This document shows positions 1 through 64,000 of a stretch of DNA of 64,000 nucleotides, one piece after another. Position 1 is the stretch's first letter. The number at the start of each line of letters is the position of its first letter. The position numbers and the translations under genes were made by a program. The notes below the pieces were generated by a model that worked only from the letters and a program-made list of their open reading frames with translations, had not been told where the DNA came from and made no database searches. The stretch spans positions 66,222 to 130,221 of the forward strand of contig BCGQ01000005.1 in assembly GCA_001599355.1 (NCBI GenBank), in the 5' to 3' direction. The DNA comes from Nakazawaea peltata. Taxonomy: Eukaryota; Ascomycota; Pichiomycetes; Alaninales; Pachysolenaceae.

Positions 1-243
1 ACTCTACATAGAAATTTGAACGACTATCTGACTAACTGAAAGCACCACAAGAATCCTGTCCCCAAGATATTATCCAATAAAATATTCCAGCTCTCTAGCC
101 CAATCTCTCCCCAATCTCTCCCCAATCTCTCACACAATAATCTAACCACATCTTCGCCCGGGATCATGTCCCCAAATTCATTTACTCACCTTAAGCCTTT
201 TCGAATCTTAATTTATTCATTTAAATAAGTTTATAGGATTAGA
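1..243. other. intergenic, downstream of the ceramidase gene
   Basis: No gene is visible. An 11-bp unit beginning CAATCTCTCC is repeated three times in tandem at 101-133. The rest is AT-rich and is presumably the 3' flank of the minus-strand ceramidase gene. Confidence 0.5.
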
Positions 244-1164
244 TCAATCCTCCTTTGTTTTTGGATCTAAATCGATAAAACTGCCCCGCGTCTCATCAAC
301 TCCCTCTTTAAGCACAATCTGCAGTAATACCCCTCCCCTATACTGTAAAACATACAAATGATGCTTCTTTTCAAACCAAACCGACAACACCTCATTGTAA
401 ATAATGAAGTTATAAATTCCAAGACTGGTGAAAATATGCCACCAACCATGAGCTTCGAGGATAAATCCGAGAGGAAGACCGAGATATACCCTCCTCCACC
501 AAATTAACTGATCACAATAGACGGTATCGAGATTCCACAAGAGGAATCCGAATAAGAACTGTGAGATTGCCATTCCAAGTTTGTAATAGAGGAATTTACG
601 AGTCTTACCATTAGTAACGTATTTTCTTACCATCAGAACACTTTTTCCAATGATGGCAAAATTCAAAACGGCGTAACTGATTTGATGTAAGACAGGGTCC
701 TTATACACAAAACAATAGATGAAGGTGATCAGGGACACAAAGGACAGGACAGCCAAATAAACCAAAGACTTCTGGAAAGTAGTCTTCAACTCACAACTAA
801 AGATATAAGCAAAAGGAATCAGAGTGAAATAAATCATTGGTAACTCATCCATCAACTGGAACTCATACTTAAGAGTCATATGGAACAACCAGGAACCCAA
901 GCCGACTAAAGACATCCCGACACTGATTACCATAAACAAAGGACCATGGCGGTTGACAATAGCCGAGTAAAAATGGAATAAAGAGAGAGCAAAGAAGGAG
1001 AGATTGGTTGTGGCATTGATAAACTCGGCGAAAAACGGTGATACAACGTAATTCTCTTCACACCAATCTATAGTGGAGGTGACAGGACCCCAATAACCAT
1101 GAGTGCTGGAATGTTCGATCAGCTTAGGGTATCCCCACCATAACGTCCAAGGGCTTGCAGACAT
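244..1164 (-). CDS. YPC1: alkaline ceramidase (YPC1/YDC1 type)
   Basis: 306-residue multi-pass ER/Golgi membrane protein of the alkaline ceramidase (CREST) family, which hydrolyses phyto- and dihydroceramide to sphingoid base and fatty acid. Visible signatures: the N-terminal GYWGPVTSTIDWCEENY segment, whose D33, W34, E36, N38 plus E47 keep the spacing of the Ca2+ site of human ACER3; the GLGSWLFHMTLKYEFQLMDE motif supplying H95 and D106; and HGWWH with H239 and H243, the zinc ligands. About seven hydrophobic helices are apparent, and length matches yeast Ypc1/Ydc1. It starts at the only sensible ATG and ends at TGA. S. cerevisiae has two paralogues and I cannot tell which this represents. 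It diverges from SUR1, another sphingolipid gene, across 1.6 kb. Confidence 0.93.
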   Translation of the reverse strand: MSASPWTLWWGYPKLIEHSSTHGYWGPVTSTIDWCEENYVVSPFFAEFINATTNLSFFALSLFHFYSAIVNRHGPLFMVISVGMSLVGLGSWLFHMTLKYEFQLMDELPMIYFTLIPFAYIFSCELKTTFQKSLVYLAVLSFVSLITFIYCFVYKDPVLHQISYAVLNFAIIGKSVLMVRKYVTNGKTRKFLYYKLGMAISQFLFGFLLWNLDTVYCDQLIWWRRVYLGLPLGFILEAHGWWHIFTSLGIYNFIIYNEVLSVWFEKKHHLYVLQYRGGVLLQIVLKEGVDETRGSFIDLDPKTKED

Positions 1165-2795
1165 TTTTCTGGGAAGAAAATATCACACGATCTCGTTCTT
1201 TAACACCTTAAGATGGGTGGCACTTTAAACCTATAACTTGGTTGAGTAATCAAAAGGTGTTAAATTATTTTTTTTCCCATTTTATCCGAGATCGAAGAGA
1301 TGGGGCATGATTTGGAGGGGGAGGGGGAGGGGGTGAGCAGCAATTGAGGAGGAGAAGTGGTAATTGATCATATGAAGAAGAGATGAAACTCATGAATTAT
1401 TCTCGTTATATACGAGGACTGTGGGGAGATGGGGTTTGGCTGAAGGGGTCTACATAATAAATGTATGGAGATGAGCAGGGTGCATTAGGGCGCACAGATG
1501 AGAAGAAAAAGCTTGAGAATAATGGGGTGATATTAGGGGTAGGGGAGGCGAGGCACGGGGGTGATGGTGAAGAGGAGTGGAGTAGGGATCAAAGACCGTG
1601 TATAGAGACAATTGACGATGGAATGAGGTGATATGGGCTCAAGATTTGACAGTGACCCTACTGATCAAGATTATGCATTTGTGGATATGCATAAGCAGTG
1701 CAGGATTTATTAGGGGAAGAAGTTTGGCCAGGGAGGTGAAGCAAAGGTGATCAATTTGAGAAGATGAAAATAAGACTCGGGTAGTGTAGAAAAGCAATAT
1801 AGACAAATACGGACATGAGAGGCGGCAAAGAGTAGGCGAAGTGAAGTGATGAAGATCGCACGGGTGCAGGCTAAAGAGGTGGAGAGAGCGGGCAGTGCGC
1901 ATGAAAAAAAAAAGAGGAGAAGAGAGAGAAGCGAACGAAGCGGGAAGCGAAACTGGGAAGCGAATATGAAGGGCAGTAAGTAAATAGCAATACCGCAAGT
2001 ATGGCAAGTGAAAGAATATAGTAGAGGATTCTATTCAAAAACACAATAACTAAGCTTCGAAAGTACAATACGGCTGCTACCAGATGGATTATTGCTGTCC
2101 CTGTTGTCGGTGGTGGCCTGCGTTATTCAGCCCCAGTTTAACATGGTTTAAGCTGCGAAATGAGTTTTTGTTGCTCCACGCATGACGTAATTTGAGCAAA
2201 TGACAATTAAGCTGCTATTTTGAGTGATCGGAAACAGAGCAGGAAAAGTGGGCTGCGCGGTCCGGATATAGGCAGAAACGAAAAAAACATACAAAGCCGA
2301 GGCTAAAAGTGATCTTTTCTCAGCGTAAACTACAAATATCTCAGGGTAAATTTGAGTATTGATAAAGCAGAGCAGCAATAAAAAAAGAAATTTCAGCTTA
2401 AGGAGACGAACAGGGGCACGCTGGGGAGTTGCTGCGGAATAGCCTTAGATTTGAATAGGGAGCCAGGGCCAGTGAAAAGTTGTTGTAGAAGCTGTGTAGA
2501 ATAACTATTGAAAGCATATGGCTTGACTCTGGCCCAATGCTTTCCCTTCCCTTCATCACCACCATCTCCCTTTCAATCCCTCTCCTTCTGTTCTTCTCCC
2601 CTTCTGTTCTCCCCTTCTCTGACCCCTGCCTCCCCAATCGCATGATCCTCTTACTGCGCCGAAATCCACCTCCCCCCCCAAGACAGCAAAAATTTTTCTC
2701 CTAAAGAAAAAAGAAAAGAAGGAAAAAATAAACAAATTTAGTATTTAATTTAGCGACTTTGCTGTGAAATTGAGAGCGGTAGGGGATAAGACGAG
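1165..2795. other. broad divergent promoter region, YPC1 / SUR1
   Basis: 1.6 kb with no convincing gene; minus-strand frames here lack ATG starts or look compositionally random. The plus strand is purine-rich and has a run of GGGGGA units around 1314-1336, so the sense strand of the minus-strand gene is C-rich. The right end (2510-2700) is a C/T-rich tract on the plus strand ahead of SUR1. Likely a shared regulatory region for two sphingolipid genes. Confidence 0.5.
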
Positions 2796-4022
2796 ATGAA
2801 GAAGGAGATACAATATATAATATGGGCGCATGTGTTGTTGGTGATATTCTTGACGTATCAGACTTTTGATTTGATTACGCTTTTGTACGATGACACCGGC
2901 CGTGACAGCTTTTCTCACGACGAGCTTTATGGTAACTCTACGGCGCTTGCCGCTGCTGAGCTGGAGGGTCATTTGAGTACCGCCGAGATCATCGATGACA
3001 TCGATTCTGATAAGAGTACAAGTATTGACTCTGTTAACACCATCATAGATTCATCCAATGCCCACAATCTGCTTATTCCAAAGATTATCCATCAAACTTA
3101 TAAGACCAGGGATATTCCAAAGCAATGGCAGCTGGGTCAACAGCTGTGTATTGACTTACATCCTGATTATCAGTACATTCTTTGGACTGATGAGATGTCT
3201 CGTGAGTTCATTGCCGAGAAATATCCTTGGTTCCTCGAGACTTTCGACTCTTATGAGTTCCCAATCGAGCGTGCCGATCTGATTAGATACTTTGTATTAG
3301 ATCATTATGGAGGAATTTACATTGATTTAGACGATGGATGCAGTCAAAGATTGGATCCACTTTTGTCTCTGTCTCTGTTCTTACGTAAGACTATTCCTAC
3401 AGGTATTTCTAATGATGTTATGGGTGCTGTTCCTCATCATCCATTCTTCCAGAAGGTAATTGCCGATTTGAGCAAATACAATCACAATTGGTTCGTTCCT
3501 TACATCACCATCATGTACAGTACTGGTCCTTTATTCTTGTCTGTTATGTGGAAACAGTACAAGCGTTGGGGAGTTCCAGAGCTGGACCGTATCAAGATTT
3601 TGATGCCAAGTGATTATAAGACCATGTTCACCATTGCTCCTGGATCCTCATGGCACACTGATGACCTGAAATTCATGTTCCAATTGTTGCATCATTTACC
3701 TCTTCTGATTCTTGGTGGATTTTTGATTCTGTTCTCTGTTATTCTGTTAGAATTCCTCATCTACAGACTTGTTTGTGTAGTCAGAGTTCATAACGTGATT
3801 AACCTCGTGAGAAGCCGTATCTACTCAGCTGCTTACTATCCAGTCGATGACTCTACTGCCGAAGGAGAACCAAAATGGTTCAATCACGATGACGGAGTCA
3901 GTGAAATCGTCCACCTTAATCAAAATAGAGTAGAATACATTAAAAGAAACAGAAAGGACTCGAATTTACCTGTCACCATTGATTGGGAGAGACATCAGGC
4001 CATTAAGACTGAAATGGTTTAA
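2796..4022 (+). CDS. SUR1: inositolphosphoceramide mannosyltransferase catalytic subunit (SUR1/CSH1, GT32)
   Basis: 408 residues; transfers mannose from GDP-mannose to inositolphosphoceramide, making MIPC in the Golgi. There is an N-terminal signal anchor (about residues 5-30), a GT32 region opening with IPKIIHQTYKTRDIP (94-108), YILWTDEM, then the DXD metal/nucleotide motif in YGGIYIDLDDG (171-181; acidic run 177-180). Conserved GAVPHHPFFQ follows. A strong hydrophobic segment at about 296-325 is the C-terminal membrane span typical of Sur1/Csh1. Residues 33-88 are a variable luminal stem. Sur1 of S. cerevisiae is somewhat shorter (about 380). Sur1 and Csh1 are paralogues and not separable here. 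The partner Csg2 is not in the window. Confidence 0.92.
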   Translation: MKKEIQYIIWAHVLLVIFLTYQTFDLITLLYDDTGRDSFSHDELYGNSTALAAAELEGHLSTAEIIDDIDSDKSTSIDSVNTIIDSSNAHNLLIPKIIHQTYKTRDIPKQWQLGQQLCIDLHPDYQYILWTDEMSREFIAEKYPWFLETFDSYEFPIERADLIRYFVLDHYGGIYIDLDDGCSQRLDPLLSLSLFLRKTIPTGISNDVMGAVPHHPFFQKVIADLSKYNHNWFVPYITIMYSTGPLFLSVMWKQYKRWGVPELDRIKILMPSDYKTMFTIAPGSSWHTDDLKFMFQLLHHLPLLILGGFLILFSVILLEFLIYRLVCVVRVHNVINLVRSRIYSAAYYPVDDSTAEGEPKWFNHDDGVSEIVHLNQNRVEYIKRNRKDSNLPVTIDWERHQAIKTEMV

Positions 4023-5155
4023 ACAAACACCGTTAATTTACGACTGAAGACTTTGTTCTTCTTTACTTCCTACACCACTGCATTGATAACAAAAATAATG
4101 ATCCACACAAAGACCATACACTGACCATCCGACAGACGATGATCCGTCATTCATTCACTCATTTTGTACACCCATTTCCATTCTAGAACGATACTTATTA
4201 TCTGATGTTTTATACTATTATTACTAAATATAATCGACTAATATACGGAACTCGATAACGAACTATAAACAAGCTGTAGATTAGATAAGATATTATTGCA
4301 CCTGGTGCTTGTGTTGCCTCACTCTCATGCAAGAAGCCTCTTTTCAAATCGAATTTCAGCTCTATTGAGCTCTCTATTGAGAGTTGCAGCTGCTGAAGGC
4401 TACTGCTCTCAGCCTCCTCGTCCACCGCCCCAGAAATTCTGTATTGGGAAATTAAGCAGATTGTTTTTTCCCTCATCTCCAGCCACGCTCTGTAAATAGT
4501 GAATTTTTCTGCACCGCTGCTAAAAGATAGGGGCACGAGAACTCTCGGCACAGCCTCAGATATTGGGTAGAAATACACGACCTCTTGGTGGCTTAATTAA
4601 GTCTACAAAATATCATAAACTACATGATTCTCCTAGCATAACTCCATCATTCTTTTAATTATGCTATGCAAGATCCCAGATATCCTTCTGGAGTTTCTAT
4701 TATTATCATTTCTCACTAGTCACAAATCTTCTCCGTGTAGGTCTTTTTGGTGCACTCTTTTACCCCTTTTCTTCTCCGTTTTGCCCACCCCTTGAAGTAA
4801 AAAAAAAAAACTTTAAAAAGACGCGACTGTGTCACACTCTGAAACCAAACTTGCCCACCCCTTTAAAAATAAATTTGAACGACACTTCGAGGGTGGTGTC
4901 ACAAAGGGGCATGTACTGACTTGCGATCTTGGTCACGTGAAAACCGAGGTTCAGATCTTCGGTTTGACAGCTCCTGTGCTGTTATGGTTACACGATTCAG
5001 AACCTACAAAGCATATTTTGATCATAATCAAGTATATTTGGTATATAGTAAAAGAAAGCGAGTCAAGAAAACCGTAGATCTATACAGAACTAATCAATTC
5101 TCCTTCAAATAATCGTCTAAAAACAAAGGAATGTCCGTAGTATTTGATAACCTGC
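4023..5155. other. convergent intergenic region SUR1 / TOS1
   Basis: 1.1 kb between two gene 3' ends. It contains one copy of the recurrent GTCGTGTA...CCCAAT module on the minus strand (4562-4581), a palindromic TCACGTGA (4933-4940), and right after it a 7-bp inverted repeat AAACCGA / TCGGTTT (4940-4964). A minus-strand open frame (about 4210-4535) looks faintly protein-like but has no recognisable family. Confidence 0.45.
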
Positions 5156-6529
5156 TTAAGAAGAGATCTCAGCAGTACCACCGGTCTTGGATTCCCAAGA
5201 AGAGACGGTGCTGGAGTCCAAAGAGGAACCAAAGTCGGTGCTGTCATCCAAAACAACAATGTGAACTTCACCGTTGTCAAAGATCAGAGCAGCCTTCATA
5301 CTGGAGTCGGTTGGTCTGGTGAAGTAATCTTGGGATCCTCCACCACCGCTGGAGCTACCGTTGTCACCTTCACCATCGTGCAAGTGGGAGATCAATCTGG
5401 TCTCACCGGCAGTCAAGATCTCGAACAAGTCTAACTCACCACATCCAGTACTCCAACAGGAACAAGAGCTGTCACCGTATTGTAAAGTTCTTGGGATCTT
5501 AGCGTTCAATAACCAGATCAGAGGCATGTCGTAGTTAGTAGTAGAAGAACTCAGAGTAGACTCGGTTGGCATCTCGAATTCAAAGACAAAGATCTTCTCA
5601 GCACCACCGAAACCGTGGTACAGAGGAATGTCAGAACGGTAGTAACCACAGTCTCCAACACTAGAGTCGTCACAGTCAGATCCAGAGAAGATCATGTACT
5701 CGACATCGGACTCGATGGTGACAGAACCCAAGGCAACAGCCTCGGAAGAAGCACTGCTACCGTCAGCAGCACAGTAAGACAAAGAGTTACCGAAACAAGA
5801 AGACCAAGTACCGGAACCGTTGACACCTCCAAGAGAGTTCAAGAAAGTGACGTTGGTGGTGGAACCTGGTTCGAAGTAAGCAACTCTCTCCCAAGCACCG
5901 GTAGAAGATGAGGAAGAAGAGGAGCTGGTAGTAGCCTTAGCAGAGCTAGAAGAGGAAGAAGAGGAAGAGGTGGTGGTGTCAGTAGTAGTTTGGGAAATAG
6001 AGGTAGAGGTGGCAGTAGCAGCCTCGGTGTCATCAGCAGCAGTGGTAGAAGTAGAAGTACCAGTAGCAGTAGAAGTGATCAAGTTACCATTTTGGTCGAC
6101 GAAAACAGTCTCGGTGACCTCAATAATCTTAAGAGCACGCTTATGGTTGTGGTGAACATGTTGAGTAGTAGTACAAGCCTCCTCTTCAACAGCCTCTCTC
6201 TTCATCTTCTTGGAAGAAGACGAAGAAGATGGGTAATAAACACCAAATTGCAATAACTTCAATGGACCTCTGAAATGGACACTCAACTCCTCATCCAATG
6301 GACTCATAGTACCAGAGAAATCGACAGTCTCTTGAGAACAAGAACAAGAACTCTCATCCATGTTAGTGACATCGGAATAGGAACCAGAGTATCCGATACC
6401 AGAGTAAACTACGGCATCGACTTGGTCACAGTAGTAATTACCACTGGAGTAGTCACAACCTGCACTGACAGTAGCAGGCAGAGCCATCAACAAAGTTGAC
6501 AGAAGCTTCAAAAGAGTCGAGTACTTCAT
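5156..6529 (-). CDS. TOS1: TOS1-like cell wall protein (putative glycoside hydrolase)
   Basis: 457 residues. A signal peptide (1-23, ending near VSAG) precedes a cysteine-containing N-terminal domain (GCDYSSGNYYC, then a cluster SSCSCSQE), which matches the Tos1 N-terminal wall domain. Dibasic sites KMKR and NHKR around residues 107-130 look like Kex2 processing sites. A Ser/Thr-rich linker (about 155-215), likely O-mannosylated, leads to the C-terminal domain of Tos1-like putative glycosyl hydrolases with WLLNAKIPRTLQYG and CSCWSTGCGELDLFEIL. Tos1 of S. cerevisiae has about the same length. No GPI-attachment tail is visible. The name means target of SBF; CACGAAAA and CGCGAAA elements lie upstream. 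Confidence 0.88.
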   Translation of the reverse strand: MKYSTLLKLLSTLLMALPATVSAGCDYSSGNYYCDQVDAVVYSGIGYSGSYSDVTNMDESSCSCSQETVDFSGTMSPLDEELSVHFRGPLKLLQFGVYYPSSSSSSKKMKREAVEEEACTTTQHVHHNHKRALKIIEVTETVFVDQNGNLITSTATGTSTSTTAADDTEAATATSTSISQTTTDTTTSSSSSSSSSAKATTSSSSSSSSTGAWERVAYFEPGSTTNVTFLNSLGGVNGSGTWSSCFGNSLSYCAADGSSASSEAVALGSVTIESDVEYMIFSGSDCDDSSVGDCGYYRSDIPLYHGFGGAEKIFVFEFEMPTESTLSSSTTNYDMPLIWLLNAKIPRTLQYGDSSCSCWSTGCGELDLFEILTAGETRLISHLHDGEGDNGSSSGGGGSQDYFTRPTDSSMKAALIFDNGEVHIVVLDDSTDFGSSLDSSTVSSWESKTGGTAEISS

Positions 6530-8598
6530 GTTTTCAACTCTAATCTAATACACAAATTAAAAATAACACGAAAAATACAGCAAGGGAGATAAACTAAGAA
6601 CTGGATTTCTCTCAATATGACGATATCTCTCAATGCAAGGAACGACTGGAGTTGGACTAATAATGAGGTATTTGATAAGTGAACAGATTTCAGAAAAATT
6701 CAAAAAAATATCAGGATGCGGATACACATTTCAATAAATACTACTCTAATGCACAAATGCTAAGAGCATTTTGTAAAACTTCCCTGCTAAAAACCCCCCA
6801 AATTCTCCCTTCCCAAGCCCTTGTTTACTTTTTTTCTTTGTCTTTGTACTTTAAATTAGGTTTCCAAGGCTTCAATACAGTGTTTTATCTTGAGAAAGGG
6901 CAGAAATAGGGCAACCTGCAGGGCTTATGCGCGAAATTGAGAAAATAGCCAAGCAAGTTACGACTCATTTCGTAAGTTTTTCCTATCCTTGCCTATTTTT
7001 CGCTCAATAGGTGCACAACGGGTATTTAGTTCTTGCCAAATAGGGAAATCCATCCTTTCTTTTTTTCTTGGAATGCCGGTATTTTTCTCCAAATAGCGAA
7101 GTTTTCACGCAGACGCCAATCACATTTTTCTCCTTTTCAGAGAAAATCGCTCCTTTTTGCACTTTAAATTCTATAAGATCTCGGAGAAAAAGACTATACA
7201 TAATCTCTTCTTCTATTTTAAATGACTATTTCGCGATAATAGCTTACATAATTTTTACAGTGTAGCTGGGGGGTCCCCGTGGTATTAACAACCAGCCGCC
7301 TCTCGACTCCAGAATCGAATCATAAATCCAATAGTGGCTTACTCTTTTCACTTTTGTATAAGCCCCATCTCATTTGCCGACTCTTTCGATTCGTCGACCG
7401 AGACCAAACTGTGCCCAGGCATTTTTCATAATCTGCCGGTTGCCTATTGTTCTTAATCTTAATTCACAATTAAAAAGAAAAGAGATGATGAAATCTTTTA
7501 AAAGTTTTTTCTTTTCTTGCTTAATTAGCTGCATTATATGCTCCTGACGACCAAAAGATTCATCACTTCCTATGCATCTGCAGTCCATGAACAGTGGTAT
7601 TCACCGCATATGATCCAATCTAGACTTTGTCCAGTTCGCCTAATCTTCGTATACTTCTTGGGAGAGATGTATCTGCGGCGTTATAGGGGCTCTAAAGCGC
7701 ACTCACCCCCTCACCTCTTACATAAAAAACGAGGTCACTATAATAGATATTACGAGTTAAGATCTTGTATGCCTCGGGTATCGGATGGGCCCGCTAATCA
7801 GGGAATAAGTATAACCTGGTAACTTTTACTCCTAGCCTCTGATTGCACTCTTTTTTTAGCAGAAGAACTTCTCAATACCCCAAAGCTGCAGAAAAGCGCC
7901 CTCCATTTCATCTACCACATGACCCATCGGGATGAACCTAGTTGATTCATCGCCGACATATCATAGAACCTATTTAAATTCTGCTGCAATAAGTATTCGA
8001 ACCCCATCGTATTGTCATCCAGTAATTTTCTCATCCGAGCTCTAGTCAATTTTGCAGCCGCACAAAGAAAAAGGGGTTCAAAAGCTTAACAAACCGCTAG
8101 GAAAACAGCCAAAAATTTGAAGACCCCCATTTTACAGGTTTGTTGGTTTTTACCACGGAGTATCCTGGTTACATCAGATGACAACTGGGTATTGAATTAG
8201 TCGGCGCGTGTTTGCCTGTCGTCAAACTGGTGTATTGACAGCCCTATAAGTCAATAACACAAAAAACAGTTAGAAAATATCTAATTTTTGAAGAGGGGGT
8301 TTTCACTTTTTAGATGTTCAAAGGGGGGACCCTTTGGAAATCCAGAAAGTTTGGGGGATTTTGAAGAGAAGAGATCGACGAGGGAATAGAGACCTGGAGA
8401 CAAGAAAAAAAAAACTGAAAAAAATGTCAAAACCCCCTTCTGTTTGCACTGTATTTCCCCTTCTCAGACAAAGAATACCCCATAACTAAATTTGAATGAT
8501 ATTTTATAGCTCCTAAAAAGCTATTTGAGATTCAAAAGAACCTGTCAATCGAGTCGATCAACCATCGTCGAATCTCCTTTTCGACTCGAAGTGAAGAA
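6530..8598. other. gene-poor upstream region of TOS1
   Basis: About 2.1 kb without a credible gene. The proximal part carries SBF-type elements (CACGAAAA 6567-6574, CGCGAAA 6930-6936, TTTCGCG 7229-7235). A 94-codon ATG frame at 7538-7822 has random-looking composition. The tract around 7690-7860 ends in T7 and could be an untranslated RNA, but I see no diagnostic boxes. Several poly-A and poly-T stretches occur. Confidence 0.45.
6567..7235. promoter_or_regulatory. SBF-like elements upstream of TOS1
   Basis: CACGAAAA at 6567-6574 (about 40 bp before the TOS1 ATG), CGCGAAA at 6930-6936 and its reverse complement TTTCGCG at 7229-7235 match the Swi4/Swi6 cell-cycle box CRCGAAA. TOS1 is a known SBF target in S. 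cerevisiae, so conserved G1/S control is likely. The nearest box may lie inside the 5' leader. Confidence 0.45.
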
Positions 8599-8806
8599 TG
8601 TTGATTCTCTACGAGAAATCCAAGCTCGCTGGGCATATTTATAGTGGCGGCTACCTATTCTCTGTATATATATTCATGAAATCAAATATACAGAACACAA
8701 AGAGTACGGAACAGCCTCAGAGATCCAGATTAGGTACTAATTATCCCAAATGAGCCAATATCTGTCTACACTTGATGACAACTTTGACTCTTTTAACAAT
8801 TCAACA
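8599..8806 (+). repeat. possible solo LTR, Ty1/copia-like
   Basis: A 208-bp segment starts TGTTGATT and ends AATTCAACA, the terminal inverted repeat usual for yeast LTRs, and ends 37 bp before tRNA-iMet, a preferred landing zone for Ty elements. It has a TATA-like ATTTATAG near 8636 and, at 8750, an ATG frame running out of its 3' end, as in Ty1 where gag begins inside the LTR. No matching target duplication is seen, so it is probably old or the call is wrong. Treated as a fossil; no internal region is present. Confidence 0.35.
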
Positions 8807-8843
8807 GCTGTACCTCTATTACGCTATTTTATATTACATTTTC

Positions 8844-8915
8844 AGCGCCGTGGCGCAGTGGAAGCGCGCAGGGCTCATAACCCTGATGTCCTCGGATCGA
8901 AACCGAGCGGCGCTA
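8844..8915 (+). tRNA. initiator tRNA-Met (CAT)
   Basis: 72-nt intronless tRNA. Acceptor AGCGCCG pairs with CGGCGCT, discriminator A. The anticodon CAT (8876-8878) sits in a stem with three consecutive G:C pairs (GGG/CCC), there is an A1:U72 end pair, and the T-loop reads ATCGAAA rather than TTC; these are eukaryotic initiator hallmarks. From memory it equals the S. cerevisiae iMet sequence. A-box TGGCGCAGTGG and B-box GGATCGAAACC are internal; a T-run (8923-8931) terminates Pol III. Confidence 0.97.
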
Positions 8916-9162
8916 AGCTGAATTTTTTTTTCAAATCCTTTGTAAACAAGGGTTCACCTTTTTTTTATCTTTCATCCATAATAGGAAATTATGCACAAAT
9001 GAGGTAATCAATGAAAAGAACAGCGCGTTTGATTTGATAGGAAATGTCAGTGCTCGATCGAGGAAGGAGAGCTGAGCTGGAGATATTTCAGTTAAATATA
9101 TTTGAGGCGAGATTACCAAACTATCAAATACTTTGAACCGTTGATTTAAAACAATTTCCAAG

Positions 9163-9662
9163 ATGGTGAGTTTCGATTCATTTTGTTGCAATTGCAACAC
9201 TACCGTTTTGAGTTCCTTATGGCTAACTAGTGATCCTCTAATGGCGTTGACATGTGATAGAATACGTATGGTACTGAGGTGTACAATTAAGTTGATCAAA
9301 ATATGATTCTCAGAATTCAGTATACGTATATTGTCATGATCAGCCCGGGAGAAAATTATAGACCAATCCACTTTTGAAGCAAAGAGCCGCTACCGCTAAG
9401 TTCAACAAGAAGCAAGAACAGAAGATGGGAAAGCCTAGAGCCCAATTCAAGAAGCTGGAGGCTGCTCCTCTTTCCAAGACATGGATATGTAAGTGATGAA
9501 TTTTGAATTTTTGGTAAAGATATTGCTGTCGTGTACAATGTCCCATTTCAACACTGTGCCATTTCAACCTTTTACACTGGTTCCTTACTAACAACTACAG
9601 ATTTTATCGTCTTTTTGGTGTGTGGAGGTGCTGTTTTAGAAATTATCCGTTTCTTCTTCTGA
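9163..9662 (+). CDS. YSY6: RAMP4/SERP1-family ER protein YSY6, two introns
   Basis: Spliced product is about 63 residues, beginning MTNPLLKQRAATAKFNKKQ, with a conserved LSKTWIYFIVFLVCGG segment and a C-terminal tail anchor. Human RAMP4/SERP1 and yeast Ysy6 share this plan: basic cytosolic N-terminus, then a single C-terminal span in the ER, associated with the Sec61 translocon and the secretory stress response. Exons are 9163-9165, 9362-9488 and 9601-9662. The first coding exon is only the ATG. Intron 1 is GTGAGT...TAG (196 nt, no exact TACTAAC seen); intron 2 is GTAAGT...CAG (112 nt) with TACTAAC at 9586-9592. The reading frame closes exactly over both junctions. Confidence 0.88.
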
Positions 9663-9972
9663 TCGACCAAGTCACTTTTGTATAGATATATCATAATAAT
9701 TGACACCCTTTGTGGTCTCTTGCATGGATCACTGAATATTCACTACTTCCTCTATTGTAATTCCTCGCTTAGCAGCTCCTTGCTCTCCATTCTTGATGTT
9801 CTCTGCGCATCTGCCAATTCTTCCCCTTACCTTCTGCCCTGTCTCCTTGTGCTCTCCGCCCATTTTTCCGCCCGCGCGCAACTCCTTCTCCACGTGATCT
9901 GCCCTCATTACAACCTCATCGACGACATACTCAGCTCAACAAACACCTCATCTGATCATACCTGAGTCCATA
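9663..9972 (+). promoter_or_regulatory. SYG1 promoter with a CACGTG box
   Basis: 310 bp between YSY6 and SYG1, C/T-rich on the sense strand. A perfect CACGTG E-box lies at 9891-9896, 77 bp before the ATG. Pho4 (phosphate starvation) and Cbf1 both bind CACGTG. Because SYG1 is an SPX-EXS phosphate-related protein, Pho4 control is plausible but not shown. Confidence 0.45.
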
Positions 9973-12900
9973 ATGAAGTTCCTGCTGTACTTGAACGACC
10001 ATGTCGTTCCAGAATGGAAAGCACAGTACTTGGACTATAAGTTGGGTAAGAAGAAGCTCAAAAAGATCGCCAGTGAGGCAGCTTCATCTTCACCAATTCT
10101 TGCCAAACCATTCAGATCATCGACTGGTTCTCTTGCTTCGCCTACGAACCTGAGACTGGACTTTCCTGTTGCCAAGATACGACGTGATGGAGTCCATTCA
10201 ACTCCACTGAGCGCCCCTGTGCCCTCTTCGACCAACTCCGGTACTTCCACTGTCCCAAGACAGGGAAAACCCGAGACAAATCCCACTATTGAGGCTACAC
10301 CCGGATCCAATTCGACTACCAATACACCTCTGAATCGTTCTAGACATCTGCAGTCGGTATTTCTGTCATCTCCACTGATCTCAAATGCTAGACGATCATC
10401 GTTAGTTTCATTTCAACTTCCACCTCCAGCCATAAGCCACAAAAGCCCCAATATAAGTACCGAGACCGACCACCATTCTGCATCAGGGTCTACTCCAAAT
10501 GATAAAACTCCACTTTTGGAATCACATGACCCCAAATCCGGCCCCCAAATACCATCTTCACTGTCTAACCAGCATGGTTCCACCGGATATCAAACTGACT
10601 CGTCCATTTCTGCAAATGGCACGCCAGCCACTGGTCCCTCCGGCCCTCCAAGCGCAGGAACGCCTACTTTCAACCCACTTGCTAGACGTAAATCACGTAT
10701 TGAAAGTTTCGTACTGACCGTCAAAGAGATTGCTCTGCCTACAAGCAGTCCAGACTCTCCTGGCTTACAAAATGGCCGTGAACTTGTCCCTGTAGCCGAA
10801 TTTCTGAGAACAGAGTTCATATCTTGGTGTGATCTGGAGTTGCTCAAGGTAGATTCATTCTATAAAGACACCGAGAAACGAACTATGGAGAGATTTTTGG
10901 TCTTACAAGATCAGATTCATCTGTTCAGATTACAAAGACTGAAAAGACATGCCCTCCCACCTACAGCTACAACTTCGGCGATAGATAAATCTTCGGCCCA
11001 AGATGCTTCTGGTACTACAACCGGTATCGAAACTGCCGGAACATCTGTCATTCATAAACTTAAAGCTAAATCTAAACATAAAATATCTAAAGTAAACAAA
11101 TATGACCTCCCGTCATTGCCGTCATTGTACTGGATTTTCGGTAAAGAGAGACAGAAGGAATATTACGACGAGGGTTTCTATAGTGATGAAGAGGAGGAGG
11201 ACGCAGAAGAGGCTTCTCATGATATTCAACATAGTAATGATGTGGACAATGATTCAGATTCGAGTCCTGATCTGAATCTGGATCATCTGCTGCCTCCAAA
11301 ACCTTATCTTCGTAGAAGCGTACACCTGAAACAGTATTCTCCTTCTCCTGAACCACCAGTAGATCCTCTCCAACGGTACCGTGACTACGTTGTCCAGAAG
11401 AAACCCCCTTCTGTGCCTTACTATTTCCTGAGAAGACAATTGAAGACGGCAATGCTCGAGCTTTATCGTTCGGTAGAGCTTCTTAAATCTTATCGTATGT
11501 TAAATCATACTCTGTTCCGTAAGATGATGAAAAAATTCGATAAGACAGTGGCTGCCACCAAACCCGGCTCTTTAAAACACCAGAAAATAGCCCTGGAGTA
11601 CATGGAACGTGTAGAGAACTGTTACTTCTATAAATCCGAGTTGACCGACGACTTAATTAACAAACTTGAAAACCTTTTCCTGGACACTTTCGAGAAAGGA
11701 AACCATAAATCGGCTATCACCAAGTTACGGTCAAGTGAAGTAGTCAAAACTTTCTATAGTGACTTTTTCAAGTCAGGTCTTCTCCTTGGTTTACTGTTTC
11801 CCCTCTTTATAATGGCCGTAACTAAGGGGTTACATGATACCATTCATGGAATCCTTCCTGAAGGTCGGTTCTTACTCCAAATTTGGGCCGGTTTCTTCCT
11901 ATGTAATGTCCTCCTGTTATTATTTGTAGTCAATATGCTGATTTGGACAAGCTATAAGATCAATTACAAGTTTATTTTCGAATTTGATCCGAGAACCTCA
12001 CTTGATTTCAAGCAGTTCCTCTATCTTCCAAGTTTAAGTATGCTGTTGTTATCAATATTTGGTTGGATCAGTTTCGAAAATTTCTGGCCAACAGCTTTGG
12101 CCGGTCGTTACTGGCCATGGTTCTACATCGGTTCAATGCTGCTTATCTTGATTTGTCCATTCAACGTATTCCATTATCATGCTCGTAAATGGTTCTTAAC
12201 ATCATGTTGGAGATTAATTTTGAGTGGATTTTATCCGGTCGAATTCAGAGATTTCTTCTTAGGTGATATCTTCTGTTCTCTTACTTATTCGATTGGTAAT
12301 ATCTCGTTCTTTATTTGTCTCTATGTAACTCATTGGCAAGGTGCTATAAACGGTGGAGACACCAAATGTGGTTCATCTCATTCTAGACTCATGGGATTCT
12401 TCCTGACTCTTCCTAGTATTTGGAGATTTATGCAATGTATAAGACGTTATTCAGACACAGGAGATTGGTTCCCTCATCTTCTGAATTGTCTGAAATATTC
12501 TATATCTTTGCTTTACTATGTCTTCTTGAGTTGTTACCGGATTGACCGTACCACCGACTACCGAGCCATCTTTATAGTCTTTCTGCTGATAAATTCTATA
12601 TATAGTTCTATTTGGGATATTTTTATGGATTGGTCATTGATGCAGCTGGGATCCAAAAAGCGATTCCTTAGAGACGATTTGATCTTCAAAAAATCCGTTT
12701 GGTATTATCTTCTGATGGTTTTCGATGTGGTCATGAGATTCCAGTGGATTTTCTATGCTTTCTTTGCTAAACAGATCCAACAGAGTGCCGTCACCAGTTT
12801 CTGTATTGCTTTACTGGAGATTCTTAGACGTTTTGTATGGGTGTTCTTCAGACTTGAAAATGAGCATTGTACGAATGTTCATCTTTTCAGAGCTTCCAGA

Positions 12901-13383
12901 GAGACACCTTTGCCATATGCTGTTGATAAGACGATGATTCTGAAACAAATGGAAGATTATCTTATGACAATGTGGCAATTAGAGGCTAATTCGCCAATTC
13001 TGCAGTACCAACAAAGACAGCTGCAGGTACTGCAGATGACACCAGCCACAGTTCTGACTTTAGGCACAGCGCAAACTGGCAGCCATTTAAGTGGAAGAAC
13101 TGGCTTGGATGTCGAAGCATTTGCCGGCTCAGACTTGGGACCTACAGAGATTAGTCAAGCACCTCCTGCAGAAGGATCTATACCTGTCCAAGGAGTTGGA
13201 AGAAGAGGCACAATTCTCTCAGACAGCTTGGCCAAGTTCTCCAAAGCCTTAAATAGTGCGCATATCAAAGATTTCCAGAGGAGAAAGACTAATCCGGATG
13301 AGGCCTTTGCTAAAGGGGAGGTTGATAGTGATGAAGAGGAGGAAGAGGAAGAAGAAGAGGATGGAGATCCTCTTACTCATTAG
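9973..13383 (+). CDS. SYG1: SPX-EXS membrane protein SYG1 (XPR1-type phosphate exporter family)
   Basis: 1136 residues. The SPX domain starts at MKFLLYLNDHVVPEWKAQYL and is interrupted by a long Ser/Thr/Pro-rich low-complexity stretch (about 45-240); conserved SPX helices resume around 260-310 and 480-600, with acidic inserts between. The EXS domain (about 640-1000) is hydrophobic and contains conserved RRYSDTGDWFPHLLN and RRFVWVFFRLENEH. SPX domains sense inositol pyrophosphates, and the animal homologue XPR1 exports phosphate; yeast Syg1 is its orthologue and was found through G-protein signalling suppression. It is longer than S. cerevisiae Syg1 (about 900) because of the inserts. The tail ends in a Glu run. 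The start is the first ATG and gives the canonical SPX N-terminus. Confidence 0.93.
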   Translation: MKFLLYLNDHVVPEWKAQYLDYKLGKKKLKKIASEAASSSPILAKPFRSSTGSLASPTNLRLDFPVAKIRRDGVHSTPLSAPVPSSTNSGTSTVPRQGKPETNPTIEATPGSNSTTNTPLNRSRHLQSVFLSSPLISNARRSSLVSFQLPPPAISHKSPNISTETDHHSASGSTPNDKTPLLESHDPKSGPQIPSSLSNQHGSTGYQTDSSISANGTPATGPSGPPSAGTPTFNPLARRKSRIESFVLTVKEIALPTSSPDSPGLQNGRELVPVAEFLRTEFISWCDLELLKVDSFYKDTEKRTMERFLVLQDQIHLFRLQRLKRHALPPTATTSAIDKSSAQDASGTTTGIETAGTSVIHKLKAKSKHKISKVNKYDLPSLPSLYWIFGKERQKEYYDEGFYSDEEEEDAEEASHDIQHSNDVDNDSDSSPDLNLDHLLPPKPYLRRSVHLKQYSPSPEPPVDPLQRYRDYVVQKKPPSVPYYFLRRQLKTAMLELYRSVELLKSYRMLNHTLFRKMMKKFDKTVAATKPGSLKHQKIALEYMERVENCYFYKSELTDDLINKLENLFLDTFEKGNHKSAITKLRSSEVVKTFYSDFFKSGLLLGLLFPLFIMAVTKGLHDTIHGILPEGRFLLQIWAGFFLCNVLLLLFVVNMLIWTSYKINYKFIFEFDPRTSLDFKQFLYLPSLSMLLLSIFGWISFENFWPTALAGRYWPWFYIGSMLLILICPFNVFHYHARKWFLTSCWRLILSGFYPVEFRDFFLGDIFCSLTYSIGNISFFICLYVTHWQGAINGGDTKCGSSHSRLMGFFLTLPSIWRFMQCIRRYSDTGDWFPHLLNCLKYSISLLYYVFLSCYRIDRTTDYRAIFIVFLLINSIYSSIWDIFMDWSLMQLGSKKRFLRDDLIFKKSVWYYLLMVFDVVMRFQWIFYAFFAKQIQQSAVTSFCIALLEILRRFVWVFFRLENEHCTNVHLFRASRETPLPYAVDKTMILKQMEDYLMTMWQLEANSPILQYQQRQLQVLQMTPATVLTLGTAQTGSHLSGRTGLDVEAFAGSDLGPTEISQAPPAEGSIPVQGVGRRGTILSDSLAKFSKALNSAHIKDFQRRKTNPDEAFAKGEVDSDEEEEEEEEEDGDPLTH

Positions 13384-14256
13384 ATATGTATAATAATTCA
13401 GTCTATTATTTATATTAAATTGTACTGAGATATTGGTTGTTACTGAGACGAGGGTTGTATTCAGGTTAGGACTGGTGAAAAGAGGGAAAAGTAAGCGAGG
13501 GATCATTAAGAAATAGAAATAATAAGGTAAATGCAAGCGAAGGCATATGGGGCTCACAAACACAAAAGAAGGAAAGAAAAAACGCTTGAAAATTTATTTG
13601 AAAAGGAATCGAGTCAAAAAGGGGGTTTGTTAATCAATAGGGGAGTCATGGGGAACGGTTGAAGAGGGGTGCGATGCAATCTGACCCCATCTGCTCTTTC
13701 TTCTTATCACTTCTTCATTTACTATCAATATTATGTGTCTTTCTTATCCCATCGATCATCTACTCCACTCAATTCAATCTAAACTATCCTCTTCCTCACT
13801 TTTAAATTCACACTATATAATAAATATATCCAATCGCATTTATAATTCTCAGCAAACATGACCAAATCACAACATATCCATCCTGTTCATCCCCAATCAT
13901 TTACATAACAAATGTCTATTACACCTTCATAGTACACTCCAATATCATAAATCTCCCCTACCTCAATTCCCCACCTACTGTCTCTCCCCATCCGAGCTCA
14001 GCACCTCCTTCCTCACCTCCCCCACCTAACCCCTTTTCATTCAGCAATTTATCAAAATTAATTCTCCTACTATTGGAACTATGCGTAGAATATTTCTGCT
14101 GTCGGGTACTTCCCGATACGACAATCGCTCATATTACCCGATTAGGACTGATGCCGATCGGTAAATACTGATAAGAAAGACCGAGGTTGCAGTTGTGGGG
14201 TCTATATATATCTAACCGCCGTAGCCAAGAACTGAGTATTCTGACAAAATTCAACG
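13384..14256. other. intergenic, SYG1 3' flank and promoter of the cytochrome b2-like gene
   Basis: 870 bp. The right half is C/T-rich on the sense strand and has a CCAAT (about 13828). At 14103-14115 there is CGG-N7-CCG (within GTCGGGTACTTCCCGAT), an inverted triplet pair typical of a Zn2Cys6 dimer site, about 145 bp before the ATG. A TATATATA sequence near 14204 is a likely TATA box. No gene is seen. Confidence 0.45.
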
Positions 14257-16095
14257 ATGTTTCGCAACTTTGTTAGGTTGAATACCCAATTGCGGACAAA
14301 CAGACTATCAGTCTCCTCTATTAGAAGGCTGAGCACTTCTTCAGGCAGTGGAAGAGCCACGCCTGGCTTGAAAGCCTTGTTATTGGCAGTTCCATTAGCA
14401 TGTACCGTATACATTGTGGTTGACCAGAGTCATATGAAGCCGATTAAGTTGGATCTGTTTCTGCAGCTGCCAACAGGAGCAACAGCTGCCCTTCAATCTC
14501 TGGGTATAAACAAGATCAGGCCAGATGAGCTTCTGAAGCACAATAAGAAGACCGATTTATGGGTTGTCATTCACGGGAAAGTGTACGATTTGACCGAGTT
14601 TATCAAACGTCATCCTGGAGGAGTGGCTGTGATCATGAAATACGCCGGCAGAGATGCCACTCCTATGTTCTCACAGATCCATTCCGAGGATATCATTGAG
14701 ATGATGTTACCACCAGAATATTGTATTGGGGTCTTAGAAGGGAAGTTGAAGACCGAGGAGAAACCGAAGAAAAAGACCAAGACCAGAGAGACAGTTAGAG
14801 TAGACAGATTGAATACTGAAACCGAAGCAGAGACCGCATTCCAAGGATTCTCATTCCAACTGGAGTCCTCCAAGAAAGATCTCACCGAAAAAACCACTCT
14901 CATTGAAGACTCCAAAACTTATAAACCACCAGTGCACCATCTCTTCAGTATATCAGATTTTGAGGCCGTAGCTAAACATTTACTTGACCAAGGTCTCTAC
15001 TCATACTTTGCAACTGGATCCGATGACGAAATCACTCTCCGTAATAACCACTATGCTTATCAACGAGTCTTCTTCAAACCAAGAGTCCTCACTGACACAA
15101 AAACTATAGATCTCAGCACCACCTTTGCTGGCCACAAAGTAGAGCTTCCTTTCTATGTTACAGCATATGCAGGATCGGGAATGCTGGACCCTGCTCCTGA
15201 TGGTGCTGAATTACTGCTTGCCAGAGCAGCTAAGAAATACAAGCTTATGCAAATGATCCCAATGATGTCTTCTAAGAAATTATCAGACGTAGTTGAAGCT
15301 GTCGATAATGAGACCCCTCAGATGTGCCAATTACATTTCGAATCCGAGTACGATTATCAAAACCTGCTCAGATCCATCAGTAGATTGTGCAAGTACGATA
15401 ACGTGAAACTGATCTTGATCAATGCCGATCTCGCAGCTGAAAGTAACAGAGAGAAGGATTTCAAAATGAGGAAATGGACTCAAAGCGACGAATTCACAGA
15501 ATTATCTAACCCCGACAACATCTACCCAACTGTCAGTTGGGATGACTTGCTCAAATACAAAAACCATTCCACTAAACCAATCATCATTAAAGGTGTTCAA
15601 CATCCAGATGATATTGTGAAACTGTTCCAATTAGGCTTTGCCGGAGTCGTCATCTCTAACCATGGAGGACGTCAATTGGACTACTCTGGACTGCCATTGG
15701 AAATTTTACTGAGTACATATCCTATTTTAAGTCAACAACCAGGTTATGATAAGTCCAAATTCGATATTATGGTCGATGGAGGTGTCCGTCGTGGCTCCGA
15801 TATCATCAAACTGTTAGCTTTGGGGGCTACCGGTGTCGGAATGGGAAGACCTTTCCTGTACCTGCTTCTGGGTTACGGTGAAGAGGGAGCTATGCATTTA
15901 TGCTCATTAATAAAACAAGAACTAGATAGAGATATGAGATTATTGGGATGTAATGATGTCAAGAAATTGAATCCTCAATATGTTGATGCTTCTGGATTGT
16001 TTCAAAGATTTGGTAGTAGAGACGTTGTATATGATGGGACTTACATGGGAATTTCACATCCTAAGTTTAGAGAAGTTTCATTAATTGATAACTAG
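14257..16095 (+). CDS. cytochrome b2-like FMN/heme dehydrogenase, altered active site
   Basis: 612 residues with CYB2 architecture. A mitochondrial presequence (1-35) and hydrophobic sorting segment (37-56) suggest the intermembrane space. A cytochrome b5 domain (about 85-165) carries both heme ligands, H119 in RHPGG and H142 in SQIHSED. The FMN/alpha-hydroxyacid domain (about 228-600) keeps K445, D391, R399, H469 and R472 (SNHGGRQLD). By hand alignment two substrate-site tyrosines of S. cerevisiae Cyb2 are changed: Y143 corresponds to F251 and Y254 to H360; the FMN-contact strand also differs (VTAYAG rather than VSATAL). It may therefore oxidise something other than L-lactate, or be a divergent paralogue, so I give no symbol. 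Closest named relative: L-lactate dehydrogenase (cytochrome), CYB2. Confidence 0.85.
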   Translation: MFRNFVRLNTQLRTNRLSVSSIRRLSTSSGSGRATPGLKALLLAVPLACTVYIVVDQSHMKPIKLDLFLQLPTGATAALQSLGINKIRPDELLKHNKKTDLWVVIHGKVYDLTEFIKRHPGGVAVIMKYAGRDATPMFSQIHSEDIIEMMLPPEYCIGVLEGKLKTEEKPKKKTKTRETVRVDRLNTETEAETAFQGFSFQLESSKKDLTEKTTLIEDSKTYKPPVHHLFSISDFEAVAKHLLDQGLYSYFATGSDDEITLRNNHYAYQRVFFKPRVLTDTKTIDLSTTFAGHKVELPFYVTAYAGSGMLDPAPDGAELLLARAAKKYKLMQMIPMMSSKKLSDVVEAVDNETPQMCQLHFESEYDYQNLLRSISRLCKYDNVKLILINADLAAESNREKDFKMRKWTQSDEFTELSNPDNIYPTVSWDDLLKYKNHSTKPIIIKGVQHPDDIVKLFQLGFAGVVISNHGGRQLDYSGLPLEILLSTYPILSQQPGYDKSKFDIMVDGGVRRGSDIIKLLALGATGVGMGRPFLYLLLGYGEEGAMHLCSLIKQELDRDMRLLGCNDVKKLNPQYVDASGLFQRFGSRDVVYDGTYMGISHPKFREVSLIDN

Positions 16096-16475
16096 CAATA
16101 AATATAGCTTATTATAAAGTTTATTAATGAGTAAATGACTAACTACATGACTACCCCATCGACTGTAAATGAATAAATCACTATTTTAGGGAAGACTTAG
16201 GGGGTTATATTACGTAAGCAACCTAATTAGGAAATATTAGTGGGGAATGACTTTAAGTCAAACAATTAATTATCCCACTTAGGCAATTTGGTTATACACG
16301 ACTTACCACCGATCCCTCAAGGTATCCCTAAATCACCTACTACTCTTAACCGTAAGCTCGATTAAGATTTATATGAAGATCTCTCTACAAACTCTACCAC
16401 CTACCAATCACTACAACCTCTTAGTTAACTCTATCAATTATTATATGCAAAATCTCATCTACACTCTACTTACCA
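16096..16475. other. convergent intergenic region with a GTCGTGTA module
   Basis: 380 bp between two 3' ends. On the minus strand it reads GTCGTGTATAACCAAAT (from 16302), then CCTAATTAGG and GCTTACGTAA (16219-16210); the same components in the same order occur near 50519. A 13-bp palindrome TGACTTTAAGTCA lies at 16248-16260. Confidence 0.5.
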
Positions 16476-19400
16476 CTAAATCTGCTGAACCTTCGCATAA
16501 TTAGGCGGATTCAACCGACGATGAATACTCTTCAGTAACCATACCGGGAATAATGAAACCGATATAATGACAAGAATTTGCCAAAAGAAACTAACAGAAT
16601 AAACATAATCCAAATCATAATACTCACTTAAAAATGGAACAGATCCAAGATACAGAACCCAAGTGATAACTTCACTCAGAATCATGGTCTTGGTCCATGT
16701 GTTAACTTCCAATACAACCATGATCAATTCATTGAAAATTAACAGTGAGAATGAAATGGCTACCATCTTGGTGAAATTTACATCATTAGCAGCAAGACCA
16801 GCAGTAAAGAATTGAGAGAAAATCTGAATCACGATCCCTTGGAAAAGAGATACCAAACACCAGATACAGAATGTCTTATATGAAAGTGATTTGCCCATAG
16901 TAAGTTCACGATATAATTCCGGATACAAATTCAGAAGTCCTTCATTGACATCTGTATCGAAAACTAACGAAAAGACAGGTGCCATAGTATATACAGTGGC
17001 ATAACCAACCATTAACCAGCCTTGGTACAACAGCAAAGGTTCAAAAGAGGACGAAATCGCATACACCAGCTGGCAGACACTGATAATCAAACCTCTATGA
17101 ATAACAAACTGCAGTAATTTGGCACTACGTTTATACGAATTACGACCATGCCAAAGCAATAATTTAGTCAAATGACAGAACTGAGTGATGGAGAAGTCCA
17201 GCAGCAACGACAGTTGTTTACCCTCTTTACCTACAATACCAACACCTACGTCGGCACATTGAATCATACTGACATCATTACCTCCATCACCAATACAACA
17301 AACTCTTTTACCAGTCAGTTCTCTGATCAATAACAGGACATCCAGCTTTTGTTGAGGCGAACAACGACATGCAATAACGGCTGGTAAATGAACTACAATA
17401 TCAAAGAATTCCTGTTTATAATGATGAAGGTAAAGACCTAAAGACTCACCGTCGATCAATAACAGAGCGTTACGATTCATTTTCAAGAACTCAACCAGCA
17501 GCATTGCTGTCTCAGGGTTATTAAGTTTAGTCACCGTATGAACATATTGACCTCTAGTGATCAATTTCAGACTAACACTAACACAACGAGCAGTCTCAAC
17601 TTTATCACCAGTCAACATCCAAATCTTGACACCAGCATTACGAAGTAATTCGATCGATGAGTTGACATCTTTCTGTAATTTATCTTCAACTCCAGTGAGA
17701 CCCAATAACTCCAAATCTTTCTCCAAATATTCACCTACAACTTGAGCCATCAACGAGTCTCTGTCAACCATCGACATGGACAGCAGTTTGAAAGCTTCTA
17801 CAAACAGTGAATATCCTTCTTTACTCAACTTCTTCCGTCCAATAACCAATGTACGTAATCCTTCACGCAGCATATTACCTGTCTCTTCTTCAAGCCAGTC
17901 ATTTTGTTCCACAATCGAGATCATCACAGTGTCGGCTCCCTTCTGTAAGAACCAAAGTTCATCTTTCAGCACATCACGTACAATGATACCCATACGTTTG
18001 GAATCGGAATTGAAGGGGAACACATTCAAAATATCATACTCCTGATGCTGTCCAGACAGTTCATGCATCAATGTCAACTTGGTACGGTCTCTCTTAAATA
18101 ATGATAATCCTACACTCTCGGTGAACTTAACAATAGCCACTTCATCTGGTGACAGCAGCTGATAAGTCAATTCTCCATCCTCAAAAGTAGGTGTGACATT
18201 ATGACAAATCAGTAAAGTACTCACCAAATCACGGATTCGGCCACCGATATCTTTTCTAGTAGCAGTCTTTGGTCTTTGTTTCCCGTTACCAAACATATCT
18301 CTGACGTAATCGGTGACTAAATCCATAGTATCTCCAGCATACGATATGGAACCAAGATGTAATTTCTTTAATTCCATATCGTTCTGTGTCAAGGTACCGG
18401 TCTTATCACTTAAAAGGTACTCGATTCTACCCAAATCTTCAGGTATAGTACTGGTTCTCACTACGGTCTCCGGGATTGTGGTGTCGTGTTCAATTTGATA
18501 CAGATAAACGGACTTTCCCAAATCCAAATTCACACGTAAAGATACCGGGATAATCGTAGAGAACAAAATTAAGAATCTCATGATATCAACATACCAATCA
18601 TCTCTGAACTCATTGACCAGAACAAGACAAATACTCAACAAAAACACACAAACACATAAGATTTTCGAGAGAGAGTTGATCTCCAACTCGAGTAACCCAG
18701 TTTTTACACCAGCTTTAGTGGTATTCATCAGCTGTCTAGTATCAGTACCAGTATATACGACAAGTCCTATCAGAGAACCCGAGGCAAGTACAGTATTGGC
18801 CCAAAGAGTGTTATCTACAGACAAAGCAGCTGAACCGTTGGTTCCATCGATGCTCAATTTACCCAAAAACTTGTGGATATCCTTAGAAGGACCACCCACA
18901 GTGACTACACATCTCTCTAAATCATCCAAAGACAAGCCTTGAGTGACGGGACAGGCCAAACGTAACTTCCAGTCGGTTTCACCATCCAATTGGTCCGTCT
19001 TGATAAACGACTCACCGTTCAGCTCACTCGACTGAAGTAATACCATATCCAGAGGGATTCGAGTGTCTTTATATACACGGACCAAATCTCCCACCTTCAA
19101 ATTCTTACTCATTACTGTGCCATCACGAGACCGAGAATTACTACCAAACAACACCTCATACTTCTCATTGTTCTGTTCACTATCACGACGACGTCTTTGA
19201 ATGTCGTCTAACAGCTCTTTAGACATAGTCACACATAACACAAATGACAACGGAACTATATATGAAGAGAGATACCCAATACGAAGTTGGGGAATCAGCT
19301 GAGAGAGCAGTACTAATAAGAAATACAAGTTGAAGAAGAACTTGAACTGCTCGTAAAGAATGATAGGGATGAAAGTGAAGGCATTGTATTTAGCATTGGA

Positions 19401-20045
19401 AATGGCATTGGAAACATAGGGCGTTGACCGTCTACTTGACTCACCGGCATAGATCGTACGATCAACAAATCTCGATCCAGACTCAGGCCCAGACCCTCCC
19501 CGACCATCACCACTATCACCTCTCTCATCCAATGGTAATTGAATCCTCTTATTCAGTACATCATTATTAGTAGTTGTTATTTGGTTAAGAGAGGACTTAA
19601 AGGTATTCCAAAAGCTATTAGACGGAGTCATTCCTACTGGGGTAGTTAAGGCACTAGCACTTGTTCTTCCGTCCCTCACTACCTCCCCTAAACTATCCAT
19701 ACTGTCTCTATCACTATCCGCAAACGGATTAAGAAGCCCCTCTTGATCCTCGTCATTCCTCATCGCATGTAAAGGTATATTCCCAGTACTACTATTATTA
19801 CTTGGATTAGTATGATAAAACACCGAGTTGATATTGTCTTGGTTGATATTCTCAATAGCAACGTCTAAATTGTTATCGAAACTCTCGTCAAAGATATGAC
19901 TTAGACTAGCCGCCCTGGAATTAGCGCTTGAGTTCGTGTTGGAATTGTCACTACCAAAGGAGTTCGGTCCTATCCCGGTCGATTTGCGAGTTGATGTCGA
20001 ATTGTAATCAGTCCTGAATCCTTTCAGGCCTTTTCCTTGTGACAT
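16476..20045 (-). CDS. NEO1: P4-ATPase phospholipid flippase NEO1
   Basis: 1189 residues from the first in-frame ATG (20045, MSQGKGLKGFRTDYN); further upstream the frame stays open but has no ATG. NEO1 is the essential Golgi/endosome flippase for phosphatidylethanolamine and serine; the human relatives are ATP9A/B. Visible: a disordered polar N-terminus (1-215), FTFIPIILYEQFKFFFNLYF leading into TM1, actuator DGET (354-357), PVSLRV in TM4 (500-505), phosphorylation site DKTGTLTQND from D547, nucleotide-binding residues in the N domain, TGDK, and GDGGNDVSMIQCADVGVGI, then six C-terminal spans. Neo1 works without a Cdc50 subunit. S. cerevisiae Neo1 has about 1150 residues. It is convergent with the cytochrome b2-like gene. 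Confidence 0.95.
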   Translation of the reverse strand: MSQGKGLKGFRTDYNSTSTRKSTGIGPNSFGSDNSNTNSSANSRAASLSHIFDESFDNNLDVAIENINQDNINSVFYHTNPSNNSSTGNIPLHAMRNDEDQEGLLNPFADSDRDSMDSLGEVVRDGRTSASALTTPVGMTPSNSFWNTFKSSLNQITTTNNDVLNKRIQLPLDERGDSGDGRGGSGPESGSRFVDRTIYAGESSRRSTPYVSNAISNAKYNAFTFIPIILYEQFKFFFNLYFLLVLLSQLIPQLRIGYLSSYIVPLSFVLCVTMSKELLDDIQRRRRDSEQNNEKYEVLFGSNSRSRDGTVMSKNLKVGDLVRVYKDTRIPLDMVLLQSSELNGESFIKTDQLDGETDWKLRLACPVTQGLSLDDLERCVVTVGGPSKDIHKFLGKLSIDGTNGSAALSVDNTLWANTVLASGSLIGLVVYTGTDTRQLMNTTKAGVKTGLLELEINSLSKILCVCVFLLSICLVLVNEFRDDWYVDIMRFLILFSTIIPVSLRVNLDLGKSVYLYQIEHDTTIPETVVRTSTIPEDLGRIEYLLSDKTGTLTQNDMELKKLHLGSISYAGDTMDLVTDYVRDMFGNGKQRPKTATRKDIGGRIRDLVSTLLICHNVTPTFEDGELTYQLLSPDEVAIVKFTESVGLSLFKRDRTKLTLMHELSGQHQEYDILNVFPFNSDSKRMGIIVRDVLKDELWFLQKGADTVMISIVEQNDWLEEETGNMLREGLRTLVIGRKKLSKEGYSLFVEAFKLLSMSMVDRDSLMAQVVGEYLEKDLELLGLTGVEDKLQKDVNSSIELLRNAGVKIWMLTGDKVETARCVSVSLKLITRGQYVHTVTKLNNPETAMLLVEFLKMNRNALLLIDGESLGLYLHHYKQEFFDIVVHLPAVIACRCSPQQKLDVLLLIRELTGKRVCCIGDGGNDVSMIQCADVGVGIVGKEGKQLSLLLDFSITQFCHLTKLLLWHGRNSYKRSAKLLQFVIHRGLIISVCQLVYAISSSFEPLLLYQGWLMVGYATVYTMAPVFSLVFDTDVNEGLLNLYPELYRELTMGKSLSYKTFCIWCLVSLFQGIVIQIFSQFFTAGLAANDVNFTKMVAISFSLLIFNELIMVVLEVNTWTKTMILSEVITWVLYLGSVPFLSEYYDLDYVYSVSFFWQILVIISVSLFPVWLLKSIHRRLNPPNYAKVQQI

Positions 20046-20852
20046 TCGGGCTATCTCGGTTAGGGTGTGGTTTAGTTGAGTTTCAGTTAGGTGAATGTTT
20101 TTTATAGCATGGCCTCTTTGATGTTGGCGCAGAGGGTACTTGCTACGGTATACACGACTAATCGAGCATGTGCGCGCAGAAACGAAAAGGGGTAAAGTAG
20201 GGGAAAAGGGGGGTACGATAAGGGGGTATGGTGGGGGATATGAAGGGGATATGAGGTGGTGATAATTTGGGGGAGGTCGAATAAGGGGCAATAACTAGCT
20301 AACTCCATGGAATAAGAAATTATTTGATCGTCAATTCTCCTAGACCTACAGTAACTACATCTATCTCGTACTCACCCCTTTTACACTTCCTTCTCCACCA
20401 CCCCTTCTCCATTCCCCTATACCCCCTAACCACCCCCCCTAGCTATACCCTTAACCCTACTCCTCAATTAAACATTATCACCTTCTATGAAAATAACCCC
20501 ACGCACAATACCCGCTTTACACAATCCCCACCCAATATTTAATTAACGAAAACTATAAACGAGAACTATAAATGGGTTCTATTCGGGGGCTTATCTGGCG
20601 CAGAGAAAGTGTGCGTATAGAAGGAGAAATAGTGACTGAGAGAGGCAGGGCCACAGTTAAGTGTGAGCCTGAGTATGGCTCCAAGTATGACCCTCACCGA
20701 CTCATACCCTAATAACGCACAAGGCCCTGAACCTCACCCTAACTCAGAAACCGACCCCAGCTCAGAGACCAACCCCGAGACTACTCAAGCCCCACCTCAA
20801 AATCTCAAAACTAATATCCCTACACTCAACCTACTTCAGACTCTCTATTCAT
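20046..20852. other. NEO1 promoter and HIS1 3' flank
   Basis: 807 bp. The plus strand has many G-runs (20190-20290), hence a C-rich sense strand ahead of NEO1, followed by a C-rich plus-strand section (20370-20470). GTCGTGTA occurs on the minus strand (20158-20151), about 110 bp upstream of the NEO1 ATG. A 77-codon plus frame overlapping the HIS1 end lacks an ATG at its start and is not credible. Confidence 0.45.
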
Positions 20853-21749
20853 CTATACACGACAGTTCGAAATCTCAAACACTAAAATATCACTAGCATT
20901 GTTCTGCTTCAACTTGTCCATAACGGTACCAATATCTCTACGTTCAACCATTGCTGAAACCAGAACCCAAGAATCATCTTCTAACGGACTAACAGTCAGA
21001 GCTCTTCTACCAGGAGTAATCTTCAAAACTTCCTTAACGTTAGAACGTGGAGCATTGTAGTTACATAAGACATATTTCTGAGCAGCCATAACACCTTCGA
21101 TTCTCGATTTAATAATATCTACAAGTTCTGGGTGAGATGGGTTCTTGGAGACAATCAAATGAGCAGATGTGTCCAAAACAGTGGTGATGGCCTTCAATCC
21201 AGCAGCTCTCATTGTCTCTCCACTTTCTACCAAATCGACAATCAGATCGGCAACACCAAGAGCACATGACAGTTCAACAGATCCACCAACGTATTTGATC
21301 TTGGTTTGTAAAGGTTTACCGGTCTCTTCGACTTTCTCCAACTTCTCAAAGTATTGGGTGGCCAATCTGGTGAAAGAAGTAGTAATGGTCTTACCGATCA
21401 ATTGCTCTGGAGAGTCGTAAGGTCCATTCTCTGGTACTTGAATTTGTAACTTACAACGACCGAACAACAAGTCCTTCAGCAACTCAACGTCGACGTCACT
21501 CTCCTTAACTTGGTCAACACCAGTAATACCAATGGAACAACGACCTTCTCCGACGAAAGTTGGAATATCAGCCAGAGGCAAGAAAATTAACAGAATTGGC
21601 AAGTTGGTACTCAACAGGATGTCCAATCTCGAAGATCTGTGGAACTGAATGTCGGATCCTTTCAAAATATCCACACATTTCTCATATAATCTTCCCTTCT
21701 TTGGGACCAGGAACAATAAACGATCGTTCAAGTGGTTAACTAAATCCAT
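20853..21749 (-). CDS. HIS1: ATP phosphoribosyltransferase, first step of histidine synthesis
   Basis: 298 residues, essentially the length of S. cerevisiae His1 (297). It condenses ATP and PRPP to phosphoribosyl-ATP and is feedback-inhibited by histidine (cytosolic hexamer). The N-terminal catalytic fold begins DRLLFLVPKKGRLYEKCVDIL; the family signature is ADLIVDLVESGETMRAAGL; the C-terminal ACT-like regulatory domain (about 220-298) contains SPLEDDSWVLVSAMVE. This is the long, HisZ-independent form. A TGACTCA box lies 60 bp upstream of the ATG, consistent with Gcn4 general amino acid control. Confidence 0.97.
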   Translation of the reverse strand: MDLVNHLNDRLLFLVPKKGRLYEKCVDILKGSDIQFHRSSRLDILLSTNLPILLIFLPLADIPTFVGEGRCSIGITGVDQVKESDVDVELLKDLLFGRCKLQIQVPENGPYDSPEQLIGKTITTSFTRLATQYFEKLEKVEETGKPLQTKIKYVGGSVELSCALGVADLIVDLVESGETMRAAGLKAITTVLDTSAHLIVSKNPSHPELVDIIKSRIEGVMAAQKYVLCNYNAPRSNVKEVLKITPGRRALTVSPLEDDSWVLVSAMVERRDIGTVMDKLKQNNASDILVFEISNCRV

Positions 21750-22279
21750 TTTTCTATCTCTATCTAGCTACTCAAGTCAGTGACCTCCTTCGTCCATCGC
21801 TGGTAATTTGACTCATCTTTGAAAAAAAAGAAAGAGCGAAAAATTTGAAGATTCCTAATGGAGTAAGTTGGGGGTGGTCAAACGGGAGAATTAGCCGAGG
21901 AATCTGCGATGAACTGCGCGGAACAGGGCCGAGGAATGCGATGGGCAAGATCTGGGGCACAAATCGGAGGGGAGTACCATAGGGTACGAATAGGGGTATA
22001 GAATACACTATTTTGAGTGAGGGGAGAGCTTCAAATTTGACATATAGCAGAGATACGGTGATACGAATACTACTGAGCATTCAGCCAGTCACATACCCCC
22101 TTTTTTTTGAAGATTTAACGGACCTCTTATTCATCTATAATTTCTGCCCCTTCCGATCCTACCTACTCCTGCCCCTTCCGTGCCCCGGCCACGCCCCTAC
22201 ATTCACCCGTCCCCCTTCTCCACCCTACAATCATTCAAATTATTAGTCTTACCATTAAGCAATAAAGTTTATACACCAC
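21750..22279. other. intergenic, HIS1 promoter and PCL 3' flank
   Basis: 530 bp. Besides the Gcn4 box there is a T8 run (22091-22098) and a C-rich section at 22145-22225. No gene is supported. Confidence 0.4.
21809..21815. promoter_or_regulatory. Gcn4-type TGACTCA box upstream of HIS1
   Basis: TGACTCA at 21809-21815, 60 bp before the HIS1 ATG on the minus strand. HIS1 is a classical Gcn4 target in yeast, so this is the likely amino-acid-starvation element, although it lies close to the start codon. Confidence 0.55.
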
Positions 22280-23950
22280 TCACTGTGCCATCATCAGCAG
22301 CTGCGCCTTCAATTGTTCTCTTTTCCAGAACTTGATCAACAAGTCCCCATACTTAACCATCTCCTCCAATTGAATCATCAATTTGAAATCTAAAAGTAAT
22401 AAAAATTGTAATTCCAAATGGTTCAACTCATCCAACGGTAACCCTCCCACCTTCAGATAACGTGAATTCTTGTAGAAAACGTCACTGAAAAACTTAGACA
22501 GCACTGTCACTCCAGATATAATAAGACGATGGATATTATAAGAGTCCATGACAAACAATTTACCCCCATTGTTGTAATCTCCAGCATTCAGTCTTTTCAG
22601 AATTCGATCAAAATATACAAGAAGACTGAGAAGGACATCATTGGTAACAGGACAGTACTTGAGAATTCTCGTAAGATACAGATGAAGTGAGATCAGAGGT
22701 ACATTCCGGCCATGGAACAGTAGCACATTCGCCGTATAAGGGCCAGGAGTAGCATTGGCATGAGAAGAGGCATTTGAATTGGAACGAGAACTCACTCCAC
22801 CTTCTTCTTCAGTCTCTCGACCTCTTCCTTCAGGGTGAAGTAAATCATTCAGCTCAATAATCTTTTGCAACAAGGCACTTAACATCAATAACAAGTCATT
22901 AGTAGGATGCTCGGCAATGTTCAAATGCTCATCTTGTGAGAGTAAAGATGAGGACAGGAAAGAAGAACGAGAAGAAGATCCAAAGATTCCACTTCCTCCA
23001 GGACGATAACTGTGCAGTTGCAGTTGTGAAGAATCATAATCAGGTGGCATATGAGATTGCATCTGTTGCATTGACCCACTAGCAAAAGCAGTGTCCGTAG
23101 AGACATTGGTAGTAGGTATAGGAGGAGCCGGGTAAGTCCCAGAAGAATGAGACGTACCCATATGCTCATGTGCACTTGTATATGAGTTACTCACCACACT
23201 TGGAGTATTATGGAAAGGTGTATACGAACTGAGAGTATTCTTCTGGAACAGTGATGAAGTAGTTGGGATTTGTTGTGAAAACGATCCATAATTGTTGGCC
23301 CTCGAGAAAGGAGAAGACCCATATTCATCAGCCTCAGGATTATTGTTATTATTATTGCTGTTGATATTCATACGATTGGCAGTGTTGATGCCGGTCGGTG
23401 GAGTGCTATTCTGCAGCATCTGTAAATTCTTGGTCAACAAACTAGTCCTGACAGTAGGCTGCTGTTGAGACCGATGCACAAACAAGTTATTATTATGGTC
23501 AACATTATGCTCTGAGAAACTACCAACACCTGGGCCGACAGAGAGATCTGAAGATCGGCGAGCAGACTCCGACAACGAGTTACGTTGGATATTTTGGAAT
23601 GAAGACGGAGGGTGCAGCATGCCAGGACTGCCGTTCCCAAACGGCGAAGACGAAAATGATGATCCATGATGATTATTGAAAGAGTTGATAAAGCTGGAAC
23701 TCGATTGTCTTGAGGGGTGGGGAGGGAAATTTTGAGGATGAGGCGCCGTCAGCAGGGATTGATCATTGTGATTGACATTTCCTTGATATTGATACTGCAG
23801 CTGATGATCCAGCAGTTGTTGCTGTTGCATTTGTTGCATTTGTTGTTGTTGTTGCTGCTGCTGCTGTTGATGCTGCTCAGACCCTGGTTCTCCCCCGTAA
23901 GTTCCCCCAAACCCATACTGATGCAGGTCGTAGTTCTGCTGTTGTTCCAT
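22280..23950 (-). CDS. PCL7: Pho85 cyclin, PCL6/PCL7 type
   Basis: 556 residues. The N-terminal two thirds are Q/N/S-rich and disordered, with a polyglutamine tract near residue 30. The C-terminal 200 residues form a Pho80-type cyclin fold: RNVPLISLHLYLTRILKYCP, NDVLLSLLVYFDRI, FVMDSYNIHRLIISGVT, NSRYLKVGGLPLDELNHLE and FKLMIQLEEMVKYGDLLIKFW. The NSRY-KVGG-ELNHLE and FVMDS-NIHRL wording is closer to Pcl6/Pcl7 than to Pho80. These cyclins direct the CDK Pho85 to glycogen and stress targets, including the Glc8 regulator of PP1. S. cerevisiae Pcl6 is shorter (about 420), the difference being the Q-rich N-terminus. Assignment between PCL6 and PCL7 is not possible. Confidence 0.82.
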   Translation of the reverse strand: MEQQQNYDLHQYGFGGTYGGEPGSEQHQQQQQQQQQQMQQMQQQQLLDHQLQYQYQGNVNHNDQSLLTAPHPQNFPPHPSRQSSSSFINSFNNHHGSSFSSSPFGNGSPGMLHPPSSFQNIQRNSLSESARRSSDLSVGPGVGSFSEHNVDHNNNLFVHRSQQQPTVRTSLLTKNLQMLQNSTPPTGINTANRMNINSNNNNNNPEADEYGSSPFSRANNYGSFSQQIPTTSSLFQKNTLSSYTPFHNTPSVVSNSYTSAHEHMGTSHSSGTYPAPPIPTTNVSTDTAFASGSMQQMQSHMPPDYDSSQLQLHSYRPGGSGIFGSSSRSSFLSSSLLSQDEHLNIAEHPTNDLLLMLSALLQKIIELNDLLHPEGRGRETEEEGGVSSRSNSNASSHANATPGPYTANVLLFHGRNVPLISLHLYLTRILKYCPVTNDVLLSLLVYFDRILKRLNAGDYNNGGKLFVMDSYNIHRLIISGVTVLSKFFSDVFYKNSRYLKVGGLPLDELNHLELQFLLLLDFKLMIQLEEMVKYGDLLIKFWKREQLKAQLLMMAQ

Positions 23951-24318
23951 CAGACACGAACTTTATATGTGTGGAGCCAGGCACTGCCAAGAAGGTTGCA
24001 CTGAAATAGTTTGGTTTCAAATCCCCTTTGATTAACTCTTAGGGTTCCCCAATACTACGTACCGCCGTTAAAAATATCACCACTTCGCTAAGGTAGTGCT
24101 CTAGGAGAAAAAAACTGAGTTGATGGATTTTTCCTTTGCTAATAAATTTTATTGGTGCGTGGAGAGACGTGCGGCCGAGGTCGATTGGGGGAGGAGTGCG
24201 CGGAAGGATGGTGGAAGGTTGGCGGGAAAGTTGGAGGGAGCGCAGGAGGAAGCGCAGGAGGGAAATGAAGAATATTTGTTAAGATGAAGGTGAATGGATG
24301 AGGTTCATAGGTTGAGAA
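23951..24318. other. divergent promoter PCL7-like / PET117
   Basis: 368 bp. It contains TTAGGGTT (24039-24046), a single Tbf1/telomere-type half-site, and GGAGGAAGCGCAGGAGG purine repeats just before PET117. No gene is visible. Confidence 0.4.
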
Positions 24319-24827
24319 ATGTCGCTTGCGTCTAAGGTTACTTTGGGCTTTTCGCTCGCTTTTACTATTGGAACGACTGTTGGAGTTGTTTATTTGCAAC
24401 AACTTGAAAGAGATGTGAGTATTAATACATAGCCCGAGGGTGGACTGGCAAGAGCTAAGGGAGATGTGAGGACCGAAGGAGATTACCCCCTCCTCCCCCA
24501 CCAAAGAGAGAATTACCTGTGATGAAATATGGATCCGCATGCTCATATCAACATCCCAACTACATATATACAAGATTTCCCCTTCGTATCTCATTCCCCA
24601 GCTTCCCCCTCATCTCATACCCAGCAGGGTTACTAACTTTTCACCCAATTTAGGCGCTTAAACAAGGTCCAATTAAGGACGCTAAAAGAGTTCTGGAGAA
24701 ACTGGATTTAAATTCAAAACAAAAGGCCAATATGACCGATTTCGAGTTGCAGAAGAAGTTAAGACTGGATTTCGAGAAACTGCAACCTTTAAGTGGAGAG
24801 ATTATAGAAGGTATCGACAAGCAGTAA
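24319..24827 (+). CDS. PET117: cytochrome c oxidase assembly factor PET117, one intron
   Basis: The spliced product has 89 residues: MSLASKVTLGFSLAFTIG, a single hydrophobic N-terminal span, then VVYLQQLERDALKQGPIKDAKRV and a basic C-terminal helix ending GIDKQ. This is the Pet117 pattern (SxASK...T...GVxxxQ..ER..L..G..rD), an inner-membrane protein needed for complex IV assembly and heme A synthase (Cox15) function. Exons are 24319-24414 and 24654-24827; the 239-nt intron is GTGAGT...TAG with TACTAAC at 24631-24637, and splits the protein exactly between ERD and ALK. Reading through the donor destroys the frame, which supports splicing. Confidence 0.88.
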
Positions 24828-25197
24828 TCCCTTCCAATCTCATCTACTACCTGTATATATTTATTAAAATTAACGTTTTGTACACGACTTTATTTGTTGA
24901 TAATTGTAGGCTTTAGGGTTTGCGATTAGTGGAGAAAACAGCGTAAGTTGACTAATACTACTTCTAATTACATCATTCGAGTCATTTTCATGGAAAATGG
25001 CGGTAATGATCTAGCCCTCTTTCCTCATCGGATCAAGTACTTAATATATCCGCCCCAACCCCCTGTAGATCCAGGGTCGTGCATAACTAAACTGAGCGGA
25101 TCTCTCAGCTATTTTCGGATATTTGGCGAAATTCCAAATCCCAAAAATTATCCCGCCTATCGAATATATAAGGGCTCAAAAAGATATTGTTTGAAAA
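24828..25197. other. intergenic PET117 / RidA gene
   Basis: 370 bp. GTCGTGTA lies on the minus strand at 24888-24881, about 55 bp after the PET117 stop. TTTAGGGTTTG is at 24911-24921 and a TATA box (ATATATAAGG) about 30 bp before the RidA ATG. Nothing else is seen. Confidence 0.45.
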
Positions 25198-25727
25198 ATG
25201 TTTGTAGGCCAAAGTATCAGAAGTGGTTTAAGATCCAATTTTGTTAAAGTCAACACTTACAGATCAGTATTAAGAATGTCTACCGTTACTCCAGTAAGTA
25301 GAGATGGATTGGTGCAATTGGATTGATCAATAGATGAACCAAGTACTAACGAGCTTAACTGCAGGTCACCTCCACCAACGCCCCACCAGCTGCTGCTTCT
25401 TATTCGCACGCTATGAAGGCCAATGGTTTCATCTACGTCAGTGGTCAAATCCCTTACACTGCTGACTTCAAGCCAATTGATGGTACTATCCAAGACAAGG
25501 CTGACCAAGCTTTGAAGAACGTTATCAACATTGTTAAGGATGCCGGTTCCAGTTTGGAGAAGATCGTTAAGGTTAACATTTTCCTTACTGACATGAACGA
25601 TTTCCTGGCTTTCAACGAACTGTACGGTAAATACTTCTCTGTTCACAAGCCAGCTAGATCTTGTGTTGCTGTTAAGCAATTGCCATTGGGTGTTGAATTA
25701 GAGGTTGAGCTGATCGCTGTTGAATAA
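25198..25727 (+). CDS. MMF1: RidA/YjgF-family imine deaminase (MMF1/HMF1), one intron, two possible starts
   Basis: The spliced protein has 152 residues: a mitochondrial presequence (MFVGQSIRSGLRSNFVKV...), then the RidA core with APPAAASYSHAMKANGFIYV, SGQIPYT, KVNIFLTDMNDF and HKPARSCVAVKQLPLG; the arginine in PARSCV binds the carboxylate of 2-aminoacrylate. RidA proteins hydrolyse reactive imines and enamines from PLP enzymes. Exons are 25198-25293 and 25365-25727; the 71-nt intron is GTAAGT...CAG with TACTAAC at 25344-25350. A second in-frame ATG at 25276, just after the presequence (MSTVTP), would give a cytosolic Hmf1-like form, so one gene may do the work of both S. cerevisiae paralogues. 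Confidence 0.9.
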
Positions 25728-26394
25728 ATTGCTGTTAGTCACCTCTAAGTATGCCTAAGCTCTATAAATGTTATTAAATAGCTCAATAAACCGTATGAAT
25801 TTACTGCGCACAAAATAAAGGGGATAGAGACTAAGCTTTGTAAGGAAATTTAAGTAGAGACTGCACACTGTATAGATGTGAAGAGAAATATAATGGGGTA
25901 ACATAATAAACAACTAACTACAACTGAAGCCAAATTCACAAAGCAGTCCAGATCTCACATTGATACCATACACCAAGTTTCCTCCCATCTCCTTCCTACT
26001 ACTCCCTACCAGTCCCCCCTCCCTTCCTCCCATACTCCATCACTATTAACCACTATCCTACCACTATCAAAGTTCATTAACCACCACCCACGCACCCCCT
26101 CCATCATGGTGTAACGATGCAACTCACATCTGGTGTAACGATGTTTTTATAGGGTTTCCACCCTAGTCTCATTTTCTACTCTCTATTTCTCCTCCCGCGC
26201 ACCTTCTTCCCCCCTATTTCTTACCTTCCTCCCTCAGGTTTTCGTACCTTTACACACTACCACTACCGAAAAAATTTTCCCTCCCTTAGTGGAAAATTTT
26301 TTTCTCTCCGTAAAGGATGAAGGTTTTTTTCAATTATATTAATAAATTTATCTTGATACTTACAACTTTTGTATACTAAGGAAACACAATCAAA
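25728..26394 (+). promoter_or_regulatory. RPL34 promoter region
   Basis: 667 bp. It is strongly C/T-rich on the sense strand. A 13-bp direct repeat TGGTGTAACGATG occurs at 26107-26119 and 26131-26143. It is followed by TAGGGT-TTCC-ACCCTA, an inverted pair of Tbf1-type half-sites (26150-26165), about 230 bp before the ATG. The RPL25 promoter has the same inverted pair at a similar distance. Confidence 0.6.
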
Positions 26395-27225
26395 ATGGCT
26401 CAAAGAGTTACTTTCAGAAGAAGAAATCCATGTATGTAGTATTATCATTGATACCGGGAATCAGAAGGAAATGGAACCATATCGAATCATACCAATATGT
26501 TGAGTAAAAGATGTCACTTGACCAAGATTGAAGATGATATTTCAAGGGGGATATTTCGAGGGTAGTTCATGATATGGGTTATTATCGAGAGAGTGTGACT
26601 TCAGATAGAGTAGGATTTGAGATGAGGATGAGAATTGATAATAGAAGACAGATCTTATTGAAGGAAGTACATAGGGTTGATCACTTTGTAAGGGTTAAGA
26701 GGAGTCAAGAATGAGGATTCACCACCTCAACTCATCCGCAAATATCATGTGTGAAATCATGTCTATCATCTGTTCATTTTGTTCGTACGATTTATTCGTC
26801 TTATCTTTCAGCGCTGATCTCCAGATACCATCCCATCGAACGACCCAACTCAAACTCCATTCCATTCCAATCCCATCCACCTAAACAACTTACTAACTTA
26901 TCCAATAGACAACACCAAGTCCAACCAAATCAAGGTTGTTAAGACCCCAGGTGGAAACTTAGTTGCTCAACACGTCAAGAAGCTGGGTACCAGACCAAAG
27001 TGTGGTGACTGTGGTATCGCTTTGCCAGGTGTTGCTGCTTTGAGACCAAGAGAATACGCCAACGTCTCTAAGACACAAAAGACTGTCTCCAGATCTTACG
27101 GTGGTTCCAGATGTGCTAACTGTGTCAAGGAGAGAGTTGTCAGAGCTTTCTTGATCGAGGAACAAAAGATCGTCAAGAAGCTTTTGAAGGACCAAGCCTC
27201 CAAGGAGAAGAAGGCCAAGAAATAA
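26395..27225 (+). CDS. RPL34: 60S ribosomal protein eL34, one intron
   Basis: The spliced product has 117 residues, MAQRVTFRRRNPYNTKSNQI continuing to a lysine-rich end; it is clearly eL34, with the zinc-type CGDCG and CANC pairs and VSRSYGGSRCANCVKER. Exons are 26395-26431 and 26909-27225; the intron (477 nt, GTATGT...TAG, TACTAAC at 26891-26897) interrupts the Tyr codon of NPY. S. cerevisiae RPL34A/B also carry an intron near the start. Codon use is strongly biased (TTG, AAG, GGT, GTC), as expected for high expression. Confidence 0.97.
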
Positions 27226-27316
27226 GCTGCCTAACTTTTACTTGACTGGCATATAGTTTGATAATTAATAAAAACACATCTTTTTATATCGAACGTAGCA
27301 ACGTAGCTGTCATGCA

Positions 27317-27778
27317 TTAATGTCCTCTATAATATTTAACTAAACTATGGATCAGGGTCTCATCACCAGCCCTATGTAGATTCAGTACATCGATATTCAA
27401 GGGGCTCGAGTCATCTCCTCCAGAGCTTAGAAGCACTACAATGGCAACACAAACTCCAGAGAGTGGCCACAGGGGTGTCCATTCCTCACTCTTGAGAATA
27501 TCCAAGCAAATCTCTCCAGTATCGAAATTGACATTACTATGAGGAGGGATATTTTTGATGAATCGTACCTTTGGTGGCAGTGAAGGGTATTCAGGGGGGA
27601 TCTTGAGCTCAAGTTCCCATTCATAACCTCCATAGACGTTATCAGAGCTGGATATCACCAGAGTCCAGGTCCCTGTGATATCATCTTCGTCTTTGGGCAG
27701 TAACAGTAGAAGACCGTTTTTTTGGAGTTGGGATTTTTCACGTTGGTATGTTTTGAGTTCTTGGATTAATCGTTTCAT
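27317..27778 (-). CDS. PEX4: peroxisomal ubiquitin-conjugating enzyme PEX4
   Basis: 153 residues with the UBC fold. The catalytic cysteine is C91 in TGEICLDILKSEEWTPLW, with H80-S-N82 taking the place of the usual HPN. The distal SPLNIDVLNLHRAGD corresponds to the SPLDVDIGNIIRCGD part of S. cerevisiae Pex4, which distinguishes it from other E2s. Pex4, tethered by Pex22, monoubiquitinates the import receptor Pex5 on a cysteine so that it can be recycled. It is shorter than S. cerevisiae Pex4 (183), mainly at the N-terminus. It is convergent with RPL34, 91 bp away. Confidence 0.87.
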   Translation of the reverse strand: MKRLIQELKTYQREKSQLQKNGLLLLLPKDEDDITGTWTLVISSSDNVYGGYEWELELKIPPEYPSLPPKVRFIKNIPPHSNVNFDTGEICLDILKSEEWTPLWPLSGVCVAIVVLLSSGGDDSSPLNIDVLNLHRAGDETLIHSLVKYYRGH

Positions 27779-28212
27779 TGAGATGGTGGATGTGGGTTGG
27801 TGGGGATCAGTTGGTCAGGAACCGGTTGGCGCCTTGTGTTTGGTTGTAGCTTGGTGGGTCCACAGTCTTGAAGGGGATTGTTGCTGGAGAGAAAGGAAAA
27901 CTGCGCAGGGAGATGGGGAAAAATGGGCGGAGATGGAAGGGGATGGGCGCAGAAAGGGGGGAGGAGATGGAAGGGGGATGGGCGGAGCAATTAGTTTAAC
28001 AGAATTAAGGTGAACTCGCGCAGTGAGCAGTGTGGAACATAGACAGAATCTGGGCGGAATCTGGGCGGAATCTGAGGAGATCTTAGCGGAATCTAAGCAG
28101 ACCCAGAACACCAAAAGATAAACCCAACCCACACCACTTCATCTACAATTCACTAGTATATTCGAAATTCATATTAATGTATATAATGGGATAAAAATCG
28201 AGATGCTGCAAG
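27779..28212. other. intergenic, PEX4 promoter
   Basis: 434 bp. The plus strand is purine-rich (repeated GGGATGGGCGGAG-like units around 27930-27990; three GGGCGGAATCTG-type units at 28046-28075), giving a C/T-rich sense strand for PEX4. No gene is seen. Confidence 0.4.
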
Positions 28213-29148
28213 TCATTTGAATCCAAAGAACTCCTCTATATCTATTTCATTAGCGTCCTTCTGATCTCTTTTCTCTCTTTTCTCCTTCTGTTCAGCCTCA
28301 AATTCCAACTTACTAACAATAATCAAATCGTCTCTGTAATGTTCTTCACCCGGTTTGTTAATCAACTGGAAAGGTCTCAATTTCTCAAGATAATTCAAAG
28401 GTAAATTGAACATCTCCAAGTTATGTTGCTGGGTATTCAACAGTGTGTTACAGAAAATCGAGTTATAAGGAAGCTTCAAGTTCTCCTTGTTGAGATAGGT
28501 GTTGTAGTAAGGAGAGTTCTGACTGAGCTTCTCACGTTGCTGCTTCTTGAAGTTCTTGAAGTTCTCCAAATCTTGTAAAACAGATTTAGGTTTGCTCTTC
28601 TGTTTGGTAGCAGCTGCCTTTTTGTTGTTAGAATACAGCATATGATTTTTTTTGACAGGTGACAATAACGGCATATGACTGTTGAGGAGCATATCTGAGA
28701 ACAAGACATTGTCAGTAATACCCTCAGTATTCGGGACACGAGGCAATGATTTGAGGTCGAAATAACGGACCTTACGTGGTTGGGAATTTAAAATTGGAGC
28801 GGCGTTTGAGGAGGTGGATGCAGATGCAGATGGTGATGATGACGACAATTGAGGCAGCAGCAGAGTCAGCAGCGACAGTGACAGCAGAGCCGGCAGAGCC
28901 GGCAGAGTCAGCAGTGACTTCAGTGGCAGCAGCAGATCCAGCTGCTTCTCACATTTCTTCTCAACTGCATCTTCTTGACTCTCATTCACCACATACTGTT
29001 GCTCTGTTTCAGGTGTGGAGGCGCTGATAGCAGATGAGTCAGGAATAGAGGAAGAGAACCTGACACTGGTTCTTGGGGTATGAACGATAGCAGAGCGAAC
29101 AGAACCAGCTGTAATAGCTCCAGATCTCATAGAAACTGATTTGAACAT
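28213..29148 (-). CDS. Pet20/Sue1-family mitochondrial protein
   Basis: 311 residues from the ATG at 29148 (MFKSVSMRSGAITAG); the frame extends 5 codons further without an ATG. The Arg/Ser-rich N-terminus is a likely mitochondrial presequence. A Ser/Ala/Leu-rich middle (70-125) precedes a conserved block, VRYFDLKSLPRVPNTEGI, then LLSPVKKNHML, and near the C-terminus YLEKLRPFQ. Recalled S. cerevisiae Sue1 has YDFRSLPKVPTTQYL, YPVKENPLF and MRKLKPFD in the same order, so membership in the Pet20/Sue1 family (turnover of unstable cytochrome c; respiration) is probable but rests on memory. The C-terminus is Lys/Glu-rich. Confidence 0.55.
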   Translation of the reverse strand: MFKSVSMRSGAITAGSVRSAIVHTPRTSVRFSSSIPDSSAISASTPETEQQYVVNESQEDAVEKKCEKQLDLLLPLKSLLTLPALPALLSLSLLTLLLPQLSSSSPSASASTSSNAAPILNSQPRKVRYFDLKSLPRVPNTEGITDNVLFSDMLLNSHMPLLSPVKKNHMLYSNNKKAAATKQKSKPKSVLQDLENFKNFKKQQREKLSQNSPYYNTYLNKENLKLPYNSIFCNTLLNTQQHNLEMFNLPLNYLEKLRPFQLINKPGEEHYRDDLIIVSKLEFEAEQKEKREKRDQKDANEIDIEEFFGFK

Positions 29149-30335
29149 CTTCAAAACAAACACTTAGTTGCGATGCAATAAATTAAGTGGGGGCAAAAAT
29201 GGGGGGAGGGGAAGGGGGGTAGTAGACTCTGATACCGGTTGAAATAAATAAATATGCGAATATAATGATGCAAATACAGATGTATCAATGTTATATACAA
29301 GTGTATCAAGTCTGTCGATATATTCAAATCTATTTCTTTCAATATGACGCGATTCAATAATTCTTAAATACTTATCAAATCATAAATTAACATCACCTCT
29401 TTTCTTTTGCAGTAAAGACCGATAAGATCGGCCAATCGGGAAGATGTGGAATGGGACCATAAGGGGAAACAAATTCCTATTCTGGAAGTCATAATTTTTT
29501 TTGACTCATTTATACAGACCATAATAACTCCGGATTTTTATTCCTTATTTGGGAGTGAAGTACTCAGAAATAGTCGTGTAATGTATACCAACATTGCGTG
29601 CAGTATCCGGAAATAGTCGTGCAAAATATACAAACACACAGAATAGTCGTGCGAAATACATCGATGCACAGAATAGTCGTGCAAACATGTCAGGTGCATT
29701 AAAGAGAACTCCTCAACAATATGAGGTGCAGTAAGTCAACGGTCGATTAATGACGTAGAGCCCTACCCCCATTTCTTCACCGTGCCGTTACTTCGCATTC
29801 ATATCAACCTTAAATTGAAACCCTGACATCGACTCAGCCTCATTCCAACTCGGTATCTCGCTTGTCTCATATTTATCCGAACAAATCGACCCAACGAGCC
29901 ACTCTTTTATTGTTTTTTTACAGGGTCTGATGAGCTCAATGCGCTCTATCCGAGAATAAAAACGAGAAGTCCGAAAAAAAATTGAACGCAATGCGAGACC
30001 GAAAGAGAAGGGGGCTAATGCGCACACAGACCCGATGAGCCCTAGCTTAAGCTGCATAATCGTTAAATTCGGACGGCTTAAACTCCACACTAATCCTAGA
30101 TCTGGAAGAATTCTGCTTGCATCGCCCCCATTTGACTGGTGATCTTTAGGTAATCGCCATTTTTTTCATCTTCATCGGCCGTTATCCTTATTTACACTCT
30201 ATTTTCTACCGGGATATATAAACCTTGTCTTTTCCTGTAGGTCCTCTGTCTTAATTGCTTTTCATTGCATTATCAATTAAGCTTAATCCTAATTAGGCCG
30301 GCTGAATAGACTTTTGTTTTCCGTTTAATTACACT
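29149..30335. other. divergent promoter region with 30-bp repeats
   Basis: 1.2 kb between the Sue1-like gene and the RTA1-family gene. It holds a four-run G tract (29189-29219), a TGACTCAT Gcn4-type box (29502-29509), four AATAGTCGTG repeats (29567-29700) and a CCTAATTAGG (30290-30299). A minus-strand ATG frame of 89 codons (29788-30057) has no recognisable family. Confidence 0.5.
29567..29700 (+). repeat. four degenerate ~30-bp repeats with core ATAGTCGTG
   Basis: GTCGTG cores begin at 29573, 29616, 29646 and 29676 (spacing 43, 30, 30), each inside an AATAGTCGTG(T/C) block and followed by an A-rich half. The last two units share CAGAATAGTCGTGC and a GTGCA/ATGCA ending. The core is the same as in the dispersed GTCGTGTA motif, which suggests a multi-copy binding site upstream of one of the two divergent genes. 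Confidence 0.65.
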
Positions 30336-31559
30336 ATGACTACTACTATGGATGCCAGTGCCACCATCTCGTCTTTGTACGCTGAGGTGACCCTGCTTCA
30401 GGCTTCCTACCTGGTAGCCCATCTGGTTTATACTACAGCCAAGGGGGAGACTTCCAAGATTTTATCCAGAAAGATGCATGGTTTATCCCTGTCGTTGCTG
30501 GTCCTGTCCGACTCGTTATTGATTCTGACCCTGACAGACTCCAGTGTTATTCTGAGTGCTACTGCCCAATTGAGCGAGGACGAGGCTACCTTGTCTCAAG
30601 TATTAATCGATATCGGTTTCTATTCTGGTCTGTTGCCAGAATACTCCTTCAACTTACTGATGTGTATCATTTTCGTCCTCTTCCTCTTGGTCAATGTTTC
30701 TTTATTGCCATTGAAGCAATGGTGGTTCTCTTGGTCTTTCATTGCCACTTGTATCATGGAAGTTGTTGGTTACATCGGAAGAGTCATGGCCAAGAGTCAT
30801 CCTCAAAGTAAAGCTGCCTATTTGATGCAGTTCGTCTGTCTTACAATTCTGCCTGTTTTCTCCATGCTGGGTATTTATTATCAATTACTGAAGTTGGCTC
30901 GTATTTATGGTGAAAGATATACCAGATTAAAACCGTTACTGTACTCTTATATTTTCATCACCACTGATGTGATCAGTTTAGTGGTCCAGCTGATCGGTGG
31001 TGGTGCTCTGGGTGGTCTGGTCACCAAGGGTAAGGATCCTTCTACGGGAACCCATATTTTTGTAGGTGGTTTGGCTTTCCAAGTGCTCTCCATGACCATT
31101 TTCTTAATTTTATGGTTCGATTTCCTTATCAAAATCCACCGTGGTAATGAAATGGAATACAATCCTGAATATCTGGGTCTCAGAAATGGTCACAGATCTA
31201 CTGGAGGTATTGCTAAAGCCACTGGAGGCTTCTTGGGTGGTCATTATTCCTTCAAATACTTCCCTTACCTGTTGTCGGTCCTGTCCATCTTTATTTATAT
31301 CCGTTGTATTTACAGAACAGCCGAGTTGGCTCTTGGATGGGATGGTTTCTTAATGACCCATGAACATTATTTCATCCTGTTGGACCTGGTAATGGTCTCC
31401 GCAGCCACACTGATTTTCATCCCATTCCATCCAGGTTTCGCTTTCGATGGTAGACATTTGAGTATCCCTGTCAAGGGAGCTAAGAAATCCGCCATTTCTG
31501 GTCCTTCAGGTTACCCAAAAGACGGTCAAAACTCCTCCTTTGACTCCGAGAAACTCTAA
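30336..31559 (+). CDS. RTA1-family lipid-translocating membrane protein (RSB1-like)
   Basis: 407 residues with seven or so hydrophobic helices. Family wording is clear: VVGYIGRVMAK, FSMLGIYYQLLKLARIYG, TTDVISLVVQLIGGG, IFVGGLAFQVLSM, IYIRCIYRTAELALGW and EHYFILLDLVMV...IPFHPG. The lipid-translocating exporter (RTA1) family is fungal; members include Rsb1 (sphingoid long-chain base release/flip), Rta1 and Pug1. The long first segment before the canonical helices and the conserved pattern resemble Rsb1 best. A lysine/serine-rich cytosolic tail closes the protein. The stop is 31 bp from the end of the convergent CAF130-like gene. Confidence 0.85.
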   Translation: MTTTMDASATISSLYAEVTLLQASYLVAHLVYTTAKGETSKILSRKMHGLSLSLLVLSDSLLILTLTDSSVILSATAQLSEDEATLSQVLIDIGFYSGLLPEYSFNLLMCIIFVLFLLVNVSLLPLKQWWFSWSFIATCIMEVVGYIGRVMAKSHPQSKAAYLMQFVCLTILPVFSMLGIYYQLLKLARIYGERYTRLKPLLYSYIFITTDVISLVVQLIGGGALGGLVTKGKDPSTGTHIFVGGLAFQVLSMTIFLILWFDFLIKIHRGNEMEYNPEYLGLRNGHRSTGGIAKATGGFLGGHYSFKYFPYLLSVLSIFIYIRCIYRTAELALGWDGFLMTHEHYFILLDLVMVSAATLIFIPFHPGFAFDGRHLSIPVKGAKKSAISGPSGYPKDGQNSSFDSEKL

Positions 31560-31590
31560 TTACATTCTAATAAATCGTTATCTTATCTAT

Positions 31591-34443
31591 TCATGCACAT
31601 AATGTATACAATTCTCTCAGAAATGAGAACATTGGAACCCACTGTAATAACAACAGTTGTAATTCAAATTTGTAATCTTCATCTTGAGGGTCGATCACCT
31701 TCTTCTTGAACAACGACACAAGCATCTTACTCACAAGGAAGATCAATTTCTGCAGTTTCTGCATATTCTGAATCTTGAGATCCACCGACTGATCCGAATC
31801 TTCTTCTTCATTCTCACCTTTCTCGATCCGTAATACCATACTAGATAAAGAGACGGTGGTGTTCAGGATGAATTCATGGATTAACATCTCCTTCTCTAAC
31901 ACTGACAACTCTAAGTACAGACCCTTTCTAGAGATGGTCCGTCTTTTACACAGCAACATCTCATGACAATATTCAATCACAGGAACACTCAAATCCATAT
32001 GAGTCACATACCAAATCAAGACCCTACGATAACCCTTGCACATCATCAATTCATCGAAGATCCCAAAGATCAATTGAGGCAGAACCGTCATTAACTCATC
32101 AAATAAGGTATCCTCGGGAGATGAGATCAAATTGTAAATCAGGTCGGGTAAAATTTTGTACGTTCCAGCCTCTTCGTCTTTGACCAGCTTCAGAACGGTT
32201 AAGAGAATCTTCTCCAAGTTCTGTAAGGAAGTCTTCAACGACAGGATCGATCTCAACAGTTGCTCAAATTCATCCCAAGTAGAATAATAATTCTTCTTAG
32301 TCTTGATTAATTTGAGGAATTTCTCATTGAATTCAGAATTCAATCCACGAGGAATATCACGCCAATCTATACCGTTTTGGACACCATAAAATTCGGTAGA
32401 ATCAGGTCCTGCTTGACCAGACCGAGACCCATCAGCGCTACCACGGACCAGATTAGGTTGCTTCCTCATTAATGGGTTAGAATTGACCAAAAATTCATGC
32501 TCATCAAACTCCTCTCCTGTTCTAGAGTTATAAAACTTACCATCTTTCTCATAAATCGAGATTTTATCCCCGTTCTTACCAACATATTTGTATAATACTT
32601 TACCTTTGGCTTCTTCGACGACGGGTTCACCGTCATTTGAACCACCTACTACTATTTTATTATCCTTACTATCGGTGAATTCTTCGTCCGAAATCTCACC
32701 TTCGTCGTCGTCATCACCATCTTCAGGTTCGTCGAATACACAATGACAATCCCTATGAACACGACGTTTATAGACTCTTTTAATGAGACCAGACAGATTA
32801 TCAACATCCTCCAGATCTCCCTCCACTTCGGCCTCTACCTCTTCCTCCACTTCTTCCCCCACATACTCATCCTGCCCATATTCATCCAACTCATAATCAA
32901 AAATATAATACATATCCTCGTCATATCTATCATTAGGTTCCAAATCCATGATCAACAGCGTCACTTCAAACAACTCTGTACTGATCAGCAACAACAGCGA
33001 AGCATTGAACCTCATATCACAAGTCAACAGTCCCCCACCTTGTTTTCTACCCCATGGAGACGTGAATGAAATGAAAGACTCATGTTGAAGATCATGATAT
33101 CTCTTGTCAAACTCATTATTCAACACCACAGCCAACACCAGTCGTACTGTCGCACACCCTTTGATTATATACCTGATCATCAACGGATACTCCTCGTCCC
33201 CATACTCGACATCTTTCACTTCACAATTCCTATCAAATTCCAAGCACATCACCATCACCTCACTGAACACTTTCCAATACTTGATGAAATGGAATAAGAA
33301 TGGGGTCTTGATGAGATTCTTTTCTCCAAGGTAATTCTTATAACAGTTACCTACGGTATATAACAGCACCAGAATCACCGAATATGACATATTAAGAATG
33401 TTCCAAGTCCAGTAATCACTGATAGTTTCTTGGGAATCTTCATCGATAAAGCTCTCGTCCGTTTCTCCCTCTCCTTTGTAGACATCACGAGGGTCAGGGA
33501 TCTCATTGAGAGCCGCGATACGATCTATAGGAGTCCATTGATTGAGATGTTTCAACAAAAACTCATTATCACCACCACTTTCGCCGCGTTCACCTCCTTC
33601 ACTTCCCTCACCCTGCTCATCAGACTTCTCACTAGGCAACTTCGAACTATCCTCTTGGTTCAAAAAGTTCAGGAAAACTTGCAGAATCTGAACTAAATCA
33701 AGACATAAGCGGAAATAGTCCATATCGTAACTCTCAATATTCAACAGGATCACAATATTTGATATCAAATCTATCGATAAGATCTCATCACCAATTTGAT
33801 TAGGCTGAGAACCTGGATCCACAAGAGCCAGGATGGTTAAATATAACTTCTCCATAGTAGAATGGGGCACTTTACTTACGAATCTACACACCTCTTTATT
33901 GCCATTTGAATACCTCAAAGGCTCATCGTCTTCATACTCGTCTTCACTCACAGTGTTCCGACGGTGATGAGCATACACAAGTGGGGCCAGCATTGGGTGT
34001 AGCCCATGTAAGGTGGCTTCCTCTTCATAGAGAGAACGGTCGAATGGTGTGAATGTCTGGGCAAGACACCATAGCAGCGAGTGTCTATACACATGGTCGA
34101 AATCCAGAGTCCTCAGATAGTCTCTACAGAGCCTTTGGACACGAGAGTCTGGGGGTTGCAGTCCAGTGAGCAGCAATTCCAGTTTCAAGAGCTTATTAGA
34201 GGCATTAGCCCATCCACCTTCCAATTCCATACCTTGACTGAGAGCCTCATCGAGAAACAGCCGAGTATTTGAGAGGTCTTTGAGCATCATACTCTTGGCT
34301 AAAGCGTCTGGGAGCTCAAAATCCATCACCATGTCTTGTAAAGACGACAGTAGAGGGGCGGAACTGGGACCTGGCGGGTCATTTGATGTAGCGCCCATGA
34401 TATTTGGAGCTCCAGGATCCTTATTATACTCCTTAGCCATCAT
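31591..34443 (-). CDS. CAF130: probable CCR4-NOT subunit CAF130
   Basis: 950 residues, soluble, helical, with acidic patches (about 515-625). Wording I associate with Caf130 is present: SPWGRKQGGGLLTCDMRFNA, a basic-cysteine stretch RRVHRDCHCVFDEPEDG, GIDWRDIPRGLNSEFNEKFL, and DELMMCKGYRRVLIWYVTHM. Caf130 is a yeast-type peripheral subunit of CCR4-NOT, docking on Not1 and linked to co-translational decay of RPL3 and RPL4 mRNA. S. cerevisiae Caf130 is longer (about 1120). The main alternative I weighed, STRIPAK subunit Far11, has similar length but not these motifs. The start is one of two adjacent ATGs; an 11-codon upstream ORF (34495-34460) precedes it. Confidence 0.62.
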   Translation of the reverse strand: MMAKEYNKDPGAPNIMGATSNDPPGPSSAPLLSSLQDMVMDFELPDALAKSMMLKDLSNTRLFLDEALSQGMELEGGWANASNKLLKLELLLTGLQPPDSRVQRLCRDYLRTLDFDHVYRHSLLWCLAQTFTPFDRSLYEEEATLHGLHPMLAPLVYAHHRRNTVSEDEYEDDEPLRYSNGNKEVCRFVSKVPHSTMEKLYLTILALVDPGSQPNQIGDEILSIDLISNIVILLNIESYDMDYFRLCLDLVQILQVFLNFLNQEDSSKLPSEKSDEQGEGSEGGERGESGGDNEFLLKHLNQWTPIDRIAALNEIPDPRDVYKGEGETDESFIDEDSQETISDYWTWNILNMSYSVILVLLYTVGNCYKNYLGEKNLIKTPFLFHFIKYWKVFSEVMVMCLEFDRNCEVKDVEYGDEEYPLMIRYIIKGCATVRLVLAVVLNNEFDKRYHDLQHESFISFTSPWGRKQGGGLLTCDMRFNASLLLLISTELFEVTLLIMDLEPNDRYDEDMYYIFDYELDEYGQDEYVGEEVEEEVEAEVEGDLEDVDNLSGLIKRVYKRRVHRDCHCVFDEPEDGDDDDEGEISDEEFTDSKDNKIVVGGSNDGEPVVEEAKGKVLYKYVGKNGDKISIYEKDGKFYNSRTGEEFDEHEFLVNSNPLMRKQPNLVRGSADGSRSGQAGPDSTEFYGVQNGIDWRDIPRGLNSEFNEKFLKLIKTKKNYYSTWDEFEQLLRSILSLKTSLQNLEKILLTVLKLVKDEEAGTYKILPDLIYNLISSPEDTLFDELMTVLPQLIFGIFDELMMCKGYRRVLIWYVTHMDLSVPVIEYCHEMLLCKRRTISRKGLYLELSVLEKEMLIHEFILNTTVSLSSMVLRIEKGENEEEDSDQSVDLKIQNMQKLQKLIFLVSKMLVSLFKKKVIDPQDEDYKFELQLLLLQWVPMFSFLRELYTLCA

Positions 34444-35741
34444 GCACCCTATTAGTTGGTCAGTTCACTTGGTCTCTTCTCATAGTCTTCGCCATCTTGA
34501 GCTTAGGCGCATTCTTTAGGTTTGTGTACCGAGAAGGTTACCCGGCTTTGCAGGTGAGCGAGAATTGAAAAATCTTCAGAAACAGTATGAATTCCTAATA
34601 CAGTAAGTACTGTATTTAGTAACAAGTGGTACGAGCTGAGACTGTTTTAGACTAAAGTATCAGCGCAGCCTAAAAGGAATACAATAGGAGAGACCAAAAA
34701 GATGCTAAGGAAGGACAATAGGCGAGAAAGAGCAATTATAGGGGGACTGTAGGGGATGTAGAGTTTGGTAATAGGTGAATAGTGGTAGGATGCAATAGGA
34801 TGGGGATGAAAGTGGATGCACTTGCTATGTTTACTTTTTCTTGTCAATGCTGATCACACTCAATAGATCTAGATCTTAAAGATCTCGCTTTAAATTGTAC
34901 GGGTCAGGTGTTCAAAGAGGGGTACTTTGAGAGGTAGCGAGCTCTCTTTAAACGGCAGAATTTAAAGAAAAAATATTAAATAACACCCAGAGAACACAGA
35001 AAAAAATATTATTAAAACGAAAAAGGGCAAAAAAGGAAGAAAAGGGCAAAAACCACAGTAAATGACAGACATCTACAACTAAGAGGAAGTGTAGTATACA
35101 AGGGATAGACCAAGAAGAGAAGAAGACAGCGTATTTGGATATGTGAGATATTACTTCAATATGTAAAGATCTTATGCTAACATGTACTTTAACATGTACT
35201 CTAGCTTGTATTCTAATATCTAAATCCCACCCATAAATTCGCCCATAATATCCCCCTATAATATCCCCCCTAAATTTGCCCCCTTCCTGCCCCATCCCCT
35301 AAATATTACAGCGTTTAGTATCTCTATCACACTACCACACGTGCCAGTTAGTACTGCTTCTACGCTATTTAGTGCGCGAAAAATCATCGTACCTCAACCT
35401 GTTGCTGCAGAAGATGGGTGAAACGCGCAGGACTTTAGAGCGCCTGTTTGAGGGACTCCCTAACACCATTGTAGATTCGTTCCCAAATTAAGATAGTCCC
35501 GTGAGGTCTGGGCGGGCACGAATTATATAAGAGATCTGGGATATATCTTAACTATAAAGTAACTTTAAAAAAAAAAAGGGGATCTGGGCTTTTTTAACCT
35601 TAACTCTGCACACATATTGAGCACTCCCCAAGCTCTTCCGCCTGTCGTTTATTAAGCATACTTACATAGCTGCTTTCCAGCTATATATTTCAAGGGATAC
35701 CACGACTTGCGATCGCCACAATTATACACCATCAAATTAAT
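34444..35741. other. divergent promoter region, CAF130-like / GT71
   Basis: 1.3 kb. It contains the CAF130 upstream ORF (34460-34495), CGCGAAAAA (35375-35383) resembling an SBF box, a TTAAACGGC-rich AT stretch and an A11 run (35568-35578). A short hydrophobic plus-strand frame without ATG (34450-34566) overlaps the CAF130 leader. No certain gene. Confidence 0.45.
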
Positions 35742-37763
35742 ATGATCATACCCACGTTGAAGAGGGGACTAGGGTCTCGATTCACATCCAAACTTGTCTT
35801 GCTTGTCGGTGTCATCGTCTTGCAATTCCTGTTTCTTAACTACTTATACCATTTCATCTCACATAGCAATCTGTATGGTACAATAAGCAGTCCAGCTTCG
35901 GCGGTGCTGGGCGCTGGTACTTCATTGATCGAGTTGGATAGTGATATGGCAACAACAAATCACTACCTCTTGATCCAAAAGCTTTTGAATTCAGACACTC
36001 AGACATCACAATCAGAGATGTGCTCGGCCTATTTAGATGGCTTGGATGAGAAGTTCACTCTGTATCCAGAGGCCTTGATTTCAGGTTCATATGAACCATC
36101 TCTTGACTACCTCTCATCCCATCAGTATTTCGACAAGGAATACCAGCTGATCAAAGCAGAATATACCAAGGCTGGTAAAGATATGAAAGAGATCAATACT
36201 AAAGAATTACTTAAGAAGGTGAACAAACAGATCCTTGATAATAAGCTGTATAAGGCTAGTTTGATCAATAGTGTAGGGCTGTTACGTTGGTATAGTCATT
36301 GTAAACCATTGATCACCAGCCATGATAAATGCACCGACTTGGAAGCCAAGTTATTCCCATGGTTCACCTTTGAATTACCTACTTTCACTAGATGGGATGG
36401 AACTGAGTTGAAGAAATTTCCTCATATCGAAGTCATCAATGATCCTGGTCGTCCATCTGAAGGCACCTCTCCGGATATCAAGTTACACGATCATGATCAT
36501 TCTGAGTCTGGAGTATATTCATGCTTCTGGTCAAGCTTCCATGATAATTACGATGGGAGGGGAATTGTCGTTCCTGTCAATGCTGATTTCGAAATGGATC
36601 AGTTGAGTAGATTAATCAAATTATTGAGATGGTTCGGTAACAAATTACCTATTCAGGTCGTTTATAACTCTCGTTTCTATAAACCTAAAGCAGAATTGCT
36701 CGATGTGATCACTCAAGTCAGTCGTGATACTATTAAAATGAACAATGGAGACAAAATTTCAAATTTCAAACAAGAGGTTTGGTACGTTGATACTGAACTG
36801 TTATTCGACCATAATTTCCACCAAGAATTATTAAATACCTCTCCAATTTTGGTTCCATTACTTTTCTCTTCATTCAAAGAGGTTCTTTTCTTGTCTCCTT
36901 CCACTTTTATCTTCAAAGACTTAGCCTCATTGTTCGAGCAACAATCTTATCGTGACACCGGATTATTCATGTTCAGATCCAAACTGACAAATGTCAAGTT
37001 GAAGGAGAATTTCTATGCTTTGATCAAATCGATGTTCCCATCTGATTTCGAAGCTTCAGTTTTACCAAATGTAGCCAAACTGATCAGATTACCTCTGGAT
37101 TCCAAATACTTACAACCTGATAACTCTGTACAGATGACTGATTCCCGTTTGTTTGTCATTGATAAGGCTCTGAAACTCGACGCACTTTTAACTCTGTTGT
37201 ATTTGAAATTCACTACCAAGATCCACGACTCAGAATTGCTTTGGTTAGGTCTGCAATTGCATGGTTATGACTTTTCATACAACGATTTACAGCCAGGAGC
37301 TGTAGGATCTGTGCTGAGAGATGATATGGATAAGCCAATTGTTCTGTCTAAACAAAATGTCCACTTCTCACTGACCGGCGAACAAGAGTTGCTCTGGATG
37401 AGTGATGCCGTTTACATGTGTGGAGATCTCAATGGGGTCGATGTCGAACACGAATTCAACGAGTTGATCAAAGATCGTACAAGACCACCTCAATTGGGAG
37501 ATATCAAATCTGCAGCCGATTTGAGAAATGCATACCTTCAAAGAATCTCTTTTGACGCTGTGATAATTCCTCCAGAATATGATAGTGGTTCAGAGGTAGC
37601 AGAAAGTTGGGTCCTGACTCCATATTGTAAGGGAACCATCTATAAACTGAAGAAGGAAGTCCAATTGGAAGGATCTGAGACACCTCTTGTTGGAAAATTA
37701 ATCAAGTTCGATTCTCATCAAGTTCATTCTTATAATCTGCTTCTAGATTTATGGAAGAATTAA
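35742..37763 (+). CDS. GT71 (Mnn1/Mnn2-like) mannosyltransferase family protein lacking the DXD motif
   Basis: 673 residues, type II Golgi topology: short cytosolic tail, signal anchor (about 17-40), variable stem, then a GT71 catalytic region with GRGIVVPVNADFEMDQLSRL (272-291), RWFGNKLPIQVVYNSRFY and LFSSFKEVLFLSPSTFIFKD. In Mnn1-type enzymes the last block reads like EAILLDADTVPF, where DAD is the DXD metal/GDP-mannose site; here the aligned residues are S385-P386-S387. C-terminal family parts remain (DSELLWLGLQL, SDAVYMCGDL). It probably works in wall mannan elaboration or is a non-catalytic relative. I cannot assign it to Mnn1, Mnn2/5 or Mnt subgroups. Confidence 0.78.
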   Translation: MIIPTLKRGLGSRFTSKLVLLVGVIVLQFLFLNYLYHFISHSNLYGTISSPASAVLGAGTSLIELDSDMATTNHYLLIQKLLNSDTQTSQSEMCSAYLDGLDEKFTLYPEALISGSYEPSLDYLSSHQYFDKEYQLIKAEYTKAGKDMKEINTKELLKKVNKQILDNKLYKASLINSVGLLRWYSHCKPLITSHDKCTDLEAKLFPWFTFELPTFTRWDGTELKKFPHIEVINDPGRPSEGTSPDIKLHDHDHSESGVYSCFWSSFHDNYDGRGIVVPVNADFEMDQLSRLIKLLRWFGNKLPIQVVYNSRFYKPKAELLDVITQVSRDTIKMNNGDKISNFKQEVWYVDTELLFDHNFHQELLNTSPILVPLLFSSFKEVLFLSPSTFIFKDLASLFEQQSYRDTGLFMFRSKLTNVKLKENFYALIKSMFPSDFEASVLPNVAKLIRLPLDSKYLQPDNSVQMTDSRLFVIDKALKLDALLTLLYLKFTTKIHDSELLWLGLQLHGYDFSYNDLQPGAVGSVLRDDMDKPIVLSKQNVHFSLTGEQELLWMSDAVYMCGDLNGVDVEHEFNELIKDRTRPPQLGDIKSAADLRNAYLQRISFDAVIIPPEYDSGSEVAESWVLTPYCKGTIYKLKKEVQLEGSETPLVGKLIKFDSHQVHSYNLLLDLWKN

Positions 37764-38310
37764 TATATAAATGTAATAGAGACAGCACTAATAGGTTTAG
37801 GAATGTTTGTGTGTAGAAATGAGGAGTAGAGCAGTAGAGTATTAGAGACGTAGATTTAGATATCTGTTGGGGTTACGATCCGTTTGGAGGCTTCCCTACC
37901 TTAAGGTCAAGTCTAATACTGTGTGTCTCATCCACTTCCTGATCACCCCCAAAATTACCCCTATCTTAGGTCGTGTACTCCCAATTTCTCGTTTCTTTCA
38001 ACTATCTTCGGCGGAGCTTACGTAAGCATTTTCTATTTTGTCTCTCTCTATCACTTGCCCAAAAGGGAAACTTTCTCGCCCTATCGCATGATAACAGATT
38101 TCGGAGATCTCCGAATGCCTAAAAACGGCTGGGCGAGTCCGGGAACTCCTGCGGAGACTTCCCACTTACTTCTGATGAGATGGTCAAACAAGAGGAGAAG
38201 CGGAGAGAATTTTTGGTAAATTAAGCGCATCAGCCTGTTCCTATTTATATTTGTACGTATTACTTCTGAATTTTTCACCCGTTTTACTGTCGAGAACAAA
38301 CCATTAAATA
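37764..38310. other. intergenic GT71 / DAL1, with a GTCGTGTA module
   Basis: 547 bp. GTCGTGTACTCCCAATTT begins at 37970, and 46 bp after the start of the core is a perfect 12-bp palindrome GCTTACGTAAGC (38016-38027). A single GATAA (38090-38094) is the only GATA-type site noticed before DAL1. No gene is seen. Confidence 0.5.
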
Positions 38311-40203
38311 ATGAGAGCTATCGCATCTACGTCCGTAGTGTTGGACAAAACTGTTGTTCCTGCCACTATAGTTTTCTCTCCGGAATCTGGAAAAATCGTA
38401 CACATTGAACAAGGGGTTGTCAGTGATGACCTGTTTTTGAAGAGATACAAAGTAACAGACTTCCGTGATGTATCTCCAATGATCATTATGCCTGGTTTGG
38501 TCGATGCTCATGTACATTTGAATGAACCAGGACGTACCGAATGGGAAGGTTTCGCTACTGGAACTCAGCTGGCCATTTCTGGAGGTGTTACTACTGTCAT
38601 CGACATGCCTTTGAACCTGATCCCACCAACTACTACCGTTGAAAACTTTGAACTTAAAATTGAACTGCTGAAAGGTCAAACTTGGTGTGACGTTGGTTTC
38701 TGGGGTGGTCTTGTCCCTGATAATTTGGACCACTTGGTTCCTTTGATCAAATGTGGTGTCCGTGGTTTCAAAGGTTTCCTTATTGACTCTGGTGTCGATG
38801 AGTTCCCTCTGATCAACCCTCTGTATATTGACCAACTGATGCAACGTGTCCAAGGTAACCCAACAGTTTTAATGTTCCATCTGGAGATGCAACCAAGAGT
38901 ATCGTTGGGACCCCAGGTGACATTTGATTTGGGTGATGACAGTGATAATTCAGGAACTGCTACCGGTCTGACTACTCCATTGACAGGATCTGAGACCAGA
39001 ACAATCACTAGTAAAGTTGCCAGTTGCACTGGCCATGGCCATAGCCATGACCATGATCAGGACCATGACCATGACCTCGTACATACTCCTTCCTCTGCCT
39101 CTATTGTCGGCACCCCAACTAAAGATATCGATGCACTTGACCTCGGAATGTCTCAATCTTTCATTTCTCGTGCTCCTCCTCTGATCCCAGAGCTTTTACG
39201 TGGCTCTATGCATCACCGTGAAGACCATCTGCATTGTAGATTACCACATAACCATGCTGGATCGATCGACCACTCCGTCTTGACCGACGAACAACTGATT
39301 GCATTACTGAGATCTCCAGTATTAAGTGCTCTGGAGCCTCGTTTCGGTCCAAATGCTGATCTGGTCAACCATCACCAAGAGTTGGCTCCTCTGGATGACT
39401 CAGTTCTTAATGAAATCGACCCTACTCTGTACCTGTCATTCCTTGCATCCCGTCCCGACGTATTTGAGACCACTGCTATTGCTGAAATCATCGCATGCTC
39501 TATTAAAAACCCTAACGTGCCCCTTCACGTAGTCCATTTGGCTACTCATGAGCTGATCCCATTGATCAGAGCAGCCCTCGAGAAAGGTTTACCAATCTCT
39601 GTCGAAACTTGTTTCCATTACCTTTCGTTAACTCTGGAGCTGATCAAAAATGGATCTACTCAGTTCAAATGTTGCCCACCAATCAGGACTCAGGACAACC
39701 AAGACTTGTTGTGGCAACTGTTACAAGAACGTGTGATCCAGACCGTTGTAAGTGATCATTCTCCTTGTACTCCAGACTTGAAAAGTTTCAATACTGGAGA
39801 TTTCTTCCAGCTGTGGGGAGGAATTTCTAGTATCGGTTTTGGATTATCGATCATGTATACTGAAGTTATGAGAAAGAAGCAACAAAAGCAACTCGAGTGT
39901 GATCTCTTGGATATCATTGAGTGGTGTTGTGAGAATACTGCCAAACAAGTTGGTCTTTCTCACCGTAAAGGTCATATCAGAGAAGGATATGATGCTGATT
40001 TCCTGATTTTCGACCCAGAAATGCTCTTTACTATTGAAAATGACCGTACTTATTTCAAAAACAAAATGACCGCTTACCATGGCCGGGAGTTGAAGGGAAG
40101 AGTAGTAGAGACCATTGTTGGAGGTAACTCGGTATTTGCTTTAGGACTGGGAGTTAGTGATATTCCAATGGGTAAATTAATTCTTGAGAGAAGGATAGAA
40201 TAG
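38311..40203 (+). CDS. DAL1: allantoinase DAL1 with a large histidine-rich insertion
   Basis: 630 residues; hydrolyses allantoin to allantoate, the first step of purine-derived nitrogen use. Metal-binding residues of cyclic amidohydrolases are visible: H67 and H69 in PGLVDAHVHLNEPG, K154 in RGFKGFLIDSGVDE (carboxylated lysine), H190 in MFHLEM, H409 in HVVHLA, and D482 in VVSDHSPC. S. cerevisiae Dal1 has 460 residues; the excess is one insertion (about 203-365) between the MFH strand and LYLSFLASRPDVFE. It contains GHGHSHDHDQDHDHD (241-255) and HHREDHLHCRLPHNH (301-315), more than a dozen histidines in total. The frame is uninterrupted and flanking parts align, so it is a true insertion, not an intron or fusion that I can identify. 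Confidence 0.93.
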   Translation: MRAIASTSVVLDKTVVPATIVFSPESGKIVHIEQGVVSDDLFLKRYKVTDFRDVSPMIIMPGLVDAHVHLNEPGRTEWEGFATGTQLAISGGVTTVIDMPLNLIPPTTTVENFELKIELLKGQTWCDVGFWGGLVPDNLDHLVPLIKCGVRGFKGFLIDSGVDEFPLINPLYIDQLMQRVQGNPTVLMFHLEMQPRVSLGPQVTFDLGDDSDNSGTATGLTTPLTGSETRTITSKVASCTGHGHSHDHDQDHDHDLVHTPSSASIVGTPTKDIDALDLGMSQSFISRAPPLIPELLRGSMHHREDHLHCRLPHNHAGSIDHSVLTDEQLIALLRSPVLSALEPRFGPNADLVNHHQELAPLDDSVLNEIDPTLYLSFLASRPDVFETTAIAEIIACSIKNPNVPLHVVHLATHELIPLIRAALEKGLPISVETCFHYLSLTLELIKNGSTQFKCCPPIRTQDNQDLLWQLLQERVIQTVVSDHSPCTPDLKSFNTGDFFQLWGGISSIGFGLSIMYTEVMRKKQQKQLECDLLDIIEWCCENTAKQVGLSHRKGHIREGYDADFLIFDPEMLFTIENDRTYFKNKMTAYHGRELKGRVVETIVGGNSVFALGLGVSDIPMGKLILERRIE

Positions 40204-40420
40204 AAGAGGTAAATAAGTAATTTATAATCGATATGCTTAATGGGTAGTAGGATGAGGGTAGATGATATCACACACATGATGTACGTAAGTGGTAAAGCTA
40301 GCCCTGTTTAACTCCTGGTGCACCCCTCTGTGGCCTAGCCTAACCTAAATCCAAAAGGTCGTGCACACCCAATTTCCTATCTAGGATATCTACATAACCC
40401 CCAATTTATCTATAATTACT

Positions 40421-43204
40421 CTATATATGATAATTAATGCGTAATACTTCTCTGGCCCCCTGATCAACATGAACAAGTACCTGAGACTCCAATTGTGATT
40501 CTCCATACAAATTTTGATACCCAGCAATCAAATTGCCAAATATTTGATACAACTCATCTCCTGGATACTCATAAAACAGAATACATTCAAAGAATTTAGC
40601 AAGAGAATTCTTGATCAGAATACTCTTCAATTCCAATGGTTTCATGGTCAATAAATGACACATTCCCTTGAATGCGGTCTCCTTCTCATCATTCTCCTGC
40701 AAAAACAGCATGTGACTACACCAACTCAATAAAAACTCCTCCAAATATGGCGCAAACAGAAGAGGGTTCAGAATAGAAATTCTTCCGATCGTAATCAGCA
40801 GATTTTCTAACACACTCGGCTGTACATCGGAGGAATTTAATAACGGAATTAAAACCTGCGCCAAATTATTAAGGAAAGGTTCAAGCTCGCTTGGAGTTGC
40901 GCAATGGAGCAGAAATTCTCCTAAAGCCCAAACCGCATTGTTAACCGAAGCGGAACTATTGAAGTTACGGTTGGTGATTTCATGACCGATTGTGATGATG
41001 ACAAGCTGCAAGTACGGCTTGACAATAGAATCCAGTACAAAGATAGATAAATCTCCTAATAACAGGAAAGCACTTTGTCTGACATCATCTACCGGGTCCT
41101 CGAAACAAGACAAAAGTAATTGCATAAGTGAGAATTTGGACCCTTGATCATGTTGTAAAATCAACCCTGCGATTTCCTTCTGTAATCCTTGAACTAATCC
41201 GTCAATTAAATCCAATGACGTAATGATAAAATCTTTTTCTAATTCGATAGCCGTTGCCAAAGAGGTCGATAATTCCCCACTATTCAATTTCGTATCTTGC
41301 TCAATACATCTGCCCAAGATCTTGAACAGACGGGCATAAACGTCCACGGCAAATGGAGCAAATGATTCACCTAATGACAGTGCTACACTTGACATACATT
41401 CCAATAATGGCCATAAATCTTTATCGTCATCACTCAACAATTGCCATTTGTTAATTAATGGTGGTAACAATAACTCGATGTACTCGGGTTTCTGCTGTAA
41501 AATATCCCCAACTTTCTCCACAAAAGTCTGGATCGAGTCGTACAAAATGATCAAATTCTTCCTCTTGTACTTGGCGAAACAAGAGTTGAAGAAATTGAGG
41601 AGCAGTTCGATCATGCCTCCATCGGCTATTAATTCCATTTCGCAACGTTCGATGAAATTAGAGATCGACGAACACAGCAGCTCTTGTACAATCTTCTTAT
41701 TATCAAGAGCACATTGCATAATGATGGAGAATGTAGCCTCGAAATATCCTTTGTAAGCTCCTCCTTGATACAGCTGAGTACAAATCCATGGAGCATAACG
41801 TCCAAGAGTCCAACAAGTGATTTGACGTACACGAGGCTCCAGATCTTGGAGCCTATCACATAAGAATGGGATAAGTTCAGGAATATTATGTTCCAGTAAC
41901 TCAAGACATCCTTCCAGGATGGCTCCGAACAGAAGAATACCCAGTTCACGGATAGGCCATTCTGGGGATTGGATACGAGGTTTTAATAATGGTAAAACTA
42001 TCAGGATCACTTCCTCTGGAATCATCGACAGAAATACATCTAATGTAGCTGCCGAACATTTACGGATGGTCCAATCTGAATAATCTGAATCTTCGTCGTC
42101 GTCATCTTCTTCTTCCTCGGAATCGACTGAGCCACCAACTTCAACAGCTGACGACTTCTTCTCTTGCAGTTTTAACAGTGATTTAACGATAGTAGGTTTA
42201 ATATCATCGTCTCTATCTTCTTGATCCAGATCATCGACCAGATCTTGTTCTTGGAAGGTGAAAATCTCCATCTCTGAATACACCATCTTAGTGAGTAAAA
42301 TATCCAAAACTTGAGGTAACTTTGGACTGATAATATTCTTATCAAAGTCCGACGAGCTGGCAAAACTAAATAAGAATTCCAACAGCTCTAAGACAACTTC
42401 ATCCTCATCATTAGTGATGCAATGAAGTGAATAATCGAGAATACCATTAAGATGAGGAAGCAATTTATCGGGTCTCAGTTCTAAAATAAGAGCAAAACTT
42501 GAACAAAGTTGTTTCCTAACCAATTTAGAACCGTCGGCGCAAAGTCCAAATAATGTTTCAAGGTACAGATCTAATTGAACCAAGAGTGATTGAGACATGA
42601 CTTTAAAGAATTGGTTGATAGCCAAGATGGCATCAGATTTGATCTTGTCATTGGTGATAACAGGACTGCCGACGATCTGAATTAACTGTGGAATAACATA
42701 TTGTAATGGAGAATCCTCTGCCTGTTCTAATTGATAAGTACTATCTTCACAGATTTTCAATAACAGACCCATCAGACCTGGGGATTGCTGCGATGCCACA
42801 AGTTGTAAAAGATGAGGAAGCAAATCTGGCCAATTGGAATACCCCACAATACTGAAAATCGTAGTAATAACATTCCCTGTGATGTTCCTTACAAGCTGAT
42901 CAGAGTCCAGAATACCTTTGAGAATGTCTTGTAAGAGTGAAGGGTCGATCAAATTTTGCTTCGAAAGCGAGTTTTTGAGGAATAATCCAGCACTGGCCCT
43001 AACCGCCGAGTCAAGATGTCCCATTTCTGGTGCTGCATTACATAAAATGTATAATAAATAGTTGTTCAAACCAGGTTGAGATTTCAGCTGTTCCAACAGT
43101 TGTTGCAGCAGAGTTCTCTCGGCACTGTTTGAGCTAAGAGTCCCCTGTAACACTTGTCTAAGCTGTTGGATCAGATTCCCATCAGCATTCCACCCACCTG
43201 ACAT
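40421..43204 (-). CDS. KAP104: karyopherin beta-2 / transportin KAP104
   Basis: 927 residues, close to S. cerevisiae Kap104 (918). HEAT-repeat nuclear import receptor for PY-NLS cargo such as Nab2 and Hrp1. It begins with the typical QLRQVLQGTLSSNSAERTLL and later SNWPDLLPHLLQLV and RKCSAATLDVFLSMIP. The acidic H8 loop (DSEEEEDDDDEDSDYSDW, about 343-360) that responds to Ran-GTP precedes a conserved EWPIRELGILLFGAILEGC helix and RQITCWTLGRYAPWI. It is convergent with DAL1 across 217 bp and starts at a unique ATG. Confidence 0.95.
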   Translation of the reverse strand: MSGGWNADGNLIQQLRQVLQGTLSSNSAERTLLQQLLEQLKSQPGLNNYLLYILCNAAPEMGHLDSAVRASAGLFLKNSLSKQNLIDPSLLQDILKGILDSDQLVRNITGNVITTIFSIVGYSNWPDLLPHLLQLVASQQSPGLMGLLLKICEDSTYQLEQAEDSPLQYVIPQLIQIVGSPVITNDKIKSDAILAINQFFKVMSQSLLVQLDLYLETLFGLCADGSKLVRKQLCSSFALILELRPDKLLPHLNGILDYSLHCITNDEDEVVLELLEFLFSFASSSDFDKNIISPKLPQVLDILLTKMVYSEMEIFTFQEQDLVDDLDQEDRDDDIKPTIVKSLLKLQEKKSSAVEVGGSVDSEEEEDDDDEDSDYSDWTIRKCSAATLDVFLSMIPEEVILIVLPLLKPRIQSPEWPIRELGILLFGAILEGCLELLEHNIPELIPFLCDRLQDLEPRVRQITCWTLGRYAPWICTQLYQGGAYKGYFEATFSIIMQCALDNKKIVQELLCSSISNFIERCEMELIADGGMIELLLNFFNSCFAKYKRKNLIILYDSIQTFVEKVGDILQQKPEYIELLLPPLINKWQLLSDDDKDLWPLLECMSSVALSLGESFAPFAVDVYARLFKILGRCIEQDTKLNSGELSTSLATAIELEKDFIITSLDLIDGLVQGLQKEIAGLILQHDQGSKFSLMQLLLSCFEDPVDDVRQSAFLLLGDLSIFVLDSIVKPYLQLVIITIGHEITNRNFNSSASVNNAVWALGEFLLHCATPSELEPFLNNLAQVLIPLLNSSDVQPSVLENLLITIGRISILNPLLFAPYLEEFLLSWCSHMLFLQENDEKETAFKGMCHLLTMKPLELKSILIKNSLAKFFECILFYEYPGDELYQIFGNLIAGYQNLYGESQLESQVLVHVDQGAREVLRINYHI

Positions 43205-43548
43205 CTTTACTCCACTTTCTATGTCCTCTCTCTCTCTCTTCTGTCTCTTCTCTCAACCTCTTCCCTTGGCTAAGAAGCGCTAAGAAATTTTTTTCAGGTT
43301 AAAAATTTTTTGAGGTTTCCTAAAAGGGAAAGTGATGGGTGCGCAAGGGGAGCATCGTGACACCAAAGGCATCACCAGCACAGTCAGTACGAGCGTCACC
43401 ACAGCACCACCACTGCAAGGATCACCATAAGCTCGAACCAAGAGGCTTGGTCACTCTATGTAACGTTCTACTGCCCTACTCTGTTCGGTGTACTGCCCTA
43501 CGGTTTACTTTCTACCTACATTAACTATCTCTACTTTACATTACTATG
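43205..43548. other. intergenic, KAP104 promoter
   Basis: 344 bp. A CTCTCTCTCT tract lies directly upstream of the KAP104 ATG on the plus strand (43226-43237), then AAAATTTTTT runs, and a CACCA-rich section (43370-43410). No gene is seen. Confidence 0.4.
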
Positions 43549-45147
43549 CTAATTAATCCCCTCAACCCTCATCGAAAGATCTCCAAGCTCCGCTACAAGA
43601 TCCTCAAATAACGATTTCACATATGGATGCAAACCTTCAACAGATATTTGAATTGAAGATTTAGGAACCGACTTATGCTCATTGATTTTGGATTTCGATT
43701 CCTTCTCTTCTCCTCTATCTTCCAGACCTTGTAAATAACTCTCACTAGTCAATGGTGTAGTTCTTGATATAGTTCCACTACAACTTTCATGACTTGTCAA
43801 ACTTTCTCCATCGCTATGATTCAACGTCAACATGCTATCATCTGCCTCTTCGACACCAGCGTCTTCCTCGTTCATACCTCTAGCTTGAGATGTCGTCTGT
43901 TCTCTAATATAATCATCTAACATCTGAATCGAGTTATTCAAAGTCAGATCATCAGTGAGTGAAGTGTCACCTTCCTCATTTGCAATAGTGGTACTAACTT
44001 CAGAGTCAGCTCTAGATGACAGAGCCGAAGTATCTGAACTGAAACTACCAATAGAATCTTCTTTGAATATTCTCTGTTTAGGTGGCTCAAACTCATAATC
44101 ATCAAGACTCTTAACAAAGAAGTTTTTCTGAGAAAGATAACCTGGAGAAGAAGATATCGAATTCTTAGTGATATTCAAAGGTGTATAATCACTGTAAATA
44201 TCCGAGACAACCTCTTTATGCTCATCTTCCTCTGTATTTTCAAGAAGATCAAAGTCAAATGCAACTGATTTTTTACTATTATTTCTGGAAGATTTCTGAC
44301 TAGCAAAGAGACCACTATTAAAATCAATCAACTGATCTCCATTGACAGAAATTAATTCCATATCAGTACCAGCATTCTCCTCCATTAAACTTTGTTTACT
44401 ATCCTTCTCATGCTGCTCATTCTTCCAACAATTTAATCTCAGTAATCTCTCGTCATAATTCTCTAAAAATTCCAGTGGAACAAATCCAACTTTATAGTTA
44501 TGAAGATGTCTAACAAGCCACCAATAATTGTCTTCATCATTAAGTAACTCGACCGGATCATTCCGGTTCAATGCTAAATGGTTAGGATCAGGACCCTCGA
44601 AATCATACAACAGATATAAACGATCGGGTAATAATTCTCTAGGAGGTGACAGTGGAGGAGATGGAGGAAGAGACTCAAGTATCCTCTCTATATCATCTTC
44701 ATCTTCATCCTCATATTGTTCATCATAACTAGTGTCATCCATATCTAAAAAGTTTGAATGATGATGATCTTCGTCGTCGTAAAGCAGCTGAGTAGGGTGA
44801 AATTGGAGTTGGCGAGGCTCATCGTGAGCCAGCAGAGACGCCACTTGCTGTGATCTCGCTGGTTGTGACTGCTGTCTCCATGGATATTGTTTATCTGATC
44901 CTTGTAGCACTTCTTCAACTTCGGTTTCAGAGTTGATATATCTTTGTTTGTACAATTTCTCTTCTAAAGTTTCAAACTGTGAAGATTTAAGCAGTTCCAA
45001 TTGAGACGCGCCGAAACCACCGGTGGCGTCAGCCAGTTGAGGTGTTATCACGACGGAATTCGACGACGTAGATGTGGACGTCCCCGACAGATGACGTGTC
45101 GGTTTAGGATCGGGTAGCGTTATTGATATTTGGGGTCTTGAAGACAT
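43549..45147 (-). CDS. BUD14: SH3-domain protein, BUD14/Tea4-like PP1 regulator
   Basis: 532 residues, mostly disordered and acidic. One SH3 domain (about 176-235) begins RLYLLYDFEGPDPNHLALNR and continues DNYWWLVRHL and GFVPLEFLENYDERLLRLN; the YDFxGPDP opening and NxDERLxRLNCWKNE ending are those of Bud14. An RVxF-type PP1-docking motif KSVAF lies at 293-297. Bud14 binds Glc7 (PP1) and controls bud-site/cortical polarity and formins; the fission yeast counterpart is Tea4. A proline-rich PPSPPLSPP (161-169) directly precedes the SH3 and may bind it in cis. It is shorter than S. cerevisiae Bud14 (about 700). Confidence 0.75.
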   Translation of the reverse strand: MSSRPQISITLPDPKPTRHLSGTSTSTSSNSVVITPQLADATGGFGASQLELLKSSQFETLEEKLYKQRYINSETEVEEVLQGSDKQYPWRQQSQPARSQQVASLLAHDEPRQLQFHPTQLLYDDEDHHHSNFLDMDDTSYDEQYEDEDEDDIERILESLPPSPPLSPPRELLPDRLYLLYDFEGPDPNHLALNRNDPVELLNDEDNYWWLVRHLHNYKVGFVPLEFLENYDERLLRLNCWKNEQHEKDSKQSLMEENAGTDMELISVNGDQLIDFNSGLFASQKSSRNNSKKSVAFDFDLLENTEEDEHKEVVSDIYSDYTPLNITKNSISSSPGYLSQKNFFVKSLDDYEFEPPKQRIFKEDSIGSFSSDTSALSSRADSEVSTTIANEEGDTSLTDDLTLNNSIQMLDDYIREQTTSQARGMNEEDAGVEEADDSMLTLNHSDGESLTSHESCSGTISRTTPLTSESYLQGLEDRGEEKESKSKINEHKSVPKSSIQISVEGLHPYVKSLFEDLVAELGDLSMRVEGIN

Positions 45148-46248
45148 GACTTGAACTAAGCGCCAGGGTGGTACTAAAAATAGTGCGAGATATTTCTCAA
45201 TGAATGTAAACGGCGCTTATCCGCTGATCGATGCTATGATAAGTAACGGTACGATGTGATATCACCAAGTGTTGGTCTTGAATGATTTAAATGTTCGCCA
45301 ACTCTTTTAGTAGTGTCCTTGTTGCTCCCCTTTAGATAAACAATCCTTGGTGGGATCGAAAATTTTTTGGGGAGTTTTTTTTACCCGATTTGAAATTAGG
45401 TCGCGTTTAGGATGAGGGAGAGGGAGGATGAAGGGAAGGAGAATAAGTGGAGGGGAGAATAAAGAGGGAAGGAAGATACGTGGAGGGAAAGCAGGTGGAG
45501 AAGGGAGGCAGGTGAGGAGATGGCAGAGATGAAGGAGATCAACAATCTACATATGAATGAGTTTAGTAAAGGATGTTGGCTCAATCAGTACTCTACACTT
45601 ATTGTTGTATTAGCGACCTGCTTAGCGCGTGGAGATTCAGGGGTAAATTACAGTTGGAATTTGAGTGCTTTTAAGTTGGCGCGGCTTTAATGTGAGGGAA
45701 GAGAAAAAGTAATAGAACAAATGTAGAGGGAGAAGCGGTGTGGTTGACTAAGATATGAAGTACAGAAGTCACTGCTTTGATTTGATTGTAGTAATGTAGT
45801 CGATGGGCATCACTTCTGTCATCACTTCTGCCATCACTTCTGTCACTTCATGTACCGCATAGTCACCGCATATTCCTTTGTTGAGTGCTCTTCTATTGAT
45901 CCAAACAAATCTGTCCCATAGTAAAATTTAAGGTGGGTAAAAATAGCTACGCGCGCGCGATATTAAGAAGTTTGATCAGAAAACGAGATTTAAAAGGGGT
46001 AAAAGAGACAGGATTAGCAAGATCTGATTGGGTAGATCAATTGATAGATCAAATGGATAGATCATATACAGAACAGTTAATTGTGTAATCAGTTCTCACA
46101 TCATACACTACTCCAATTTATAATTCCTACACTATCATAGTTCATCTAGCTCTAGTATTATCGTGTTATCTAGTCTATATTCTATAGTGCTACCCAGCTC
46201 TATAGCAGCTCTATAGACCCTATGCTTCTTATCTATACTCTCAGTATA
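45148..46248. other. intergenic, BUD14-like promoter
   Basis: 1.1 kb without a supportable gene. It holds a purine-rich stretch (45410-45520), three tandem CATCACTTCTG(T/C) units (45808-45843), a CGCGCGCGCG run (45953-45961 region) and three GATAGATCAA-like units (46030-46065). Confidence 0.45.
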
Positions 46249-46812
46249 TCATGCTATCTGTGCATTATCCTTTCTCATTCTCAATTTCAATGTAGTATTT
46301 TGATATGTGCCAAGAACAAAGAAATTAAAAGTGAAGAAAACTACCCATAACTCCTGGCGAAGGAAATTCTGTGCAATCAAAAGATTCAGCATATTGAGTC
46401 CCCAACTGCTCTTCAAAATCTTCAACAAATTAGCCTTGACCGCTCTGATCATACGCTCGGGACTCACACCAACAGGATCATTGATCAGTTGAATGTATGA
46501 GATCATGCAAACGGCGAGTAAAGGCAGGATAGTCATTAATTGTAACGCCAACTGACCCAACTTCTTTCTAGCCGTGGTAGGTTTCACCACCTTATTCAAA
46601 AGAATATAACAATAATGCGAAATAGGAGTGCTGATCAACCCTCCATAAATCAGCATCAACCCCATTTTCGAGATCACCTTCCGCGATTGTGGTGTCTTGG
46701 AGATCAAGGTCAGGATTTGCTCATTCAACAGCAGTAATATCAGCGCCGTCACCGATTTGGTGAGCAACGGATTTTTGGCCAACAGCTGCAAATATCTACT
46801 ATTGAGTGACAT
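46249..46812 (-). CDS. Mpv17/PMP22-family membrane protein
   Basis: 187 residues with four hydrophobic helices. It follows the family layout: YLQLLAKNPLLTKSVTALIL at the start, MLIYGGLISTPISHYCYILLNK (equivalent to the G..GP..H.WY..L motif), and a C-terminal KSSWGLNMLNLLIAQNFL followed by the last helix. The usual WP..Q..NF core is weakened (no WxxWP). Relatives are Sym1 of the mitochondrial inner membrane and Yor292c/PXMP2 of vacuole or peroxisome. No clear presequence is present and the N-terminus resembles peroxisomal PXMP2, so location is open. Confidence 0.65.
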   Translation of the reverse strand: MSLNSRYLQLLAKNPLLTKSVTALILLLLNEQILTLISKTPQSRKVISKMGLMLIYGGLISTPISHYCYILLNKVVKPTTARKKLGQLALQLMTILPLLAVCMISYIQLINDPVGVSPERMIRAVKANLLKILKSSWGLNMLNLLIAQNFLRQELWVVFFTFNFFVLGTYQNTTLKLRMRKDNAQIA

Positions 46813-47524
46813 CGGTTACTGATCTCTCCAATTTCCTCTTACTTGCGGTGGCTTCTCCATTTATATACATGAAACGTTGAAAATGGTTTTTTTTTTTCAC
46901 TGTGCATGCACACAAAGTGGATCTTTACGTGCCCCGCGGCAGCGATGGGCGGAAGATAAGACGAAAAGGGAAGGAACGTTAAGCATACAGCGCATCCGAA
47001 TACTTTTGTTAGTGAGTTAAGAAGGAGTTACCGAGAGATCTGGAGAGAGTAGAGATGGAGATGAAGTAGCTTCTAGGGGGGTTTACTATCACTGAGATCG
47101 TTGTTAGTACTCGATCCTGAAACTTGAAATTTGAATTCAACCCCGCCACATTTTTAGCTTCATTGCTCTTTGCTACTGAAAGGATTGCTCCTTCGGCTTC
47201 GTCCATGATTTCGGGAAAAGATTTTGCGCGCTACTGAGGTTTCTGTGTATCTTTTCGTAGATCGCTCAGTACTCGATGCATTGATTTTCTGCTCCATCTC
47301 CTCCCCTGATAATTTGCTCCTCCATACTTTATCTCCCCTTCCAGTTTTGTCCCATCCCGCACGACCTCTGCTCAAAAAAAATTTTCGCTCTGAAAAATTT
47401 TTTTAAGTCTTTTCTTTTTTATTTAAAATTCAATTTAATACTTTAACAGTAACTAAGACGTGATCATCTATAAGATAGACTAATCAGTTTAGATACTATA
47501 ATTTTTCAGTCTTAATCAGATATA
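46813..47524. other. divergent promoter, Mpv17-like / NOP1
   Basis: 712 bp. On the minus strand AGAGGTCGTGCGGGATGG (about 47366-47349) is a variant of the recurrent GTCGTG motif, about 165 bp before NOP1. A T10 run is at 46890. Minus-strand frames here have no ATG support. Confidence 0.4.
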
Positions 47525-48496
47525 ATGGCATTCGGAGCTCCAAGAGGCGGAAGAGGCGGATCCAGAGGTGGATCTAGAGGTGGATTCGGTGGTGCTTCCA
47601 GAGGTGGATTCGGCGGTGGAAGAGGTGGTTCCCGTGGTGGATTCGGCGGTGGTAGAGGTGGTGCTCGTGGTGGTGCTCGTGGTGGTGCCAGAGGTGGTGC
47701 CCGTGGTGGTGCTAGAGGTGGTGCCAGAGGTGGAAGAGGTGGTGCCCGTGGTGGTGCCAGAGGTGGTGCTAAGGTTGTAATAGAGCCACATAGACACGCC
47801 GGTGTCTTCATTGCCCGTGGTAAGGAAGATTTATTGGTCACCAGAAACACAGCTCCAGGTGAAAGTGTCTACGGTGAAAAGAGAATCTCAGTTGAAGAAC
47901 CATCTAGTGATGCATCTGCTCCAGCCACCAAGGTTGAATATAGAGTCTGGAATCCTTTCAGATCCAAGTTGGCTGCCGGTATTATGGGTGGTTTAGATGA
48001 ATTGTTCATTGCCCCAGGTAAGAAGGTCCTTTACTTAGGTGCTGCCTCCGGTACCTCTGTTTCGCATGTTGCCGATGTCGTTGGTCCAGAAGGTTTGGTC
48101 TACGCCGTTGAATTCTCTCACAGACCAGGTAGAGAATTGATTGGTATGGCCAAGAAGAGACCAAATGTTATCCCAATCATTGAAGATGCCAGACACCCAC
48201 AGAAATATAGAATGTTGATCGGTATGGTTGATGCCGTCTTTGCCGATGTTGCCCAACCAGATCAAGCCAGAATTATCGCCTTGAACTCTCATTTGTTCTT
48301 GAAAGACCAAGGTGGTGTCGTCATTTCTATCAAGGCCAACTGTATCGACTCTACTGTCGATGCCGAGACCGTTTTCGCTAGAGAAGTCCAAAAATTGAGA
48401 GAGGAAAGAATTAAGCCTTTGGAACAATTGACTTTAGAGCCATATGAAAGAGACCATTGTATAGTCGTTGGTCGTTACATGAGATCTGGTTTGTAA
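47525..48496 (+). CDS. NOP1: fibrillarin, box C/D snoRNP methyltransferase
   Basis: 323 residues (S. cerevisiae Nop1: 327). The N-terminal 85 residues are an RGG/GAR domain of RGG, RGGAR and FGG repeats, arginine-methylated in the family and important for nucleolar phase separation. The methyltransferase domain follows: [17 protein letters not shown], the SAM-binding [31 protein letters not shown], and a terminal VVGRYM. It 2'-O-methylates rRNA guided by C/D snoRNAs. Codon bias is strong. Confidence 0.98.
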
Positions 48497-48957
48497 AGTT
48501 AAAAATGAAAATTATCAAAGTCAACTATCTGAACGCTGAATGAGAGCCCGTTGTACCATAAGTTGTTCTCTCATTTTTTTTAAAGTATCATTATCAAATA
48601 TATCATTAATTCTTTGTTGTATGAGAGTGTAGGAGAGAGTGTAGGAGTGGGTGTACGGTGAGTAATGGGTGGTCAGAAGAAGTGAAGTGGTGAAGTGGTG
48701 TGAGATGCCATGTACAATTGACAGCCCCTGTTTTGTACTAGACAGCCCCTGTTTGCAGTCTACAGCCCCAATTACCAAATACAGCAACATCAAACAGCCC
48801 CTATCCCAATCTTGTAGCCTCTTTCTCCGCCCAAAATATTTCCCCTGCCCATCTCCGGTAGGATACCCGGTGGAATACAAAAAAATAGGCGGAAACCCAT
48901 ACAGAAGAGACAACTCTACCCCAAAATGTATATACATTAGATGAACCACCTACCAAT
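48497..48957. other. intergenic NOP1 / SLX5
   Basis: 461 bp. A motif of the form ACAGCCCCTGTTT is repeated (48719-48731, 48741-48753) with two further partial ACAGCCCC copies (48760-48800), on the sense strand 160-240 bp before SLX5. No gene is seen. Confidence 0.45.
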
Positions 48958-50349
48958 ATGAGTGAACCAGATGATATTCAGATAATAGAAGAGCGTGTAG
49001 CGGTGGGTCCAAGCACATCTATGAATGGACAAGGGTCGGTACGAGACTCCAATACCTCTAGCTCAACTACAGCGCCAATTAATACTAGTAACAGAAGGCG
49101 AAGGAGGCGTCGGGTGATTGATTTGGACGAACTAAACAGTGATAACGATACCCCAAGTACGGCAGGTGCAACTGGAAGTGCAGCAGCAAGCGCTAACGAC
49201 GCAGACGCCGATGATGACGACGAAATAGAGATCGTAAGAGAGAGACTCGTCCCTGGAGGAGCTCCCCTGATAGCCTCAAATAGAAACACGGGATCTGGAC
49301 TGTATTTTGTATATGGACCAGGTGGACGAGTATTCCCGACCTCGACTCAAATACGGACTGACGCCCTGTCCTTTGCTAATATGAGACCAAATCTCTCAAA
49401 TACAACAAGAATACGATCTCAGCTGGAGATGGATAGAGAATATCTGTTAAGACGTACATTAGAGAGGAGACAACTTGAGAGGATACAGCATAGATTTTAT
49501 AACAACAGAGGAAACTCGAGGATAGGACGTGGATCTAGCGTTCCAACACGAGGAAGACGACCATTACGTAATCCATCCTCAGATAATTCAGACAATCATA
49601 TATTTGGTATATTGCCTAGAGATTTTAGTGCGATAGGCTTAGGGAATATTTTATTCCCAGGTAATATAAATAATTTTCTATTCCGGTCGGATGACAGTGA
49701 TGATGCCAGTTGGAGTGGTAGTACTACCCCTGGAGGATCAGCTGCTTCTGATGATGATGCCGAATGGGAGAGACGTGAAAGTGAATTCTGGATTAACCGT
49801 GTTCAGCAATTAGAAAATCGTGAGAATGAAGAGCGTATTAATAAAAGATTGAAGTATAGTGATTCTTTCAAGAAACTGCTTCTTTCCAAAGTAATTGTCC
49901 CTTCAGACACGACCAAAGGTTACTATAACACTGTCAAAGAGACACAAAGGCCAGTTTGTGTTAAATGTGGTGTAGAATTGGGTGATGGGATTCCAGATTC
50001 TCATACTAAGGACCAAGATCAAGATTTAGAGTCATTAGTTCGTAAATTTAAAGTCCTGCTGCCTTATCAATGGTTTAATACTTTCAATGAGGAAGAAGCT
50101 CTCAATTCTAAGAAAGTATTTGTTAGTAAAAGTTGTGGTCATGTATATTGTGGGAGATGTGTGAGTCTTTTGAAGGCTTCAAGTGGAGCATTTAAACCAT
50201 CAAAACGTCAGAAAAAACGCAAGATCCAACTAGACGATACTCAGACCATTGAAATCTACGATAATGGTGAGCCAATTATCAATGCGCGCAAATGTACTGC
50301 GTCTAACTGTGGGGCAGGTCTCCGTAGTTTCTATGAACTTTACTTTTAA
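48958..50349 (+). CDS. SLX5: SUMO-targeted ubiquitin ligase subunit SLX5
   Basis: 463 residues. Three SUMO-interacting motifs crowd the N-terminus: IQIIEE (7-12), VIDLDE (53-58) and EIEIVRE (89-95), two flanked by acidic runs. The C-terminal RING is noncanonical: CVKCG, then SCGHVYCGRCV, and KCTASNCG, closing with the family ending SFYELYF. Slx5 forms a heterodimer with Slx8, which supplies the active RING, and ubiquitinates SUMOylated nuclear proteins in genome maintenance. A basic R7 run (46-52) may be a nuclear signal. It is shorter than S. cerevisiae Slx5 (619). Slx8 is not in the window. Confidence 0.85.
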   Translation: MSEPDDIQIIEERVAVGPSTSMNGQGSVRDSNTSSSTTAPINTSNRRRRRRRVIDLDELNSDNDTPSTAGATGSAAASANDADADDDDEIEIVRERLVPGGAPLIASNRNTGSGLYFVYGPGGRVFPTSTQIRTDALSFANMRPNLSNTTRIRSQLEMDREYLLRRTLERRQLERIQHRFYNNRGNSRIGRGSSVPTRGRRPLRNPSSDNSDNHIFGILPRDFSAIGLGNILFPGNINNFLFRSDDSDDASWSGSTTPGGSAASDDDAEWERRESEFWINRVQQLENRENEERINKRLKYSDSFKKLLLSKVIVPSDTTKGYYNTVKETQRPVCVKCGVELGDGIPDSHTKDQDQDLESLVRKFKVLLPYQWFNTFNEEEALNSKKVFVSKSCGHVYCGRCVSLLKASSGAFKPSKRQKKRKIQLDDTQTIEIYDNGEPIINARKCTASNCGAGLRSFYELYF

Positions 50350-50675
50350 TAGATATGATGGTATAGGATTTTGTAGGTGGGTGGTAATTGTAGGTGGGAA
50401 GTTCTTGTGAGCGGTGGCCATAGGTCAGTAGGCAGCTTTAACGCTATTAAGAATGATATCAGCACTAACCTTATAGGGTACAGTAGGACTAATTTTGGGG
50501 GTACATTAGGGGTGTTTGGTCGTGTACTACCAATATTACTAATTAGGAAAGCTTACGTAATCAACATCACCAACTAACTTCAATATTATTCACTTGATAC
50601 CTCTACACTTCACTTCGCTTCACTTCACTTCACTTCATATATGTATATATCATTCATTTGCTATGTAGGTCCAGC
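50350..50675. other. convergent intergenic SLX5 / Atos gene, with GTCGTGTA module and CACTT repeat
   Basis: 326 bp. GTCGTGTACTACCAAT starts at 50519, followed by CTAATTAGG and GCTTACGTAA (50551-50560). Then comes a pentamer repeat (CACTT)6 with one variant unit (50606-50637), and TATATGTATATAT, the likely 3' processing region. Confidence 0.55.
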
Positions 50676-52505
50676 CTATAATATAAATCCATGACGTCTT
50701 TTGTTTCGTTGAGGATTTGAAGGAGGACTAGACTCCTGTTGAGAAGAAGCAAATCCACGGATGAGTTGAGGTCCAGTTTCTTCTTCATCTTCATCTTCAA
50801 ATACCTGACAACTACCTGAGACGGGTTCTTCTCCTTCCTTTTCAATATATCCCTCTTCATCTTTACTTAACTTCCCTAATAATAAACGTTTTGATACTTT
50901 CCATTGGACAGAATAATCTCTTTTGAAATGATCCAAATGAGGTTCCGGAGTTTCTGGACTATTTGGTGATTTCAGATATGGTGGAGATACTGACCCAGTT
51001 GCTGGTTCAATCTGAGTCTCTTTCATATGCAATAACTTCCTATTCATTTCTTTACATGCTGGGCATTTCTTGTAATATTCAAGCCTTAATTTGGATTTAC
51101 CTCCCTTGATGATTTCTGACAGTTTCAAAGGCTGTTGCAGTGAGGAGCTCGGACTAGGTTCCGATGCTCGATTCTCGTCTTGGCCCAGAACAGGCAAGAT
51201 CCGATTATAAAAGATCACTTTTATATTGTTGAAAAGAATATACTTCCCCTTCCATCTTGCAACATGGATTTGGATAGTACTAATGAACTGTCTATGATCA
51301 TTTCCTGAGTAAGAACTGTTAGACGCAGACCCCGGTACTCCCGAAGTGTATAAGTTACGTCTTAAGAAGGTTTTCTCCCCGTTTTGTAGTCCCTCTTGCA
51401 GTAAATCATATTTGAAGATAAGACATTCCGAGACTGTTTGTTGTTCGTTGATTAATAATAATTGGAGAAGGAAATGCTGTGGGATGGCAGAGCCAGGGAA
51501 ACTACGTTTAGTTGAGTCCAACAGAGACTCGTCAAGTCGTGTAATTTCACGCTCGATGAAATATTTGTCTAAATCAATGACTCCTACGTAAGGTGATCCC
51601 AGAGAAGGTGAGCCCAGAGAAGATCCCAGGGAAGATCCGAGAGTAGACCCCAGAGTCGAACCCCCAGTAGAGTCCAATCCCGACGGCCAGTCATAATAAA
51701 CAGCCTCAAACGGAATCTGATGTCTCAGGTATTCCTTTTGTAATCTAGGCTTATCAGTAAGAGGATCCAACTCTGAAACAGTCAATTTCAGAGTAAATTT
51801 AATAGGATGAGAAGCAAATCCCGAAGTTCTCCCTGTAAGAAGAGATTCTTGGAATGATGTGGTAAGTGCAAGAGATGAACGACGACGTGGTCTATACGAC
51901 AGTGGCAGCGAAACGTGGCGAACATTAACTGGGATACTCCCATTTGGAGACCCTACAGTTGGGTATCTGTTTTTGGGTATCCATAAAGGTTTGTCGGTAG
52001 GTAATGAAGAACCAGGAGATGGTGTATATGAATATTCAGATGACACAGATGAAGAAGCAGAGAACCCTCCAGAAGTTGAAAAACCTCCAGAGGTGGAAAA
52101 CCCACCAGAAGTGGACCTGTCGGTGGCTGCACTTGCTGCAGCTGCAGCTGCAGATGTGATAATGGATGAATTCACAGTGGGAGTGATCAGAATATTATCC
52201 TGTTCGAGTAATTTATGGCATCTGAAGCAAAGATGCTGTGAAGGCACGTGATGGTTGTAAGATCTCAGGAAGGAACCACCAGCTGAACCAGTATGATGGA
52301 AATGAGAGTCAGCATAAGACAGGGAAAATACTGGAGTCAGAGCTAATGGCAACATATTAGTATGATCTGAGGCAGATCCTCTGTCTCTGATTCCATTTGT
52401 GCCCCCCATTACCTCGTCCAATCCTTGCATCTCTTCATCACTATCGTTGTCCCCATAAAGTACATGAGATAACGACGATTTACGTCGTGTAGGATAAGAG
52501 CGCAT
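50676..52505 (-). CDS. Atos-family (FAM214/DUF4210-like) protein
   Basis: 609 residues. It has the Atos-type domains in order: TSFQESLLTGRTSG (216-229) followed by PIKFTLKLTVSEL; SPYVGVIDLDKYFIE (304-318); FPGSAIPQHFLLQLLLINE; KTFLRRNLYT; and STIQIHVARWKGKYILFNN with IKVIFYNRIL. CxxC pairs at C93/C96 (CFRC) and C481/C484 (CPAC) could bind metal together. Animal Atos proteins act in transcription of metabolic genes; fungal homologues carry the chromosome-segregation-in-meiosis name in Pfam. I know of no S. cerevisiae orthologue. Low-complexity repeats STSGGF x3 and LGS units occur in linkers. Confidence 0.7.
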   Translation of the reverse strand: MRSYPTRRKSSLSHVLYGDNDSDEEMQGLDEVMGGTNGIRDRGSASDHTNMLPLALTPVFSLSYADSHFHHTGSAGGSFLRSYNHHVPSQHLCFRCHKLLEQDNILITPTVNSSIITSAAAAAASAATDRSTSGGFSTSGGFSTSGGFSASSSVSSEYSYTPSPGSSLPTDKPLWIPKNRYPTVGSPNGSIPVNVRHVSLPLSYRPRRRSSLALTTSFQESLLTGRTSGFASHPIKFTLKLTVSELDPLTDKPRLQKEYLRHQIPFEAVYYDWPSGLDSTGGSTLGSTLGSSLGSSLGSPSLGSPYVGVIDLDKYFIEREITRLDESLLDSTKRSFPGSAIPQHFLLQLLLINEQQTVSECLIFKYDLLQEGLQNGEKTFLRRNLYTSGVPGSASNSSYSGNDHRQFISTIQIHVARWKGKYILFNNIKVIFYNRILPVLGQDENRASEPSPSSSLQQPLKLSEIIKGGKSKLRLEYYKKCPACKEMNRKLLHMKETQIEPATGSVSPPYLKSPNSPETPEPHLDHFKRDYSVQWKVSKRLLLGKLSKDEEGYIEKEGEEPVSGSCQVFEDEDEEETGPQLIRGFASSQQESSPPSNPQRNKRRHGFIL

Positions 52506-53495
52506 GAATGAAAAGAGATGGAAAAGGAGTAATTCGACTATCCAATTGATTACCGAATGCGATCCTCACCAAATATATATGTGATGTGTTGACTAGATAG
52601 CCACGATACTATGCTTACGGCAGTCTTGCCTCTTGAACACCCCGGACCGATCTGAAAAATGGGCTGAAAATCTGAAAAAAAAGGGTGACTGTGTGAAAAA
52701 TGGCAGGGGGTGAATTTAGTTAGGGGAAAATTGCGTGGGATTTAAAAGGGGGCACAAGTTCGGTAGGGTTCGGTTAATAGGGCAAGAATAGAGAGACATT
52801 GGGGCAAATTGAAGGGAGAAAGGGCGAGAAATGAGATTGTGACTGTGGATTGTGTAACTGTGGTGGATATAAGTAGGGGCAATGGGGTGGGTGATTTGGT
52901 TAATTGATGGTATGTGTATTGGTGTTGATGTGAATACTCAGTCTCGACAACTTCTACAATAATTTACTTCTCAACTTATTTATTGGGTTATTTATCACCT
53001 TAGTCATCTCTACATTCTTATTATTTCAATTTGCCCATCAAAATCATTAAATCTCACTCAGCATATTTGCCCTCTCGATTGCGTGCAATTGCGTGCGATT
53101 CGTTCCCTGCTAAGAGCCTCTCGATCTTCTGGCTTTGACTAGCGGGTTTTGGCCAATTTTCAGTCTTCCGCGCACTGAGCCTCGCGCTCAGAGTCTCCGC
53201 GCGCCATTTCAATCCCCCTTTATTAGGGCACCAATTTGAAACTTCTCATCAACAGTTCATTGGCGGCGTATCATTTAGACGTTCATTGGCTTATTTGAAC
53301 TTGAATATCTGTTAGTATCAGCATAATTATCAATTGACATTCGTTAGAACTTCAAAAAGCTCTCCCAACTTCCATATTCCAGACATTCTATGCTCATCTC
53401 ATCAGTCATTTGAGTGAACAAGAGTACTTTGAGACAATATCATAACTAATATCATAACCTATACCATAGCCAATACTGCAATTTCCCACCCTAAA
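52506..53495. other. divergent promoter, Atos gene / SLC35F6-like
   Basis: 990 bp without a credible gene. It holds GCGTGCAATTGCGTGCGATTCG direct repeats (split at 53082-53104), GCGCGCC-containing C-rich sections (53160-53210), and short ATCATA repeats just before the transporter ATG. Confidence 0.4.
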
Positions 53496-54608
53496 ATGTC
53501 CTACGTTTGGATTATCACCGCTGGTACCATCATAACAGGATGTCTGAACTCTATCTTCACCAAGTATCAAGACATGCAATGTGTTCTGAACTGTGATACC
53601 CCTGAAAATCTGGAATATTTCGAACAACCAGTCCTTCAAACTTTACAAATGTTCATTGGAGAGAGTGGTTGTTGGATTGTATTACTGCTTGTTGCATCAA
53701 GATTTGCTCAAACCTATTTTAAGCTCTCAGAATCTGAGTATACTCCAATTACTGATGTGCCGACTAACCCAGATCTACAAGTTGAAGATCTGGAACTTGA
53801 TGATTCTTTGAAAACTAAGCAACCATTGACTTTCAAGACGAGTTTCTGGCTTGTTTTACCCCTGATGTGTGACATATCAGGTACCACTATGCTCAATTTG
53901 GGTCTCTTATACACCCCAGTCAGTGTCTATCAAATGATGCGTAGTAGTGTCGTGATGTTCGTAGCTATGATGTCGGTTCTTTTCTTAGGACGCAAGATCA
54001 ACAGAGCTGAATGGTTATATCTTACTTTAGTTTCATTGGGAGTGTTAATCGTAGGAATGAGTCCAACTAAACCTCATGTTTCTGCTTCAAAAGAGACAGA
54101 CGTCGGTCAAGCTTTATTAGGTGCTTCCCTCATCCTCATCGCCGAAGTTTTCATTGCAGTTCAGTTCGTCGTAGAAGAGTTCATTCTTAAGAAATTTTAC
54201 ATTGTTCCTTTGAAAACAGTCCTGTTAGAAGGGACTTTTGGTGCTATCTTAACTACACTCGTTATAATTTTGGGTGTACTCATGGGCAAGATTGATTTAC
54301 CTGAGATGATAACACAAATGTTTAGCAATACGGCTATTTTGGTGTCTTCGATCTTGATTATGCTTAGTATTGGATCTTTCAACTTCTTCGGAATCAGTTT
54401 AACTAATCATTTGAGTGCTACTGCTAGATCTACTGTCGATACTACTCGTACTTTATTAGTATGGTTAGTTTCTATTCTGATTGGATGGGAAACATTTAAT
54501 TTTATGCAACTGTTGGGATTTGGAATACTTGTTGTTGGTACATTGCTGTTTAATGGTGTTATTGAGATGTCAATGGAATGGCAAAAGAGGTTACATCTTG
54601 TTTCTTGA
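53496..54608 (+). CDS. SLC35F6-like drug/metabolite-superfamily transporter
   Basis: 370 residues, about ten membrane helices. It begins YVWIITAGTIITGCLNSIFTKYQD, with an early luminal loop holding CVLNC; later LPLMCDISGTTMLNLGLLYT, VSVYQMMRSSVVMFVAMMSV, LGRKINRAEWLYLTLVSLGV, and SLTNHLSATARSTVDTTRTLLVWLVS split over a helix, typical of the SLC35F6 (ANT2-binding protein) group of nucleotide-sugar-transporter-like proteins. Human SLC35F6 is lysosomal/mitochondrial; substrate is unknown. S. cerevisiae has no obvious orthologue that I recall. The start is the first ATG, directly ahead of the first helix. Confidence 0.78.
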   Translation: MSYVWIITAGTIITGCLNSIFTKYQDMQCVLNCDTPENLEYFEQPVLQTLQMFIGESGCWIVLLLVASRFAQTYFKLSESEYTPITDVPTNPDLQVEDLELDDSLKTKQPLTFKTSFWLVLPLMCDISGTTMLNLGLLYTPVSVYQMMRSSVVMFVAMMSVLFLGRKINRAEWLYLTLVSLGVLIVGMSPTKPHVSASKETDVGQALLGASLILIAEVFIAVQFVVEEFILKKFYIVPLKTVLLEGTFGAILTTLVIILGVLMGKIDLPEMITQMFSNTAILVSSILIMLSIGSFNFFGISLTNHLSATARSTVDTTRTLLVWLVSILIGWETFNFMQLLGFGILVVGTLLFNGVIEMSMEWQKRLHLVS

Positions 54609-54896
54609 TTCTTGATACCTCATGTTAGTTCAATTTATGTTCCTCCCTGACTCCCTGCGCACTCTCCCCCTATCTTCCGCCCGCACCCCGCCTAACATCT
54701 GCCTACCCGTCTAGCCTCCGCCTAACCTGCCCCGCGCAGCCACCTCAATGCCTGTATAAATTATGCATTCTCCCTATAAAATTCCTCAGCATTTTACAAC
54801 TTTCTCCCTGTAGATATTAATTAATTATTAACAGCCTAAGCCAATTGACGGGGGCAACTCTACAGAGCTACCAAAGAATATAAATCATAATACATC

Positions 54897-55583
54897 ATGG
54901 ATTTAAATGGTCAACATAAACTCTTCAAGTTCAACTTATTCAAATTACCCCAATCACTGGTATTGAAATCCGTCGGAATCTACCTTTCAGGAGCATTGGT
55001 AAGTGTTAATTAATGGCTGTAAGGGAGGGCTGAGGAGATGGCGGGTAATCTATTGGCGACCGATCATGAATATGAGTCATCAAAGAGTGGTCAATTCGTC
55101 CCATCCCGACTGATGCAGTTTCATTTCACTGTCTTCTACTAACAGTTATAGTACGCTATTGGATTTTGGGTCCTTATCGATATCGCTACATTCTCTAAGA
55201 CAGTCAATGCCAGTGTACAGCATGTATCATTCATTGATTGGCTCCCATTTATTGGATCAACCCTTGGAATGGCAATTGTAAGTTCCATTGAGAAATCCAA
55301 TTTGATCCTGGACTCATCCGATGCCTATGGTAGTGACGATAGAACCAAATGGCAACTGAGATTAATCCTCTTCATTGGATTCAGTTTATTACTGTTGGGA
55401 TTTGCAGGAAGTTTCATCGTTTTGATCTTGAAATATTTAGTGAAAGGATTTACTGAGATGCCTACAGTATGGATGGGAGTTGGTAATTGTATTAGTAATG
55501 GTGCTGTTATGTTAAGTTGTATAGTGTTATGGATCGTGCAGAACATTGAAGAGGATTCGTTCAACTACTCCCTTGCATTATAA
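54897..55583 (+). CDS. VPS68: VPS68 (TMEM50/UPF0220) endosomal membrane protein, one intron
   Basis: The spliced product has 177 residues and four helices. S. cerevisiae Vps68 wording is matched closely: GIYLSGALYAIGFWVLIDI, VSFIDWLPFIGSTLGM, AIVSSIEKSNL and SCIVLWIVQNIEED...YSLAL at the end. It acts with Vps55 in endosome-to-vacuole traffic. Exons are 54897-54998 and 55152-55583; the intron (153 nt, GTAAGT...TAG, TACTAAC 55137-55143) falls inside SGALYA, which only splicing restores. The stop lies 16 bp from the stop of the convergent kinase. Confidence 0.93.
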
Positions 55584-55599
55584 AAAAGGGGAGGCATCA

Positions 55600-56607
55600 T
55601 CACTTACGAAACTCGTCAAAAAAGCGATGCCTCATGATCTCCACCAGGGTCAATCTCTTATCTGGATCATATCTTAAAACAGCACGTAATAAATCGACAC
55701 CGTCATCTTCAATAACACCAAACATTCTACCAAAAGAACGAGTCTTACGAGCTCCATTAAAATTCTGAATCTCTTTCATCAGTTCTGCCGTAATAAATCT
55801 GGTCATAAACTCATGTGAGTACGGTCCAAGTAATTTTATAATCTCCCTCAATTGATCATATGGGTCTTTACCTTGGAAAATCGGTCTATATACACACATT
55901 TCTCCAAGAATGCATCCAAATCCCCAGATATCTATACTTGTTGTGTACGTTTGACAACCGACAATAAGCTCCGGAGCTCTATAATATCTGGAACAAATAT
56001 ACAGAACACTTACCAGGTTCAGGTCCAATTTCTTAGCACTTCCAAAATCACAAATCTTCAATAAATTTGTCAGTGGGTCGATCAAAACATTAGAAGGCTT
56101 GAGATCTCTATGCAGAATCGAATAATGATGCAAATACAGAAGACCATTCAGTAATTGTAAACTGTAACTTTTAACCGGAAGCATTTGCTTTAAATCTCTG
56201 TACTTCTTGATCTCCAGTTGTAAAGTGGAAGGAAGCAGTTCCATCACCAAATGTTGATATATCTTATTGCCATCTTTGGCGTTTGGATAATTGTAGAAGA
56301 ATTTTAACTGCACAATATTAGGATGACTTGTAACCCTGAGTAATTCTAATTCTCTAGACTTGTATTCGGTTTGCAGAGGTACTTTCTTGATCAGGAATGG
56401 ACCAAGCCAGCCTGATGTAGTACCGTGTTCACTGGATGCCCCACCTACATCCATGGCGCCACCCTCTACTTTCAACTCCAGTTGGTACACGCTTCCAAAC
56501 AGACCTTCACCGATCTTCTTGTATTCCTTAATAATCATAGGTCTTTCCTTTCCTGTGGCATTCTCAACCACCTCCTTCACGAGGAATTCATGTGACACCG
56601 TCTCCAT
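55600..56607 (-). CDS. GSK-3 family protein kinase, MCK1/YGK3-like
   Basis: 335 residues. Kinase elements: GEGLFGSVY (33-41), lysine in FLIKKV (74/75), HRDLKPSNV (166-174), DFG (187-189), and the GSK-3 activation segment YICSRYYRAPELIVG, with Y203 matching the autophosphorylated tyrosine. YTTSIDIWGFGCILGEM and QLREIIKLLGPYSHEFMTRF favour the Mck1/Ygk3 branch over Rim11/Mrk1. A 25-residue Gly/Ser-rich insertion separates beta strands 2 and 3. The C-terminus stops at RFFDEFRK, about 45 residues earlier than Mck1, and the stop overlaps GTAAGT, a possible splice donor. Roles in the family: meiosis, stress and glucose signalling. Confidence 0.85.
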   Translation of the reverse strand: METVSHEFLVKEVVENATGKERPMIIKEYKKIGEGLFGSVYQLELKVEGGAMDVGGASSEHGTTSGWLGPFLIKKVPLQTEYKSRELELLRVTSHPNIVQLKFFYNYPNAKDGNKIYQHLVMELLPSTLQLEIKKYRDLKQMLPVKSYSLQLLNGLLYLHHYSILHRDLKPSNVLIDPLTNLLKICDFGSAKKLDLNLVSVLYICSRYYRAPELIVGCQTYTTSIDIWGFGCILGEMCVYRPIFQGKDPYDQLREIIKLLGPYSHEFMTRFITAELMKEIQNFNGARKTRSFGRMFGVIEDDGVDLLRAVLRYDPDKRLTLVEIMRHRFFDEFRK

Positions 56608-57613
56608 GGCTCCTTCTTTGATAGATAAAATAATGACTTGTAATTGGGAAGGGAGCGCTGCTTTGTTGACTTCAAATTAGACGAGTAATTCTTAGCTAAT
56701 TCAACCGATTGATCAATTCTCAGCTTCAATAGACGATTTACTCAACCTCACAAGCACTGATTGATTGATTCAATTAAAGATATTCTCTCACCCTTTTCAA
56801 TCGGATTCATCTCAAATCTCCCTCACTTTTTTTTTCCCTTCTTGTTGTTTTTTGTGTTTTTTTGATCAATCCCAGCACGCACCAGGAAAAACAAAACAAC
56901 GCACAGTCGGTGGGAGGGAAGGGTAGCAATGAAGGCAAGGTGAGGAGAGGGGGTATGCAGGGTAAAAGGGCTGTGGTAGGGGAGATGCAGAAGTGAACTG
57001 AGGCGGGAGGATAAGGGGCTGTGGACAGATTTTTTCACTACGCTACACAGATTATTACTTCGGCCCCGGAACAATTATATCTCAATCTCAATGTCTTTTT
57101 TGACACATTTTAGATCTAGCCTTAGCTGGCGCAGTTACAACTAGTGAAATTAGTAGTGGGAAAAGTGGAGTCGTGCGCAGGGATCAAAAATCATCACCTG
57201 CTGCATTCATGTGATGTCCTTTATTATATTTGGATCGGGTGTATTGTTTGAAGGAGCCCTGAACTGGTATGGACTTTGACTAATAGAAGCTATGGTAAAG
57301 TTATACAGTTTTGATGGCTATCTGCGGGGAATCATCAAACAATAGATTTTCAGTTTCCTCAAGATATTTCAAAATATTTCTCCACTTGTGTTCATCCAAG
57401 TAATATCTTCATACTATCTATTCTCCCATCCCGCACCCCCTCTATTGCTCCCCGATCAACTTTCCTCTCTCACTCTAAATCCCTCTTCGTAATATGCTCC
57501 CCCTCTTTAGGTCGTGTATTTTATCCCAATAGTTATCCTGGAAATTTTCATCTATTCAAAAAAATCTTAGACGCCAGCCAAAGCTTTATCACTTGAACCT
57601 ACAACACATCGTG
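56608..57613. other. divergent promoter, kinase / uS11m
   Basis: 1.0 kb. GTCGTGTATTTTATCCCAAT begins at 57511, about 100 bp before the uS11m ATG; AGTCGTGCGC is at 57172. A T9 run is at 56827. A 83-codon minus frame (56823-57074) is low-complexity and not credible. Confidence 0.45.
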
Positions 57614-58285
57614 ATGTTCCGTTTCAACCATATAATAAGACTGCTGAGACCAGTACAAGGTCTCAGATTGAGTCAAGTATCATCTGTGAGAACATTTATT
57701 CCTTCGATCCCAAGACATAATGAGTCTGCTACATTCGGTTTATTATCCAAATTGAAAGAACAAGAGAAAGAGAATGATCAACTGCAAGGTCTGTCTCTGG
57801 CTAATCAAGTTTCTAAGAAGAAGGTTCGTGAAGAGGTTGTCAAATACGTGTTGCATTGTAAATTTGCCAAGAATAACACTCTTATGACCTTGACCTCCGT
57901 GGTGGAAGACTTAAACTTTGAACAAAACAACTCATCTTTATCGTTTAACGAGAAAGTATTGTACTATACAAATTTACCTGAGAAGACATTGTTATCTTTG
58001 AGTTCTGGAAGTGTTGGTTTCCGTAAATGGCAAAGAGGAGAATATGAGCTGGCTTACAAAGCTGCTACTCGTATGTTTGAATCTATTGAGGACCGTAATT
58101 ATTTGAGTTCAAACAATAAGAAGATTGAATTGATCTTCCAAGAATTTGGAAAGGGACGTAAACTGTTTGAAGATCTGTTGTTGGGTAAGCCAGGTAATCA
58201 CGTCAGACAATATGTTTCTAGAATAACTGACAAGACTAAGATCAAATTCGGTGGTGTTAGATCTCCAAAACCAAGACGTTTATAA
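57614..58285 (+). CDS. MRPS18: mitochondrial small-subunit ribosomal protein uS11m
   Basis: 223 residues from the ATG at 57614 (MFRFNHIIRLLRPVQGLRLS, a basic amphipathic presequence); the frame extends seven codons upstream without an ATG. The uS11 fold is apparent: YVLHCKFAKNNTLMTLTSV, LSSGSVGFRKWQRGEYELAYKAA, EFGKGRKLFEDLL and the C-terminal RITDKTKIKFGGVRSPKPRR, equivalent to the bacterial IxDxTpxpHNGCRPPKRRR end that lines the mRNA exit. S. cerevisiae Mrps18 (217) is the counterpart. Confidence 0.85.
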   Translation: MFRFNHIIRLLRPVQGLRLSQVSSVRTFIPSIPRHNESATFGLLSKLKEQEKENDQLQGLSLANQVSKKKVREEVVKYVLHCKFAKNNTLMTLTSVVEDLNFEQNNSSLSFNEKVLYYTNLPEKTLLSLSSGSVGFRKWQRGEYELAYKAATRMFESIEDRNYLSSNNKKIELIFQEFGKGRKLFEDLLLGKPGNHVRQYVSRITDKTKIKFGGVRSPKPRRL

Positions 58286-58743
58286 GCTGCTTGGGAGTCA
58301 TTTCACATATTTTATTCACTGACTGTATATAGTAATGAAATTCATAGATAATTTGATGGTGTAATGGAGGAGGTTATAGATCTGTTTCTATCAACCCACC
58401 ACCCCATGACTTAAAGTCCCATATCTTGACTTGCAATACTTGATGTATACCCCAACTCCGTTAGGGTTACACACCCTAAGGTGACTGTACTTCAGGACAC
58501 CAAATTCTTCTTTTCCCTGATTTTCCTAGCTATGCTCAGCGCAGAAGACCCCCACTCATCGGTCGTCCACTAAATATCAATTACCCAATACGGATATTGT
58601 TAGGGAAAAAAATTTTGCGTCTTTTCACTCACACAAAAAATTTTCCTTTTCTCGTCTTCAAAATTTTCACTCACTTTATTGAAATTATAAAAATATTTCA
58701 GTTATAGTTTTGTTATTAAAGCATACTATTGAAGTTAATCACA
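58286..58743 (+). promoter_or_regulatory. RPL25 promoter region with TTAGGGT/ACCCTAA inverted pair
   Basis: 458 bp. TTAGGGT-TACAC-ACCCTAA (58461-58479) is a perfect 7-bp inverted repeat of Tbf1/telomere-type half-sites 265 bp before the RPL25 ATG. Its centre also contains GTGTAAC read on the minus strand, shared with the RPL34 promoter repeats. AAAATTTT-type runs lie between it and the gene. Confidence 0.6.
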
Positions 58744-59596
58744 ATGGCTCCAACTAGTAAGTATTCAACGTGAGAGAAGGAGAGAATCAGACGATTGGGA
58801 AATGTGTAGTATATCAGAAGTATCAAGAGATCCATAGGACCACAGGTTCAGACACATCCAAATTTGAGAAATGAAAAGGGTCAATATGAAAAGATTGAAA
58901 ACATAGAATGGATAATAGCGCTATGAGAATTTCCACGTAGATGATATCAGAGGAAGGATCAGAGTACTCAGTATTGATTTCATGTCCGACATCGATGGAT
59001 ATATTGTTTTTATCATGAATCAAGAGATGGATTATATCTGAGTTGTGATTTCACTTGAAGAGTTCAGTTGGAGAGGTACTATGGATTCTGTTTATATGAT
59101 CTGGTTATATCACTTTACATCCCACTCCGTTTTATTTGACCCACTGCCCATTACTTGAAGTAAATACTAACTCATCTTTATAGCTAAAGCTACTGCTGCT
59201 AAGAAGAACGTCTTGAAGGGATCTAACGGTAAGAAGGCCTTGAAGGTCAGAACCTCTACCACCTTCCGTTTGCCAAAGACCTTGAAGTTGTCTAGATCTC
59301 CAAAATACACCAAGTCTGTTCCACACTACAACAGATTGGACTCATACAAGGTTATCCAACAACCAATCACCTCCGAGACCGCCATCAAGAAGGTTGAGGA
59401 CGGTAACACCTTGGTTTTCCAAGTTGACTTGAAGGCTAACAAGCACCAAATCAAGTCTGCTGTCAAGGAGTTGTACGAAGTTGATGTCTTGAGTGTTAAC
59501 ACCTTGGTTAGACCAAACGGTACCAAGAAGGCTTACGTTAGATTGACCGCTGACCACGATGCTTTAGACATTGCTAACAAGATTGGTTACATCTAA
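58744..59596 (+). CDS. RPL25: 60S ribosomal protein uL23, one intron
   Basis: The spliced product has 141 residues (S. cerevisiae Rpl25: 142), [20 protein letters not shown] onward, containing [17 protein letters not shown] and ending [11 protein letters not shown]. uL23 sits at the polypeptide exit tunnel and docks SRP and NAC. Exons are 58744-58756 and 59184-59596; the 427-nt intron is GTAAGT...TAG with TACTAAC 59165-59171 and sits four codons into the gene, the same early position as in S. cerevisiae RPL25. Codon bias is strong. Confidence 0.97.
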
Positions 59597-59894
59597 ATAT
59601 AACGCACAATCCAAAACTAATTCACATGTTAAAAATTTAATACATATATATTAAAGTGTTATATCGGTTGTTTGTAGTGTAGATTTATCTTGAAAATGAA
59701 AAACATCACTTAATTTCCTAAGGTTTTTACCTAAGATTTTTACCTAAGATTTTCACCTAGAGGTTTTACTCTCAATTCTTAACCCCTAATTATTTCCCCT
59801 TTAGTTCATTTACCCCTACTAAATAATGGCAGATACAAAAAAGTCTTTCTGCTTAAAGACCCCCCTTTATTATTTGTTAACAATTTTATTTTTT
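59597..59894. other. convergent intergenic RPL25 / amidohydrolase, 13-bp tandem repeat
   Basis: Four tandem units of CCTAAG(A/G)TTTT(T/C)A occupy 59717-59768, the last one degenerate. TACATATATATT (59642-59653) is a plausible 3'-end efficiency element for RPL25. Confidence 0.6.
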
Positions 59895-61265
59895 TTAAAG
59901 TTTGTTCTTATAGATTAAACCCCCCTTCATAAGCACGGCGATGTTCAGTTCCGGTTCGTCTAAACTAGTAATATTTTCCAAGGGGTTTTGGTTCAACACT
60001 AACAAATCAGCGTTGTATCCGACTTTGACTTGACCATAAGTATCCAGGATTCCATTACATAAGGCAACGTTAATAGTGGCCATCTTTAAGCATTCGGCAG
60101 GACTCAATACCTTCAGTCTGACGAAGAACTCTTGGGTTTGGTATCCTTGTAAAGAACCGAGTAAATCTGAGCCATAACAAACGGTGACTCCATTGTCACG
60201 AGCAATCAATAAACTCTCAAGACCATGGTATAACACCTCCATATTCTTTTGTTTGGACGATTCAGGTAAGAACATTGAGAATTGTTCAGATGCGAGAATC
60301 TTGTAAGTGACCAAAGTTGGGGTCAAGAAACATCCCAATTGCAGCATCAACTTCAGCGATTCGGCATCGATCAAGTTTCCATGTTCGATACCACGAACAC
60401 CATTCAAAATACAATGTTTAATCAGTCCTGCTGTGTAACAATGCAGTGTGACGTAACTGCCATAACTGTTGGCTGTCTTGACCATCAGTTGAATCTCTTC
60501 ATCGGTGAATTGAAGATTGGAAATTTTGTCAGTTGGTGACAGAACACCACCTCCACCCATGATCTTGATGAAGTCGGCACCACAACGGAATTCTTCTCTC
60601 AGCAGCTTCAAACACTCTGGAACACCATCACATACCATTCCAATTTGTTGGATATGACAATTGCAGTCATTGATACTTCCTCTGCCATACAGTTCACCAT
60701 GTAACTCAGCAGATCTCATATCTCCATGACCACCAGTCTGAGAAAGCAGATGACCCGATAAAAACAACCTTGGACCAGGGAAAACTCCCTCATCAATCAG
60801 TTCTCTAACATAGCTTTCACATCCTCCACAATCTCTGGCAAAAGTGAACCCTCTCATCAACATATCTTTGCAACTTTGTTGTACTCTCATCAATGTTTTG
60901 GCTTTGGTCATATTAGTCAATTTGCCCAAATCCACCTCTCCTTGGACAGAGGTAATATGGACATGATTATCCATCAATCCAGGAATCATATACTTCCCAG
61001 TACAGTCCAATTCCAGGTACCCTTTAACAGAACCCCTCGATGAGCTGCTAACACCACTAATATGGACAATTTTACCCTTGGCCACATAGACATTCACATT
61101 TGGCAAAACAGACCCATTGGCTACGTCGATGACGTTGATATTGACAAAGCAAATCTTCAGCGGCTCAGGTAACTTCCAAGGGGTGACTAACTTGTCCAAG
61201 TCTCTGGTATTTCTCTCATTAACGTCAAGTTCCGGTACGTTATAACCGTTCTTAGTGTAAACCAT
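59895..61265 (-). CDS. metal-dependent amidohydrolase (imidazolonepropionase/dipeptidase-like)
   Basis: 456 residues from the first ATG (61265, MVYTKNGYNVPELD); the longer frame begins only at a TTG. The amidohydrolase TIM barrel is clear: GKYMIPGLMDNHVHITS gives the HxH pair (H101, H103), FIKIMGGGGVLSP the lysine, YVTLHCYTAG and RGIEHGNLID the next two histidines, and VCYGSDLLGS the catalytic aspartate. A C-terminal beta-sandwich ends VGYNADLLVLNQNPLENI. This subtype is common in bacteria and filamentous fungi; substrates include cyclic amides, N-acyl compounds and Xaa-Arg dipeptides, so the reaction is unknown. It diverges from a permease and has a GATAAG array 150 bp upstream of its start. 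Confidence 0.85.
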   Translation of the reverse strand: MVYTKNGYNVPELDVNERNTRDLDKLVTPWKLPEPLKICFVNINVIDVANGSVLPNVNVYVAKGKIVHISGVSSSSRGSVKGYLELDCTGKYMIPGLMDNHVHITSVQGEVDLGKLTNMTKAKTLMRVQQSCKDMLMRGFTFARDCGGCESYVRELIDEGVFPGPRLFLSGHLLSQTGGHGDMRSAELHGELYGRGSINDCNCHIQQIGMVCDGVPECLKLLREEFRCGADFIKIMGGGGVLSPTDKISNLQFTDEEIQLMVKTANSYGSYVTLHCYTAGLIKHCILNGVRGIEHGNLIDAESLKLMLQLGCFLTPTLVTYKILASEQFSMFLPESSKQKNMEVLYHGLESLLIARDNGVTVCYGSDLLGSLQGYQTQEFFVRLKVLSPAECLKMATINVALCNGILDTYGQVKVGYNADLLVLNQNPLENITSLDEPELNIAVLMKGGLIYKNKL

Positions 61266-62254
61266 TTCTCCAAATCTCCAAATTCTCCACACAACCAGTC
61301 TACCCTGTAGTAATGTGCGCTGCAACGAGCTTTATAGTCCCCCCTGCTTTCCCACTGGTCCTCGGCGTACCTATTCAGGTTCCCCCTCTGGAGCAGTTTA
61401 TAAGGAAATTCTAAGCGATAAGATAAGATAAGATAACTGTCGCACAAAGCCCAAAATAGAAATGACAGCAAATGGATGAACAGTCGAGAGGGGGCAGTCG
61501 AATTAGATTACAGTGGCAAAATTGGGATGTAGAGATGGATCGGTTGAAATAGGCGAATCGTCTTTGGCTGATACCGAGTAGCGCCTATATTTCTGATATA
61601 AACTCAAATAATACTTTCTAGTTGGCTGGAGATAGAACTTTAAATATGTCAGTACTATTTTAAGCTTTGTAATTTCATGACTGTTGCATATACTGAATTG
61701 GCTTTACTCAATGTTACTGAACAGGCGAGAGCGAGTTCTTGGGTTACCACTAATTCACTACAGTATTGAACTGAATTAAACAATATTAGTACTCTCGCTA
61801 CCCTTCCCAAAGATATTGATGTCGTAAAATACATATCCTTTGACTCCACGCATGTAAGCCACTCTAAGCTCCATGTAACATCGGAACTTATATGTCAACG
61901 TCTTCCGATCTGAGTGCATATCCCAATTCAGTCAACCCGATTGCTTCTCTAAGAAAAACCCCTCCGATCGGCCAACAGTTGGCATACAGTGATATATTCC
62001 CAATTAGGAAATCAGAAGGGGGTTACTTAGGAGCAAACTCGGTAAAGATTAGAAGATGTCGAATTGGGATATGTAAATATACTTTAATTCTCGCTTGGAA
62101 TTGCTCTAGATTACGTTCAGTAGATCACTTACCCCTTCTATCTCCCCTTACTTTGTAGATAAGATAAGAGCATGCATGCTCCCTCAGTATATAATATAAG
62201 ACTGCTGTCAATTTCTAAAGTAGAGTTAGTACCAAGATCAACCAACTATCAACA
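61266..62254. promoter_or_regulatory. divergent promoter with GATAAG arrays
   Basis: 990 bp between the amidohydrolase and the permease. Four overlapping GATAA units occupy 61418-61437, and two more (GATAAGATAAG) lie at 62158-62168, about 90 bp before the permease ATG. GATAAG is the target of GATA factors (Gln3, Gat1) in nitrogen catabolite repression, where paired sites are typical. An 88-codon frame at 61892-62158 has no family resemblance. Confidence 0.7.
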
Positions 62255-63727
62255 ATGACATCAGAGACGGATAGTGAACACAAGGATGGTGCCGTTGTAC
62301 AAGTGGTTTCCACTGTCCACCAACCAACCGACCTTATCGACTATACTCCAGAGGAAGAAAAGCTGGTTGTGAACAAGATCGACAGAATCGTCCTTCCAAT
62401 TATGTGTTTTGTCTTCTTCTGTCAATACTTGGACAAACAAACATTGAGTTATACCGTTGTTTTTGGATTGAAAACAGATTTGCATTTAGTTGGAGAACAG
62501 TACTCCTGGTTGAGTAGTGGTTTCTATATCCTGCAAATGCTGTCTCAATTGGTCAACATGTACTTATTGAGTAGATTTCCAATCAAGGTAGTCACAGGTG
62601 TTACTGTTATCCTTTGGGGTGCCACATGTATGTGCCTAGCAGCTCCAAATTCCTTCCCTGGTTTCATGGCTGTAAGAGCATTGTTGGGTTTCTTCGAGGG
62701 AGCTGTTTCTCCTTCTTTTGTCATCACCACTTCAATGTACTATCGTAAAAAAGAGCATGCTTTGAGAACACTGTGTTGGATCTCTTGTAATGCAATTGCT
62801 CAAGTAATCGGTAACTTTTTGGTTTATGGAATTGGAAAGAATCCAAACTTGACTATTGCTGTTTGGAAAGTAACCTTCTTAATTTGTGGAGGTGTTACCT
62901 TGGTAGCTGGTGGTCTCTTCTTCTTCCTCGTACCTGTCTCTCCTAAAGATGCATGGTTCTTAAACGAAAGAGAAAGATCCATTGCCGTTCATAGAATTCT
63001 TGTCGAAAGTGATAGAGGTGAGAAGAGTAGTTTCGATAAATCTCAATTGATGGAGTGTTTGAAATTCGACTGGATCACCTACTCCTCATTTTTGTGGGGT
63101 TTCTTAGTCACCGTCACTTCTGGGCCAATTATCTTTGCTTCTTTGATCATTTCCGAGTTGGGATACAGTTCTTTTGATACTTTGAAATACGGTGCTCCTT
63201 CTGGTGCAGTCCAATTAGCCCTCATTTGGGTAGGAGTAGCTCTTGTTCAAACTTTCCCAAAACAGAGAGTTTTCATTGTGATGTTATTGATCATAGTACC
63301 TGTTATTGGAAATATCTTATTATTGCTGTTACCTCAGACTAACAGTTGGGGCATCATTGTGGCTGCCTGGTTAGGAAGTTGTATTACTAGTTTCTATTCG
63401 ATCTTGTTGTCTTTAAGTGCATCCAACACTAGAGGTAACACTAAGAAATCTGTGGTCAACAACTCTTTCTACTTGGGATACGGTCTTGCTGCTGTTGTAT
63501 ACCCTCAATGGTGGAATTATTCTAAAGACCCTACCTATAGAACTGGTTTGATCACCAATTTAGTCTTCTGGGGGATCACCGAGATATTGCTTGTAGCCTA
63601 TAGATGGAAATGTGTTCATGAGAATAAAAGAAGACAACTTCTTGAAGATGAAGGCCTGTTGCCTGATTACAATGAGAAGGTTGACTTGACTGATAAGCAG
63701 GACTTATACCACAGATATAGTTATTAA
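62255..63727 (+). CDS. MFS permease of the Dal5/Thi73 (anion:cation symporter) family
   Basis: 490 residues, 12 helices. The family opening is present: EEEKLVVNKIDRIVLPIMCF, then CQYLDKQTLSYTVVFGLKTD and QYSWLSSGFYILQMLSQL; RALLGFFEGAVSPSFVITTS is the MFS signature loop region of this family; helix 11 area has NTKKSVVNNSFYLGYGLA. Members take up allantoate/ureidosuccinate and dipeptides (Dal5), nicotinate (Tna1), cysteine (Yct1), biotin (Vht1), pantothenate (Fen2) or carboxylates (Thi73). YLDKQTLSY is closest to Thi73 from memory. The neighbouring amidohydrolase and shared GATA-rich promoter suggest uptake of a nitrogen compound. Confidence 0.85.
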   Translation: MTSETDSEHKDGAVVQVVSTVHQPTDLIDYTPEEEKLVVNKIDRIVLPIMCFVFFCQYLDKQTLSYTVVFGLKTDLHLVGEQYSWLSSGFYILQMLSQLVNMYLLSRFPIKVVTGVTVILWGATCMCLAAPNSFPGFMAVRALLGFFEGAVSPSFVITTSMYYRKKEHALRTLCWISCNAIAQVIGNFLVYGIGKNPNLTIAVWKVTFLICGGVTLVAGGLFFFLVPVSPKDAWFLNERERSIAVHRILVESDRGEKSSFDKSQLMECLKFDWITYSSFLWGFLVTVTSGPIIFASLIISELGYSSFDTLKYGAPSGAVQLALIWVGVALVQTFPKQRVFIVMLLIIVPVIGNILLLLLPQTNSWGIIVAAWLGSCITSFYSILLSLSASNTRGNTKKSVVNNSFYLGYGLAAVVYPQWWNYSKDPTYRTGLITNLVFWGITEILLVAYRWKCVHENKRRQLLEDEGLLPDYNEKVDLTDKQDLYHRYSY

Positions 63728-64000
63728 TTGAGATTGAACTTATTTGGAATTGACTCTTGTAGATTTGTCTAAGTAAATTAGGGGTGACTCCTTAGCGCAC
63801 CTGCGCAGGGGTGCAGACAGCCCCAGTAACCCCCTTTCAATCGTGCTCAGTAAACTGCCCCGGATGTGCTCACTAAATACAAAAAAGGTGGCCGCCGCGC
63901 ACCCACATCGGCTGTTTTCCCCACATTTCTTTGCTTTGCGCCGCTTACAGTAGGCATCTCTGCTGTCGTTAATCGCTCTCCGCCTAAGGTTCTGACGTGC
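63728..64000. other. 3' flank of the permease, window end
   Basis: 273 bp. C/G-rich on the right with CACCTGCGCAGGGGTG, an imperfect inverted repeat (63800-63815). No gene is seen within the window. Confidence 0.4.

Follow-up and report, generated by a model that had tools for sequence, protein, structure and literature searches.

We found that the eight-base word GTCGTGTA occurs 12 times on the two strands of the analysed window, a stretch of 64,000 nucleotides from Nakazawaea peltata (assembly GCA_001599355.1, contig BCGQ01000005.1, positions 66,222 to 130,221). A preliminary description had listed ten of these copies, together with five copies of an extended form in which CCAAT follows; all of them were recovered in place, and the copies at 51536(+) and 52484(+) were added. 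Its statement that all but one copy lie outside coding sequence needs correction, with 3/12 overlapping ORFs (20856, 51536 and 52484). The sites are given below, with gaps counted in bases between the core and its downstream half-site, and with bit scores for matches to the profile of a longer composite.

4562–4582, minus strand: extended site GGTCGTGTA with CCAAT at gap 7, between convergent long ORFs 1.1 kb apart; 86 bp downstream, the same strand carries an 89-aa ORF.
9528–9535, plus strand: GTCGTGTA, 441 bp upstream of the ORF at 9973, without a half-site at gap 3 or 7.
16209–16241, minus strand: Mcm1-like CCTAATTAGG with TTACGTAA (16210–16217), making up the tail of the composite, 13.8 bits.
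16269–16304, minus strand: GTCGTGTA (16295–16302) with CCAAA at gap 3, in a convergent gap; composite profile 19.1 bits.
20151–20158, minus strand: GTCGTGTA, 110 bp upstream of the ORF 16476–20045(-), of phospholipid-translocating ATPase type.
20856–20863, minus strand: GTCGTGTA, within the last codons of a HisG-type ORF (20853–21749), probably not an active site.
24881–24888, minus strand: GTCGTGTA, in a divergent gap.
25075–25083, plus strand: GGTCGTGCA; the 24881 copy lies 195 bp away on the other strand.
29573–29683, plus strand: same-strand cluster of GTCGTGTA (29573) and GTCGTGCA (29616 and 29676), in a divergent gap.
37969–37985, plus strand: extended site with a gap of 3; one stop lies 211 bp back and the ATG at 38311 lies 337 bp ahead; the site is followed by GCTTACGTAA, with TTACGTAA at 38018–38025.
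40354–40393, plus strand: extended site (40357–40373, gap 3), in a convergent gap flanked by the stops at 40203 and 40421; composite match of 24.5 bits, not a training member of the profile.
50516–50564, plus strand: long composite in a convergent gap (stops at 50349 and 50676), 47.9 bits, a training member; GGTCGTGTA at 50518–50526, gap 3, CCAAT at 50530–50534, Mcm1-like CTAATTAGGAAA at 50539–50550 and TTACGTAA at 50553–50560.
51536–51543, plus strand: GTCGTGTA, inside the ORF 50676–52505(-), without a half-site at gap 3 or 7.
52484–52491, plus strand: GTCGTGTA, near the 5' end of the same ORF, 50676–52505(-).
57510–57530, plus strand: extended site with a gap of 7, pointing at the ORF that starts at 57614, 99 bp further on.

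Across 100 dinucleotide shuffles of the window, GTCGTGTA reached a mean of 0.81 and a largest value of 3, below the two or so copies previously expected by chance, and the CCAAT-extended form, present five times, did not occur. Genome-wide (11.6 Mb), GTCGTGYA is found 1,283 times versus 309 for the reversed-pattern control, and the extended form 89 times versus 0, which confirms the over-representation across the genome; the window is unusually dense in extended copies, with 5 against a genome average of 0.49. Upon ranking the 8-mers of 58 kb of noncoding DNA, with selected sites masked outside the window and the window's own copies counted in, GTCGTGTA was the most over-represented (16 observed versus 0.94 expected), and Reb1- and Cbf1-type words were weak (7 versus 2.6 expected). 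The word is also enriched in noncoding DNA, as in a 251 kb site-centred sample GTCGTGCA occurred 43 times in noncoding and 0 times in coding sequence, and GTCGTGTA 36 and 5 times, respectively. GTCGTGYA is abundant, intergenic and far above chance, as is looked for in the site of a general regulatory factor (GRF). The shuffles, the genome-wide reversed controls and the 8-mer rank rule out a chance origin, and its rarity in ORFs rules out a coding signal. RNA genes were rejected as a cause, with Rfam matches overlapping no site in the window (one tRNA only) or in the sampled loci L001–L007 and L009–L038 (one snR40, one tRNA and one 5S gene). An origin from telomere repeats was rejected as well: two contig ends carry a 28-base repeat, which as judged by eye is free of the word. 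Separately, one GTCGTGTA copy lies 300 bp upstream of the snR40 gene on the same strand (locus L009, 6968).

Next, we investigated the second half of the site, which lies downstream of GTCGTGYA in a single orientation and at two preferred gaps. Among all 89 genome-wide extended copies, the gap was 3 bases in 48, 7 bases in 28 and never 5, such that 76/89 fall at 3 or 7. Within 30 bases downstream of GTCGTGYA, CCAAT gave 295 matches versus approximately 62 expected from the window rate, whereas the controls gave 65 (ATTGG downstream) and 88 (CCAAT upstream); among the first 100 matches listed of CCAAT downstream, 36 were at gap 3 and 29 at gap 7. Upon closer examination of 89 sites from the window and from loci picked by the core word, the half proved to be CYAAW and not strict CCAAT, with CCAAT 7 and CCAAA 6 at gap 3, and CTAAT 6, CCAAA 6 and CCAAT fewer than 5 at gap 7. 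The earlier claim that CCAAT follows the core is therefore right about a downstream half and too narrow about its spelling. In approximately half of the pooled sites (78/163), a CYAA half is missing at both preferred gaps, 3 and 7.

When the sites were placed relative to genes, the neighbours being ORF calls without introns, many were found to point at a gene, typically 100–190 bp upstream of its ATG, and others to lie between convergent genes. In a core-picked sample of 65 noncoding sites in 60 loci, chosen by the core word alone, 17/65 point at an ATG that lies 60–180 bp downstream, compared to 9.1% expected (p = 5e-5), whereas 8/65 point away at the same distance, which is not above expectation; the majority fall outside this preferred promoter range. 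Neighbouring sites at most 200 bp apart share their orientation in 26/29 pairs, and 8/79 noncoding sites are antisense to both neighbours. The genes downstream are diverse, and the preferred place just upstream of the start codons of many unrelated genes is that expected for a GRF site. Convergent gaps are not enriched in the core-picked sample (7/65 versus a 15% baseline). The placement just past gene 3' ends, reported earlier, holds for a subset between convergent genes, where it makes a roadblock or boundary role possible.

Between convergent genes, the extended form is often continued by an Mcm1-like box, the whole making up a 46-bp composite. Using a pattern written after copies had been seen, we found a CC(A/T-rich)GG box close to CCYAATTAGG within 12/162 sites versus approximately 0.55 expected, its start falling 9–15 bases after GTCGTGYA in 10 of the 12; at most 40 bases upstream, the box was found at 3/162 sites. 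By sequence pattern, the long form carries a candidate Mcm1 (MADS) site; the genome has two unassigned MADS frames, of 633 and 173 aa. In the extended-form sample, the pair of core and Mcm1-like box lies mainly between convergent genes, whereas in the core-picked sample the tie to convergent gaps is not significant (2/7 versus 6/58, p = 0.20). Copies of the 46-bp form are approximately 80–96% alike in pairwise matches. Across nine long-form loci, the likeness is mostly limited to the element itself, with the exception of L040 and L116, which share approximately 117 bp at 77% and both carry two tandem copies.

The six-base core is identical to a published site, GTCGTG being the reverse complement of CACGAC, a C. 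albicans-specific candidate GRF site (Tsankov et al. 2010, PMC2897762). Candidate sites in that study were found by nucleosome depletion in vivo, and use of CACGAC at Candida-clade proteasome genes was inferred (PMC2897762). The likeness includes the candidate GRF role, and the inferred proteasome link is weakly echoed here. The two differ in that the passages considered give the C. albicans site as a six-base word, name no protein and make no mention of a CYAAW half, of gaps of 3 or 7, of a companion box of Mcm1 type or of the ends of convergent genes (PMC2897762). The clades differ as well, N. peltata CUG codons fitting alanine best; RPN11 is uninformative on CUG decoding, its single CTG lying in a variable stretch. 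Among the matches listed from open-licence PMC literature, no name was found for a protein binding CACGAC, and IUPAC and other 8-base spellings of the word were not found in that literature. A scan of 20 downstream genes included RPN11 and one gene of RPN1/2 type, and 2/5 Rpt-type matches have a same-strand GTCGTGYA at most 400 bp upstream with CCAAT within 30 bases (gap 3 and gap 12). A proteasome-exclusive site is not supported, as only 3/14 core PF00227 genes have any GTCGTGYA upstream and the CCAAT form points at the gene in only 1/14.

The Abf1 site of Saccharomyces is RTCRY-N-ACG. GTCGT fits RTCRY, both sites are bipartite, and Abf1 is a GRF; the second half is CYAAW at two gaps here, in contrast to ACG at one gap, and at the three positions where ACG would fall, A is present in 36, C in 34 and G in 13 of the 89 sites, which is not an Abf1 pattern. 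C. albicans, D. hansenii and Y. lipolytica are reported to lack an Abf1 ortholog (PMC2897762), and an Abf1-family scan for the binder gave no match, nor did its controls. Reb1, proposed as a polymerase roadblock (PMC7618759), resembles the present case in being a GRF whose sites occur both in promoters and beyond the ends of genes; its site, shared with Nsi1 and found in C. albicans too, is TTACCCGG (PMC7565893), whereas here TTACCCG is only mildly enriched (7 versus 2.6). At ribosomal protein genes, an Mcm1 site was gained beside a GRF-type site with preferred spacing, giving Rap1-Mcm1 pairs, and Pachysolen tannophilus is listed with such Mcm1 sites (PMC6173580). The likeness lies in an Mcm1-like box by a GRF-type site at preferred spacing; the differences are that the partner here is GTCGTGYA, with the box mostly starting 9–15 bases after it, and that the pair, in the extended-form sample, lies mainly between convergent genes.

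A GRF site was among the possibilities raised in the preliminary description, and it gained support from the rank of the word as leading intergenic word, from its orientation and distance to start codons and from the identity with the CACGAC core (PMC2897762). We consider it probable that GTCGTGYA with a downstream CYAAW is the site of a GRF-type protein with the specificity of the C. albicans CACGAC site, which would act both at promoters and at convergent gene ends. We infer that one protein reads both halves and that it may be the same factor that binds CACGAC in C. albicans. At promoters, it would dock with a mostly constant orientation, typically 100–190 bp ahead of the ATG, and would clear nucleosomes, holding the region free for the transcription machinery. 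In convergent gaps, an Mcm1-like (MADS) site, and in some cases TTACGTAA, lies close to this site, and together they would assemble a multi-protein block on the DNA that may halt or separate two oncoming polymerases.

Other explanations were weighed on the same evidence. The composite could be a dedicated 46-bp boundary element at convergent ends, bound at the two-gap site by an unnamed GRF of several yeast clades together with Mcm1 and a bZIP-type factor; we hold this to be doubtful, its odds being lowered because the core-picked sample shows no significant tie between composite and convergent gaps. A replication origin, or an accessory element of one, is an unlikely identity for the convergent-gap composite: S. 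cerevisiae origins often have GRF and Mcm1 sites, and the place between convergent genes, the Mcm1-like box and the several partial or full copies per 64 kb would fit, but the identical core points at promoters in many loci. Somewhat harder to uphold is a true HAP/NF-Y site in the CCAAT half with a partner-factor site in GTCGTGYA, as in the mammalian ER-stress element (ATTGG-N-CCACG). Such a pair would account for the strong one-orientation enrichment of CCAAT; however, NF-Y requires strict CCAAT, and at the preferred offsets CCAAA and CTAAT are about as frequent or more so, so that the CYAAW half counts against it, and gaps of 3 and 7 but never 5 would be unusual for a rigid complex.

The likeness of the 46-bp copies and the stretch shared by L040 and L116 would suit a worn short mobile or dispersed repeat carrying the words, which had also been proposed. 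We regard this origin as improbable for the long form, in which likeness mostly ends with the element, and it is disfavoured for the short form, as copying does not explain the two spacings, the same-strand position before the ATG or the core-only copies. More improbable still is a site working in RNA as an untranslated-region signal; many copies are on the sense strand before an ATG or at most 200 nt past a stop, but others are antisense to both neighbours or point away from the gene.

GRFs determine which regions of a yeast genome are open, and evolution has exchanged them repeatedly (PMC2897762). With the GRF-type reading preferred, the word most probably marks where a major, still unnamed DNA-binding protein docks, and, judging from the sequence, a putative roadblock, boundary or origin role at convergent ends is possible. 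CACGAC was published in 2010; here the same core ranks first among the intergenic words of a CUG-Ala yeast, and its longer, testable grammar is a probe sharp enough for fishing out the binding protein, and the convergent-gap composite offers a defined piece of DNA for termination, boundary or origin tests.

We found that the 8-base word GTCGTGTA occurs 12 times in the window against a shuffle mean of 0.81, ranking fourth by excess among the window's 8-mers after poly-A, GCAGCTGC and GCACCACC. The preliminary description had located its sites correctly throughout; every copy of GTCGTGTA that it listed is present, with two more at 51536 and 52484, and the extended copies (GGTCGTG(T/C)A followed within 2-8 bp by CCAAT) are exactly the five claimed, whereas its statement that all but one copy lie outside coding exons must be corrected, 3 of the 12 copies overlapping an ORF. 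When we carried the count that it had proposed to the assembly (11.63 Mb, 11 contigs, the window being 66222-130221 of contig 5), there were 89 copies of the extended form and none of its backwards-read control; for the core GTCGTGYA the corresponding counts were 1,283 and 309. The window is denser than the genome average (5 extended copies against 0.49 expected; 16 GTCGTGYA against 7.1 expected), and this unusual density is probably why the pattern was first spotted there.

Across 57,894 noncoding bases of the window and 20 further loci (L001-L020), GTCGTGTA shows the strongest over-representation of any 8-mer (16 versus 0.94 expected), and words containing GTCGTG take the top two places among 7-mers; for this count the selected extended sites were masked in the 20 loci, and the window's own copies were kept. 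Further over-represented noncoding words in this sample are AACTCTAC/GTAGAGTT, TCCGCCCA and GCTTACGT, which are possible additional regulatory sites. A 251 kb sample, drawn from the window and L001-L040 and largely from the surroundings of extended sites, gives noncoding and coding counts of 36:5 for GTCGTGTA and 43:0 for GTCGTGCA, and the other tested 8-base words, a base or two different, have at most 5 noncoding occurrences each; a few of these variants are biased towards noncoding sequence on tiny counts (GTCGTGCG 3:0, GTTGTGCA 3:0).

Next, we investigated the second half of the site. CCAAT lies within 30 bases downstream of GTCGTGYA in 295 matches, a site with two CCAAT being scored twice, against about 62 predicted from the CCAAT rate of the window, with 65 for ATTGG downstream and 88 for CCAAT upstream as controls. 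The bases between the two halves number 3 in 36 and 7 in 29 of the first 100 downstream-CCAAT matches listed, and across all 89 extended copies they number 3 in 48, 7 in 28, 4 in 6, 6 in 5, 8 in 2 and 5 in none. We also assembled a less biased set from the window and 60 loci picked by the core alone, drawn from 100 listed plus-strand GTCGTGYA sites within the first 1.76 Mb of contig 1, with sites near already-sampled loci excluded. Among its 89 sites with enough flank, CCAAT (7) and CCAAA (6) are found at gap 3, and CTAAT (6), CCAAA (6) and fewer than 5 CCAAT at gap 7; because the half is looser here than CCAAT, we denote the site RGTCGTGYA-N3-CYAAW or RGTCGTGYA-N7-CYAAW. A CYAA half at either spacing is lacking in 78 of the 163 pooled sites, about half. 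The fixed orientation and the two gaps would be most simply explained by one abundant factor that contacts both halves, the alternative being that two cooperating factors occupy them.

Relative to genes, called as ORFs without introns, 79 of the 84 GTCGTGYA sites in a pool made up of the window and L001-L040 (largely selected for carrying the extended form) are noncoding; 21 are in tandem and directed at the next gene, 21 lie between convergent ORFs, 15 between divergent ones, 8 are antisense to both tandem neighbours and 14 have one unknown neighbour. In the 60 core-picked loci, 65 of 74 sites are noncoding, and 17 of these 65 are directed at an ATG 60-180 bp away (9.1% expected; p-value = 5e-5), whereas the 8 of 65 directed away at that distance are not significant. 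The 23 sites that face a start no more than 400 bp away lie at a median distance of 143 (10-90% range 96-193). Of 29 pairs of neighbouring sites at most 200 bp apart, 26 share their orientation. At three loci (L040 826/884, L116 301/358, L099 301/358), two copies stand in tandem on the same strand, 57-58 bp apart. An extended site stands 139 bp upstream of the ATG of a bHLH gene (L006 2798-3907, minus strand), and GTCGTGTA at L009 6968 lies 300 bp upstream of, and on the same strand as, the snR40 snoRNA gene (7268-7362, plus strand).

Convergent gaps hold 14 of 52 noncoding sites in the part of the extended-form set that comes from the window and L001-L020, against a 15% baseline, and 7 of 65 in the core-picked set, where a further 16 sites lacking one identified neighbour and 9 lacking both are possibly also convergent; because the core-picked set shows no excess over baseline, a convergent excess is observed in the extended-form set alone. 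In the extended-form set, 10 of 21 convergent sites have an Mcm1-like box as a third element, 8-17 bases downstream, against 4 of 58 other noncoding sites (p-value = 1.3e-4). This tie is not confirmed in the core-picked set (2/7 versus 6/58, p-value = 0.20), and pooling both sets gives a p-value of 6e-5. The expression is loose, with a 4% background, and a stricter version, written like the loose one after copies had been seen, finds the box at 12 of 162 pooled sites where about 0.55 would be expected, starting 9-15 bases past the core in 10 of the 12. Several copies run on to TTACGTAA, which lies at most 72 bases downstream in 8 of 162 sites and upstream in 1. We built a profile of the resulting composite from 14 copies, 13 from convergent gaps and 1 with an unknown neighbour, and its best scores belong to these training members (window 50516 scores highest, with 47.9 bits). 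Three copies outside the training set are recovered as well, at 24-25 bits each; the first L116 copy and window 40354 are convergent and L025 lies in a promoter. The best match on reversed sequence reaches 6.4 bits. Sequence likeness among nine long-form loci is mostly limited to about 46 bp.

We also examined the decoding of CUG. The CUG-Ala clade includes Pachysolen, Nakazawaea and Peterozyma. We compared Pfam scores for seven ORFs under three translations of CUG (Leu, Ser and Ala), leaving out one unchanging family hit.

Window ORFs scored for CUG decoding
2796-4022
5156-6529
20853-21749
35742-37763
38311-40203
40421-43204
55600-56607

The eight leading family hits, two of which are slightly better with Ser, sum to 1186.1 bits for Ala, 1154.6 for Ser and 1104.5 for Leu. 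Because alanine gives the best fit, this yeast is probably a member of the CUG-Ala clade; PMC5951914 mentions one alanine clade. In the window, CTG is frequent and there are very few CTA. Elsewhere in the genome, the starts of contigs 8 and 9 carry a tandem repeat of 28 bases, which reads AACATCATAACACCAACACACCCAAGTA on one strand, with a related stretch at the end of contig 1, and by eye it looks like the telomere repeat; Thr-rich repeated coding sequence at four contig ends (L044, L046, L053, L054) looks, again by eye, like cell-surface adhesin repeats. A 5S rRNA gene (L036 400-520, minus strand) lies near an RPN1/2-type gene, and 5S genes may be dispersed.

The C. albicans site CACGAC has the same core, being the reverse complement of GTCGTG; PMC2897762 terms it a C. 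albicans-specific general regulatory factor site and proposes that Candida-clade proteasome genes depended on it, with no binding protein named in sections 12-14. In open-access text, this 2010 paper was the only hit for CACGAC in Candida or yeast-nucleosome literature, and GTCGTG in yeast promoter-motif literature returned one paper, on bHLH-PAS factors. The C. albicans Reb1 relative Nsi1 recognises a different site, TTACCCGG, according to PMC7565893. In this yeast the proteasome link is weak, with any upstream site in 3 of 14 core proteasome genes and a CCAAT form directed at the gene in 1 of 14. Two of five Rpt-type matches have a same-strand GTCGTGYA with CCAAT within 30 bases, at most 400 bp from the match (gap 3 in one, gap 12 in the other), distances being measured from the match with gene starts predicted, and, of the other three matches, the one on contig 9 being compared with the extended-form list only. 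Among 20 of the 21 listed downstream genes, scanned with CUG as Ala, RPN11 and the RPN1/2-type gene are found beside others of diverse types.

We propose that a single abundant factor would bind both halves of the site and, by analogy with the C. albicans counterpart and from its position, would clear nucleosomes there. At convergent gene ends, its location and the model of Reb1 (PMC7618759) suggest that the bound site may act as a block; a rival reading is that the convergent-end site may instead act as a replication origin. Overall, this is a real, genome-wide regulatory site whose core is already published for C. albicans (PMC2897762), and its two-gap grammar, its companion box and its presence in the CUG-Ala clade appear to be new within the open-access literature searched.
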